Shown here in pieces: positions 1 to 64,000 of a stretch of DNA of 64,000 nucleotides. The DNA is taken from NCBI RefSeq assembly GCF_000003605.2, contig NW_003152254.1, positions 338,159 through 402,158 on the forward strand, in the 5' to 3' direction. This DNA comes from Saccoglossus kowalevskii (Eukaryota; Hemichordata; Enteropneusta; Harrimaniidae). The translations under genes and the position numbers were made by a program. The notes beneath the pieces were generated by a model, which was not told where the DNA came from, did no database searches, and was given only the letters and a program-made list of their open reading frames with translations. How positions within the stretch are numbered: position 1 is the stretch's first letter; each line of letters opens with the position of its first letter.

Positions 1-797
1 TCCAGAGCTGCATCAAACGATGGGAGAAATACCTAACTCTGGTTGGTTCCTATGTAGAGAAAGGCTAATAACTGTGCCAAGTTTTATTAATCTCCTGCTA
101 TGGGTAATTGGTCAGGGGCACCACTTATTGAACGCCCCTTGTACATACTGCAAAGATACTTTTAAACATGGGTCAAAGTTTAATATGATGTGACACTAAG
201 CGCCAATAATTTTTAACAATATGTGCCCAATAACAATGTAATTTCGCGCTAACCCGACCCAAAGAATTTATTCTGAACAGCATTTCACTTACCCCAAGAA
301 GAACAAGAGAAGTCTTTCTGGGGAAGAGAATGTTTTTTTAACTTACCTGATTATATTTGTGTAAAGAAAGAAAGAACAAAACAAACAGACGTACAGACGC
401 AATTTCCTTTTTGTATTTATCGTGATATCATGAGAAATGGAGTCCCATGATACATACATATCGAATACATCTTCCCCCACAAAGTCGACTAAGCAACTAT
501 CATAGTGATCACGTGATCTGTGTACATTATCACGTGACCATGGTCTCATTTTTTCAGCAACATTTCATCCAGCAATTCGTAGTCCGCTGTGCGCTTCATG
601 CATTTTGTTCTCGGTGAATCAGTAAGTTCATGAAACAATGAAGTTATTTAATTGAATTTATTTTCTATAAACACTACACTACAATAACCGCTTCTTTCTA
701 GTTATTCTGAGAAATGTACAGATTGTGAAGTTGTAAAGCGTAGCCAGCTCACTACGAACACGAAGACAGGTCGAGGGTTGCTGGTGTGAACGACCTT

Positions 798-810
798 TGA
801 CCTTTGACCG
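798..810 (+). promoter_or_regulatory. DR1-type nuclear receptor half-site pair
   Basis: TGACCT, one base, TGACCG is a direct repeat spaced by 1, the layout bound by RXR, HNF4 and COUP-TF families. No gene start was recognised beside it, so its use is unknown. Confidence 0.3.
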
Positions 811-954
811 TGTACGTCATGATCGCAAAAGTCACGCAGAGACACTCATAGGTGAATTTATATGTTCCTGCGCTGTGTATGCCGGTATTTAATCGAATCT
901 CATACAAGCGTAGATATTTCTTTTGCGATTTTTCTAAAATCCTGTTTCACGATA

Positions 955-977
955 GAAACGGGACCCCGGCCCGTTTC
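955..977. repeat. GC-rich hairpin
   Basis: Perfect 8-bp arms GAAACGGG and CCCGTTTC flank a 7-base loop, ACCCCGG. It stands out from its AT-rich surroundings. No associated gene was seen. Confidence 0.4.
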
Positions 978-2393
978 ATACATCATTGGCACGAATATTT
1001 CCACGTGAGTGCCCCGCTCACAGAATTATTAATACATTTTGTGTTCAAAAAACATAAAACGTCACTGATATTCGTTCCTCGTGGGGGACAGTTCAATAAC
1101 AGATACTAAGCTACGATCGGAAAAAATAGATTTACAGCTAAACAAAAATATGTAGACGAGAAAATTACATTACATGAGGTGTAAGATTACTGGACAAGCC
1201 TCTTTGCGAATAAAATCCACGGAATTACATTCATTTTGTAAAGAAAACAAAATGATAATAAGCACTAATGGTCCGGCCAAATATCAAAAAATACAACCAT
1301 TAAAAGAAGGAAGAGTTGAGTGGTTATATAACAAATTGTATATGAATGCAAATAACATATAATAACTGTGTTATTTAGCATTAAACTTGCAGTGCCTGAC
1401 ATCTCTGTGTTTGCTTCAAAAATGGCGCTAAAAACCTTATCAGAATGCCGTCTGGTAAATCATGTTATGATTCTCTTTTTGCATTTCTAATAGATAATGA
1501 TAGTTGTGCGTCTATTAACTTTAGGTCTAGATATCTCGTGAATCTACAAGTTCAAATGTGACGGAATTGCCAACAGCATCATGGTTGCGGTGGTCTTGTG
1601 AAGTCTCGTAAATTGCGAGAAAGCGCCAATCTCTCGCTGACGTCACCTCCCCATGCACCGGTTATAAAATATACAGTCTCACTAAAAACTAAATCTTCAT
1701 TTTAATTATTCACTTAAGTATATATAAGATTTTAAACTGTAATACAAAAAATACCAAAAACACAATATTTCGGAATGTTGAATGCAAATAAGTATTGTCA
1801 CTATGATTAGCGGTGAATACATGATGAGACAAGTTAAAATAATACTTGTTTTTTTCTGTTGATTTTTTTTTAATATTTATTCAAATTCACGTGGAACTAC
1901 TAAAATACCGCAACGTGAAAAGTCAATGATTACGCCTGGTTTCCGTGCTTTATGGTTTGTGAGATATACAGGCAGATTGACTTAGATATACTAATAAGAG
2001 TAATACTTTTGTGCAATATTTGTGAAAAATACCGCTGGTGAATAAAAAAAAACAATATCCTAGGTCTGTCGTGTGTTGCCATAACAACTCCCGCGTGAAT
2101 CATGTTTCACTAGTATAGGCAGGGAAGTATCTTCCATCTTCTAGAAAAAATAAGAGAGAAAAGTTTGTTAGAAATGTTCAAGTTGTTGAGTTGGACATTT
2201 ATTGTGTAGCAGTGAATACCTGTGGTACTTTTCCCCAAAAAATTGGATTATGAATGCATTGCAATTGTGCAAGCGATGATTTACCGCCGTCGCGTGGCAA
2301 TTAGTTAATGTCAAGTGCCGAAATACTTTTTTCCCGCCACTGAAACACGTGCGTTACTCATAAAATAATTCTTCTCTTTCAGAATAGTTACCT

Positions 2394-2470
2394 TTAGAAC
2401 TTCTGCAGAAACAGGACGAATATGCCAGCTAACAATACCGACATACTTATAGTAATTGCCGAGGCTCCGG
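2394..2470 (-). CDS. Gene A exon 4: hydrophobic C-terminus (GPI signal or membrane span)
   Basis: The acceptor is TCTTTCAG. The phase-1 frame gives AGASAITISMSVLLAGIFVL, then FLQKF and stop TAA at 2394-2396. A cluster of tiny residues followed by a terminal hydrophobic segment is the GPI-attachment pattern. The Lys-Phe end also permits a span with a 2-3 residue tail. It was found only by splice-phase logic, being too short for an ORF scan. Confidence 0.75.
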
Positions 2471-5400
2471 CTGAAAGAATAAAGACAACAAACTTGTTAA
2501 TCATACTGTCGACAGTTCATTGCAATGAATATCGGGAAGACTGTAAGTTCGAATGAGAGAGGTCGTGTTAATCATTCTTGAACATTTTTGTTTCGCGCCA
2601 AAATATCTGTATATCGAAGTCGTATAATAATTGTCCCTCCTGACTTTGAGATCTTTCCCGGCCTGAGGCTAGCAACCGCCCTACAAGGAATATGTTCCAG
2701 CCTTCAACCACTTTAGATAAAAATCGAATATTTGATTAGAATCTAGCGACTTAACTCATTCATGCACTTGAGTGAGCAACAGTGATAGCACAACAAACAC
2801 ACACAAAATGGCGTCACGCTGCTGATTCGTCAAAAAATAAAACATGTGATAATAATATTCACCTGTGTTGATTATAATGTGATCATACTCTGACAGGTAT
2901 TCAATCTCTGGCTTCTGAGATGACTCGCACTTCAACACTTTGTTGTGGTCCTCCTCCTTGAACGTATAACGGAGGGTCGAAACTGTGTCAAAAGTACCGT
3001 CCCGGTTGTCTTCAAACTCTTCGGTGCCACCCTCGATCTCTCTGTTGTCAAGGTACCATATCAGCTCCGCTTGAGGGCGCCCACTACGTGCTTCGCATTT
3101 CATGTCGGTAGGCTCGCCGTGTTCGACGTACACGTAGTCCCCAGTGTAGTAGCCGAAGATGTCCACATCGTACACCACCTCTTTAAAATGAAAAAGAGAA
3201 GACATGAGTGAATATCATCGTATATACAAAAAATGATTTTAATATCTTCCTACGATTATTAAACCGGATTTATTTTAACACGTCTGAGCAAGTCGGAGTA
3301 ATTTGTAGTATAGACTTATCTACATAATTTATTAAATGATATATAGCATAATTATATTTTATTATTATTCAACATATATATTATGTGCAATAACAATCAC
3401 GTATATGTGATAACAGATGTGTTGTTGAACATGTTGAGATAGGTCAATAAAAACACGAATAAAAACGATATGCTACTATGGACTTACTGTATACTTCTAG
3501 TTGCGTGGTGGCGCTACCTTCATCTTTTACCACGTAGTAATCGACGTCGCACGTGAATGTACCGGTGTCTTCTACTTCTAGCCTCGTGATCCTCAGATCT
3601 CCCTGTGAGCCACTGATACTCGCTCGTCCAGAAAACTGACCGTAAGATGTTTCTGAACCAGTGCCCTCTTTCACCAATATCGTTTCGGTTTCCGATCCCC
3701 ACTCTGGCGTGAAATCCCACGTGATGACGTACTGACTACCGCCATCAGCCGGCGCTGTGTACGAGCACTCCAAAGTAATTGATTCTTCCTCTAGCCCCTC
3801 GTGTAAAGCTTGCGTCGTTACACTCAAACCATGTGCAGTGTAAGAAACTGCAAACAAACAAACAAACCAAAATTGTATTATTGGACCTGGATTTATAATT
3901 TTGTCATTGTTTTATAGACAGGAGAAAACTCTCGTCTTTTGTTAGTAATACTGTTAGTAAATACCATAAATGAAAGTTTAATGTCGCCGCAAACATGAAG
4001 TCCTGGTCCTAAATAAATTTTGGTTTGTTGTTGTTGGAACACAGGACAAACACACTTTGAGCACACAAAAAGTCATGCGCAGCAGACATTTTGCAGTAAA
4101 AGGCGTCTGTCTCGATCTGAGCCCACGATACGCGCATCACCGGCGCCACCTATGTTGTAAATTGGTAACGCGATCGGCGCTCAAATGCAATCGCCTGTGG
4201 TAAGTTGAATTCAATAAAACAGAATCTAATGAACATAATGATGTATCTCAGTTATGATAACAAGTATTACATTTCGAGGACCGTGACGATTCTTCTAATT
4301 GATCGCGGGAGTAGATAAAACGCTGCCACCACAGGTGATAAAAGCAGATGACTTTGTTTTTTTATACGATTTGGGTAAAATGGATACAAACAGTATATAT
4401 GATTAGTTAGTATGTTAGTATATATTGAGACGTTATTCGGGATAATGCGGAAGATTTAGCTTACTAAAATTAGTTGATGATGATGTAATCTGTAAATAAT
4501 TTAAGTAGGAGATTTTGTAACTAGTTATTGTATATTTAAATTTATATATTTTTCTGTAAAGGCATTAGTATAAGAATCAACTGTGTTTTCCCCCGCTTTA
4601 AATAAAGTATAATAATAATTGTCCACCGAAACGAGTGGGCGGCGTATTTCATTGTTTGCGCATTTACAATTATTGACATAGTCACCACTTTGGTATGCTA
4701 CATAAGTGTTCAAACTCGTCGGCGTACGGTTGTTATGATTTAAATCTTCAATGTCCCTACCTGGTACTATACAGGTAATCATTAATGCCATCGTATCAAT
4801 GACATTACTGTAATTGCGATGCTCTGCGCATGTCCTGTGATAGTGTAAAGATAAGAAACTCTACATGCACGCACCGCCTGGTATCTTAGAGGTGCCCCTT
4901 GCCGAACCATGTTGCCGTTAATTAATATTGGAAATACGATTTAAAATTACTATTCTGAATGCAACTTGAACGCATTCATTTTCCACTTTCAGAACAACAC
5001 ATGGCAGCTTTGTTTGGGCTATTTTCACGTATTAATTATTATATTGTTACATATTTATATTTCAATTAATGTGCTCAGTGATTGAATGTTGAGCGGGAAT
5101 TCGTATTTGAGAAGATGGGCAGATCTAAAAAACAATTCTTTAAAAATAATAGAAACCAGAATTATAGCATATATATGTATATAAAACGAAAAAAAATCGT
5201 ATTACTAGTACCAGATTGCACATTGTCGAAAACATTGAACTTGCTACATACTCAAGTTACAATATCAATGTCGATGACCGTCTGATTTGTGATCCGCAAT
5301 TTCGGCTCTCGTGCAATACACGTATACATCGAGCGGAAAACAAGCTTCTTTCAGCTAAGAAAGGTAAATTAAATAAATTGGACACGACGACTCGATTTGC

Positions 5401-7849
5401 GTACTGAACTCTCAGTGTTAAGTTTTAACTGCTCGAATTCAAATACTTTCACTTTTGAAATTTAAACTTATTTATTTGTTTGAACTTGTAACTTTCAGCG
5501 TCTAAAATTTGGAATAGAATAATACAGTCTACTAAGGTGCGATATTTTATAACCATGATGCCACGCATTTTAGACAATGAAGACTCGTGAAACTCAGTGT
5601 TCTAACCACCTAACTCACCCAGTCACGATGACTGACAACGTGTTGCGCAATCTACTCTACGCATCCTAAGATTACCCATGATGCAGCGTTCACCACATTT
5701 CATTGTGCATAGCCTAGTTCATGTTATTAACACTTGAACACACAATTTATTATTTTTGGCAATACTTACAGAATAGTCATTACATTGTCCTCAAATATAG
5801 TTGAAATGATTGTTTATTTTAGTAATCTTAGCGTGGGGGCCAGCGTTCAGTGCACAGTGCGTATAAAGTGTGCTCGGCACAGTAACATGTTTACATGGAA
5901 TTACTCCAACATGTGGTTCCGAGCACTGAACGCGATTCGACATAAATTGTGAAATATATTGTGAAACACGATGGTTTAGCTGTCTTGTTATTTCAGCTAA
6001 TTTAGCTTCCATGTGCATTCGCTAACAATTAGTAGCTAATTCAACAAGTGGCTATTCCAGCAAAAGTCAATTTGTATGATGGTACTGACGTTATTTTAAA
6101 TTGTGTTTCTGCTAATGCATGCTTTGCGCCGAAATTAGGTACAATAATAAGCTCTTGAATGTGTAACAGGTACCGCAGGTAACACGGTAGATCATGGACG
6201 CCAACGCATTCCCCACTTGTAACACATATACGCATGCGTATAAATGTGTGTTTCATTTTTAGATTCACTCGTAGATTGCTCACATGTATGGAATTCAAAT
6301 AACTAACACGTTTTTACTGTAATCTAGATGGCAGTGCACTGACCATACACGGACAAATAGATGACGTCATTTCAATGGCTAACTTTTTCAAGATAACATA
6401 TCGATTTCACCCGCGTCCTCGTCCGATTTCACGTTGATACAATTTTAGTTGATGTCAAGTGATTATTTTTTCCCAGAAAGCTTAGCGAGTTTGACAAAGC
6501 GTGGGACTATAGTTACTCGGCTGCAGTGACGTAATTGAATTATTCGCATCATCCATTTATATCCCCTGTGGAAGATTTTTGGCGGGAAGATTTGTGCACA
6601 TTAATATGTAAATTTACTGCGACATAGGTTATTCTATAAAATATTAACTATTATTTTTGATCTTAAACTTTAAAAAGTTTCTTTTTTCTTTTCTTCAGTG
6701 AATGGAATATGATTTATTTCACCATGATTGTCATGCATTTAGCCTCGCTTTATTGAATTCGTGTCAATCTCGACTTGATATGTTATCATTTACGTGTGTA
6801 TACGATCAAATTATACCAAACATAACCTGACCTTTGTAAATCACAGATCGAATTATGAACCTACAAGAACAAACAGTACCTGTAAAGTTTAAGGTGCTTT
6901 TGAAAAATAAATTAATCTAATATTTTAAAAACCTAGGTTTGTTCCGCGCGGGAAACGTTATTTTCAAATACTAGTGTTTAAAAATTGACGCATTTTGAGC
7001 GACCCGAACGTTAGCCTCTACTTGACATCCGCACTAGTGTAACTCATCGCCACCGCCACCGCCATGACGTGACATGCCACAAATATAACTACTTATAACG
7101 TTGAATCGCAATTGCCTCTCAGTGCATACCTGGGACACATTCAAATATCAGCGCCGACAATAAAAAAAACACATTTTAATGGAGCGACGTATAACAAATT
7201 CATTGCTTTGACAATATAATAGTGTTACAGCTCAGCCGCCAAAGCACATAAAACTACTTTACAATAAGTAACTAATTATTATTCAAAACCGCACCTTTTT
7301 TATCACTGATATCTTCTAAGTACATACAAACGATTTTTTTCATAATTTTATTTTTTAGTTATTTCTTCACTGTTTTCTTTTAATTTGACGTTCTATAACG
7401 ACAAATTTGCTGCCGATCGTTGCACTGGGTGATTTATATGTTCTTTTCATAACTTGTTTGCTTCATCAAAGCGATATAGTACGTGTCATGTACAATGTCT
7501 GGGGTCCACAAGTCCAAAAGGTTACGCGCCATTTTTGTTCGGTACCGCATGTGTGCAACAAGTGTTTGGTCTTAAAGCCAGACTGGTTATTTTCTGGTAC
7601 AACGCATTTAAAGACTCCTCCTGCGAAATTTCGTTTATAGAAAAAAATAATCAAAACACTGTAGGCATGTAGGCAATAAACTGTATGCTTAAATTTATAA
7701 AACTGTTTTCATCAGTTTTACAAGTTTAAGATAGAAGTAAATTTAAAACAAGAAGCGCGACACCTGTAATTATTTTTTGGTTAAATAATTGACAACGTGT
7801 GATTCGACTTACCTGTTAAGAACACGAGAAGTGCGGTGAGTTTTGTCAT
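2394..7849 (-). CDS. Gene A: two-Ig-domain (V-C2) surface protein, probable GPI anchor, 4 exons
   Basis: Spliced gene with exons 7813-7849, 3488-3847, 2863-3180 and 2394-2470. All introns are GT-AG and phase 1, and the joined frame is 263 codons plus stop. Residues 1 to about 18 form a signal peptide (MTKLTALLVFLT continuing into VSYTAHG). Residues about 20-132 are a V-type Ig domain with Cys40, Trp56 and Cys112 in a DTGTFTC motif. Residues about 133-238 are a C2-type domain (MKCEA, IWYLD, VLKCES). Residues 239-263 are a small-residue stretch (AGASA) and a hydrophobic tail ending LFLQKF. This predicts a cell-surface protein held by GPI or by a span with almost no tail, acting in adhesion or recognition by ligand binding. 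It is the leftmost and most divergent member of the cluster. Exon structure is read directly from splice signals and paralogue comparison; function is inferred from fold only. Confidence 0.85.
2863..3180 (-). CDS. Gene A exon 3: C2-type Ig domain
   Basis: The exon is 318 nt, phase 1 at both ends. The first residues are KVVYDVDIFGYYTG. The B-strand cysteine lies in MKCEARSGRP, the C strand reads LIWYLD, and the F-strand cysteine lies in VLKCESS. The absence of the usual DxGxYxC before the second cysteine is typical of CD80-like C2 sets, as in nectins and CADM. The donor is GTGAAT after ACAG. Confidence 0.88.
3488..3847 (-). CDS. Gene A exon 2: V-type Ig domain
   Basis: The acceptor follows a TTTG-rich polypyrimidine run ending in CAG, and the donor is GTAAGT after TACA. 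The 360-nt exon carries the whole V domain, including both cysteines, the ITW core tryptophan, the ITRLEVEDTGTFTC E-F segment and a G strand TTQLEVY. Gene A lacks the GxGxT form seen in the other members (it has GSATT). Confidence 0.88.
3848..7812 (-). other. Intron 1 of gene A
   Basis: A 3,965-bp intron between the signal exon and the V exon. No coding match was seen. It contains a foldback element near 5838-5936 and one TGACGTCA at 6362-6369. Confidence 0.6.
5838..5936. repeat. Foldback element in gene A intron 1
   Basis: The ends GCGTTCAGTGC near 5842 and GCACTGAACGC near 5924 are inverted copies about 95 bp apart. This is consistent with a small non-autonomous DNA element or hairpin. A partly similar end (ACACTGGACGCGATGA) occurs near 16593. 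Confidence 0.4.
7813..7849 (-). CDS. Gene A exon 1: signal-peptide start
   Basis: The exon encodes MTKLTALLVFLT plus one base, followed by donor GTAAGT. The hydrophobic core continues into the V exon. The same short phase-1 first exon occurs in genes C, D and E. The intron to the V exon is 3,965 bp. Confidence 0.75.
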
Positions 7850-8026
7850 CGTGATAGAATAAATTATGGAATCCCAAATAGCAGTTGTGGGTAACGTGTG
7901 TTCGGAACTGAGGACGTTTCTATCTCTGAAGCTGTTCTCTTATCTGCAGTATTTGTACCACTCCGCCGCCCCCGACGGAAATAGTCCCGCTTGTTTAAAC
8001 TAAAGGTAACCGCGAACTTTATCCGA

Positions 8027-8034
8027 TGACGTCA
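8027..8034. promoter_or_regulatory. CRE-type palindrome upstream of gene A
   Basis: An exact TGACGTCA lies 178 bp upstream of the gene A start codon, next to GC-rich sequence around 7968-7990. CREB/ATF-type bZIP proteins bind this site. It is one of 13 copies in the window, so its role in gene A is uncertain. Confidence 0.35.
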
Positions 8035-9189
8035 GCTTTAAATTTAGAAAAGACTTTCTGGACGTCCTGTCGTGTGAAATAATTTACATTCTTCTAGTCA
8101 TTGCCACTGAATGAATCAAGGTGTGGTTTGATTTGGTGTAACAGCGGCGGATTGATTTGCAATATTTCAGCTCTAGGCTCGACATAGCTGTACCACGTGA
8201 TAACTGCCATTTTGTAAATTATTAATATCAACAACAGATGGTTATCTTGTTTGAAATGTTTTTTTAACGAATCTTGTCGTATTTCAGTTCAGAAGAAAAC
8301 GAAGAAAAAATCCCGGAAGCATTAAAAACACAACAGTCTTAATTTGCAGTCCTAAATTAACATTGCTAGCCAGAACAGACTACAACTCGTTCTACTGTGT
8401 TGATCCATCTACCGTCCATGTTATCTGGTTTGTTGTTTGAAGGACATTAATATGACCCCGTCAAAGACAAGCACTCCTCGCAGTCATTATGAGTATAACT
8501 ATTTGCGACCAGATTAATGATAGTTTTAATTCATTTGAACCAAACATAGAAATAAAACACAACTTTAAACGGATAATTCAACTATAGACAAAGACTCATT
8601 TTGGATTAAATATAAATAAACGACCAATTTTGAATGTGCACAACTAAAACAAAATGCAGTTCCTGCCCACGGTTTTCAAGGTTGAACTTTACTCCATATA
8701 TTCAAAATTACCACATTTTACATTGATTACTCTTCACATTGTTGTTTGTAATTTCCTTCGATTGTTATCATCGATGTGCCCACTTAATCAACTGCTTTGC
8801 TGTTGCTGTTTCGTCACGTCCTGATACGGCCTCGCCGTGACCTCGCGCCAGAGCACCCTGTGCATGACGTCACCGTCTCTATGACGAGGCGCGGACGAAG
8901 GGTCCACATATTACACCCGTTGATCATTCACATTAAGTCACTGAAGTCTACAGGGTATAAACACTTTAGTGGCTGACAAGGTACCTGTTTAAATATATGT
9001 ATCTGATGAATATAGCATTAAAGAGTGACCTTTAGTTCTTACAGGAGACCGCCAATTGACCAGACAGTGAGTACACTGGGTATACACCACAAAACAGAAT
9101 TGAAACTCAGATTTATCAAGATGTACGGGCAATTTACACAAGAAAGATATATTCAACTCTAAGTTATTCTACTCTAAACCCGAGGTCTT

Positions 9190-9312
9190 GAAGTATACAA
9201 AGCGCGGTAGTCGTCACGGAGCGCGCGTTCGAATACCGTGGATACAAGCAATGCATTTTACAGGCGTTGTGCTTGTCGTGTGGGACCCATATAGAAGGCG
9301 TTGAGATGCAAC
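9190..9312. repeat. Diverged relative of the 11133 palindromic element
   Basis: Segments such as GTAGTCGTCACGGAGCGCGC and GCATTTTACAGGCGTTGTGC resemble, in the same order, parts of the element at 11133-11248. The similarity is partial and judged by eye. Confidence 0.3.
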
Positions 9313-10261
9313 AACTGTAGTTAATCTCACTGTCACATAACTTCAGGTTTCCTTTGACCAATCGGACAAACTTAGCGGAGGGTTATGATAAGTAGAATGC
9401 GCAAATATTTCCAAATTTTAAATGGCGGTCACTTTTGCGTCTCCAAAGATAATATACCAAATGTGGTGAATCTTTCAGGCGGAAACAAAAATCCCTTTAA
9501 TCAGTCAACCAATCAAACGACTGACTGTTACTTCAATAAATCAATCAATTAAACAAGTTTCCCAATAATACGATATTCACACTGTAATTTACATTCCCTA
9601 ATTAATTATATCATATACCGATACCCGATATCATATACCGAGCTGGTAAATCCGTGTCTAGTATTATTAACTAATGTGAGGAAAAAAAAAAAAAAACGTG
9701 TTGCTCATAAACACAACGTAGCTTGTTACAAATCTTATCCATGGAAAGATTACAGGAGGTAAAGAAATGCATGTCAACGACTAAATGTTTTTATTTATTT
9801 ATAGTTATTTATCCACAATTATACAGTATGCTATTGTATGAACGGTGGCGGTTATATTGGACTAAATGCGATTGGTATAAAACTATACTATATAAAATTA
9901 TATATCAACTAGCTCTATTGCCTGATATCCATCATACTGGTTTTATTGCCAACTTTCAATCGTGCTGGCTTAATATGTCAACCATGGTTTTAGCATGCCA
10001 TGGCGTGGTATATACGATCAGTTGTTTCGTAAAATAACTTCTATTTCAATATATGAACTCAAACCTTTCTGCTATTAAATATCTTGACATTTGTCTACAG
10101 ACAATTAGTGTAGAAGGTATGCGAGCCTACACAAGGGCATAATAGTATATGGAAACAAACTGCTTGGCTACAATGAAATATATGACTGAACGCAGAAATG
10201 TGTTTACCTTGATTTACTTTTGTGAATTTTGATTAAAAAACGTTACGGTTATGATTTATTA

Positions 10262-10735
10262 AGTGTAAGTGTTTATAATATTGAAAAGTGTTTATTATGA
10301 AAACAAATTGTAGTGTTTTTGTTGCAACATTTTGCGGGTATGTTTTTGTACATAACACATTATATAAAGTGTTTCCATCAGAAACACGTATTAAAAAGTG
10401 TTCATTTATCATAACACTTTCAAACGTGTTCCTGTGTTTCCACCGGTAACATGTATTGAAAAGCGCTTATTATCACAACACTTTTAAAATTGCTTTTACT
10501 TGACAAACATGCTGAAAGGTGCTTTCACTGGAAACATGTACATATATTGAAAAGTTTTCATAATCACAACACTTTTAAAATTGTTTTTACTAGACACACA
10601 TGTTTTATAGTGTTTTCACAAGAAACATGTATTGAGAAGTGTTCATTATCCCAACACTTGTAAATTTCAAGTGTTCATGATCGAGACACATGTAATCGTA
10701 TCTCAACCGCGGAAAAAGTCTTATCACAACACTTT
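10262..10735. repeat. Minisatellite of ~60-66 bp with internal palindromes
   Basis: Six or so units repeat the order: ACATGT-type motif, ATTGAAAAGTGTT, TATCACAACACTTTTAAA, GTTTTTACT. Within each unit AAGTGTT faces AACACTT, so every unit can fold into a hairpin. Confidence 0.6.
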
Positions 10736-11132
10736 GAGCGGAACGTTCATGCACAACAGAATCTAAACACATATCAACTGATGCATTTGGCGAACTAGCA
10801 CTTTGTACTATTGCACAGTAATAAAGCTCCTCTGGCACAGAAACAACCAACGATAATCCATACTAATAGGAAAACGTTAATTCCCAATATTAGCAAAATC
10901 ATTTCGTTCGCTCTTACCAAACCTTAATTTTTGTCCTCGATCCGAAAAAATAATACTATCAAGATCCAGTAAGTAATTTATTACCTTTATTGTCAAGAGA
11001 AACGCGATATTTGAAACAGAAATATGCGATTTGTTGTAAAGTAAATATCATTGGAACGTACATGTAATGTGCAAACGAAAATATGATTACACACCGGTAA
11101 CACGAATTAAATTGCACTTGCTGTGAAAAGAC

Positions 11133-11248
11133 GATGGTCGTCGCGCCGCGCGTGTTCCTGTACAAAGTAAATACACCATGTATTTTGCACGCGTTTTGTA
11201 CGTCACTATTAGTGCCATATCGAACAGGACGCGGCGCGACGACCACCA
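11133..11248. mobile_element. MITE-like element with GC-rich terminal inverted repeats
   Basis: The left end GGTCGTCGCGCCGCGCG and the right end CGCGGCGCGACGACC are inverted copies (about 15-20 bp) enclosing about 80 bp. Such ends in AT-rich DNA indicate a short non-autonomous DNA transposon. No transposase is present. Confidence 0.5.
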
Positions 11249-11485
11249 CCCTTTAACATCTACCCAATGTTTCTATAATCATATGTGATCATGTATCTGA
11301 TGGATGGCGGCAAGGAAATTATTCAGTGTGGATTTCTCTTGTCCAATAAAGAATGCATTTGAGATAAATTATCTATCTGCCAATCGTACATAATAAAATG
11401 AATGCGGATTGCTGAAAACTAAAATTCAATACACGGCTACCGGTGATGGTTCCGTCAATTATATTATACTTCAAGTTTATTTGGG

Positions 11486-11648
11486 TTAAATCGGGAGATG
11501 GGGTCGTCACCTGCGCACGAGCGGCAATTGGGCCCAAAGCGATGATACAAACACACGCTAAAAAGCGCCAATGTAGACGCTTGTTTGTAAAAAAAATGAC
11601 ACGCTATGGCCATCTGACGCATGCGAAGGCGACGACTCCCCGCTTTAA
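11486..11648. mobile_element. TTAA-flanked MITE, copy 1
   Basis: About 163 bp bounded by TTAA on both sides, with inverted ends reading GTCGTCACCTGCGCA. It shares the family core (ACACGCTAAAAA, GACGCTTGTTTGTA, GCCATCTGACGCATGCG). The TTAA flank is the target duplication typical of piggyBac-type elements. No coding capacity. Confidence 0.75.
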
Positions 11649-13084
11649 CTTCCGGTACCCTTCTTTCCTCAGGCAATATACAAACCATTGGTTCAAGTTG
11701 ATGTTGCTTCTTTAACGAGCATGCTCCTGATAGTATAATCCAATCGTAGAGTAAGCATGTGCACGACTCATGCTACCAGTTACTTGAACACCGTCGTTTA
11801 TGAAAGATATCTCACAACATACGTAGCAACCTAAATTATTGTTCAATACTAGTTTTTATTTTTATTATATTTATGGCATCTATAAATAACAGTGAAATAG
11901 TTATTATTATAGCTATGAAGAAAGAGAATCTACTATTAAGATAAATTCAGTCATCCAGCATTGATAAGAACACTGTGCATATTTCATTTGTTACTAAACG
12001 TATGACTTATTCATAGTCGAGTGTTTTTGGGCTGAAACATCGTTTGGTACTATTGCTTTCTGAAGTGCCCCAAATAGAACTGTTTTCGGCGAACATATTT
12101 TGATAACAATTCAAAATATTCTGATATGATTCTACTAAAAACCATTCTCCGCTAATTGCCAAGTATCTCTTTATAAAGTATAAGGTACTTCGTCACGTGT
12201 CCTGGTTCCCAGTTGCACTTAGGTTGAAAACTTAGGTAGTAGGTTGAAAAAGCCATAAACGGCCATATTCTTCTACAACCTGGTGTTTGGGTGGTACTGT
12301 TAAGTTGCAAACTGTTCTTTAAATGTAATAAAGCCTGAACATCATACAATATAAAAAATATTTCCTGGATAAGGTGAATACGTCACCTTCGGTGGTCGAA
12401 TAGTTGGGTCAATTAGTTTAATTTTTTTTTTCATTCAATATAGCAAATGGCCGCCACGATTTTCTCGCGGTCAAACGACGACGAACATACTTTATTTACT
12501 GCCACTTATCTTCTGACCAAAGTAACCATGTTACTTTGGTTGGGAGAGAACGGGATGCAATGACACTCCAAACACTGGTGGCGCTTTCAGTTCCTCTTCT
12601 TTCGCTTCAACTTTCTCCACTGCCGTGTCGTAATTTACATTATATATGGCATAGGTTCTACCTAAATTTCAATCAAATAAAGAATACATACGTATATTTT
12701 ATACGCCTTTTTACATGTGGCGATGCTCATACATAGAAGAGTATAGTCAGGTTGTATACATGTCACTTATATGCAATAATTGTTGATCTATTTTTTTCAA
12801 TGTTTGCATGTTTTATGCAAGAAACCTCCAAAACTGTGTACATGGATCTTCCGAACTCAAATGTTAGGAGAAATGCGTATGACAACAATTATTTGAAGTT
12901 GTTATATAATAAAATAATGATTTGAAAATTAGTGTGCAACTCGAAGAGCTTTCGAGGTTTCTTTGATCAGGTTCTATTGTGCCCATTTACAAAATATATA
13001 GTGTGACGCCAGTGAAAGTGGTTGCGAGTAGAATGTAAGTGAGAGCGCCGCCGGTGTTTGTTGTGTGAAACAAGTTTCATGTCC

Positions 13085-13470
13085 CTCTCGTTCTCAGTGA
13101 GATATCGTTCTCAGTGAGATATCCTCTCGTTCTCAGTGAGATATCGTTCTCAGTGAGATATCCTCTCGTTCTCAGTGAGATATCGTCTCGTTCTCAGTGA
13201 GATATCGTCTCGCTCTCAGTGAGATATCCTCTCGTTCTCAGTGAGATATCGTCTCGTTCTCAGTGAGATATCTTCTCGTTCTCAGTGAGATATCGTCTCG
13301 TTCTCAGTGAGATACCTTGTCGTTCTCAGTGAGATATCGTCTCGTTCTCAGTGAGATATCGTCTCGTTCTCAGTGAGATATCTTCTCGTTCTCAGTGAGA
13401 TATCGTCTCGTTTTCAGTGAGATATCTTCTCGTTCTCAGTGAGATATCTTCTCGTTCTCAGTGAGATATC
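13085..13470. repeat. 22-bp minisatellite
   Basis: Tandem copies of TCTCGTTCTCAGTGAGATAT (core; full period about 22 bp, with 17-bp variants missing CTCTC near the left end). About 18 units with little divergence, ending at 13470. Confidence 0.85.
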
Positions 13471-14215
13471 GGTGGCGATTCATGTCTAATGAATATTAAC
13501 AGCTGTTGATAACTGTTCCCCCCCCCCAATATGTTTTCCACAGGAACTATTATACTTACAGGTAGTTTCCTTGAGCACTACGATTAATTTCAGTGAGAGC
13601 CGGAAATAAACTCGTCACTGTTAGATAGAGCCGCCAATCAGGTGAATATTACATTTTTTTTTTCGACCAATCACAGAACAGTACGAGGCCGTAGCGTAAT
13701 TAAATAATTGACAGTACGCATACGAGTTCTGTTTAAAGAAATTCACCCTATAGTTGGGGAATTCCAAAGCCTATTTTTTTCATTTTTAACCATACAGTTA
13801 ATTGTCGCAAACAAATACGTAGCCGCTTATTATGCTCATCATAAAAATTTTGAGAATTTTTCAACAACCCCGACGTGTTTGACGCATGTCCGTACTATAC
13901 ATGCGCAGAAGCGGCGGCACGTAATTTTGCATGAGAGCGAGATTTAAAATCTAGACCCTCTGAAACGCTATTTCTTGCATTTTGAGGGGCAAATTTTGCT
14001 CACATGATGGGTTTCAGCTTGATTTTCGAGGGGCCGTCTTTGGTGCCGTCGCACCTTGCGCGTTACGTAACTCATGTTGCGTAAATGAGCTTGTGACTTA
14101 TCGATTTAAATCAGGTCGTAGTATTTCATTAAATGGATGTATTGTATGTTGTTCACAACACCTAGATAAACAAATATCTGGTCATCGACCTTTTTTTCGA
14201 CCATAGAATTGGTCA

Positions 14216-14334
14216 AAAATAAGTCACCTGTGAACGCGCGGGAATTGGGTCTTCAGCTACGATAACAAACAACGACACACTTTGGCCGCTTGCCACACGC
14301 GCATGAGACGACTCCCACGCTATACGGGAGTTTG
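14216..14334. mobile_element. Diverged MITE related to the TTAA family
   Basis: Retains GTCACCTGTGAACGCGCGGG, ACGATAACAA, ACGACACACTTTGGCC and a terminal GACGACTCCCACGCT in family order, but lacks the central CAAAGGCTCATGGG block and clean TTAA flanks. An old, decayed copy. Confidence 0.5.
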
Positions 14335-16079
14335 GTCACAATTCACGTTTTGCGTTACTGTCCATGTTCCCGCAATGCACTGTGGGAGGTAGATTCCCCT
14401 TGAAATAATGCAACAACTTATTCATTTAGAAGACAATTTTGTAAAACTTTTGAATTTTTTCAGGATTTATATCAGTAACTATAAAAGCGAGTTTTTAATC
14501 TTGTTTCAATTTTGTGATATAGAGAAATACGTTCACCATAGAACCCAATCGAAACAGAAACATCAAAATTGCAAAGTTTGCTATTCATTATATTTCGTAC
14601 TCGGAAAATTGTCCAGTGATAATATTTTTTTCATTTCTGCATCGTGATGGCATATGTGTAATAATGAATATATAAGTAACAATGACGTATACGTCAAAAC
14701 CCCACAATGACCTCCACGTAGTCATTGTCCGATCGGTTTCACGCTATAGGTATGTATTTACAATATTTGCGTTGGCAGTTGTTTGTAAAAACATGCCTTA
14801 AATGAATCGACAACTTGTTGTTATCAAGATAACCATCTGTTGACTCATATCCTTGTCTCATATAATATACCACCTGTTTCTTTAAAGTTAGGTGGGGGCG
14901 TCGTCGACGTTGATTTGATCCGGGGTCGATGATCAACCAAAAATATTGTTTTTGTTTGTAATTTAATATACTCTGAATAAAATACGTTTCTACGCAATGC
15001 TGACGTCACAAGCCATTCGTGGCTAGAGAGCGTAACTTATTGCCTCTCATGTAAGTCCAAATGGAAAACAAAACATTTGGATTCCCTTTGATGATGGCAA
15101 CAGTGACGACAACAGGACATCTGACCCTGTCTGACGGGAGGGGCGGGGATATACCGCCGCTGAACAACTTTAAGTTACGGTCATGAACTACCACATTATT
15201 ATGCTATCTTTTAATAGTTCAAGGTTCATCTCATATGTACACATAAAAGGTCATATTCCCACGAGTTCAAGTCGTGACCGTTATCTATCGTTGACATCCA
15301 CACTGGAATGTCCCAGTTGTAGTCTACGTACATGTCATTGTATATACGATACAGGTTTGTGTATAACGAATAAACTGGGTTGTGATTTGTTTGTCCACCA
15401 TGCTCCGTGCCTAGCAATATTACATCGATTTATCATGAGGGCGATTGTTCACTGCCTCTCTTCACAGATGTTAGCCCCCATGCATCATTCACTCACACAA
15501 ACGCAGCATTATAATAATCTGCACCAGTCAAATCCAGTTTGAACCAGTAAATGCACTGGGGCTGATGAGTCGGGTTCCCGTACATGCATCATTGTTTAAT
15601 ATGCGTGGTTCCTTCCGATATGTGCCCGCGGTTTGTGCCATTTTGTGACTGGTAGTGCAGTCGGTAATTCGACCGATAATCCGCTATGATACCAGTCACA
15701 GAGTGGCAGCGAGTCCTACTCTACAGAGCATGCAGGGCGTATCGACGCACGGTGATCGTCCTCGTTAGCGATGTAGCTGTGATTGGCTGGTCGTACTTGT
15801 TCATATTACAGCAGCCTTGTGTTGCCATAGGGATATATACTGATTTAATTTGTAGGTGTGGATTGTGTATGTTGGTCATTATAAGCCTTACATGCCCTTT
15901 GCCCACTCTGGAATTATTGCCTATGTAGTGTATGTTGTACGTACTATTCGTGTTCAATGTTATGACAGTTAGACCTTCAAAACATTCGAGATTTTGGAAC
16001 GAGGCAACGTGTAAACCTATACAGCAGTAGAGTATCTTTTTCACACCAGTTGTTATAGAAGTGGATAAGTGGAAGGCCA

Positions 16080-16260
16080 AGTTCGCGAGCGCCGATTGCG
16101 CGAAACCCTGTTGGTTGTTAAAAATAGGGGGGCCGCGGCCCCTCGGCCCCTCTAAATCCGCCAATGGTCTAGAAGGTAGTTGGATTTCTCAAAAGGCTTC
16201 AAAAAATCTTCAAAAATTTTTGAAAATCTTGGGAAAACTGAAAACTGTTATTTAGGAGCC
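16080..16260. repeat. Possible interspersed-repeat fragment with GC-rich block
   Basis: A GC-rich block (GGGGGGCCGCGGCCCCTCGG) sits in AT-rich DNA and is followed by a short ORF rich in Lys. This resembles the end of an interspersed repeat. No second copy was seen in the window, so this is weak. Confidence 0.25.
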
Positions 16261-16702
16261 GTCTCTGGCCGACTCTTGTTTTGCAATGGATAGAACTGTA
16301 CGTCTTTTGACCTCTGATCTGTTGTATGTACATGTTGTATTACATCATCGTATGGCACTGCGCATACGTTTAACAGTAATTAAATCATACTAACATGTTG
16401 ATTTGAAGTGGGTATATATATACTACAAACAGTGGTCTGGAAGTGGGTGGAGTAAAAATATAATTAGGGCTCACACCCCTGCCATTGTGCTTGAAAGAAC
16501 CCCCCCCCCCGGCGAGGGAGTCACAAACCTGTTTTTGCCCTCAAATAGTGTACCATTTACTCCAATGTTACCTATGTAACCATATTTTTTGGAACACTGG
16601 ACGCGATGACTAGAAAGAGTGGAACCGCATTTTAGGGGAAAAATTATTCTATAGACCCCGACGGTGATACTCGCATCAACGGGTTGTTTACATATCAAAA
16701 TA

Positions 16703-16852
16703 TTAAAGCGGAGGGGTCGTCACCTGGGCACGCGCGGGAATTGAGTACCAAGCGACGATAACAACGCGCGCTAAAAACGCAAAGGCTCATGGGTAGACGC
16801 TTGTTTGTAAACAACGACACGCTACGGCAGACTGACGCATGCACAGGTGACA
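16703..16852. mobile_element. TTAA-family MITE, copy 2, right end lost
   Basis: The left end is intact (TTAAAGCGGAGGGGTCGTCA) and the core matches the family. The copy stops after GACGCATGCACAGGTGACAT, where the 20-bp satellite begins. The right TTAA is missing. Confidence 0.7.
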
Positions 16853-17957
16853 TGGCATATTTATTGGCTATTGGGCTTATCTATTGGTTGCAATCTATTT
16901 GGTACAGGGCATATATATATGTACAGGGCATATCTATCGGATATAAAGCACATATATATCGGATGCAGGTCATATCTATCTGGTATAGGGCATATTTATC
17001 TGATACAGGTCATATCTATCTGGTATAGGGCATATCTATCTGATACAGGTCATATCTATCTGATACAGGGCATATCTATCTGATACAGGGCATATCTATC
17101 TGATACAGGGCATATCTATCTGATAAAGGGCATATCTATCTGATACAGGGCATATCTATCGGGTATAGGGCATATCTATCTGATACAGGGCATATCTATC
17201 GGGTATAGGGCATATCTATCGGGTATAGGGCATATCTATCTGATATAGGGCATATATATCGGGTATAGGGCATATCTATCTGATACAGGGCATATTTTTC
17301 GGGTATAGGGCATACCTATCGGTATAGGGCATATCTATCTGATATAGGGCATATATATCGGGTATAGGGCATATATATCTGATACAGGGCACATCTATCG
17401 TGTATAGGGCATATCTATTAGGTACATGACATATACATCTGACATATAACATTGATGGGTACAAGGAATAAATATCGATGTAGGGCCTATAGCTATTTAA
17501 TGGGTATAGGGCATATCTATAATTAATAAGGCATATCTATTGGGTACAGACCACATTTATCTTGTACATGGTATATCTATTCGGTACAGGGCATATTTAT
17601 CTGGTACATATTGTTATATATTGGGTACATAACATATCTATCTGGCGCTGCAGCATAACTATCTAGTACGAAGATTATCTACCAGTACATGGAGTATATA
17701 TTTGGCGCATATATATTGAGACAGGGTACATATATTAGGGACAGAGCATATGTACCTGATACAGGGAGTATCTATCGGGTAGTACGCATATCTATCGGGT
17801 ATATGGGCATATCTATCGGGTACTGGTCATATCTATCTGGTACTGGTCATATCTATTTGGTACTGGTCATATCTATCTGGTACTAGTGGTATCTATCTGG
17901 TGCTGGTGGTATCTATCTGGTACTGGTCATATCTATCTGGTACTGGCCATATCTCTT
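16853..17957. repeat. 20-bp satellite array
   Basis: About 50 tandem units of CATATCTATCTGATACAGGG and close variants. The section 16905-17440 is regular, 17440-17760 is degenerate, and 17820-17957 has a variant unit with GGTACTGGT. Long ORFs here on both strands are repeat artefacts. Confidence 0.9.
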
Positions 17958-20510
17958 TGTAATGGAGATAGGACATTTTTTCTAAAAGCACACTCAAGTT
18001 CACATACACACACGTAATTATGCACAAACTGTTTTCACTAAAAAAAAAACATTTTCTGAATTTAACATTTTATTAAATTACCAAGTTCTAGATTTCAAGC
18101 TGGGATATCCACTGTGTGTAATTAAATTCATGAAGCATATAAAAAAATACTAAGAAGTGTTAAATTTATCAAAAAGAGGAAATAAAAAACACACAAACAA
18201 TCCAACAATCCAATGTCCGCACTTAAGCTACAAAAGATGTAATAAATGAAAAAAAAGTGCGCGATTCGATGTATATAGAAGACGGTAGGTCATTTATAAA
18301 TCTGACACCAGTCAGTATATGATCTAGTCACTTATAAAGGTGATACATTCGTCGTAAATTCAAATGCTCGTTGCTTGAAGACTGTAGCGTTACACGGCTG
18401 CCCGTATGTGTGTACAAGCGTACGAGGCAAATTACAATATGGACCACAATGACTTGGAGCCTCAGCCAATGAAATTGCCCGTTTCTTGACGTAGATGGGC
18501 AGCTTGGTTTCTGAACGTTTACCTCACTAAAAAAATAAGAAAAAAACAACCACAACAATTGACGGATGAAGCATTCGTAATTCGTCACCCACCTGACTGT
18601 TTATGCTGATCCGTCAAAAAATAAAAAAAACTTTCATTTTAAAGACCCTGAAAACGAATGTTTAATAGCGCCAACTATTGGTGCATATACACAAATTAAG
18701 AGACTAAACGAAAATTATGTCTCAGCCCAACCGTTGACCTGCTGAGACTGGTTTGCCTGATAAACAAAATACATAGAGAAGACAAATGCACTATTTTCGG
18801 CATATCCATCCGTTCAAGTGACCTATAACACCGTTATATATGTATGTATTCTCTCACATCACGAAGTCATTTCATGTTTGCTATTATCATATCGAACTAT
18901 TTTTCTGTAAGAACAGACTTTTATTATCCCTTGTTTCGCGAACCCGCCGCCAAATGAACAGGAGCCGAAAAATGAAATAAAAATGAAATTTTATTTCAGC
19001 GTAATTTCTCGCGCCCGCCGACTTGTAAGTGCAAAAAATTGCTAAAAAAACTCATTTTTATCTTCATTTTTTTCCATCCACCGCATAACAAACCTGAGTT
19101 GTATTTTCGTGGGAGTATCATGATTGAAATACCGAAGTCTCCGCGCAGATGAGAAACCAGGTTATACATATAATACAATTTTATTTCATTTTTTCTCTCC
19201 GATCAATGCTCTAACTTACAATTCTTTGAGAATTACGCAAATCTAATGGAAAAAAAGAATTAATTTAATTTTTTTCCGCCCTCCTCAAAAAAATTGACTT
19301 ATAAAAACTCAAGAAACAAAGAATAAAAAAAGTCTGGCCTAAGCCTCGGTCAAGTGCAAATAATAACAACATTACTAAAAAAGAGCAAAAAAGTATGAAG
19401 CAATGTTTAATTACCACATCTGACGTATAATCGCTTGTCACCATTACAAAATCTTGCTGAAAATAGTTTTTGTTTACTCATTTTTTTGTTCGACTTAAAC
19501 TTCTTTATTACGTAATTTTTAGTGACGTCATTTTACTTAAACACTATTACGATTTAGCTAAAATAGCTATGCATATAATATTTGTACAAGAAAATGAAAA
19601 ATAATTAGACCTCTCCGGGAAACTTCAGTAAATGTTTATTAATTGTGAAAAGGGATAAACGTGTTTTATCAATATATCAAGGCAGTTTGGAGAAAAAAAA
19701 AACAGTGTAATAATTTTCTGTATCTCAATATTATAAATCAAAAATCCCATTTGATTTGTTCATGCAAGCAGATTGACCTTTTGACATCATGGTGGACTAT
19801 TGAAGACAAAAAATATTGCTTAAACTATTATTAAGAATTACATAAACTCAAATGTTTCAGCTTGTTTGGGATGCTGGTTGAAACGCCTGTGTTTATAAAT
19901 TATATAGCCGGATACATATAAGACTTCATTCCATTTTTCTGTGCACCTACTAACTTTGTTACACCCATGACTAGTGACGATTTGCCAAGTTGTGAAACGG
20001 CCAAAATTAGTAGTCAATTTACCATTGCATTCGTAACAGTGACTATTGTGTTGAATCCAAACATAACTATATTTTTAATCGCATGATGTTGAACTAACGA
20101 GAATCTATTTTCATTGACGGTCAGTTATGCAAATGAATCAAAATGTTCTACAATGTTTTGTGTACGCGCTCATGTATTAGTTTGCAATCCCTAAACTGCG
20201 AAATGGGTAACAGGATAATCAGAAGATCAAATTCGTGTACCTACAATATCAAATTTATTAAATTCCACGTGTTAATAAATGATTCATGTACATGTACTAT
20301 ATTCATGGCCGGTATTTTTATCGCCGCTAGAGTGGCAACTTAACGAAACAATAGCCTAAAGTGTCAAACAAAATAATGAAAAAAAAATTCTACATACATG
20401 AACATAAAACAAAATAAACCCTGTCAAAAGCGGGCATATCAGTAAAAGCTATTACTCATTCGATCGTTAAAAAGTTATAGAAAATGTTAGAAAATGACGT
20501 GTTGTTCAGA

Positions 20511-20593
20511 CTAGCGAAACTTCCATAAAATTGAACTGATGAGTATTGAGCAGAGAATGTGCCAAGTCCTTCCTTCCAGCACCGCTGACCCGC
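20511..20593 (-). CDS. Gene B last exon: membrane-anchoring tail
   Basis: The acceptor is AAATTTACAG. It encodes SGSAVLEGRTWHILCSILIS followed by SILWKFR and stop TAG. The S-G-S-A triplet followed by a hydrophobic segment fits GPI attachment. The basic KFR end also allows a span with a 3-residue tail. Confidence 0.78.
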
Positions 20594-22532
20594 CTGTAAA
20601 TTTATACAAAAAATAAAGTTAGTGATAAATCAAAATACAGACGTTGCAGCACTATTGATTGACCTTAAACTTGAGATTGCACTCAATAAAAAATAGTGCT
20701 GCAAGTATGGTTAAATCCTGTTTGTTATTGTCCACTAAAATAGTATAATATATGGCCACGGTTGTTTGCATGATAGTGCTTAGATGATTTTTTTGATGAG
20801 AAATATCGTATATATTTTTAAGTTATTTTTTTCGGTTTGTACGATAGTTATAATATAATCAAACTTACTGGTGTTGATTGTGACATAGTCACTGACGTGT
20901 TGTGACGCAATTTCCGGTTCCTGGTTAGATTGGCATTTCATGATCTTTCCATTGTCGTTCTCACTGAATGTGGCCAAATAGGAACTATAGGTGTTGTAAG
21001 TAGCTTCGGCCTCGTTTTCAACAATGGTCTCCTCCCCTTGGCCGTAAAATGTGTCTCCCAAGTACCAGTTGAGTTTAGCAGCAGGGCGGCCTCTCAGAGC
21101 CTTGCATTGCAACTCGTGTTCCACTCCTGGTTTAACCATGTATTCTTGACCACGACCATGATCTACAATGTCGACATCCTCTACAACAGCTGTTAGGAAA
21201 AACAAGAGTTTGCATCCAAGTTACGTTACATCGGCTTATCGGTACCATAGGCACTGACATTATTTGCACTGAATGACACTTGATTCAAAGCAGTTCGCGC
21301 AGAATACGAATGTTGTACTACTGATCATGCTATTGTGTTTCGTTGAATTTTCTTAATTGTTGGTAAGTTTGTATCGTACGGTTATACGAATAATATTAAT
21401 TTGCACTAATAACAATGAAATTAGTGGGATTAGATGAAATGTTTTAAGAGTATTATCATTGATATCAATAGAAATGAATGACTTTTACATCTCATGTTAC
21501 CAGAGGAAATTTCAAATAATTAAAAAATATATATATATTTCATCGTACAGTACATTAGTGCAATTTTTTTTTCTTTGTCCATGACAATTGAGCTCGGCTT
21601 GGTTTCTCGAAAATACGAACCTGCTTTAAGGGGTAGTGTAGATAACATTGAACATAATGTCCCTTTTATTGTTGTCCCTACGCCCATTCCTAAGGGGGTG
21701 GTGACAGGCTGTCACAAGAATTTAATCGGTAATGTTGCTCAGTAAAACGCAGACAAAATAGTTGTATACGATATCATATACCTCGACATAATACAGCTAG
21801 GGGGCGAGCTTGGAGTTTCGATAAAGATCTATAGCCTATTTATGAAAAAAAATGCTTATTTGTCGCCAGAGAGCAAAGATTGAGTTTTCTCTTTGTGTCA
21901 TTTTGTGCACTATTCCCATAAGGTCTCAACTGGAAGGTGGTGTGAAGGTTGCAAATATCGAGTACATGTTGTTGATACCATGAACTATAAAGCCTGTGTG
22001 TGCATCGCGCACTAGCATTATTGACGCATAATTTTATCAAGGAAATTACTGACGTCGTACGGCGTGCGAGCGAATTTCGTTTAAACAGACAGCATACAGT
22101 TGTGTACGCTGCGCTACGACTATGGTGCTTTTAATTGCGTGGGAACAGAGTGATGATACTCACTGTATACTTTCATTAATGTTTCACCATGGCCGCTTTC
22201 CCTCGCGATGTAAAAATCAATAGCACATTGGAACATTCCGGAATCGACGAGCTCCAGACGAGATATGGTGATGTCTGCATGGGGCCCAGTGAGAGTCACC
22301 CGCCCAGCATAGCGTCCGAACGCTTCACCGTTCTTGTTGTCAATCTGACTGAAAACTGCTTCGACATCGCCCGTGACTTCTGAAATCATTGTCCATACTT
22401 TTGAGATATGCTGGGCGTCATCTTCAGGTTCTTCGTAGGAACATTTTAGAGTCGCTGATCCCAGTCGTAGTCCCTCCACCTCGGGCAGAGTTTGTACATC
22501 AAGAGTGCGTACAAGTGGCGTAGTTATTAAAA
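20511..22532 (-). CDS. Gene B: V-C2 surface protein, three exons seen, no first exon recognised
   Basis: Exons 22164-22532 (V), 20869-21189 (C2) and 20511-20593 (tail) are all phase 1 with GT-AG introns. The V exon starts with the second half of a signal peptide (VLITTPLVRTLDV), so an upstream ATG exon is required. I scanned 22533-27305 and found no candidate with the right phase. It is closely related to gene C (about 80% of V residues identical, nearly identical tail exon, matching introns and 3' flank), so it arose by recent tandem duplication. Either its first exon is unusual, it uses the gene C first exon by long-range splicing, or it is a pseudogene without a promoter. Domains and membrane tail are intact, with no stop or frameshift. 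Confidence 0.75.
20644..20704. repeat. Inverted repeat in gene B last intron region
   Basis: Perfect 13-bp arms TTGCAGCACTATT (20644-20656) and AATAGTGCTGCAA (20692-20704). The homologous position in gene C keeps a paired stem with different bases. Confidence 0.55.
20869..21189 (-). CDS. Gene B C2-type Ig exon
   Basis: The acceptor is TTTTTCCTAACAG and the donor GTAAGT. It encodes 107 residues: VVEDVDIVDHGRG start, LQCKALRGRPAAKLNWYLGD, and KIMKCQSNQEPE. Confidence 0.9.
22164..22532 (-). CDS. Gene B V-type Ig exon
   Basis: The acceptor follows a T-run ending in CAG, and the donor is GTGAGT. It encodes 123 residues with ATLKCSYEEPEDDAQH, KVWTM, the SRLELVDSGMFQCAIDFY F strand and the G-strand motif GHGETLMKVYS. 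Confidence 0.9.
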
Positions 22533-25510
22533 CTGAAAAAAAAATAATATATATATATATTATACACAAATAGTTAGGTTGTGGAAGCCCAGATAAACAT
22601 GATATATTGAGTGTGGTGTAAGTTTCATAATGCACATAATGTAAAGATTCAGAATGGACAGTGGGCGTTTTAATTCATAAAACATTTGTAAATAGGATTT
22701 CCTCAGTTTCAGTGGTACTGTCCATTTAATGTGTTATCACCTGCTATCAGTTATTCGTTATTCGTTATCAACCGATAATAGTGACGTCATGAGCTATTAT
22801 TATCCACGAACCGACGGAAATCATATAGCCCGTGACATCACAAGTATCAACCAGTTACAGCCTTTTTATCGCACGACCCGAACGTCAACACGACAGAGAA
22901 ATCCCGATTGTGCTTTGCTTACGCATCATATACGCATTTGCAAGTTAGGTTCGCCAATTTATTTTTTTCAAAATAAACTTTCATTGGCTAATTATATGAT
23001 CTGTCATAGCAACACACAAATAATGTTGTTATCCAATCTAAATAATAAACCAGTGCACGATTTGGTTTTCTCTGTGCACTCTTCGTTACGTTTAGTTGGA
23101 AATTATAATTAATGATATTTCACACTAAATGTTACTAAATTGTAAATAATATGCAATGTGACAATGTGATAATATAAAAATAACAACAATAATTTTTTCG
23201 TAACCCACTGTGAATACTGAAACATCTAAATGTTGTGAATGACGGGAAAGGTCCAAAATAATTTATTGTCCGACTTTTTCGCAAAATAGCAACGACCGGC
23301 AGCTCCTCCCTTGTGTTGGGAGTGTATTATTATGATTTGCCTAAAGTACATTATCACAAATCTAAACCTGTTATCCAATCAAAATCAAGTAATTTCAGTT
23401 AGTCTTGAGGGAATAAAGAATCGTACAACTATCATGCAACAAACAACACAAATATCTGCACCATTCTACCAACTATGTTTATTTCAATAATGACCATCGA
23501 AGTAGTCTTGAGAGTGAAAGAGAAAAACTAGTTTAGCCCTTAAATTAGTGTCATATTCTTTCTCGTCTTCGCGTCAACTGACCTGTGTAATCATAGTAAT
23601 TGGAACAGGGGAGGTGATAAGGAGAGAATATTGAGCACGCATTGAAAGGCAAAACAAGTCTTATGGATGTCTATTGCGTCATACAGATTTTGAACACGTA
23701 CGAAGGTTGAAAGAACTTATATATCAGCAATTATTAATCTGCTACTATATGAGATCGGCCCAGTCCAATAAATGTTAGGAACATAAGGGAACGATGGGGT
23801 AGAATTCATGGCAGGTTGGAAACTGTGAAGAAATGATTCATTTGTGTCGGTCCCACAGGCCCCTCCCACCTCAAACCTTGTACCATAAATGATGCTTTCA
23901 AAATACTTTCCCAATATTTTCAGAACCCTATTCCCTCCTAATAAGAATGAAGTATAGATTACATGTACATATACAATATCACATCGTGTATGCGTCAAGA
24001 CGTGAATAAGACTGACAAAAATTCAATCAGAAGAATCGTGCATGAACATGCATAGTATAAGTAAGTCCTAGTGTCTGCGTGACTTAGTTTTCCAACTACA
24101 TTATGACATTGACAAATCTTACCCCACAGGATTATACGGTAAAGAACAAAAAGCTGGGATCGTTAATCATGTTATTTTTTGTGAATAAAAATGGATGTTA
24201 GAATACAATTAACCAATCCAGAATCGGTATTGCGCGTCATTGTTATTTCTTATAAATATTAATGACTTAGTTATGCGTTATCCAATCAGCATGCGCCTTA
24301 TCTCGAGGTTGTTTGTTGTTGCATGGATATGTTTATATCTTCCTAATCCGTCTGAATATTTAAATAATTGCATAGTCGTGGTTGCTATGTTAGATGAGGG
24401 TATGGGCACGCAATGTGAACTTAGGCGATGTTTAGTTCTTGGGTCAGTCTATTAAATATCAAATGGCAAAACAGATTAAACTATTGAATAGTTGAATGAA
24501 CGCTGAAGATCGGCATTTACAAATTGTAATAAATACGTATATAAGCAAAGCAGTATATTTGTGTCCGTCACTTTACTCTGTACAAAATATTTACAAAACT
24601 AGTCTATATGCACAATACATATGAACATTGTGACACAAAGCGATTTGATAAAACATACAGGTTTGTACATAATTATCTGATGTTGTTATTAATAAGGTAT
24701 TGTAAATTGATACAAGCAATCAGTGTTGTGATATGCTGTTTTGGAATCCCCACAAAGTTATTCTATTGACTCTAATTGTTCATAAAAATGGGTATGGAGC
24801 AGTAGAAATATTTTATTAATAGTGTATACAAAACCATAACAGTGATTTGTTTCTTCATTACAGCGAACATCATTGCAGTTCAACATTTGGATTGTAACAC
24901 CGTCTGTATTTTTTAATTAAATGCTTTCAAAATAAAGTTGTTTCTAAACATAACTCACTGAAATTGAAGGACAGGGTAGCCGATGATTAATATAAACATG
25001 GCTGATCTTCATTTCTTTAAATGTTAAGAAAGTCACACTAGTCGTCGCCTGGTATTGATAAACACGCTCCACTGATTTGACAGATATTTATTGATACATT
25101 AATGTGACGGCTGTACCATTGATTGTATACTACTTATTGTTCCAGTAAATACCCAAAACTACTGTAAATCATGTCTTTTTAGCTAGCATGTTATTTTAGC
25201 TAATTTAGCTAATCTGTAATTTTGCTAATTCAAGATTCAGCTAATTTAACATAAAGTGTATTCTCACAATGAGATAGTCGACTCTTTAGCTAAATTAAGA
25301 TTCTGTTAATTCATGCCAAGAGTCAAATCCGCTAAAATTGCATGCAGCTATTTCAACGTGTTATAGAGTATACACAATGTCGCACGCTGCTGAATTTTCT
25401 TCTAAACTTTGCATATCACTAATTTTAATACACAATCAAACGTGTATCTGTGTGAGGTTATAACGCATAAAAAAGGAGTACACATAAAGGGAAACATGCT
25501 GTATTTGTAA

Positions 25511-25649
25511 ATCTGAGGGGGGGAGTCGTCACCTGCGCATGCGTCAGATGGCCGTAGCGTATCAATGTTTACAAACAAGCGTCTACCCATGAGTCGTCAC
25601 TTGGGACTCAATTCCCGCGCGTGCGCAGGTGTCGACTCTCTCGCTTTAA
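25511..25649. mobile_element. TTAA-family MITE, copy 3, internally deleted
   Basis: Family sequence in reverse orientation (GTCGTCACCTGCGCATGCGT to CGCTTTAA). About 30 bp between ACCCATGAG and GTCGTCACTTGGG is missing relative to the other copies. The left TTAA is lost and the right one retained. Confidence 0.65.
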
Positions 25650-25671
25650 ACTACTTAAGAGATAAATATTT

Positions 25672-25674
<3 letters not shown>

Positions 25675-25725
<51 letters not shown>
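25675..25725. repeat. (AC)n microsatellite
   Basis: About 25 AC dinucleotides with slight interruptions at the right end. Confidence 0.9.
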
Positions 25726-25726
<1 letters not shown>

Positions 25727-27305
25727 TAAATCATGACGCCTTACATAAGCACACTGTTTTTATCCCACTGATAATAGTATATCTGGGAATCTTTTACTAT
25801 ATGACGCAAGTGCAAATGATTTTTTTTTCTTTTTTCTCAATTTAAAAAGACAATTTCTCATTTCAAATTGTTTGATTATTTAATGGGATTAACTTATTGT
25901 TTATGATAAAATAAAGTATATCAAAATGTTATAATAATACTAAACCGTATCCTAGTGTGGGATCTCGGTGGAAATACACAAAAGTAAAAGCATAAAAAAG
26001 TTACAAATTGATCAGATGATGTCATTTCTGTAATGAATCACGCTACTATACCAGCAACTTTTACAGTTCAAAATATCAAATAATGCCAAAATGTGATTAC
26101 ATTCAATTATAGGTGTATGTAAATATAGTTTTAAAATGTCTGCAATTGTAATTCAATTCGTCTAAACTAATACATCATTAATCGCCCTAGGCCACAAACA
26201 TGTTTCTCTAATGATTCGTAAATTAAAAAAATGGAAAAAATAAAATATAACGTGTTATGCTTTTAATTTAAATATTTGTCACTCATGAAATACATACACT
26301 TTTCAAATACCTTTACACTGCAACATACATAGCAGGGCATAGTGTTCCAGATTTTTTTAGCGGGTGCGTTGGCAAGTTTTTGGCAATTAATATGTCGCTG
26401 TTAATATGTTCTTCTATTTCGTGTTGGCAGTAGCCACATAAACGTCACAGTTGAGTTGAAAAACAACATGATACATCATTGTGATTACAAATGTACAACC
26501 ATTATCTAACACCCCGACTCGTGTATTTTACTTATTTTCGTTATCATGTCGAACTACATCAAGGATAAAAAAAAATATTTCTTGAGTAAATAAAGTTATG
26601 TCAATATAGTGAAAATAGTATTAATAGTGGGACACAATAAAGCTTTTAAAACAATTATGATAATAACAAAATGGGGTAAGTGAATATTATAAAACGTTAG
26701 TAAATATAGTTCACCCAGCAAGTTATTCGTATTTCAATAAATTCCACATTTTTCGTTAATGCCGCAATATTAAAAAAACAGGCACACAACCTATGTATGA
26801 CACATAAAGTATTATTAAAATTTAAAACGAATGTCGAATTTCCGGGAATTAAAAAATATTCAATAATTGTGAATACTCTTGTTTTTACCCGCCGTTAGGT
26901 GGACAACATGTTGTATTTAAAAATGGAAATTAACAAAATACTACTGAAAGTTGTCTAACAACCAAAAGCATTCCCTCATATATGTGAACATAACATTAAA
27001 TCACATCGTGTATACTCAGTATTTTTAAAAAATGATACCAATTAATGTATTTTTTCCTTCGTAGATAGAGACACAATGCTATACTGGTGATACAAAATAT
27101 GCACTTCAATGTTAAGTCACTTCCTTTAGGATTTAAAACATGTGACGTCACTCGATGCAGTAATGTGACTTCATATAAAAAGGTACTCCCCGATGCTTGT
27201 TTCCTTTCCGTCCGAAACAGCCGTGCATACAAGTAAAACAATAATAGATTACTCAATCTATCGTTAAAAAAGTTCTACAAAAAAGTTAGAAAAAGGCGTG
27301 TTGTT

Positions 27306-27388
27306 CTAGCGAAACCTCCATAAAATTGAACAGATGAGTATTGAGCAGAGAATGTGCCAAGTCCTTCCTCCCAGCACCGCTGACCCGC
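27306..27388 (-). CDS. Gene C last exon: membrane-anchoring tail
   Basis: Encodes SGSAVLGGRTWHILCSILIC then SILWRFR and stop. It differs from the gene B exon at 3 of 83 bases, and all three changes alter the amino acid. Confidence 0.8.
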
Positions 27389-30300
27389 CTGTAAATTTAC
27401 ACAAAAAATAGTTAGTGATAAAGCAGAACTACGACATTAGTAAATTTCTGTAAGATGTATTTGATGTATGAACCGAGCATTATTTGCATTGATTTTGCCG
27501 ACATATAATGTTGCAGCAATACTATTTGAACTTGGCCTTGAACTTGAGATTCGAACGCAATTACATTGCTGCAAGTATCATTAAATTATTATAAGTCTGA
27601 ATATTTATCTCTGAAACTAGCAATAAGCGAAATAATACTGCGATCGGGAAAAATACATGGCTACATTATTTACACTGCCATGCGTAAATGACCTTCAGGA
27701 AATAAGGGTTATTGTGTACGTTTTTAATATTGCTATTCGTATTTGCTATAAGATGTTAGTTTTCTCAGTTTAGAAGGGATCAAGCTCCATGTCAGGGGCG
27801 AACTGTTAATCGCTGCTTTCTGGAAAAGTTAACGGTCGTCAGCCTCAACACTAATTATTGTTCCAACCTCTGGCCAACATTCAGAATGACTGCTCCCCGT
27901 TTTTTTAGTGGATCTATTGGCGGGAAAGTCCATGGACGGTTTTGGTCCCAGTCCGTCCCTGCTCTTAGTCCTATTATTTTGTTCATTGCAAGCATCTCAA
28001 TTATTAGTAAACAAGTGCCTTACGATTGAAATAGAATATAATTACTACGAATTGTACGATAGTTAAAAAGGAATGTGGTTACTACGAATTGTAATTTAAT
28101 TAAAGCAGAAGTAATTACTACACATTGTTATCTAATTGAACAAATATAATTAATGGGAATTGTACAATAATTAAAGCTAATGTAATTACGTTAATTGAAA
28201 CGAATTGTATTACTACGAATTGTATATTAGTTAAAATAAAACTTACTCGTCTTGACCAAGACCCAGTCACTGACGTACTGTCCCATTAATTCCGGATCTT
28301 GATTGGATTCGCACTTCATGATCTTCCCGTCGTCTTCCTCGGCGAACGTAGCGTAGTACGTACTCCAGGTTTTGTAAGTGGCTCCATCGGTATGTTCATG
28401 AATCTCCTCCTCCCCTTGGCCGTAGAATGTGTCCCCCATGTACCAGTAAATTTTAGCAGCAGGGCGACCTCTTAAAGCTTTGCATTTTAGTTCCTGTTTT
28501 TCGCCTGGTTTGGCCCAGTATTCTTCACCTCGGCCATGGTCTATTATGTCGACCTCCTCTACAAGATCTGTTAGAAAAACAACAGTGGGTGCGTTATTTT
28601 TATAGAATGACACTTGATTTAAAGCAGCTCGAGCCAAAGTCAAATTCTGCAATAATAGACATATTATTGCTTTTATGCGCGATGAATTATGGTGATGTAT
28701 GATGGTATTTTAATTAATGCCACAGTGTCAAAAACAAGTGAAAAATGTACATATTTGCTAAACAATTGCATGAAAGGTATTTTCTTTGATGCAATTTTTT
28801 AAACTTAAAGCGGAGGGTCATCACCTGCGCACGCACGGGAATTGGGTTCCAAGCGACGATAACAACACACGCTAAAAACGCAAAGGCTCATGGGTAGATG
28901 CTTGTTTGTAAACAATGACACGCTATGGCATCTGACGCATGCGCCGGTGACGACTCGCCCGCTTTAATGCTGTTACTGCAATGTAACGAAATCATGAAAA
29001 AAATTACACCGCGGACAACGCAGCATCAAACAAGCCCCGGAAGTTCGAGCGGAATGTGTCGTGTTAGTCGTACTTTTATTATTAACATGCCATCAAGACA
29101 CAGGCAATAAAACACAATCACGCAAACGTTTTCAAGATACAAGAGATCCGAAATGTTATGTTTACACTGGTTTCCATGGTGAAAATATTCCTCCATATCT
29201 CAACATTGTGCTTGATGAAATGAAATACAAATAGCATTAGTTATACGATTCCTGATATTGTTAAAATATTTAAAAAGTTCAGTATGATAATATTCAAGTT
29301 AAAGTTTTCTCCTATATACACATTGCACATATGCGCAGTAGTGTGGAATTCGAATTCGGTACAAACTTCAATGACGATGATGATTTACAATGATGTAACG
29401 TGAAATGTTGTTCAGTATAAGCTCAGACAGCTAATAAATTAGTTGTCTGAGCTATAACGCAGACAACACGTGTGCGAGCTCTTGCGTAACACAGCTGGGA
29501 AACGGTGTTAGAATTCGAATAGAATCAATAATCGATTCATGACAAATATTTTTCCTATCCTCTGATCCACTGTTTCTGGCTTTTGAACCAGGAATTCTAT
29601 GAAGACTGTGGGTATATGTATTGTATTATCTTCGCAAAGTCCTTGGCTAACTAGGGATGAAAATGACTAGTACATAAGCAATTGTATTCGACTTAATATT
29701 GGGGAAGTGTTATAGTGTGCGTCGTGCGCCAAAAAATCATGTACATCCTGGTACGTACTATAAAGTACTGGCTCATTTTCAGTTTTACTTAAGAAGAGTA
29801 TTGAATGAGTCAGACGTCATCACAAACTAAAATTTGAGGTAATCGTAAACAACCAAATTGACATACATTTTGTATGTCACAGTGGTGGTAGGGTAGCTAC
29901 ACTGTTCGGAAGAGTCTCATCACCTAGCCCAAAGTACAGTTTTCTGAGAGTTTTCTTTTTTTTTCACCGTTGAGGGGGATGCTCGGCGACAAAAATGCTC
30001 GAATGACCACTGGTAGCCACATTACGTAGCACGCTCGCGACGAAAATATGGGAATCAGGATTTTACTACCGGTCGCCCAAGAGCATGTTTGTCTCAGTTG
30101 GCACAGGTTTAATAGACACACTAGTATATCTTATTCCAGAAATATCTTACACTTCATTTCGTGTGTACGACATTGGAGCCCCAAATTCGTCTATGTAAAT
30201 TAAAGCTGAGGGTTCATCACCTGCGCGAACGCGAGAATTGAGTCCCATTCGACAATAACAACGCACGCTAAAAACGCAAAGGCTCATGGGTACACGCTTG

Positions 30301-33300
30301 TTTACAAACAACGAAACGCTACGACCGTCTGCCGAAGGTCACGACTCCCCCGCTTTAAGTCAATGACACGAAGTCTACTTACTGTATACTTTCAGTACTG
30401 TTTCACCATGGCCAGTTTCCCTGGCAACATAGAAATCTATAGCGCATTGAAATATTCCGTTATCGACGAGCTCTAGACGAGATATGGTGATGTCAGCTTG
30501 AGGCCCAGTGAGAGTGACCCGCCCAACATAGCGACCGAACGCCTCACCAACACCGTTGTCAACCTGGCTGAAAACTGCTTCAGTTTCTCCCGTCACTTCA
30601 GACTTCATTGTCCAGACTTTTGTGAGATGCTGAGCGTCATCTTCCGGCTCTTCATAGGAACATTTTAGAGTAGCAGAGCCAAGTCGTTCTCCCTCCACCT
30701 CGGGCAGAGTGTATACCTCAAGAGCATGCACAAATGGCGTAGATAATACAACTAAGTGAAAAAAGTTATACATAAAAATATATAAGTTTAGAAACACCTC
30801 ATTATATAGTATATCATGACAGCGAGGGTCCGTAATATCCAAACAAGTTAAAGTAAAAATCGTAGTATCAGAATTCATAACAGATTGTAATAAGATTGCG
30901 ACCGCCCACTTGTTGAAAATAAAACGTTTGTTGATTACATGACGTCGAACTATCTAATTATTAAAAAAATAATTTGAAAGCCATTGTAAATATGGAATCA
31001 GCTTTTGTTTTGTATGCGGTGTTGTGGGAAGTGTCCAGAGAAACCTATAATCCGACCTCCAACAAGTAACGACTGACAGCTGTACTATAAGGTTGAAAGT
31101 GATTTATTATTGAGTAAATTGACCTTAGACGAAATGGCCGCCGAGATATCGTTGACAATGAAATGCCGCGAGACTTGCTTTTCCCTACAAATAATGTTTC
31201 ATTCTAGCCCATCACGCGTCCACGGCTGCAGGTATTAATGTTACATATTCAAGCGGGGCAATACACTCGATGACAGGAGAGAATAGAACATACTTAAATT
31301 TGAGGGGATGAAAACAAGTCTTGTGAATTTCTCGTTCTGAACGAGTTTTCGACGGGCATTTGCAACTAAGGTAAATTAGTGGGAGCAGAGCTACGCCATA
31401 GAATGTTCAATGATGGTTGCCAGGCGGTGAAAATGCCCGGATTTCCACTGTATTACGCGTAATTTCTAGGACCTGAGTGCAGCTGCCGGTCATTACATGC
31501 TGGTGGTTTCACTGCAGGTCTCTCTGGACCCACGGATATTTTAAAGCAAAAGTTTTTAAAAAGTATATAAAAAAAGTAGATTCAAATTAGATGATATGGG
31601 TCGCTATTGGGCCTCTTTTTTGTACCGCTAATGTCATTTCAAAACTATATTCATCCGCACCAATGAGTTACTGTGATTGGAAGGAAGGAAGCGAGGAAGG
31701 AAGGAAGGAAGGAAGGAAGGAAGGAAGGAAGGAAGGAAGGAATGAAGGAAGGAAGGAAGGAAGGAAGGAAGTAACGAAGGAAGGAAGGAATGAAGGAAAG
31801 AAGGAAGGAAGGAAGGAAGGAAGGAAGGAAGAAGGAAGCAAATAAGTTGTTTACTTGTCTGTATCATGTACATTCTAATATATTATCCTATTAATGATAG
31901 TAAGTAAGTAAACGAGTAAACGAGTAAGTAAGTAAGTATGTATGTATTATACACAAGAGAGCAAGCAAGGTAGTATTTATGTAGATACATAAAGAAAGAG
32001 AGAAAGAAGAAGGAAAAGAGATTTTTTTAATTACTTTTATTACAGCATATTTCAGCTAAAAGAGTGGTATGTTACAATTCAAATTTGAGAAAGAAAGAAA
32101 TTAATAAATATATTAATAACAAATAAATAAATAAAACTATTTTGTACCGTGATATGCTGCCCAGCTGTCGTTGTTCAGAAACAAAGCCCGCTCCGACGAT
32201 GAATGAAAATCCCGTATTCATGTGCTCCACAAATACCTAAATATTTAGATAACGCACGCGCGCATACAAATATAAAGGGCTGGGTAGCTTGTAAAACAGA
32301 CACAGAAAAACAACAACGTGGATATATTATGTCTCGTAGGACAAATATGGAGTCGTTTTCCTCGCTGGGAGAGAGCTTTAGCTCCGCTAGGTTTCCGATA
32401 AACCTTGAACGCTTTCAGCGTAGCTCTCTAGGGTGTTTAGCAAGGCGCAGTAGATCGCTGGTAGTGTCTGCGATCACGCACGGCGGAAGAGCCAGAGTAT
32501 TCCTCCTGTGTGTCGTGTTGTTAGCCACAGTGACGTCGTACAAAACGATGAGTTATTTCCGGCGACCTAAAGCGGCGTATCGTGGACGAGATAAATCGGC
32601 CGTAGCGGCAAATTTGATGTTCGATTCCAACATTGGGAAAGCGATTGGAGCACCGATGATAAATACGAAAGGTCGATATGATGAAATGAATAGTGAAAGT
32701 AATCTAAAGACACCCGCTGTGAATGCTCACCAGGTTTGATTTTTATGTATAATAGTATTTTTCACTTTTTCGACATATGAACACTACACTACACTACACT
32801 ACACTACACTACACTACGCTACGCTACGCTACGCTACACTACACTACACTACACTACACCACACTACACTACACTACACTACACTACACTACACTACACT
32901 ACACTACACTACACTACACTATATTGCCTCCTACTACACTACACTACACTACACTACACTACACTACACTACACTACACTACACTACACTACACTACACT
33001 ACACTACACTACACTACACTACACTACACTACACTACACTACACTACGATGCGTAATCTACACTATAACCCTCTGCGTTTCTCCACATTGCTCTATTATT
33101 ACTGTGTATTACATTACACTACATATATTTTTGAATCACAATTATTGATCGCATATTACGTAACAAATATATCTCGGACTAGCACATTCAAAAGAAGTGC
33201 AGTGCATGTTCAACTGTGTACGCCAAACACTCGACGTGATTGCCATTTTGACCACATACGTGCACATGATCCTGAAAACCGTAGTTGCAGCACTCGGCTT

Positions 33301-35138
33301 CGTGGTTATTTTAATGCGAGCGGTGTAAATGGCGGTATAATTATACTTAATGCTAAAACGTAACAATATCGACACAATAAAATGGCCGTCTCAGTCAGCC
33401 TCGTTCGCAGGCATCGTATTAATAGATTGTTACGTGTTACTAGTATCTTAAAACTGAAATGAATAATACATAATAATTGTGCTACCTTTACAATTGTGAC
33501 TTGTAAGCAAGCAAACATGTTGAGTGAACTTCAGTAATAACAAGTTTGATCAGTTGCTAAGGAGACAAAATCAAACCAGTACATCACGTACCGTCTCATC
33601 CGCGCCTTAAATAATAGCTGACCTCATTTATAAAGAGAACTGGGACGTGCAAATAATGCTTTTAGCGTTCTTGGTTTGCATGTGTGTTCAATAAGTGATT
33701 TTTTTTAAATAGTACAAATTTAAAACTGCAATACTTTCAAGTTGATCCACAAAGAGCGACAACTTTAACCCGACGAGATCTGAAAATAAAGTGTTTCTTT
33801 GAATATGTGGCATTTTTATTTTATTTTTATTTTAGGTATTGTTTGTTAAATTATTTATTTTCAATTAGTGTAAATTTTGGGCAGAGCTTTTTTTACTAAC
33901 GTGATTGCAAAACATTCGTGTGCGATTTTGCACTCGCATTAGTAAAAAAAGACCCGCCAGTGAAGTTAGTCGAAATATTTCAAACAAATTAATTAAAAAA
34001 ATTAAAAAATGCCAAAAATCAGTAAAATAATAATAATAAAGCAAGACAACACAAAGAATCTCAATCTAATCAGATTGAGATGTGTAACAGTAGACGTGTA
34101 CAGAGGGCATAAACACGATTGACAGTGTGTCCTTGTGTTTGTTCAATGAGCTAGTGTAAAACAATGGTACACCGCCGCAGAAAATAATTGCAAGTTGAGC
34201 CACGGTTGAATTCTGAAATTAACACACTCGTTGCGCGGGACAGTTGAACACGTGTCAATGACAGAAATAGATAACTGCGAGGCCAACTTCTGTTCACATA
34301 AGCTGTGCGAGTCATTGTTTATATAGCGTCAACATGGCACACAGAACAAACACAGCGAGGCATCACACACAAACCTAACATCGACAAAAAATATCTCACG
34401 GCCAAAAGAACTTTATTCAAATTAGTGATTAATCATTAATTTGCAAATCCGCCATTGTCGTTGAAACATTTGTTCAGTTGTAGAAAGCTAGCTATCTCGA
34501 AGAACAAGAATTAATTTATTTGTTTACCACAAAACTAGATTTTTATATATTCAATGATGTTAACAAAGATGAAATGCTGCACATAATTCGCTTTCAAATG
34601 TTAGCGAATTATATTTTAGTCGGGCTGTTCAAAGAAACTGTAAAACTTGTATGTGTTATTTTCCAACTTTCTATACAACTAAAATTATATAATTATATTA
34701 AATAGAATATACTATATTGGATACCCGGTGTCCGTGCACAATAACAATGCCACGGTTATGCAGATTTTAAATGGGTAGCTACTTAATGCCCCCTACTTAA
34801 GAGAATGCCGGTTAATGTATGCATAATATGGCTGCCTCTCATATACTTGACACTGATAACTGAGTTCAGTATGCTCAATAAAGCAAACGACTGCCAACCT
34901 GATGGCCAATAAACGCGTCATACTCTTCAGTATATTTATGAAGTGAGGCGAGGTGGACGCTTTGTCTCACTCGTCGATGTTTATATGTGTATGCCGTGCT
35001 ACGGTCTCCATAATCTCACGACCATCTTATTTATTTACATTCGAATAAAACAGAGTTAAACGAGTTGGGTCCAATAAAGTCATCCTTTCACCTACCTGTG
35101 ATGCAGAAGTTGAACAGTTTCGTCCAAGATGGCGACAT
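27306..35138 (-). CDS. Gene C: V-C2 surface protein, complete, 4 exons
   Basis: Exons 35096-35138, 30383-30751, 28247-28567 and 27306-27388 are all phase 1 with GT-AG introns, giving 271 residues. The signal peptide (MSPSWTKLFNFCIT with VVLSTPFVHA from the V exon) probably cleaves before LEV. The V domain is at residues about 26-137, the C2 domain at about 138-244 and the tail at 245-271. The introns are 4,344, 1,815 and 858 bp. Intron 2 gained two TTAA MITEs, and intron 3 gained a ~35-bp repeat, relative to gene B. Intron 1 hosts an opposite-strand ORF. Product: predicted plasma-membrane receptor or adhesion molecule, GPI-linked or with a 3-residue tail. The exon set is secure; function is inferred from the fold. 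Confidence 0.87.
27511..27574. repeat. Inverted repeat in gene C last intron
   Basis: Arms TTGCAGCAAT (27511-27520) and ATTGCTGCAA (27565-27574) pair perfectly. It is the counterpart of the gene B stem at 20644-20704. Confidence 0.5.
27785..27970. repeat. Dispersed repeat, copy 1
   Basis: Shares CAGCACTAATT-like, CCAACCTCTGGCCAACATTC, ACTGCTCCCC and CTATTGGCGGGAAAGTCCA segments in order with 58385-58592. A diverged interspersed repeat inserted in gene C intron 3, of unknown class. Confidence 0.55.
28034..28240. repeat. Degenerate ~35-bp tandem repeat beside a splice donor
   Basis: Five to six units around TAATTACTACGAATTGTA and AGTTAAA. The array ends about 6 bp from the donor of the gene C C2 exon (28246). 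It is absent from the paralogous gene B intron. Confidence 0.55.
28247..28567 (-). CDS. Gene C C2-type Ig exon
   Basis: The acceptor is TTTTTCTAACAG and the donor GTAAGT. 107 residues: LVEEVDIIDHGRG start, LKCKALRGRPAAKIYWYMGD and KIMKCESNQDPE. By my count about one third of residues differ from the gene B exon. Confidence 0.9.
28805..28967. mobile_element. TTAA-family MITE, copy 4
   Basis: Full-length, with TTAA at both edges, ends AGCGGAGGGTCATCACCTGC and GGTGACGACTCGCCCGCT, and the family core between. Located in gene C intron 2. Confidence 0.8.
30200..30358. mobile_element. TTAA-family MITE, copy 5
   Basis: Full-length but diverged, with TTAA at both edges. It ends 24 bp from the donor end of the gene C V exon (30383), inside intron 2. 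Confidence 0.78.
30383..30751 (-). CDS. Gene C V-type Ig exon
   Basis: The acceptor is TTTTTTCACTTAG and the donor GTAAGT. 123 residues with LKCSYEEPEDDAQH, KVWTM, SRLELVDNGIFQCAIDFY and G-strand GHGETVLKVYS. Confidence 0.9.
31679..31838. repeat. (GGAA)n microsatellite
   Basis: About 40 GGAA/GAAG tetranucleotides with a few interruptions. Open frames on both strands here are trivial products of the repeat. GGAA is also the ETS-factor core, but no use can be shown. Confidence 0.9.
32203..32739 (+). CDS. Possible 5' exon of a type II membrane protein
   Basis: An ORF of 178 codons with GC content near 50%, well above its flanks. The first Met gives MKIPYSCAPQ, but the second, at 32329 (MSRRTNMESFSSLGESFSSA), looks better. 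It has a basic Ser/Arg-rich N-terminus of about 50 residues, then a hydrophobic segment VFLLCVVLLATVTSY, then a polar basic stem (YFRRPKAAYRGRDKS). This is the layout of Golgi type II enzymes such as glycosyl- or sulfotransferases. The ORF ends at CACCAG followed by GTTTGA, which could be a weak donor, so a catalytic domain might lie in later exons that I cannot find. It is nested opposite gene C intron 1. I do not recognise the protein, and it may be spurious. Confidence 0.4.
   Translation: MKIPYSCAPQIPKYLDNARAHTNIKGWVACKTDTEKQQRGYIMSRRTNMESFSSLGESFSSARFPINLERFQRSSLGCLARRSRSLVVSAITHGGRARVFLLCVVLLATVTSYKTMSYFRRPKAAYRGRDKSAVAANLMFDSNIGKAIGAPMINTKGRYDEMNSESNLKTPAVNAHQV
32781..33047. repeat. (ACACT)n pentanucleotide array
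   Basis: About 50 copies of ACACT, with a short ACGCT variant block near 32815-32833 and one interruption at 32921-32932. A 123-codon ORF over it is an artefact. Confidence 0.93.
35096..35138 (-). CDS. Gene C exon 1: signal-peptide start
   Basis: Encodes MSPSWTKLFNFCIT plus one base, with donor GTAGGT. Joining to the V exon gives one continuous hydrophobic core. A TATATA stretch lies about 65 bp upstream. Confidence 0.75.
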
Positions 35139-36560
35139 GCTGTTAGATTCTTGTTAAGAAGGCTAAGTTCTGTCTAGATGAGTAAATATAAAAATAACGT
35201 ATATATTGTCACCTCCACCGTTACACGCCTTGGTCACGTGATTACATCTCGTCTTATTCGACAGATGAAAAATGGTACCGGCTAGTGAACTATCGTCAGT
35301 TAACGGTTAATTTTTAATGAGATTAGAATTTGAGACAAACAACACACGTTTCTTTTATCTCTTGAAATAAATAAGCGGGAAACTCGGCGATATCGTCTGC
35401 CGACGATTTTAAAATAGTCCAGTGTGTGGGCTGACTGCTCCAAAACCGGATCAAGCAGCCAAATACAGGTCGTTGTGCATTTATAAGTAGGTGTCACACT
35501 CAGGTCTGTCTAAAGTCGTAGGTGACGTCATAATCGTGAAACAAATTAAACGCAAAATGTCTCTGTCTTTTGATGATGATTATGATCTTTTTTTTTATCT
35601 TGCGTACATAACTCGTTATTATTTGCCTAAGGTCTGAATCACGAATTATCATCCCCGCCCACTTAGTCACCAACGGTATCTCATGAACATACGCGCCATT
35701 AATTATCCAGATGTCCTATAAGCTAGTAATGTGTACGCACGTTGGGCAATGACCTACCCACATAATAATGGCCAGACCAATGAACGGAAACCCTCTGTTA
35801 TTGCAAACGAGAATTAATTTGATATTTGACTGCTGCTTTGAAAGTCAGAGTGTTCATAAATTGTATAAAGACCCAGTCAAGGGTAATAGCATTTCATGTA
35901 TTGCTTATTCTCCACACTAGTTCACTCCAGTCTGAACATGCGCAGATTACTGCGCAGATAACGATAATGCGGACATAATCGTCGCCCTATTTGTCCAGGT
36001 TGTCATGCTTCGCAACAATATATAAGCAATCACTAACACCTATATGGGGTTTAGGTTTTATACTTTATGCGTGGTCAGAAAAATTCAAGAAAACATGAAC
36101 ATTATTAAATTAAAAATGGTTATTAAATTCAACTAACAGTGTAACAAAAAGAGATAATTGTTTTTTTATTGTTGTTAGGTATACAATTTACACAACGAGT
36201 ACATCAACTAGTAAGCGAATAATTGTTTTAGATATAAAAAAAATGTGCAGTTTCACTTGTAATTAGTTGGGCGGAAAAGCGTACCCATGTCTTGGAGCAT
36301 GATATCGACACCGTGAATTCACTCTCAGGTGTGTAATGTGTCAAAATATTATTCTTGTAATTTAAAATTGTTATACTTTTGGCAAAATTCAGAAAATAAA
36401 CCTGCTTATATTTTTTTCTGTGTTTCTTTTCTAAATTTTTCATCAAGACATGTAAGTAAATATGCCCACTTGGTTCAAAATCTACAAAGGAATTCTAGAA
36501 AAATGCACAAATGTAGCATAATAATAGTGACCACTGTCTCAATGGACTGTCTTAATTGCA
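35139..36560. other. Upstream of gene C; no gene recognised
   Basis: Short ORFs only. It contains one TGACGTCA at 35523-35530, 385 bp upstream of the gene C start. Nothing else was recognised. Confidence 0.4.
35197..35211 (-). promoter_or_regulatory. Possible TATA element of gene C
   Basis: On the minus strand the sequence reads GACAATATATACGTT, about 60-70 bp upstream of the gene C start codon. The spacing would give a 5' untranslated region of about 30-40 bases. Weak, because the surroundings are AT-rich. Confidence 0.3.
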
Positions 36561-36563
36561 TTT

Positions 36564-39500
36564 AAACAACCAATGATATCAGTTAGTACATTTGAACAAC
36601 CAATGATATCCTTCAATTGACTTGAACGACCAATAATATCAGTCAATGTATTTGAACAACAAATGATGTCAGTCAATGAATTTTAACAACCAACGATGTC
36701 AGTTAGTGCATTTGAACAACCAATGATATCAGTTAGTGCATTTGAACAACCAATGATATAAGTTAGTGCATTTAAACAACCAATGATATCAGTCAATGTA
36801 TTTGAACAACCAATGATATCAGTCAATGAATTTGAACAACCATTGATGTCAGTTAGTGCATTTGAACAACCAATGATATCAGCCAATTCACGTGAACAAC
36901 CAGTGATATCAGTTAGTGCATTTGAACAACCAATGATATCAGTTAGTGCATTTGAACAACCAATGATATAAGCCAATTGACTTGAACAATCAATGATATC
37001 AGTTAGTGCATTTGATCAAACAATGATATCAGTCAGTGCATTTGATCAACCAATGATATCAGTTAGTGCATTTGATCAAACAATGATATCAACCAATTCA
37101 CTTGAACAACCAATGATATCAGTTACTTCATTTGAACAACCATTGATATCAGTTAGTGCATTTGATCAACCAATGATATCAGCCAATTCACTTGAACAAC
37201 CAATGATGTCAGTTAGTGCATTTGATCAAACAATGATATCAGCCAATTGACTTGAACAATCAATGATATCAGTTAGTGCATTTGATCAACCAATGATATC
37301 AGCCAATTGACTTGAACAATCAATGATATCAGATAATGTATTTGAACAACCAGTGATATCAGTTAGTGCATTTGATCAACCAATGATATCAGTCAATTGA
37401 CTTGAACAAATAATGATATCAGTTAGTGCATTTGAACAACCAATGATATAAGTTAGTGCATTTGAACAACCATTGATGTCAGTTAGTGCATTTGAACAAC
37501 CAATGATATCAGCCAATTCACGTGAACAACCAGTGATATCAGTTAGTGCATTTGAACAACCAATGATATCCTTCAATTGACTTGAACGACCAATAATATC
37601 AGTCAATGTATTTGAACAACAAATGATATCAGTCAATGAATTTTAACAACCAATGATGTCAGTTAGTGCATTTGAACAACCAATGATATCAGTTAGTGCA
37701 TTTGAACAACCAATGATATCAGCCAATTGACTTGAACAATTAATGATATCAGTTAGTGTATTTGAACAACCAGTGACATCAGTTAGTGCATTTGATCAAC
37801 CAATGATATCAGTCAATTGACTTGAACAAATAATGATATCAGTTAGTGCATTTGAACAACCAATGATATAAGTTAGTGCATTTAAACAACCAATGATATC
37901 AGTCAATGTATTTGAACAACCAATGATATCAGTCAATGAATTTGAACAACCATTGATGTCAGTTAGTGCATTTGAACAACCAATGATATCTGCCAATTCA
38001 CGTGAACAACCAGTGATATCAGTTAGTGCATTTGAACAACCAATGATATCAGTTAGTGCATTTGAACAACCAATGATATAAGCCAATTGACTTGAACAAT
38101 CAATGATATCAGTTAGTGCATTTGATCAAACAATGATATCAGCCAATTAACTTGAACAACCAATGATATCAGTTCCTTCATTTGAACAACCATTGATATC
38201 AGTTAGTGCATTTGATCAACCAATGATATCAGCCAATTCACTTGAACAACCAATGATGTCAGTTAGTACATTTGATCAAACAATGATATCAGCCAATTGA
38301 CTTGAACAACCAATGATATCAGTTAGTGCATTTTATCAACCAATGATATCAGCCAATTGACTTGAACAACCAATGATATTAGTTAGTGCATTTGAACAAC
38401 CAATGATATCAGTTATCGCATTTGAACAACCAATGATAACAGTCGATATATACTGGATCAACCAATGATTTCATTTAGTGTATTTGAACAACCAATGATA
38501 TCAGTCAATTGACTTGATCAACCAATGATATCAGTTAGTGCATTTAAACAACAAATGGTATCAGTTAGTGCATTTGAACAACAAATGACATCAGTTAGTG
38601 CATTTGAACAACCAATGATATCAGTTAGTGCATTTGAACAATCAATGATATCAGTTTGTGCATTTGAACAACCAATGATATCATTTAGTGCATTTGAACA
38701 ACCAATGATATCAGTCAATTGACTTGATCAACCAATGATATCAGTTAGTGCATTTGAACAACCAATGATATCAGTTAGTGCATTTGAACAACCAATGATA
38801 TCAGTAAATAGACTTGATCAACCAATGATATCATTTAGTATATTTGAACAACCAATGATATCAGTTAGTGCATTTGAACAACCAATGATATCAGCCAATT
38901 GACTTGAACAATCAATGATATCAGTTAGTGCATTTGAACAACCAGTGATATCAGTTAGTGCATTTGATCAACCAATGATACCTGTCAATTGACTTGAACA
39001 AATAATGATATCAGTTAGTGCATTTGATCAACCAATGATATCAGTCAGTGCATTTGAACAACCAATGATATCAGTCAATTGACTTGATCAACCAATGATA
39101 TCAGTTAGTGCATTTGAACAATCAATGATATCAGTTTGTGCATTTGAACAACCAATGATATCGGTCAATGAACTCGAACAACCAATGATATCGGTTGGTG
39201 CATTTGAACAACCAATGATATCAGTCAGTGCATTTGAACAACCAATGATATCAGTCAATTGACTTGATCAACCAATGATATTAGTTAGTGCATTTGAACA
39301 ATCAATGATATCAGTTAGTGCATTTGAACACCAATGATATCGGTCAATGAACTCAGACACCAATGATATCGGTTGGTGCATTTGAACCACCAATGATATG
39401 AATTATGCATTTGAACAACCAATGATATCAGTTGGTGNNNNNNNNNNNNNNNNNNNNNNNNNNNNNNNNNNNNNNNNNNNNNNNNNNNNNNNNNNNNNNN

Positions 39501-40516
39501 NNNNNNNNNNNNNNNNNNNNNNNNNNNNNNNNNNNNNNNNNNNNNNNNNNNNNNNNNNNNNNNNNNNNNNNNNNNNNNNNNNNNNNNNNNNNNNNNNNNN
39601 NNNNNNNNNNNNNNNNNNNNNNNNNNNNNNNNNNNNNNNNNNNNNNNNNNNNNNNNNNNNNNNNNNNNNNNNNNNNNNNNNNNNNNNNNNNNNNNNNNNN
39701 NNNNNNNNNNNNNNNNNNNNNNNNNNNNNNNNNNNNNNNNNNNNNNNNNNNNNNNNNNNNNNNNNNNNNNNNNNNNNNNNNNNNNNNNNNNNNNNNNNNN
39801 NNNNNNNNNNNNNNNNNNNNNNNNNNNNNNNNNNNNNNNNNNNNNNNNNNNNNNNNNNNNNNNNNNNNNNNNNNNNNNNNNNNNNNNNNNNNNNNNNNNN
39901 NNNNNNNNNNNNNNNNNNNNNNNNNNNNNNNNNNNNNNNNNNNNNNNNNNNNNNNNNNNNNNNNNNNNNNNNNNNNNNNNNNNNNNNNNNNNNNNNNNNN
40001 NNNNNNNNNNNNNNNNNNNNNNNNNNNNNNNNNNNNNNNNNNNNNNNNNNNNNNNNNNNNNNNNNNNNNNNNNNNNNNNNNNNNNNNNNNNNNNNNNNNN
40101 NNNNNNNNNNNNNNNNNNNNNNNNNNNNNNNNNNNNNNNNNNNNNNNNNNNNNNNNNNNNNNNNNNNNNNNNNNNNNNNNNNNNNNNNNNNNNNNNNNNN
40201 NNNNNNNNNNNNNNNNNNNNNNNNNNNNNNNNNTTAGTGCATTTGAACAACCAATGATATCAGTTGGTGCATTTTAATAACCAGTGACATTAGTTAGTGC
40301 ATTTGAACAACCAGTGATATCATTTAGTGCATTTGAACAACCAATGATATCAGTTAGTGCATTTGAACAACCAATGATATCAGTCAGTGCATTTAAACAA
40401 CCAATGATATCAGTTAGTGATATCAGTGCATTTGAACAACCAAAGATATCATTTAGTGCATTTGAACAACCAATTATATCCGTCAATGGATTTAAAAAAA
40501 CAAACGATATCTGTTA
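36564..40516. repeat. 30-bp satellite with higher-order repeat, interrupted by an assembly gap
   Basis: More than 100 units of a 30-bp repeat starting CAATGATATCAGTTAGTGCA and ending TTTGAACAAC. Common variants carry CAATTGACTTG, GATCAA or CATTGATGTC. A block near 36683-36976 recurs almost unchanged at 37796-38086, 1,110 bp (37 units) away, which shows higher-order duplication. Because 30 is a multiple of three, open frames appear on both strands (MISVSAFEQP and DIIGCSNALT decapeptides). Stop-carrying variants and lack of other signals argue against coding. Confidence 0.95.
39438..40233. other. Assembly gap (796 N)
   Basis: A run of N inside the 30-bp satellite. The true array length is unknown. 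Translations crossing it are meaningless. Confidence 1.
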
Positions 40517-42304
40517 TTGAAAAATGTGACTCGAAAACCCATAATCTTAATATTTATATATTGGAAAAGAAATAATATTTGCGGTGAATACAAAAAGTCA
40601 GTTATACTACAGAGAAAGTGAAATTGAAATACTACATGATGAATAACTAAATTATTTGATAAACTCGTCATAAATGTTTCACAAATGAAGAAGTTTGGTT
40701 TTCTACAGCAGTCCACTCATCGTCAATTTTATTTGTATTCATATTTCCCAAACAATGTCTTCCAGTCATTTATATACATAAAATGAAGATATATTTTTTA
40801 TTTGCAACGTATCATTACGACAGGGGTGGATGTTAGCTGCATAACATACTCTTCCCATCTGGCAGAACACAAGCTAGTCATAACTAAATCCTCTTTTATA
40901 CCATGGTGATTGGTGGAGTTCTTGACAGACTGGGGGGGGGGAATGTTGATTTGATTCAAATTTTGGAATACAGCGTTCTAGTTGTGAATATAGAAGCAAC
41001 TAAAATATGATCTGAAAAGAAGAAAATATTTGGAATCATTACGAGTGCAGTGTTGTATTTAAAAGCATTAAATTATTGAACACCATATAATACTTCGAAG
41101 ATAAAAACGCCTGACAGAAGAGTGCAGTCATTCCACTACAAGGTAGGAAGAACTACACTGCAAGGTAAAAGAACATTTATTTGGAACAGGAAATGATACC
41201 AATAGAGCTAAACGTCATATAACATAAAATTTCAGCAACTGTTCAGGGATGTAAGTTATTATGTCGACAAATGAAACAAATGGCATTGCTTCTGGCAAGC
41301 GAACAAAATTGACATTTGATGAAAATCGGTGGGTGTTCGGGTTGTAGATCAGAAGTGGTGTTTTGAAGAGGACTGATTTTAACACCAGTAGTATAGATTG
41401 CGATAACAGTTCTGACAACAGAACGGGTGTGCTCCTAGACGTGTTGCTGCCTGTGAGTATAAAGCTGGTGCTTCCGGTTGGCATGCAAACTATTAATTTA
41501 AAGAGAAACCAAACGCGATGGATCAGAGGCAGCGGAAAACGAGATTTGAGTCATTCTGGAAATTGGCCAATGAATTGGATTCTGACAGTAGAACAGACAT
41601 GTGGATTTTCTTTGTAAAGTATCTTTGTGTATCAGATATGCACTTGGCAGATATGACATCTTTCATAGAATTGTTTCAGTAGATGGTAATGAACGTTTTC
41701 GTATGGCCATGCAAAGCCTTCGGATATGTAACAATTAGTCAGTCAATAATTTAGGCAGGGGAACAGTTGTAATTGCAATATGTTGGTAATTTTACTCATT
41801 TCTTATATTGCTTGTAATTTGTAGGCTTCAAAAGTTATTTTTAGTAGATATAATGAGTATGTGATTTAATACGATAGCCTAAAATGGCGTCAATGTCAAA
41901 TGTTTGATATATGCCTTAGGTTTTAAATAGAAATCTTTTAATTACGACAAAGAAACAAATATGGCTGGCATCGCATTGGGAGCAGGATGTGTTCACTCAT
42001 TTCGAAACATCCGACATGACTTTTTGTTTACCATGGAGTTCATTTGTCCATCTCTGATTCGACTGTGTTGTGTACTGTGTTGTTTTAATGTGGATTGTAC
42101 GATTATTGTCAGTCGTGTGTTTCGTGTTTTTATATTACTTGTGTTAAACGATCTATGATTGGGTATGTTGTTTTCAATTATGTAAAAGTTCATAAATATG
42201 GGGATGAATTTCGGGGCCGTTCACATAGAATCCGCACCCACAAGGGGACTAATAATTACCTGAACAAACTATAGAGAACTTTCATCTCGAGTCTACGCGT
42301 TTCG
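40517..42304. other. Between satellite and gene D; one possible decayed coding relic
   Basis: AT-rich with no Ig similarity. The only region with coding look is 41261-41685 (separate entry). Confidence 0.4.
41261..41685 (+). pseudogene. Possible decayed coding sequence, unidentified
   Basis: One frame reads MSTNETNGIASGKRTKLTFD, then a stop, and stays open for about 60 codons (IRSGVLKRTDFNTSS). Another frame then opens from MDQRQRKTRFESFWKLANEL through DMWIFFVKYL to SFIELFQ and stop. The amino acid texture looks protein-like across an apparent stop and frameshift. The family was not recognised. It could be a retrocopy, a transposon relic or chance. Confidence 0.25.
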
Positions 42305-42378
42305 TCACACAAAAAGTGAACTAAGTGCTATTGTTGAAATAATCAAAACAAAACTGACGACTTTCTTTGCTACACCAC
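42305..42378 (-). CDS. Gene D last exon: GPI-signal-like C-terminus
   Basis: The acceptor is TTATTCCTTTCAG. It encodes the small S-G-V-A site, two lysines as spacer, then an uninterrupted hydrophobic run to stop TGA at 42305-42307. Confidence 0.82.
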
Positions 42379-45036
42379 CTGAAAGGAATAAAATCATCAA
42401 TGAGTAGACAATATTTACAAATGGTCACCGAAATTTCGTTGTGACTGAGAAAACAAAGTGACTTATGTTTTGTTTAAGAACCTAATTTGCAAAAATGACA
42501 GTTATTCAGTTATTCAATTTAGAATCACAAGCAACTTACTGGTATTTAAAACGACAGACTCATATTTTCGTTTCCATTCCAACAATCGGGTATCTTGGAA
42601 TCCTTCACACTTGAGGACCGCATTGTGGTCAGACAGTGTCGGTACGATCACCACTGTGCTGTATGAATCGAACGTTCCGTCATCGTTTTCAGTAAAAGAT
42701 TCACTCTCTGGTGGCACTTTCTCATTACTCAAGTACCAATTAAGCTCTGCTATCGGTTTGCCACGTGTTCCCTCACAGTCGAATGAAATAGGCTCCCCTG
42801 GAGGTGCCCATACGTAATCACCAGCATTATATTTGAGAATATCAATAAATTCCACCATATCTGCAAATAAAAACAAACGTGATGGCGTTTTCTTTTCCTT
42901 CAATGTGCGCTGACTGGCTGACATACTCACCTACGTGTACCTATTCACTCCACTCACTCACACATCCGATCTCATCATATTGTCTCCATTTCCATTCAAC
43001 GTATTAGTCCCTTCCTTGTTATCCCATCCGTCACCCATTAAGTGTACATATGCACCTCCACCGTGAAATAATTTTAAGCCACAACGGCTAATGCTAAATT
43101 TTCTTAGCCCAATTAGCAATCTGTTTCGTTATGAAAGATTTTTTTTTTTTTTCAAATTCATATAAGCAGACAGCTTTTATTAGACAATATGCTCTCCTGG
43201 TATCTAATATACGTTTCTGTGGGTATTGACATATTTTTAATTAATGACCATTCTTTTTAGAATAATTCTTGTTTTGAATATTTTTTCATTGCACTTTTGA
43301 GGTAAACCAAATTATTTCTTCATTGTCTAGCGAGGGGTTAGTGAAAGCATGATGGATCTTCGGATCTTCTATCATCTATCTACCAACTAACACATACGTC
43401 CGCCAGATGAATTGTGATTATACTTACAATACACAATTAACTCTGTGTCCCCTTCACCATACGCCTTTGACAAATAAAAGTTGACTTCGCAAGTGTACAA
43501 ACCGTCTTCTTTTAACGTCACCTGATGAATGAGAATGTCGCCACGTGACCCCGTGTGTTCGATTCTGTTACCGAAAGGCCCGTAATACAACGGCTCGTTG
43601 TCGTCAGTTTTACTCATAATGACAATCTCTTCATTTGCGTCCGCTGGTTGGAACAGCCACGTGATTATCACATTCTCCTTGTAGTAGTCAGGATATTCGT
43701 AGTTGCACATCAGACCCACGGTATCGCCGTATACGGTCTCACGAATCTCGTACGTACTGACCCGTATTTCCGACTGTTGTGCGTAACATAACGCAATACC
43801 TATGAAATAATGAATTCAACATGAGTATGGTCATAATAAACTCATCCCAAGTTTTGCTGTAGATTCGTTTTGAAGTGGACAACTATTTCAGTCAGGTTTT
43901 AGATTAAAGCTAGGAGTCGTCACTTGCGCATGCGTCAGATGGCCACAGCGTGTCATTGTTTAAAAACAAACGTCTACCCATGAGCCTTTGCGTCTTTAGC
44001 GTGTGTTGTTATCGTCTCTTGGGACTCAAATCGCGCGCGTGCGCAGGTGACGACCCTCCCCCTTTAAAGTGTTTAATTATTTAGCTGATAGGTAAGGTCC
44101 CAAATCGGAATGACGTTAAAAAGACATGTTGCTGCGCACATGCACATCATTTTGCTATATTCCGACCGAGGGAATTTGTTGGCCTGTGAGAAAACAGCGG
44201 GTTTTTATACTTGAAATTTGAATGGAGCGAAGAAATGTGCAGTGCACGTGTCTCATAAACAAAATAGTTTCATTTGATTGAAGTAATTTCACTGAATTAG
44301 ACACAATAGCGGTATAAGCGAGCCATTGGTATCCGTGTCAGAAATGAAATTCACTAAAACCCAACATAATTTGCTGTCTAGGGCAGCTGGTAGAAAATGT
44401 TTGCCACTAAACAATAAGTAACAAAAAAATAAATAAACAACTTGAAAAACATGCTTGTACCTTTTATAGTCAGGTGTTACATATAGTTATTCATTAACCA
44501 TCATGGAATGCAATGGGGGTCAACCTAGCTAACAACACGGGTATTCGTGCAAAAAAACATGTCTACCTCGCTAACACTAAGACCAGCGAGACACACGGCA
44601 ACAATAAATAGTATGTCAAATAAGAAAATAGTTCCGGGCAACTTGAAATTTGCATTTTTTACCAAAACGTGATGGCAACATTTTCGCCGGTTTTTTCGCT
44701 TTTTTTTACCACCCTCTTAAAAAGTCGTTCGTTTTGGGGTATGTGTATGAAGACGCCATGGTTGATTTCATCCCAACGCACTATTTCTCAACGCAACCGT
44801 CTAAGTTCAAACGCCTGCACAGCCTACGAGAAACGTATGACATGCCTTGTTTAGCGACACGAGTATGATTCGTTTTGAAATGGCAGACAATGAATGTAGT
44901 AAATTTTATAGCACAGACGTAGATTGTAATAGCCCATGTAAATTATGCATCGATTTAACAACTGCTATAATATCAATGTAAACTCACCTGTTACAGCGAC
45001 AATAACTTTCAGAAGCACTCTGGTCGAATTCGCCAT
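42305..45036 (-). CDS. Gene D: V-C2 surface protein, probable GPI anchor, complete, 4 exons
   Basis: Exons 44988-45036, 43428-43799, 42540-42860 and 42305-42378 are all phase 1 with GT-AG introns of 1,188, 567 and 161 bp, giving 271 residues. The signal peptide MANSTRVLLKVIVAVT continues into GIALCYA, with cleavage likely before QQSEI. The V domain is at residues about 24-140 (GLMCNYEY, IITWLF, KEDGLYTCEVNFY) and the C2 domain at about 141-247 (SFDCEGTRGKP, LNWYLS, AVLKCEGFQ). The tail (248-271) reads SGVAKKVVSFVLIISTIALS then SLFV and stop, with no cytoplasmic residues, the clearest GPI signal in the cluster. A TATA box stands just upstream of the start. A TTAA MITE sits in intron 1. Function: cell-surface binding, ligand unknown. 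Confidence 0.88.
42540..42860 (-). CDS. Gene D C2-type Ig exon
   Basis: The acceptor is TTATTTGCAG and the donor GTAAGT. It starts MVEFIDILKYNAGDY and contains PISFDCEGTRGKPIAELNWY and HNAVLKCEGFQ. Confidence 0.9.
43428..43799 (-). CDS. Gene D V-type Ig exon
   Basis: The acceptor is TTATTTCATAG and the donor GTAAGT. 124 residues: signal-peptide end (IALCYA), VSTYEIRETVYGDTVGLMCN, the VTLKEDGLYTCEVNFY F strand and G-strand GEGDTELIVY. Confidence 0.9.
43904..44067. mobile_element. TTAA-family MITE, copy 6
   Basis: Full-length, reverse orientation to copy 4, TTAA at both edges. Lies in gene D intron 1, about 105 bp upstream of the V exon. Confidence 0.8.
44500..44645. repeat. Dispersed repeat family 2, copy 1
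   Basis: Shares GGGGTCAACCTAGCTAAC, AACATGT, AATAAATAGT and AAAATAGTTCCGGGCAA in order with 50005-50135. About 130 bp, in gene D intron 1. Class unknown. Confidence 0.55.
44988..45036 (-). CDS. Gene D exon 1: signal-peptide start
   Basis: Encodes MANSTRVLLKVIVAVT plus one base, with donor GTGAGT. The nucleotide sequence is recognisably homologous to both first exons of gene E (shared CAGAAGCAC, GACAATAAC and CACCTGTTAC-like blocks on the plus strand). Confidence 0.82.
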
Positions 45037-45072
45037 TTTGTCTTTGATACTATGCAAATATGTGACGATTTG

Positions 45073-45080
45073 TTTTTATA
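45073..45080 (-). promoter_or_regulatory. TATA box of gene D
   Basis: The minus strand reads GGTATAAAAAC, 37-44 bp upstream of the start codon. Standard spacing puts the transcription start near 45050, leaving a leader of about 15 bases. Confidence 0.55.
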
Positions 45081-48000
45081 CCCTGCTGCGCTGTATTTGA
45101 TTTTCAGTAGCTCGGAGTCATAGTCTGTCACGTGATCTTTTAGGTCGGGCTCAAAGTTCGTGTAAGGACGCGCTGTGTCCCGTCCCTGTGTAATATTAAT
45201 TTCTAACAAAATTTGCACAATACTACATGACGTATTATTATTTAGTTATTTATTTGTTTATTTATTAATTCATTATTTATTTAATTTATCACGTTTTTTT
45301 TTTGTCGTCAACAATACAGAAATAATTTATAAGTTTTGGCCACCGCTCCTATCTATACATGTTATCTGAACTGATGCCTGTGTATCAAAAAAGGTATTTA
45401 CGTCATACATACGCGATTTTCAATCAAATCAATCACAATTCAAGACAAAAAACAAATGTTCCTCTGTCAGATATTTGCACATTTGTAAATAAACGGGCGT
45501 AGCGTTGTTTTACAATCAAATGATTTAATCTCTTGTTTCACAATAGTAGATCTTTTGTCTTGACGCAGTAGAGGGGGGGGGGAAAGTGTCAAAAATATCT
45601 CTTTAAATATGCGCTTGCAACTTTTAAGATAATTTTACTGAACGTTGGAATTTAGCCCAAATAATAGTTGGCCTTGTATCGTAGAATTATTTTCGACATG
45701 TTTGTGGCCATGACCTCAAGCCTGCGTACGTGGGTGGAACTATCACCATGGTATCGATGATCGTCCCGTACCTGGTACTTCACCATGCAGGAACTCTAAC
45801 GGAATTCATATGTCTGACTATTGATATTAACTATTCAATTGCAAATCATGTAGAGCAGTATACTTTCAATACCCCCCCCCCTCAATGCGCATGGACAGTG
45901 ATTAGTTAATTGTGTGTCAAACACCAATCTGTAGCCATCAATATGAATTGCCATAAGGCTGATAATTTAACGGCCTCAGCCGGAATGACCTTTCACCGGT
46001 AAAATGACTGATACTGCATATAATACATTTGGAATTAGTCATGTGACCCCTGTGTTACAGATACTAGCGACCTATCATCTACGGTGTCCCATAAAGGGTG
46101 TGTATCATAGTATCTAGTATATGTGTGTTAGTGTTTACAGCAGCCATCTTTATCAGTCCCATCATTCAGCTATACAAACACACACAGTCATACTAGATCT
46201 AGGTGTAATCTGACGCGAATTTAGAATTCGAGGACGTATGACCAATATAAGTGTTGATACTATTATTATAAGGTTTATTTTTTGTGAATGAATTTCCTCT
46301 GCTACGATTATTCTTTCTAAACGTTTTCATATACCCTACAGGTACTTTGGATTTGGTCAATATTCAGTTGGGATATTCCGCTATCTGAGATTGTCACACA
46401 TTTATTCCAATAATCACATGTGACGGTGTATATTCGGTCTCTGTCATAGTCGGGATTGCTTGCCACAGCCCTAACCTGACACAACTTTAGTTATTTCTTA
46501 AACAATGTCACCTATATCTTGCTACATATATTCGGTTGAAGTCACTGCCATAACGCCCGCCTACTGAAGTTAAATCACATTGCAATTGGTCTTCCTCTAT
46601 ATATTTACCCAATCGCAATCACTTCCACTGTCATTGTTTTGTTTTATTAGTACTAGTATGCAAATGTGCAAGAGAAATATTTCACCCAATTTGTAGAGTT
46701 CTTAAAACAACACGAACAAACAAATAAAATAAGTAAAATACTAAAGCTGAAAATGAAGAGGCAATTTTCCAGCTCAAAAACAGGTTTTACGCATGATATA
46801 ACATTTTCCGTATTATTTATACATAATAACGTACACTGATAAACCCACGTAAACAATATAGATGATTGGGTGGGAATAATTTCACACTAGAAGTTTTTTT
46901 TTAGTTTATTCGTGATGATTGTGTACCGATATACTGTATTGCGTTCAAAATGCCACTTCCATAATGACGCGTGTGTATCGGAATAACATAACTATTTAAC
47001 ATCAAATGTTAACACTTTTCACATGTCCGGTTCACGCATAATTTATTTCAAATAAAAGTTTTCACCATAGATAATTCATACTGAGTACATGATGATGTAT
47101 GTGATTGTACAGTCCAATTAAAAGTTCAATTGTTACGCAAGATAATTTTAAAGATTTATCAAAAAATGTTGAATAAAAACCTAATTCGGATACTCTCATC
47201 CGAAAGGTCAATAATGAAATCAATAAAATGTTTAATTGCACTTCCAGAATATAGATGTACTATTAATAATTTCATTAAATTTGCTTTACTTCAAAAATAA
47301 AATGAAATAGAAATACAGTTAAATATTGTATAGTTCCTTTTTTATCTGATATCACACTTCCCGAAACAACTGATACTCCTTAGCGTATGTCGGGAAGCCC
47401 ATTACAGCACACCCCTTTTCTTCTTTTCTCCGACGATTCAACCCAACACTGTAACATGTAGTTCAGTCACGTGTTTATTGTGTTTTTTGTGACCTGCACT
47501 TTAACTTTTGGCGTTGCTGTTTTCGATTTCCAGTGGATATTCTCTCATTAATTCAATTCACTGACAACATATAACATATCCTACTCAATCTTCATAATAA
47601 ACTTTGCTTATGATAGAAGCATATAGTACAACATATGTAGCGGTGACCACTATTCGGTCTACATTCTCACAAATCATTGTTAGTGACGTGCAATCAAAAA
47701 TACTGTAAATGCAATAAAGCACGTTACTTTTATTCATTTTCACGTATATAGTGATATTTTTAGCACAATCACTAGGTTTAATGTGAATGTTGATTTCATT
47801 TCAAAAGTGAAAAAAAAATCACAGTGAACAATATAAACCTAAATTTGGGTTTAAATTTAGTACATTGTACAATCAGCAACAACAAAAACTGAACTCACAT
47901 CATGAATATCTTTTCAAAGGCATATGTATTAATTTTTGTCACAAATACTGTCAGAGATCAATACAATTGTTATTCAGCAATATTAAGTTGTTAAGAAGAG

Positions 48001-48339
48001 AGATTAAATTTAAGCATTATCAGGTTCTTCGTATTAAAACGTAACTAATATCTTTAATTGGAAATGGTAAGGTGGTATATGTTATTCCCAGCTACTACAC
48101 TGAGCAACTCTCAACTATATGTCAACCATTTGGGGATATGAGAAATTTGGACGAGTCATTGACTCCAAACCTTACCCATAATGCATTCAAAGCTCACATG
48201 GGTCGATGCCTTCCCGTTTGTGAGGTTAAAAAAGCAAGGTTTCAAGTAAACCTGATTATGTTTATATATTAATTTATTTCAGCAAAATGCCCATATTTCC
48301 AGAACTTAAAAAAAAATACAATCATTATAATTCTGGTGT

Positions 48340-49640
48340 GGACCATGGGAATAGTCCTTATGAACTAGTCCAGTCCACGGCCCAGACTGCCAAGTAGAAA
48401 GTGACAAAGTACTGGTAAAGGAGAGGAAAATTACTATTTACATAACGAAAAGTGATCTATGAGATTTAGATATAAATATGAAGAAAGTATTATGTATAAT
48501 AATAATATAAACGAACTACTGGTACTATGAATTTACATGTTAAATAAAAGAAAAATATGCAGAGAAGTGGGAAGTAATCGAGGAATTCAACAAAGCAACT
48601 GTTTCATTTCGTTTTTAAATTTGTTTCTGTTTTTGAGGGAGTCTGTAAGTGAATTACAGTATTTTACTGCATCAAATTTAAAATTATGTTGTGAAACTGT
48701 AAGTTACCGCCAGAAACTGATCTTGTGGGATAGCAACGTGGGTAATCATTTACATACTTATTGAGGCTATATGCATATCTGTTGTGTTTAAGGTCGAAGA
48801 TAAAAAGACAGGTTTGTAATTTACAAAGTTTGTGAATATCAAGTATGTGTAATTGAATAAAAAGAGGAGCTTTAAAGTGCGAGAAGGTGATAAGGCGCAC
48901 AACCTTTTTTTGTAAGAGCAGAACTGGTTCAACTTGAAGTGTTGGGTATGTGTTTCCCCAGATTTAATACAGTACATTAAGTGTGGGATAATAAGTGTGT
49001 TGTAAAGTAGGATAAGAATTGATCTGTGAACATAGTGACGAATGCGAGCTATAATGTCCACTTTGGGACTGATGGTTTTCACAATTTTGTCAATATGAGA
49101 ATTCCAATGTAGGCATGGGCCAATGGTTACTCCCAGATAAGTCGCTGTAGACACGCCCTCTATCAACGTGTCATTGATTGCCAGCTGTCCCTCCACTTTT
49201 ACTTTTCTTTGCGGGGTTTTCAGGATCATATAGTTTTTTATATATATATATTAATTGTTAATTTATTAGATTTCAACCACTGAACAACATTTCCAAAATC
49301 ATTGTTAATTATTAGAAAGATCAATAGAGTTAGTTTGCATGAATTTAAATAAATTTGTATCATCCGCAAAGAGGTTGAAATTGAAAACATCAGTGGAGTG
49401 GTTAATATCATGTATGTAGAGAAGAAAAAGTAAAGGCCCTGATATTTATCCCTGGGGCACCCCGTATTGAATCTGTCTGGATGTGGATGCAGTTCCGTCA
49501 ATGCTTACTGATTGGTGTCTATTAGTTAGGTAGCTTCGGGACCACGAAAGCGGGAGACCCCTTATCCCATAATAAGCCAGTTTTTCGAGGAGAATTTTGA
49601 ATGAGAGTATCGAATCGAAGTAACGTGTATTATGATTGGC
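48340..49640 (-). mobile_element. Decayed, 5'-truncated non-LTR retrotransposon (LINE) reverse transcriptase relic
   Basis: On the minus strand, the frame around 49620-49450 reads LEKLAYYGIRGLPLSWSRSY and QIQYGVPQG, the conserved reverse-transcriptase block before GxxLGPLLF. A stop at 49446-49448 replaces the residue after QG. Then LLFLLYIHDIN and FADDTNLF follow, the catalytic Asp-Asp at 49359-49364. Further stops and frame changes occur to 49229. The frame then reopens with TATYLGVTIGPCLHWNSHID and a thumb-like segment to about 48750. A C-terminal NSLTDSLKNRNKFKNEM stretch lies near 48600, with an untranslated tail to about 48340. Jockey/CR1-like style. No endonuclease part is present and the copy is dead. 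Confidence 0.85.
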
Positions 49641-50004
49641 TAATATAGTTTGTAATATCGGAATATGATTAAATGCGACTTTCTATATAAACGGCGGAAG
49701 TTATCGTGCCGTGTATGTGTGGCATTTGTGTTGATAAATATTGACTTTCCCACAATCCAATGCGTTCTTCTAATGGAAATCACGAGTACGAATTTTGACT
49801 GATTACCACTGGTGACTCCTTTTTCTTTTCAATAACCAATGAAATTAACTAGTTAAAGTTAATGACGATACAGTTTGTACTCGCTAGTCTGCGCTACAGT
49901 CAAAGTCGCCATCTTTGTTCGTAAGAGAACCCATACCATTCGCATGACGAATGTCATGTATACGCCAACATAGTTAATCAATAACCTTCGTTATCGTTAT
50001 CGGA

Positions 50005-50135
50005 CATCGTGAAATACAGTAGGGGTCAACCTGGCTAACGACATAGGTATTCACGTGTAAACATGTTCACAAAGTACTTAAAACCAGAAACTTAGGGCAA
50101 AATAAATAGTGTCATAAAAATAGTTCAGGGCAATG
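50005..50135. repeat. Dispersed repeat family 2, copy 2
   Basis: The counterpart of 44500-44645, with GGGGTCAACCTGGCTAAC, AATAAATAGTGTCA and AAAATAGTTCAGGGCAA. Confidence 0.55.
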
Positions 50136-50969
50136 TGATGTTGTCTCTGTTTATATATGAATAGTTATTTTTGACTGGACTGAATATTGAATCAGGGTGA
50201 AATGCAAACATATAAATTCAGTTGGAGGATAGACACACCTGTATTGACATCATTTCAAATATTAACTATTGAAGTATATGTGTGTGATATGGCGCCCCGC
50301 CAGTCTTCTAAACGAACAGCCGCTCAGTGTGGGTGGCTGGTGGTCAACTCTTTAATTAATATGTCAAAATTAGAATTGAAATCAAATTTCTTTGGAATTA
50401 GTCACTATATCACAAGTAACCATCATTACACATTACCATATGTGTCGTAAAGGTGGTACATGTTTGTATTTGTCGTAAATGTGGCATTTGTCGTAAATTT
50501 AGTATTTTTAACGACTGTGGGCAGATGACCGTTCACGGCTTCAGTGACTGTTATTGCGAATATAATACATTTGTCATTATCATGTCACAGCTGCGTTACG
50601 AACAAACCCACAACTGTCCGTCCTCTAGGAACGTTAGCCATACTACGTTGAATGCTAATTCAATGCATGACAAACTAAATGCGTGTTGATACCCGCCGAC
50701 CACAATCTAAGTAGTATGATTAATGATGATATTTCATCTGTTTTTGTTGATGGTACTTTGATATCCCTCGTACTTTGATTGTATTCTAAAATAACACTCG
50801 ATTGGATGTTTATGCAAAAAGCTATGTGAACGAATTGGTTTAATCCGTGTGTTACATTTATACATTCCCACTGGTTGTCGAATTTTATTTACCACGGTCT
50901 GATACAACTACTGTTGTTGATTTGTTTGAGGAAATATAACAACAAATCTTGATAAAATAAGTGTTCCCA

Positions 50970-51180
50970 ATGTTATGACAATCAGACAGCGTATTTTCTA
51001 TTTAGCTACTTTCCTCACATTTAAATGTTTGAATGATGATGATGCACCTACATGTATTTCATTATTTCAGTATTTCGATGTGCACACCGATATGATAGGT
51101 CACCATCTCATATCAGCGTCTCAATATGGGTCAACGCACTTTTATAGTTACCGTACTGCTACACTGGGGAACCCTTAACC
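50970..51180 (+). mobile_element. Probable C-terminal fragment of a second LINE
   Basis: The plus-strand frame reads MTIRQRIFYLATFLTFKCLN and continues to HHLISASQYGS and YRTATLGNP. This resembles the post-reverse-transcriptase end of LINE ORF2 (RI-x-Y....-KCLN and later TxxGxP). It is followed within 160 bp by an (AAAT)n tract, a common LINE 3' end. No catalytic motif is present in the fragment. Confidence 0.4.
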
Positions 51181-51337
51181 AATTTATAATACCCATTGTT
51201 TTAAAGCTAGCCTGTGTGATTTTAATCATACAAATATACCCCTGAAAATTACCGTTGGTTTTATTTTGATACTTTCTTTGTTTTACGTAATTTTTGTAAT
51301 TGAATGTTTATGTGTTTTATTCTGATGAACCCCGATG

Positions 51338-51339
51338 AA

Positions 51340-51426
<87 letters not shown>

Positions 51427-51427
51427 A
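51338..51427. repeat. (AAAT)n microsatellite
   Basis: About 22 uninterrupted AAAT units. Possibly the expanded tail of the LINE fragment just upstream. Confidence 0.93.
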
Positions 51428-53502
51428 CACAACAATTTATATTCAATAAAAGTGCACTCACTCACTTCAAATGACGTCATTCTGGAGGAACCAATTGCAC
51501 GCGGAATGTTTGGTGACTGAGAGTGAATGTAACGCTTATGATCACTGATATATCACTACATGGTACAACTTATGGTTGCATGAACGCTGAAGATCTTTTA
51601 TTATTTAGACTTTATTAACAAATAGCAGCTGAAATCTCTCTGAGAGCAACAAATCCGCGTGACTTTTTTCCCCTCAAATAATGTTCCATCCAGTCACTTT
51701 GCAGCCGTGTTTGAAATCACCATGTTCTACTTTCCATTGGTGAACGCGATAGTGGTTTCAAATGGAAAATTATTTCGGGTGAAAATAACTTACGCGGCTA
51801 TTTCGCTTTCATCGAGATCTTGGCGGCTATTTCCAACTATATTTTTTTTATATTTCTATCTGTATAAACTTGGTTCTGAACAACAATATAAATGCCGAGT
51901 TGTGTTCCTTTAAGAACTCGAATCCCAGTACCTTCGTGTCGTTATGAACATCCGCATTTGACAGACTTCCGCCCATTGTTTTTTTTGTTTTTTTTTGTCA
52001 CCATCAACACGGCTCATTTACGCTTGTAACGTACTGCTATTAAAACAACTTTGGTGAACAATTCGTAGTAGTTAACTTCACCAACATAGACAAACGTACA
52101 TACAATGAATGACCAGTGTATATCCATCTTTTGCGTTATACAAGTCTTGTCAATTTCAGCGAATTGTTGTTGTTTTTTTAACCTGTGACGGATTTATTCG
52201 TAGTTAAGCTTTATATCTAACAATATTCCACACGTGTTTGGAGCAAATATATTAATACAATTGTATTTATACAACTGTTTTTAAGCTCATTCAATTTCAT
52301 TTTACCACATCGTACATATCGCACAACCATTCAGAGTAATTAATGTTGGAATCATATTTTATTTAAGGCAACAAAACAAAAACAGAAAAGAAAGCTGGAC
52401 ATTTACAAAATGAAGCGTTATTACTATCTACCTATAAAAAGGGACTGAACGACATATCTGAATGACTAAACGAATTGGTTAAATCTGATCTGAATTATTT
52501 GAAAATGTATAGCATGATATTTCTGAACTGTTAAATATCATAGATTGGATATCATTTGTGGATTAGATTATATTTAAATATGTGCAATCACGCGTCTTTC
52601 ATAATATATGATGGGCGCTATAAGTCCTGACAGGTATTGGGGTATTTATATGTAATCCAGGGAACATGATGACGTCATCGCTCATCACGTACATACGGAA
52701 GCGAGTAAACCGGAAACAGTGACAAATAAATAAGAGCTAACCTTTAAAAACACCGGGGGCATTATGAGAAAAAATGTGCAAAAGTAGACTTTTTTTAATA
52801 TGACATTATTCCACGAATGCTTTATTTCTTGAGATTGTACAGATGTGCATGTACATATGTTTTTGTTCTTTATCAATATTTATCATCCCCCTGAAGTTTT
52901 TGATGATTAACCATACCACACTATCATGATTGCCTCATTTTTCTCGGAGACAATACTTGAACTTGCTGACAATAATGGTTTCTTAGATATTGATATATGG
53001 TGGATGAGACGTGTACAGAAGAATGTTCTCATACGTCTTCTTGTCTGTATCCATACAACTGACGGTATCACCAACGGTGTTCCTTATAACTATCTCTCTC
53101 CATGGGCTAAACAGTAGTCGTTTATTTGAATTGTTATTACTGTGAATTGTTTTCTGTGTACTTAGACCTGTAATTCCAATTTTCTGATTTGTTCATACTA
53201 CATTGTCAACAATTGTAAATTATTTGAAGACTTCACTATGTAAATTAACAAGGAGAGTGTCCATTCATGTCGTTCAGATATATGGGGTAAATCTGGATCA
53301 GAATTTCTCGCGTGCCTCGCCGTCCACTCGGTGCCTTGAAGACAAAAAGAAATTGAAAATTGTGACAGTACTGCCATTGGCATGATACGATTGATCGATA
53401 AACTTTGATGGTTATTACGCAATTGGTGAATTTCAGTGGAATATTTGTTTAATGCAGTGATACATACATTTTGTTAACAAAATTATGAGCGGCTTACCAA
53501 AA

Positions 53503-53576
53503 TCAACTCGTTAGATGTCCCACCATGAGAGAAAACGCCAAGAGAGTGACACTTATTGCTGACGTAACAGCGCCAT
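53503..53576 (-). CDS. Gene E last exon: GPI-signal-like C-terminus
   Basis: The acceptor is CATTTCTTCCAG. It encodes NGAVTSAISVTLLAFSLMVG, then HLTS and stop TGA. The gene F last exon is clearly homologous at DNA level. Confidence 0.82.
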
Positions 53577-56500
53577 CTGGAAGAAATGAAAAACGTTGTC
53601 TTAGTCATATCACGTGTGATAATAAGTTTGCTAAATGCAATGATCACGTGACCAAATCAACCACTGCGCATGTGCCCTCTCTCTCCCATATGCATACATA
53701 CGTACTTGTGTTTATCATTATCGTTGCTGCTTTTGTCAGGTCTAAATCCGGTTGCTGGTCAGATTCGCATTTTAGCACTTCGCCATGATCGGAATCCTCT
53801 GGTGTAAACTGTAGCAAGCTGATTGTGTTGAAGGTACCATCTACATTTTCTTCAATTGTTTCGCCGTGTTGCTGCACTTCATTCAAACCCTTGTACCAAT
53901 GTAACTTTGCTGCCGGTTTGCCCATTGTAGCTTCACATTGAAGTGAGTTTGGTTCACCCGGGGGAAAGTAATATGAACTTTCCCCGCGATCTCGGGTCTC
54001 CCCGTACCCAAGGATTGAGATTTGGTCTACTAACTCTGCACAAAGTAAAACAAATGTATTAGCATATTAAAACATGGTTGTCTACCAATATAAAAGACGC
54101 TTTGTTGCTGTTGCCCACTCCCTCCCCCAGACGTCGCGATGTGCCGTGTTTGTTACGGTATACAACACATTACACAAAGTATATGTTCACTAAATTACGA
54201 AATTCGGACACGTAGCGCCATGAACGTGACGCCAGATAGTCAAGACGGTAAACTCGAAAACAAAACTTGGTTCAATCGCGCTGTTTAATTATATCTCAGT
54301 TGAGCGTTTACTTTTCTAAAGTCATTTTATTCAGGTCGCATTGGTTCTAAGGGATCAAACACTTGAATTTGTGAGATGTCTGGTTCAATGTATCTGAGTA
54401 TTTTTATTTTTTGAATGTGACAACTGTATATCCTGCACCACGCATTTTTTTCTTTCTGTGTCTAGCTAGTTTTAAAACAACTCTTCCGCCACACCCGTGA
54501 TTTCAATTGATCGACCCCTAAAAAAATATTTGTCAGGGCCGAATGATAAAGCTTGATGATTTTGGACAGTAATACTTACGACTGATGTGCAAGTTAGTAT
54601 TCCCCGACCCCGTCTCTTTGTCTGCATAGAAGTACACCTCACACGTATACACTCCCGCATCGGACAGTTCCAGCCGCGTAATATGCATATCTGCTTGGAC
54701 ACCGAGCAATTCGGCTCTACCGGCGAATCTTCCATAGACTATTGGATCATAAGTGTCGGTCATGCTGATCACCTGTTCTATCTCCGATTCGCCCTCTGGC
54801 TGCATGTACCAGTTGAGAACGCGCTGGACTGGATGGTCCTCGGGGTCTTCGAATCGACATTGAAGCTCAGCGGATGATAAGACTACTCCGTCAACGTCAG
54901 ACTCGGTTTGGACATCTATCTCCCCATTCACCGCTGACAAAACTGCAAATAATAGTAAACATGAATGACGATTGTTTTTATTGAACGAGATTAGTATTTT
55001 AAAATCCAGTCAGGGAGTTTCTCTCATTTGCATAATAATCCACTGAGTTACCATAGCTACGTAAATAGTAAAACATGCTACATGTTGTTATCTATTTGCT
55101 ACACTTCACCCAACATATGGGCTAAGCATACGAGTTGTCCAGATAACAGTACCCATGCTGGAATAGACGTTTACTTCATGATTTTGACTCCCAGTAGCAT
55201 TAGTGATTTTAATGGTAGCTTCATATCCAGTCGTGGCTTGAATAAACATCATTAGTTCAGTGAACCAACATTGCTTAGTAGTTTTGGGGGTTTCTGTAAC
55301 ACTAAAATCAACCAAGGTGAAGGGAATTTGAATAGTAATCCAGCGTGACAGTTGATAGTTATTTAGTGCTGTTACTTATACTGTCTATTTCATAAACAAG
55401 ACTACGTGATTTAAAACGCGCAATTACATTTTCGCGAATTTCGCGAGTCAGTGTAAATGGCAAAATTTTGTAGAAGTGAAAAATTTCCCCAGGGTCCCAC
55501 AACAAGATTAGCAGTAAATTGCTCCAGTGCCCGTAAGTAACAAAATCTGGGGAAATTAAGGATATGCTATCCTTACCAGTGGACAATAATACCCAAGCGT
55601 CTCAACGAGTTGCGGACATCAAGTTCCGAAAATATCGACTTACAAAATCTACCACGCCCCTCATTCAGAAACAACGCCCTAAATGTAACTCGAGGTTCAC
55701 TTAATAGTTTACAGAACTTCGAGTTACGGGAAACCTGTATTTTTGTTCATGTCGAACGTCCACATTTAGTAACTCGAACTTCGAGTTACGGGCAACATAG
55801 AATTTTTGTTTTCCCGTAAATGGAAGTTCGTTAAACTGATAATAAAAATTCGAGTTACTCAAATTTGAGCTTCAGCAAACAGCCGAACATTGCAGTATTA
55901 ATTAATTAATTAATTCCAGTGGGTTTTTTATCCAGTAATATGGTGTAAGATACCTGTGTACATTGCTTAGTGTAGTTGAATTCAAGCCTATCTTATCACG
56001 TTTTGCTACCATAAATCTAGCATAGGACAAAAATGCGAGCGGTCAAACATTCTACCATTGTTGAGTAGATAGTGCGACAGATATCGGGGCAAGGCAAATT
56101 TCCACAATAATTTGAGTCCATCCATAGCACTATTAAAAAATACAACTTAATGCATCTTACACAGAATATTAAAAGTTTACTAACACTGCTTTCCTTACAA
56201 GCTTTATACAGTTCCAGTCAGCCAGTTCGTACTGTTGTACATAGTTAAGCTGATGGATTCCATAAAGAATAACCATTTGGTAGTATAAAGTGGAGCATTT
56301 GACTTTGACTAGTCTGAGTGCGATTATTAGACCGCTGTCCTGCCAGTTAACAAATTTCACTACTAGAAACACGGGGATGGTTGTATAAAAAAGATTTATG
56401 ACGACGGATGTCATGTGACTCCTACCCTTATTGTTGGCAGCGGAGCATAATGGTTAAAGGTATAACGATCCCTGCGAACCCTCCCTCTTCCTTCTGTGGC

Positions 56501-57921
56501 TGTGTTTTTCCTACCTAACGGGAAACACATAATCACCTCAGAAGATCAATGGAAAGTTACAAATCAATCGAGCTCTCACCAATGACAGCGACAATAACTT
56601 CTAGCAATGTTGCACTCATGTTGACTTGGTGTTGTATGATGACTTGTTTACAACACTTTAGAGCTGCATTTGGCTGGAATTAGTGACGGCCAAAGGTTAA
56701 ATCGTGTTGTCCCGAATTTAATTAGGGGAGCGTATAATCCTGTACTGTGCCATGATAACAGGGTAATAACAGAAATGTGCGCAAATAACCAAAATATGAT
56801 AATTTTTCAAAAAAAAACAAAAAAAAAACAGTAAAAAGTCTTGGCAGTTTTTAGTATTGAATGACTGTTAATGGGAGTGTTATTCAACAATAATATGATC
56901 TCAATGTGTTTATACTTTCGATGTTTTATCTTTTGGGAGATTTTCAGAATTTTCGAATTTGAATATTTATGCAGATTAGGAAAAAAATCACCCTATGCCT
57001 GCAGATAGACAATAGCCACCAAATTAGACAATAAACAAAAAATGTATAAAATAGTGACTTTTCAGTCGACTGCACCCTCAAATTGTCTTTTAAGGAAACC
57101 GTAGAACGCGGCGCAACGCATGAAAAACACTGATTTAGGACAACTTGTCTGTGCAGACGACTCGACAATATTATTTTCACCCCAACTGTGTTACTTTGCA
57201 GTAATTTTCGGTGATTTGTTAAGAATCCCGAGAGAGTTTATTGCCTAGAGAATACTCGTGAGATATAAATTCAATGCAACAAGATAAGATAATAACGCCT
57301 GCCGCTATTTTAGTTTTAGTCATTTATTTGCCTGTCCGAATCCAATGTCTTCATTTTTAACTAAGCACATTCAACGCAATGTATTTCTCACTTGGATATA
57401 GGAATCGTTTATCTCAGATAAACGTTAATCCGATGTTTTCCGATTGTAACAATCATAACACTGCGTGTTATATGTAATATATTAAAGAATTAAATAATTA
57501 ATACTCAACTGATTTCAAATAAAATTTGATAAAGATCGATTGCAATATGCGGTTTGTTGGTGAAACATAGCTGTACCGTTAGTAGCACGAGGGAACTTGG
57601 TAAACCTATTATCGGACTGTTTTCCGTAGCATTAGGACGTAAAGTTTACCAATATTAGTACCAATTTACCAATATTAGTAGTTCGCGTACTGGATAGTTC
57701 GGTTATAGCAAACGCATAGTTCATGCCATTGGTTTAAAAACACACAAAAAACAACGAATACTTGACTGCGTGACGGCGAAATAAATCATGCATGACAAGT
57801 TATGATAGTCCATGTTGACCAAATCTGCTAAAAAAACTCGTGAAATAATCGATCAAAACTCACCTGTAACAACGACAATGACCTTCAGAAGCACGATCAC
57901 GTTGACTTTGGTAGATGACAT
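53503..57921 (-). CDS. Gene E: V-C2 surface protein, probable GPI anchor, with two candidate first exons
   Basis: The common exons are 54580-54942 (V), 53706-54035 (C2) and 53503-53576 (tail). Two first exons are homologous and both phase 1: 56580-56619 (proximal) and 57864-57921 (distal). The protein is 268 residues with the proximal exon or 274 with the distal one. The signal peptide joins MSATLLEVIVAVI, or MSSTKVNVIVLLKVIVVVT, to VLSAVNG, with cleavage before EIDV. V domain: ELQCRFEDPEDH, LNWYMQ, LSDAGVYTCEVYFY and G strand GSGNTNLHIS. C2 domain: LQCEATMGKPAAKLHWYKG and EVLKCESDQQPD. The tail starts NGAVTSAISVTLLAFSLMVG and ends HLTS with no basic residues, a GPI-type signal. Closest relative is gene F. 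Predicted role is recognition or adhesion at the cell surface, with alternative promoters as the likely control. Confidence 0.85.
53706..54035 (-). CDS. Gene E C2-type Ig exon
   Basis: The acceptor is TTTGTGCAG (a second AG two bases later would break the frame) and the donor GTACGT. 110 residues. The A-B loop carries an insertion (GETRDRGESSYYFPPGEP) shared in length and style with gene F. Confidence 0.88.
54580..54942 (-). CDS. Gene E V-type Ig exon
   Basis: The acceptor is TATTATTTGCAG and the donor GTAAGT. 121 residues with both cysteines, the core Trp and the GxGxT G strand. Confidence 0.9.
55699..55862. repeat. Short imperfect repeats around TTCGAGTTACGGG in gene E intron 1
   Basis: The motif AACTTCGAGTTACGGG occurs twice (near 55717 and 55778), with weaker copies (AACTCGAGGTTC, TTCGAGTTACTC) around them. 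A small degenerate tandem repeat. Confidence 0.4.
56580..56619 (-). CDS. Gene E proximal first exon
   Basis: Encodes MSATLLEVIVAVI plus one base, with donor GTGAGA. It matches the same ancestral sequence as the distal exon and gene D exon 1 (ATTGTCGCTGT core). Confidence 0.7.
57864..57921 (-). CDS. Gene E distal first exon (alternative signal peptide)
   Basis: Encodes MSSTKVNVIVLLKVIVVVT plus one base, with donor GTGAGT. It is closest in sequence to gene D exon 1. The only V exon downstream before another first exon is that of gene E. It may be an alternative promoter or the leftover head of a deleted paralogue. Confidence 0.65.
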
Positions 57922-58384
57922 TTTGGTTACAAATGTTACTGTGTCGCGTCGGAGATGTGTTCTGCGCAGAATCGTTCTCGGTCACATGTGATAGACGGTA
58001 TCCGTTGGTCCTGTCTCGCTGGCATTAACTCGCGATGATGTTGTAAGCATATTATTGTTGAAAGGACAGCTATGAGGACGCCTAAGGTGGTTAACGGCCT
58101 GTTTGTGTCGAGGTTCTTGTGAAAGTCCGAGGCCTATTCTTTTTTACCTTGGCCCAGATAAACTATTCCGTTAGCGTTTGAGCACTTTAACGAAGTAATA
58201 CTGACAATTTGGCGAGGTTTAAGTGTTTTATTTCTGCAGCTCAATCGAGGGTTGTGCCTTGTCACGCGTACGTGTGTTATATTTTATATATAGGATAATG
58301 GGCCAATGACTTGTAGTAATCGTATGTATGAATTACGTTGAAGTACATGTTGTATTCAACTACTGATCATCTGCTAGCTCAATC

Positions 58385-58592
58385 CAGGGGCTGTATGATA
58401 ATCTGTGCGTTCTGAAAAAAGTCCCGGAACGACCGTCTGGTGTACGGCCTCGGGTCTCAGCACTAATTGTACCAACCCTTATTAGCCAGCATTCATGCAG
58501 AATAACTGCCCCCCACCTAGTTTGTTGGTGGGTCTATTGGCGGGAAAGTCCAGGGTCGTTTTTAGGTCCCTGTTCGTCCCTGACCAATGCTC
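58385..58592. repeat. Dispersed repeat, copy 2
   Basis: The counterpart of 27785-27970: shares CAGCACTAATTGTACCAACC, CCAGCATTCATGCAGAAT, CTGCCCCCC and CTATTGGCGGGAAAGTCCA. Confidence 0.55.
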
Positions 58593-59570
58593 AAAATGTG
58601 TAACTAGTGGTACAACAAAGAAATAACATTTGTATGTATGTAAATTTGAGTTATGTTTGTCAGAATCTGCTCCGTTTTGGTTGTCGGACAAACCATGTAC
58701 ACATGACTTAGATGGAATAAAAAATCAATGTCAACTACTAGATCTAGAAATGTCCCAAAAACTTTGAACTTTTACCGCGCATTTTCTACGGGTTCTTCGC
58801 GAGGTGCAGTGGAACGCCGGTCGAAGAACTGGGGCGAAAACAGCTAAAGTCGACAAAACAGTCTTATACTAATAATGTTTTTCGATACTTTATCAAGAAA
58901 GCCATCCAAAGGTGTTGTTCCAATTCGTCCATTATTTACATGCAAAAGACATTTATTAAATTTAGCACATATTTTTTGGGCTATGTGTATAAACAACGAA
59001 CTTCCCATCCTGATAAACTCCGATGTAGTTAGTATTGTGATACGTAATTGAAATTGATATCTGAATTGGGGGGGGGGGGGTAAAACAACAAATACGTCAT
59101 TCACACCTAGTGCTATACAGTATTATTGTGCAAATCGGGAAACAATTGATACATACAAAAGGTTGTGAAAACAAAATAGCGAGAAATTTAATATTCGTAA
59201 AACTATAGATAACATATTTTTGCTGCCCATGTGGTAATGCAGCCGACACCCCTACTTTTAAATATAAACAGTCCTATAATATATATTGATACAAAGCTCA
59301 CACGTATCACGAACGCGTCAGATTTTGTTTGCAATTTGTCGTGAAATTTATTTATTAAAATTATGATTAGTGGATCAGGAATTACCAACTTATGAATAAG
59401 CAAATGCTCGTCCGACACCCCCCCCCGAGTGACGTCAAACTCGTTAATGACCTAAGGGAAAATATATACCTTTAAATAATATAAGCCAATTAAAGCTTGG
59501 TGGTGAGCTTGTTCAAGTTAGTTTCTCAATATTAAACATGTTAAGTGTTCTTTCTTTATATATAAATATG

Positions 59571-59815
59571 TTGCATAGCATGACGTGGCGTGACATGACG
59601 TATTGTCAGATTCCATCACGTAACTTGTCCTGTCGTGAGAAGACTTGACGTGCATGGCAAGGTAAGACGTGACCTGAGCGATATGGCACGACCTTCTATG
59701 ACGTAGCCTGTCCCCACGTGAAGTGCATAACATGACGTGATGTGGCGCTATTTGGGGCAACGTGGAATGACGCGGCCCATCCTGACATTACGTCACGCCA
59801 TGTCACGTCACGTCA
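59571..59815. repeat. Degenerate TGACG/CGTCA-rich repeat
   Basis: Many short copies of CATGACGTGGCGTGACATGA-like sequence on the left and CGTCACGCCATGTCACGTCA on the right, in opposite orientations. The block is locally self-complementary and full of CRE half-sites. Confidence 0.5.
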
Positions 59816-60242
59816 CGCACCATCAAGTATTCGCTGTGGTGCTCCAACTCAACCGTACGTATATAGGGAAAGTGATCTCTGCAAATGGAATTACTGATGT
59901 CCCCCTTCCTCTGCTTGTGCCTGGTGGGAAATGGAATGTTAAAATGCTAAGAGCACAATCCATATTTCTGAGTATAGGTTACGCTGGACAATATTCACAA
60001 ATACGTTAGCCATTTATACAGAGAGGTTATTTATTATTATAGAGAAAGGTGTATTTTCACTTGGAATTTATTTTTATTGAAGAGATAATTCAGTGAAAAT
60101 ACTATTTCTGTTTTGCGTGCAATTTATCTAAAACCTGCTTAAATCAATTAAATTAACCGTAAATGTCATTTTAGAGACAATTTAATCAAGTGAAAATAAA
60201 CACAATTAACTTAGAACAATAATATCATGCTTCTTACCAAAA

Positions 60243-60316
60243 TTAACTCGATAGATATCCAACCACGACAGATAACATCAAGAGAGACGCACTTGTCGCT
60301 GACGAAGCAGCGCCAC
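60243..60316 (-). CDS. Gene F last exon: GPI-signal-like C-terminus
   Basis: The acceptor is TTTTGTTGTAG. It encodes SGAASSATSASLLMLSVVVG, then YLSS and stop TAA at 60243-60245. Confidence 0.83.
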
Positions 60317-62224
60317 CTACAACAAAATGAAACCTGTATATCGTCACCAGGCTTGGCAGAACGCATGTCGCGTGTGAAGTTAAAATGGGAGGGTCGTCAC
60401 ATGCGCACGCGCGGGAATTGAGTCCCAAGCGACGATAACAACACACGCTAAAAACGCAAAGGCTCATGGGTAAACAATGACACGCTATGGCCATCTGACG
60501 CATGCGCAGGTGACGACTCGCCCGCTTTAAATGAGATTCACGTAAGAATTTGACATAATGGGCAAATTGTGAAACTCATATCGACTGTGAAAACATGTTG
60601 GCAAGGAAACGACAATTATTCAAGGATATTTCAGTCGAATTCAAGCTTGCATCTAGTGCGCTTGCTACTGAGAGTATACGTTTTTATTTTAAATAAATTA
60701 ATATTATTAATAATAATAATAACAATAACGACATTTATAAGTTACATCACCCAGTAAAGCAAAGACTATTCCCCTTGTCAATGATCTTTAACCCCCTCCT
60801 CATAGAATTGACTGTTCTCATTTTCAATTTTCATTGCCAAGCGCCGTAGTATTTAATGTGAAACAAGGTGTTCTCAGTAAATATAAACAACTCAATCTTC
60901 AAGGGGGTGAACAACATAGATACGTTTTGTTTTAACAATACTAATGTTATACAATATAAGTACATAAATAATTAAAATAGAACCCCCGTCCCATGTATTG
61001 CGACGTATACGTACTTATGATTACAGATGCCGACTTCTTGAGTTCTATCTCAGGTTCCTGGTAAGATTCACATTTGAGGATAGCTCCATTGTCAGATTTC
61101 CGTGGCGTAAACTGCAACGTGTTGATCGTGTTGAATGAGCCATCCGAACTTTCTTCATAGGTTTCGACGGTCTCCATCAACTCTTCGTCATCCTTGTACC
61201 ATCTCAATTTGGCTACCGGTTTGGCCCGTGAAGCTCGACATATTAAAGTCTGTGGTTCATCCGGTGGGAAATACTTGACGACCTGTTCGCCTTCTGGACC
61301 TTCTCCGAGCCCGAATATTGATACTTGGTCCACGATCTCTGCACAAATGTACAAATATACTTAATTGAAAAAAAGAGAATCTGATTCGTCCATCTATGAA
61401 TCAATTCTCGTAAAACTGTCAAATAATATAGTTATGTCGCGAAAGCTGATTATATATCCAAGAGTCTGACTATATCTCGGTATAAATATTGCAATATCTT
61501 ATTATATCGCGGACTATGACTATATTTTTGGAATTGGTTGTATTGCGATATGATATCGCGAGGGATCGCGAGATCGAATCATATGATCTCATTCTGACTC
61601 TTTATCAGGGAATATTGAAACATAAATCACTCGATGAAATAACTCCCATATCCCCTCACTTGAAACTACGACACGATCTCAGAGGAACGAATTTTGTATA
61701 TTCGTCTGTAGTATGAGCTGTTCTCTCGCACTAAATTATGACGTGAAAAGAGATCTGCAAACAATAAGATTATCGCGATAGTACGAGATCATACTAACGT
61801 GTGATGTGCGAGTTTCTCGTGTGATAAATTCATTGTATGGACTTACTGCTGATATACACTTTAGTATTTCCGAGTCCCTCCTCTTTTGCAACGTAGTAAT
61901 TAACCTCACACGTGTACACGCCCTCATCGGCAAGTTCAAGCCTGGTGATTTCTATGTCACCCTGTTCACCGAGCATCCCATCACCCCTTGCGGGCCCTGC
62001 TCTTCCGGCGTACGTTCCATAAACCTCGGCATCTTCCCTGTCCACCATGCTAAGCACGTGTTCCATGTGCGTGTCGCCCTCACGTGTCTTGTACCATTGG
62101 ACGAGTCGTCGCAACGAATGTTCGGAAGCTTCTGGAAATCGGCATTGAAGGGTAAGCGTACGATCAACCACTCCTTGTACTTCCGGCAAGGTTTCGACTT
62201 GTAGAGCGGTTACTACTGACAGAG
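60243..62224 (-). CDS. Gene F: V-C2 surface protein, probable GPI anchor; first exon outside the window or not seen
   Basis: Exons 61847-62224 (V), 61015-61338 (C2) and 60243-60316 (tail) are phase 1 with GT-AG introns of 508 and 698 bp. The V exon opens with the end of a signal peptide (ALSVVTA before LQVETLPE). V domain: LTLQCRFPEAS, VQWYKT, LADEGVYTCEVNYY and G strand GLGNTKVYIS. It carries a 7-8 residue insertion with an RGD tripeptide between the D and E strands. C2 domain: LICRASRAKPVAKLRWYKDD and AILKCESYQEPE. The tail reads SGAASSATSASLLMLSVVVG then YLSS and stop, a GPI-type signal. It pairs with gene E by domain and tail sequence. No suitable first exon occurs up to 64000, which matches the 1-4 kb first introns of its paralogues. 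Confidence 0.85.
60380..60530. mobile_element. TTAA-family MITE, copy 7
   Basis: TTAA at both edges, with intact ends, inside gene F intron 3. It lacks the short GACGCTTGTTTG block just after ATGGGTA. Absent from the paralogous gene E intron (129 bp), so it inserted after that duplication. Confidence 0.78.
61015..61338 (-). CDS. Gene F C2-type Ig exon
   Basis: The acceptor is CATTTGTGCAG and the donor GTACGT, the same unusual donor as in gene E. 108 residues starting KIVDQVSIFGLGEG. Confidence 0.9.
61847..62224 (-). CDS. Gene F V-type Ig exon with RGD insertion
   Basis: The acceptor is TTATCCCCCACAG and the donor GTAAGT. 126 residues, the longest V exon of the six. The extra residues GPARGDGM follow YAGRA. 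The codons for Arg-Gly-Asp are at 61980-61988. Confidence 0.9.
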
Positions 62225-64000
62225 CTGTGGGGGATAACAAATAAAAAAAAAATCAAGAAGAAAGAGTGATGTGTAACGTTTAAAAGTCTAGACGGTAGGG
62301 GTATTGTACACCTCCCCGGTATCAATTATTTATTATCTTAGTTTCCTGACTTTATTTTGTGAAATCTATTAAAGTATTGTGGTTCGTGGCTGATTCTTGT
62401 TTTATCCATTCATGTTGCGCCCTCTAGCATGAAAACGTTGAGATGACGTAAAAACTTCAAGTTGACGTTGAGAAGTTAAATCGGCATCTAAAAAACAATG
62501 CCGTTTAAAACAATTGTGTTTGTTCGCTCCACGTTAAGCAATCTTTTGAAAACATTATCCACTGCAAATCAATAAAATAGCAACGATGTGAACAGACTCC
62601 CCCCCCCCTCCCCCTGCCTACGCCTCAAATGCGCTTCACAACACAGATCATTAATGACATCTAGTCCCTGGCGTTCAGTCGCCATACCAAATTAAAAAGT
62701 TAGTCCACATACGTCGCTCCGATAAAGAGTTAGAGACAAATACACGGTTATTTATTACTGTTTACATAGCATGTGGTAACCTTCACGTTCGGGTCACGAG
62801 ATGAAGCAGTTCTCGCGTTAATGTATAACTTATTTGTCTATATAGGAATGACATATAGCAAAGTTACGAGGCCAACCAGGATGCTGAGTTACGAGCTTTC
62901 GAACAAACGATTCGCCATTGATCATGCTTCCGTTCGATACTTCGGCGGTATATGATTTAATACTTGTTGCCTCATCTATTTTGCTGTTTTCAACTATACC
63001 TCTTCACGAGACGGTGTGAACGCAGTGACATACACTAACAATTGTTTTCTGTCTGAAATAGTATTATGAAAGAACCTGGTTGCTTCGGAAAGTCCGACAT
63101 ACAATTTTTTCGAAATGCGTGAATTATGACGAATTACAATTTTATTTATTTGTTAATTATGGAAAGATATATGTAAACAAACTATAACCAACATTGCATC
63201 ATTTTAAATGTCATTTCGCCCTCAACAATATCACCCTCCATACATACCAGAAACAATAAATACAATTCAATTGATAAAATCCAAATTGTTGCTTATATTG
63301 TTTCATATTACAAACAAAATCAATCATTTGCATTTATGTCAACAAATACCTCCTCGCTAAATTTACAAATATAAGTGTTATAACCACACAACCTACCCAA
63401 TTGGGGACGTTCATGTTTACGCGTTTACAAATATATTGAGTTTTGGACATCCCAATTTGACCAAAAAAACTGATGATGATATCATAATCATTATCGATTG
63501 CGAGAGTTTGCGGGATGGGACAGTTGTCAGTTACAACCCGTTGCTGCTACTGTAAATTCGCCGCGTTGCGTTAAATGTGTTAAATTCGTGAAAAATATAG
63601 TCACATTGTTCGTTTACATTTACATCATCAATTTGATAACGGAGATACGACAGTAGGAAGACGTTTTTTATGAAACACAGCTAAATTAAACTAATTTTGA
63701 CCTCGCCTGCTAGTGACGTCATTGTGTATGGCACTTCACCAGTGAGAGTAAGTGACGTAGTGCATCCGTCCAAAGTTCACTACTGTGCACAGAATTTACA
63801 GCGCCGCCATTTTCACGTTAAAAACACTCACTCCATCTGTAGTCTGCACAAGATTAAAACATGAACTCCAGTGGAAAAAAAAAATATAGTTTTAGTCAAG
63901 GTGGTGTAAATTGACACTCACTAGATTTAAATTCTGACCAATATCTGACAAATCACGAGAAACAGCACTTTTTGTTGAATTGTACGGTGCCTTAGCAAGT
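62225..64000. other. Upstream of gene F V exon; no exon recognised
   Basis: AT-rich sequence with short ORFs. No hydrophobic ATG exon with a phase-1 donor was found on the minus strand. One TGACGTCA occurs at 63714-63721. Probably part of gene F intron 1. Confidence 0.45.

Follow-up and report, generated by a model that had tools for sequence, protein, structure and literature searches.

A tandem array of V-C2 immunoglobulin-superfamily genes with GPI-type tails in Saccoglossus kowalevskii: candidate adhesion or recognition ligands

Is a tandem cluster of six two-domain immunoglobulin (Ig) genes a recognition locus, as the initial annotation of this DNA proposed? The window, meaning the whole stretch of 64,000 nucleotides analysed, covers positions 338159-402158 of contig NW_003152254.1 (C4225), and window position x is contig position 338158+x. 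The array has six members in the window, all on the minus strand, and spans 2394-62224. The genes are labelled A to F in descending order of coordinate, the reverse of the initial annotation (its B is E and its F is A). Each gene has a V domain followed C-terminally by a CD80-like C2 domain, and each domain occupies its own phase-1 exon, the arrangement of a V-C2 Ig-superfamily protein. The HMM search proposed with the annotation places all six V exon ORFs above the Pfam V-set cut-off of 26 (30.8-51.9 bits) and all six C2 exon ORFs above the C2-set_2 cut-off of 21 (31.3-44.6 bits), and with 12 of 12 exons the described tandem, same-orientation, V-then-C2 arrangement stands. The family's own profiles found no additional V or C2 exons in the window; the single extra profile row (E 0.85) is an other-frame overlap with A's V exon. 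Rfam and tRNA searches gave no matches, and no relatives were found among prokaryote and viral collections. In the mitochondrial genes, AAA reads as Lys at conserved sites of COX1, COX2 and ND1, and two AGA codons stand in frame in ND1, which argues against an echinoderm or vertebrate source. The exons are as follows.

61847..62224, minus strand: gene A V exon (V-set 37.8 bits; splice sites)
61015..61338, minus strand: gene A C2 exon (C2-set_2 44.6 bits; splice sites)
60243..60316, minus strand: gene A GPI-type tail exon, SGAASS... (tail scans, splice model)
57864..57921, minus strand: gene B signal exon (signal-exon scan; 34/42 nt in common with C's signal exon)
56580..56619, minus strand: second signal-type exon preceding B's V exon (a relic or an alternative first exon; signal-exon scan)
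54580..54942, minus strand: gene B V exon (V-set 46.9 bits; splice sites)
53706..54035, minus strand: gene B C2 exon (C2-set_2 39.2 bits; splice sites)
53503..53576, minus strand: gene B GPI-type tail exon, NGAVTS... (tail scans, splice model)
44988..45036, minus strand: gene C signal exon (signal-exon scan; TATAAA 44 nt upstream of ATG)
43428..43799, minus strand: gene C V exon (V-set 40.6 bits; splice sites)
42540..42860, minus strand: gene C C2 exon (C2-set_2 34.2 bits; splice sites)
42305..42378, minus strand: gene C GPI-type tail exon, SGVAKK... (tail scans, splice model)
35096..35138, minus strand: gene D signal exon, which E may share (signal-exon scan)
30383..30751, minus strand: gene D V exon (V-set 35.9 bits; splice sites)
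28247..28567, minus strand: gene D C2 exon (C2-set_2 31.3 bits; splice sites)
27306..27388, minus strand: gene D GPI-type tail exon, SGSAVL... (tail scans, splice model)
22164..22532, minus strand: gene E V exon, without a convincing signal exon of its own (V-set 30.8 bits; splice sites)
20869..21189, minus strand: gene E C2 exon (C2-set_2 34.4 bits; splice sites)
20511..20593, minus strand: gene E GPI-type tail exon, SGSAVL... (tail scans, splice model)
7813..7849, minus strand: gene F signal exon (signal-exon scan)
3488..3847, minus strand: gene F V exon (V-set 51.9 bits; splice sites)
2863..3180, minus strand: gene F C2 exon (C2-set_2 43.9 bits; splice sites)
2394..2470, minus strand: gene F GPI-type tail exon, AGASAI... 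(tail scans, splice model)

All junctions of A-F are GT-AG and phase 1, and each of the six spliced frames runs open from the V exon through to a stop codon that lies on its own tail exon; the outer limits of the array agree with those first described. The scan of the window located signal exons in B, C, D and F (4/6), and the two genes originally credited with three exons, A and E, are those for which none was found in the window. The 1.8 kb upstream of A within the window contains weak candidates only, and a 19.4-kb N gap starts directly at the window end on this side; A's signal exon may lie beyond the window, where the gap begins. The DNA upstream of E is free of N gaps. A looser scan gave nine candidates for E, which were rejected as its own signal exon, the best ones lying in repeat copies or in exons of D. 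The second signal-type exon (56619-56580) shares 27/42 nt with C's signal exon and 23/42 with B's, against a background maximum of 21-24, and the signal exons of D and F share 14-21/42 nt with the others, which is not above background. No counterpart of D's signal exon above background was found near E, a weak negative because D and F are not above background against B and C either.

The tail exons of A-F comprise 74-83 nt and code for 24-27 residues with a GPI-type signal, as judged by a sequence heuristic; those of D and E begin alike. A scan of the whole window for an acceptor, a residue triplet and a hydrophobic C-terminus, with the triplet filter written once the tails had been seen, gave 11 rows on the minus strand, which correspond to exactly the six tail sites, and no sites on the plus strand. 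Chance matching was rejected as an origin of the tails, as 20 Markov strands gave a mean of 0.1 rows and a maximum of 2. When candidates over 9 kb were ranked by score, C, D, E and F each had their own tail at the top, B's took second place, and A's came third in a list headed by B's tail; assignment was settled by nearness and likeness. Applied to 184 kb of the contig, of which about 38 kb are N, a near-equal filter added three tails of a further gene, G, and one more site, which follows the third of these at 0.3 kb; it gave none on the plus strand. All ten family tails (A-F, three of G, and one of an eighth gene, H, chosen by likeness among 11 loose candidates) start with X-G followed by A, S or V and end hydrophobic, with at most six residues after the most hydrophobic 12-mer. 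D and E, whose tails terminate with basic residues, make the weakest GPI cases. Cytoplasmic exons, which would have contradicted the initial annotation, were not found in A-F, and the short C2-tail introns of B (129 nt) and C (161 nt) leave little space for further exons. The uniform GPI-type C-termini are thus recovered by the scan, and they suggest that the family products are GPI-anchored.

The six-gene cluster holds for the window, whereas the array itself is larger. Gene G lies to the left, with its V exon, the seventh of the array, 2.7 kb outside the window. The V exon of D as query detected eight V exons in the 572-Mb genome, which is a lower bound, and the V exon of H returned the same eight: six in the window, G just outside it, and H on contig C3994. 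The tails of G and H are of the same type as those of A-F. Besides G, no V or C2 exons were found in 60 kb on each side of the window. The C2 query matched at least 18 places, comprising six in the window, three in G, one in H, and eight weaker matches spread over six further contigs. No V exon matching the family at E 0.01 was detected within 1.5 kb of any of these eight. Further reading covered C539 and C1691. On C539 the C2 is preceded by a V-like exon (E 0.064) and followed by additional Ig-like frames; this resembles a longer gene with multiple Ig domains and was rejected as a family member. As to the neighbours, a Mab-21-domain ORF is located left of G (contig 309567-311063, about 7 kb beyond it), and right of the array, past the N gap, there are a 7TM receptor ORF and pieces resembling an amiloride-type sodium channel (judged by eye).

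Gene G differs in layout from A-F, having one V exon and three C2 exons, each with its own tail.

Contig 335492-335133, minus strand: gene G V exon (family search; phase 1)
Contig 329042-328725, minus strand: gene G first C2 exon (phase 1)
Contig 328231-328164, minus strand: gene G first GPI-type tail exon (phase 1)
Contig 325055-324738, minus strand: gene G second C2 exon (phase 1)
Contig 324466-324399, minus strand: gene G second GPI-type tail exon (phase 1)
Contig 320274-319957, minus strand: gene G third C2 exon (phase 1)
Contig 318037-317970, minus strand: gene G third GPI-type tail exon (phase 1)

Contig 319882-335601 has no N stretches. A scan for gap-free, open phase-1 exons with C-W-C spacing picked up the V exons already established for G and F but none between G's modules, and a hidden V exon was rejected on that basis. 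No signal exon was found before the second and third modules (G2 and G3) apart from one candidate, rejected because it reads as a repeat of about 150 nt. The same scan also misses the signal exon of G's V exon, which may lie in a 552-nt gap just upstream, so its outcome for G2 and G3 is no strong negative. G's three C2 exons group in a single clade (99/99 support), are 60-68% identical, and have dN/dS of 0.24-0.38 with pN below pS (Fisher P 3e-7, 7e-5 and 1e-3). For the tails alone, pN is below pS in one of three pairs (P 0.04; others 0.44 and 1.0). Over the 1.5 kb preceding G's C2 exons, likeness is limited to 45 exon-adjoining nt in one of three pairs, and likeness between modules is also present behind the tails. 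The phases in G would permit a V-C2-C2-C2 join, yet every C2 comes with a separate tail exon. That the modules are intact without V exons of their own suggests alternative splicing of G's V exon to any one of the three C2-GPI modules. The layout would also follow from a misassembly, or from separate exons upstream that are too short to be recognised. Since G has one V exon and three modules, and E has no recognisable signal exon, module choice by splicing is suggested for the locus as a whole, with E's module spliced to D's signal exon; this is a tentative reading. Equally tentative is its generalisation, in which fixed binding domains would be combined with interchangeable stalk-and-anchor modules; for a family of invertebrate surface receptors, this would amount to a germline counterpart of constant-region choice. 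If G's V exon is truly common to three modules, the constant part rather than the binding part would be diversified by exon choice outside vertebrate antibodies. G and the missing signal exon of E are the features most deserving re-examination.

The divergence between paralogues was comparable for the non-saturated pairs D/E and A/B only; in the remaining 13 of 15 pairs, each domain has a dS that is either undefined or greater than 2. NG86 dN/dS values are 0.13/0.48 (V) and 0.23/1.03 (C2) for D/E, and 0.38/1.31 (V) and 0.38/1.26 (C2) for A/B, giving ratios of 0.22-0.30 in both domains. In these four comparisons pN is below pS in 61/61 overlapping 25-codon windows. Both pairs are under purifying selection in V and C2. 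The synonymous divergence of D/E is unequal between V and C2 (Fisher P 0.02), a weak hint of gene conversion.

The proposed recognition locus is therefore right in its anatomy at every testable point, but its role is supported in part only and has to be set against purifying selection in D/E and A/B and a count of eight V exons (a lower bound). The exons, phases, domains, tails, detectable family size, and purifying selection on D/E, A/B and G's C2 exons are the observed basis for any explanation. Probably, the locus encodes a small family of GPI-anchored V-C2 Ig proteins acting as adhesion or recognition ligands. Each product would consist of a secreted ectodomain, its V domain distal to the membrane and its C2 domain serving as the stalk, together with a GPI anchor, and would presumably be displayed on the surface. 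The V domain would bind a partner in trans, and signals would be passed solely via partners. Clustered GPI-only V-C2 proteins of this kind offer a compact case in which to test the evolution of recognition ligands that lack signalling tails.

A neural-wiring family of the Beat type, in which GPI-anchored or secreted V-C2 receptors would bind larger Ig partners, falls within the ligand explanation as a special case, so their odds overlap; taken by itself it is rather unlikely. Drosophila Beats carry two IgSF domains, occur as secreted and membrane-bound isoforms, and are encoded by genes that are clustered in part (PMC5578738); for Beat, cleavage that would expose a potential GPI signal has also been discussed (PMC9743010). 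In contrast, the best PDB profile matches here are scattered over the superfamily, and include SYG-2, JAML, Robo1, CD276, MPZ, nectin-1 and PD-L1.

An innate immune cluster is unlikely, and a little more so. Its V domains would bind microbial or damage ligands on GPI-anchored or shed proteins diversified by tandem duplication, which is consistent with the clustering and the divergence among paralogues. The V domains of A-E and H, but not those of F and G, end in a J-like G-x-G-x-T, which also fits this explanation. The Mab-21-domain ORF near G is a further pointer, although Mab-21 proteins are not always immune sensors. Purifying selection in both testable pairs, the low number of V exons detected (itself a minimum), and the lack of degenerate extra copies in the window under the family profiles argue against it.

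Least supported, and improbable, is an allorecognition locus of polymorphic self-markers governing fusion or rejection, because selection between close paralogues, the evidence at hand, is conservative: the genes are a linked, same-orientation, two-Ig surface family and the Hydractinia Alr genes are likewise clustered Ig-superfamily genes with low identity, but Alr1 and Alr2 are transmembrane and highly polymorphic (PMC11067881), whereas here the tails are GPI-type, the domains are constrained, and own-genome searches with V and C2 queries gave no near-identical, allele-like second copies. The family is thus a caution against treating every tandem two-Ig cluster as allorecognition, as selection is conservative where measurable.

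Literature listings, searched without the species name, contained no description of this family. JAM/CTX and nectin families have a membrane-distal V domain and then C2; JAM/CTX proteins add a transmembrane segment and cytoplasmic tail, and nectin/CADM chains comprise three Ig domains (V-C2-C2). The V-then-C2 order is common to A-F, and the V model is closest to MPZ, CAR and nectin, with antibodies scoring nearly equal (VIA-align). The present family differs in that a GPI-type tail exon replaces the transmembrane and cytoplasmic region (tail heuristic, 10/10 tails), and in the tandem array with seven V exons. The models of A-F contain no V-C2-C2 chain, and in G a V-C2-C2-C2 join fits the exon phases. 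Homologues are present in Ciona and Branchiostoma (PMC2777377).

The Drosophila Beats, compared here by description, resemble the family in their two Ig domains, secreted or membrane-bound state and part clustering; the difference is the dedicated GPI-type tail exon in every member here. The Hydractinia Alr genes similarly encode linked, diverged Ig-superfamily surface proteins with V-set domains. Alr1 and Alr2 combine V-set with I-set domains and are single-pass transmembrane proteins (PMC11067881), whereas the present family has C2-set_2 domains, tails that read as GPI-type instead of single-pass transmembrane by the heuristic, and constraint between close paralogues. Chordate VCBPs are described as secreted proteins with V domains and a chitin-binding domain; the six models here have one V, one C2 and a GPI-type tail.

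Chelicerate Dscam reportedly has its cassettes at the 5' end, unlike the 3' modules of G. In the Ig heavy chain, the C region is chosen by splicing, as in IgM and IgD, and G's single V exon with several C2-anchor modules resembles this 3' module choice. The family differs from the heavy chain in that it is without rearrangement, its modules are C2-GPI units, and their alternative use is suggested by the exon layout.

The Ig array of two-Ig genes continues beyond the window on the same contig (C4225), where a further member, gene G, and a neighbouring open reading frame were located:

C4225:317970-335492, to the left of the window, 2.7-20 kb from its position 1: gene G, V exon and three C2-plus-GPI-tail modules
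C4225:309567-311063, minus strand: Mab-21-domain ORF, intact, 499 codons

Gene G has its single V exon first and the three modules after it, and no V exon was found between the modules. Its C2 exons are under constraint. The C2-GPI-tail modules are candidate alternative 3′ cassettes. The Mab-21-domain ORF adjoins the array.

Gene F, in the window, has an alternative end:

Window 2756-2863, minus strand: read-through beyond the C2 donor, second hydrophobic C-terminus

If the C2 donor is left unused, the open frame continues into this terminus (..AILCVFVVLSLLLTQVHE), so intron retention could, from the sequence, also yield an anchored product.

The window also contains repeats and a possible retroelement remnant:

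Window 16893-17954: tandem array, 20-nt unit
Window 32781-33047: tandem array, 5-nt unit
Window 36557-40516: satellite array, 30-nt unit
Window 48664-49504, minus strand: ORF pieces

The 20-nt and 5-nt arrays carry long open frames, judged spurious, and the satellite encloses an N gap (39438-40233). A dispersed repeat of ~150 nt has copies in both orientations at 11501, 16703, 25520, 28805, 30199, 43904, and 60380, one of them within the C2-tail intron of gene A. By eye, the ORF pieces resemble the final part of a non-LTR reverse transcriptase; a Pfam search of them gave no match. Elsewhere, the mitochondrial contig L046 (C4830; 17,037 bases) has COX2 and ND1 on one strand and COX1 on the opposite strand.
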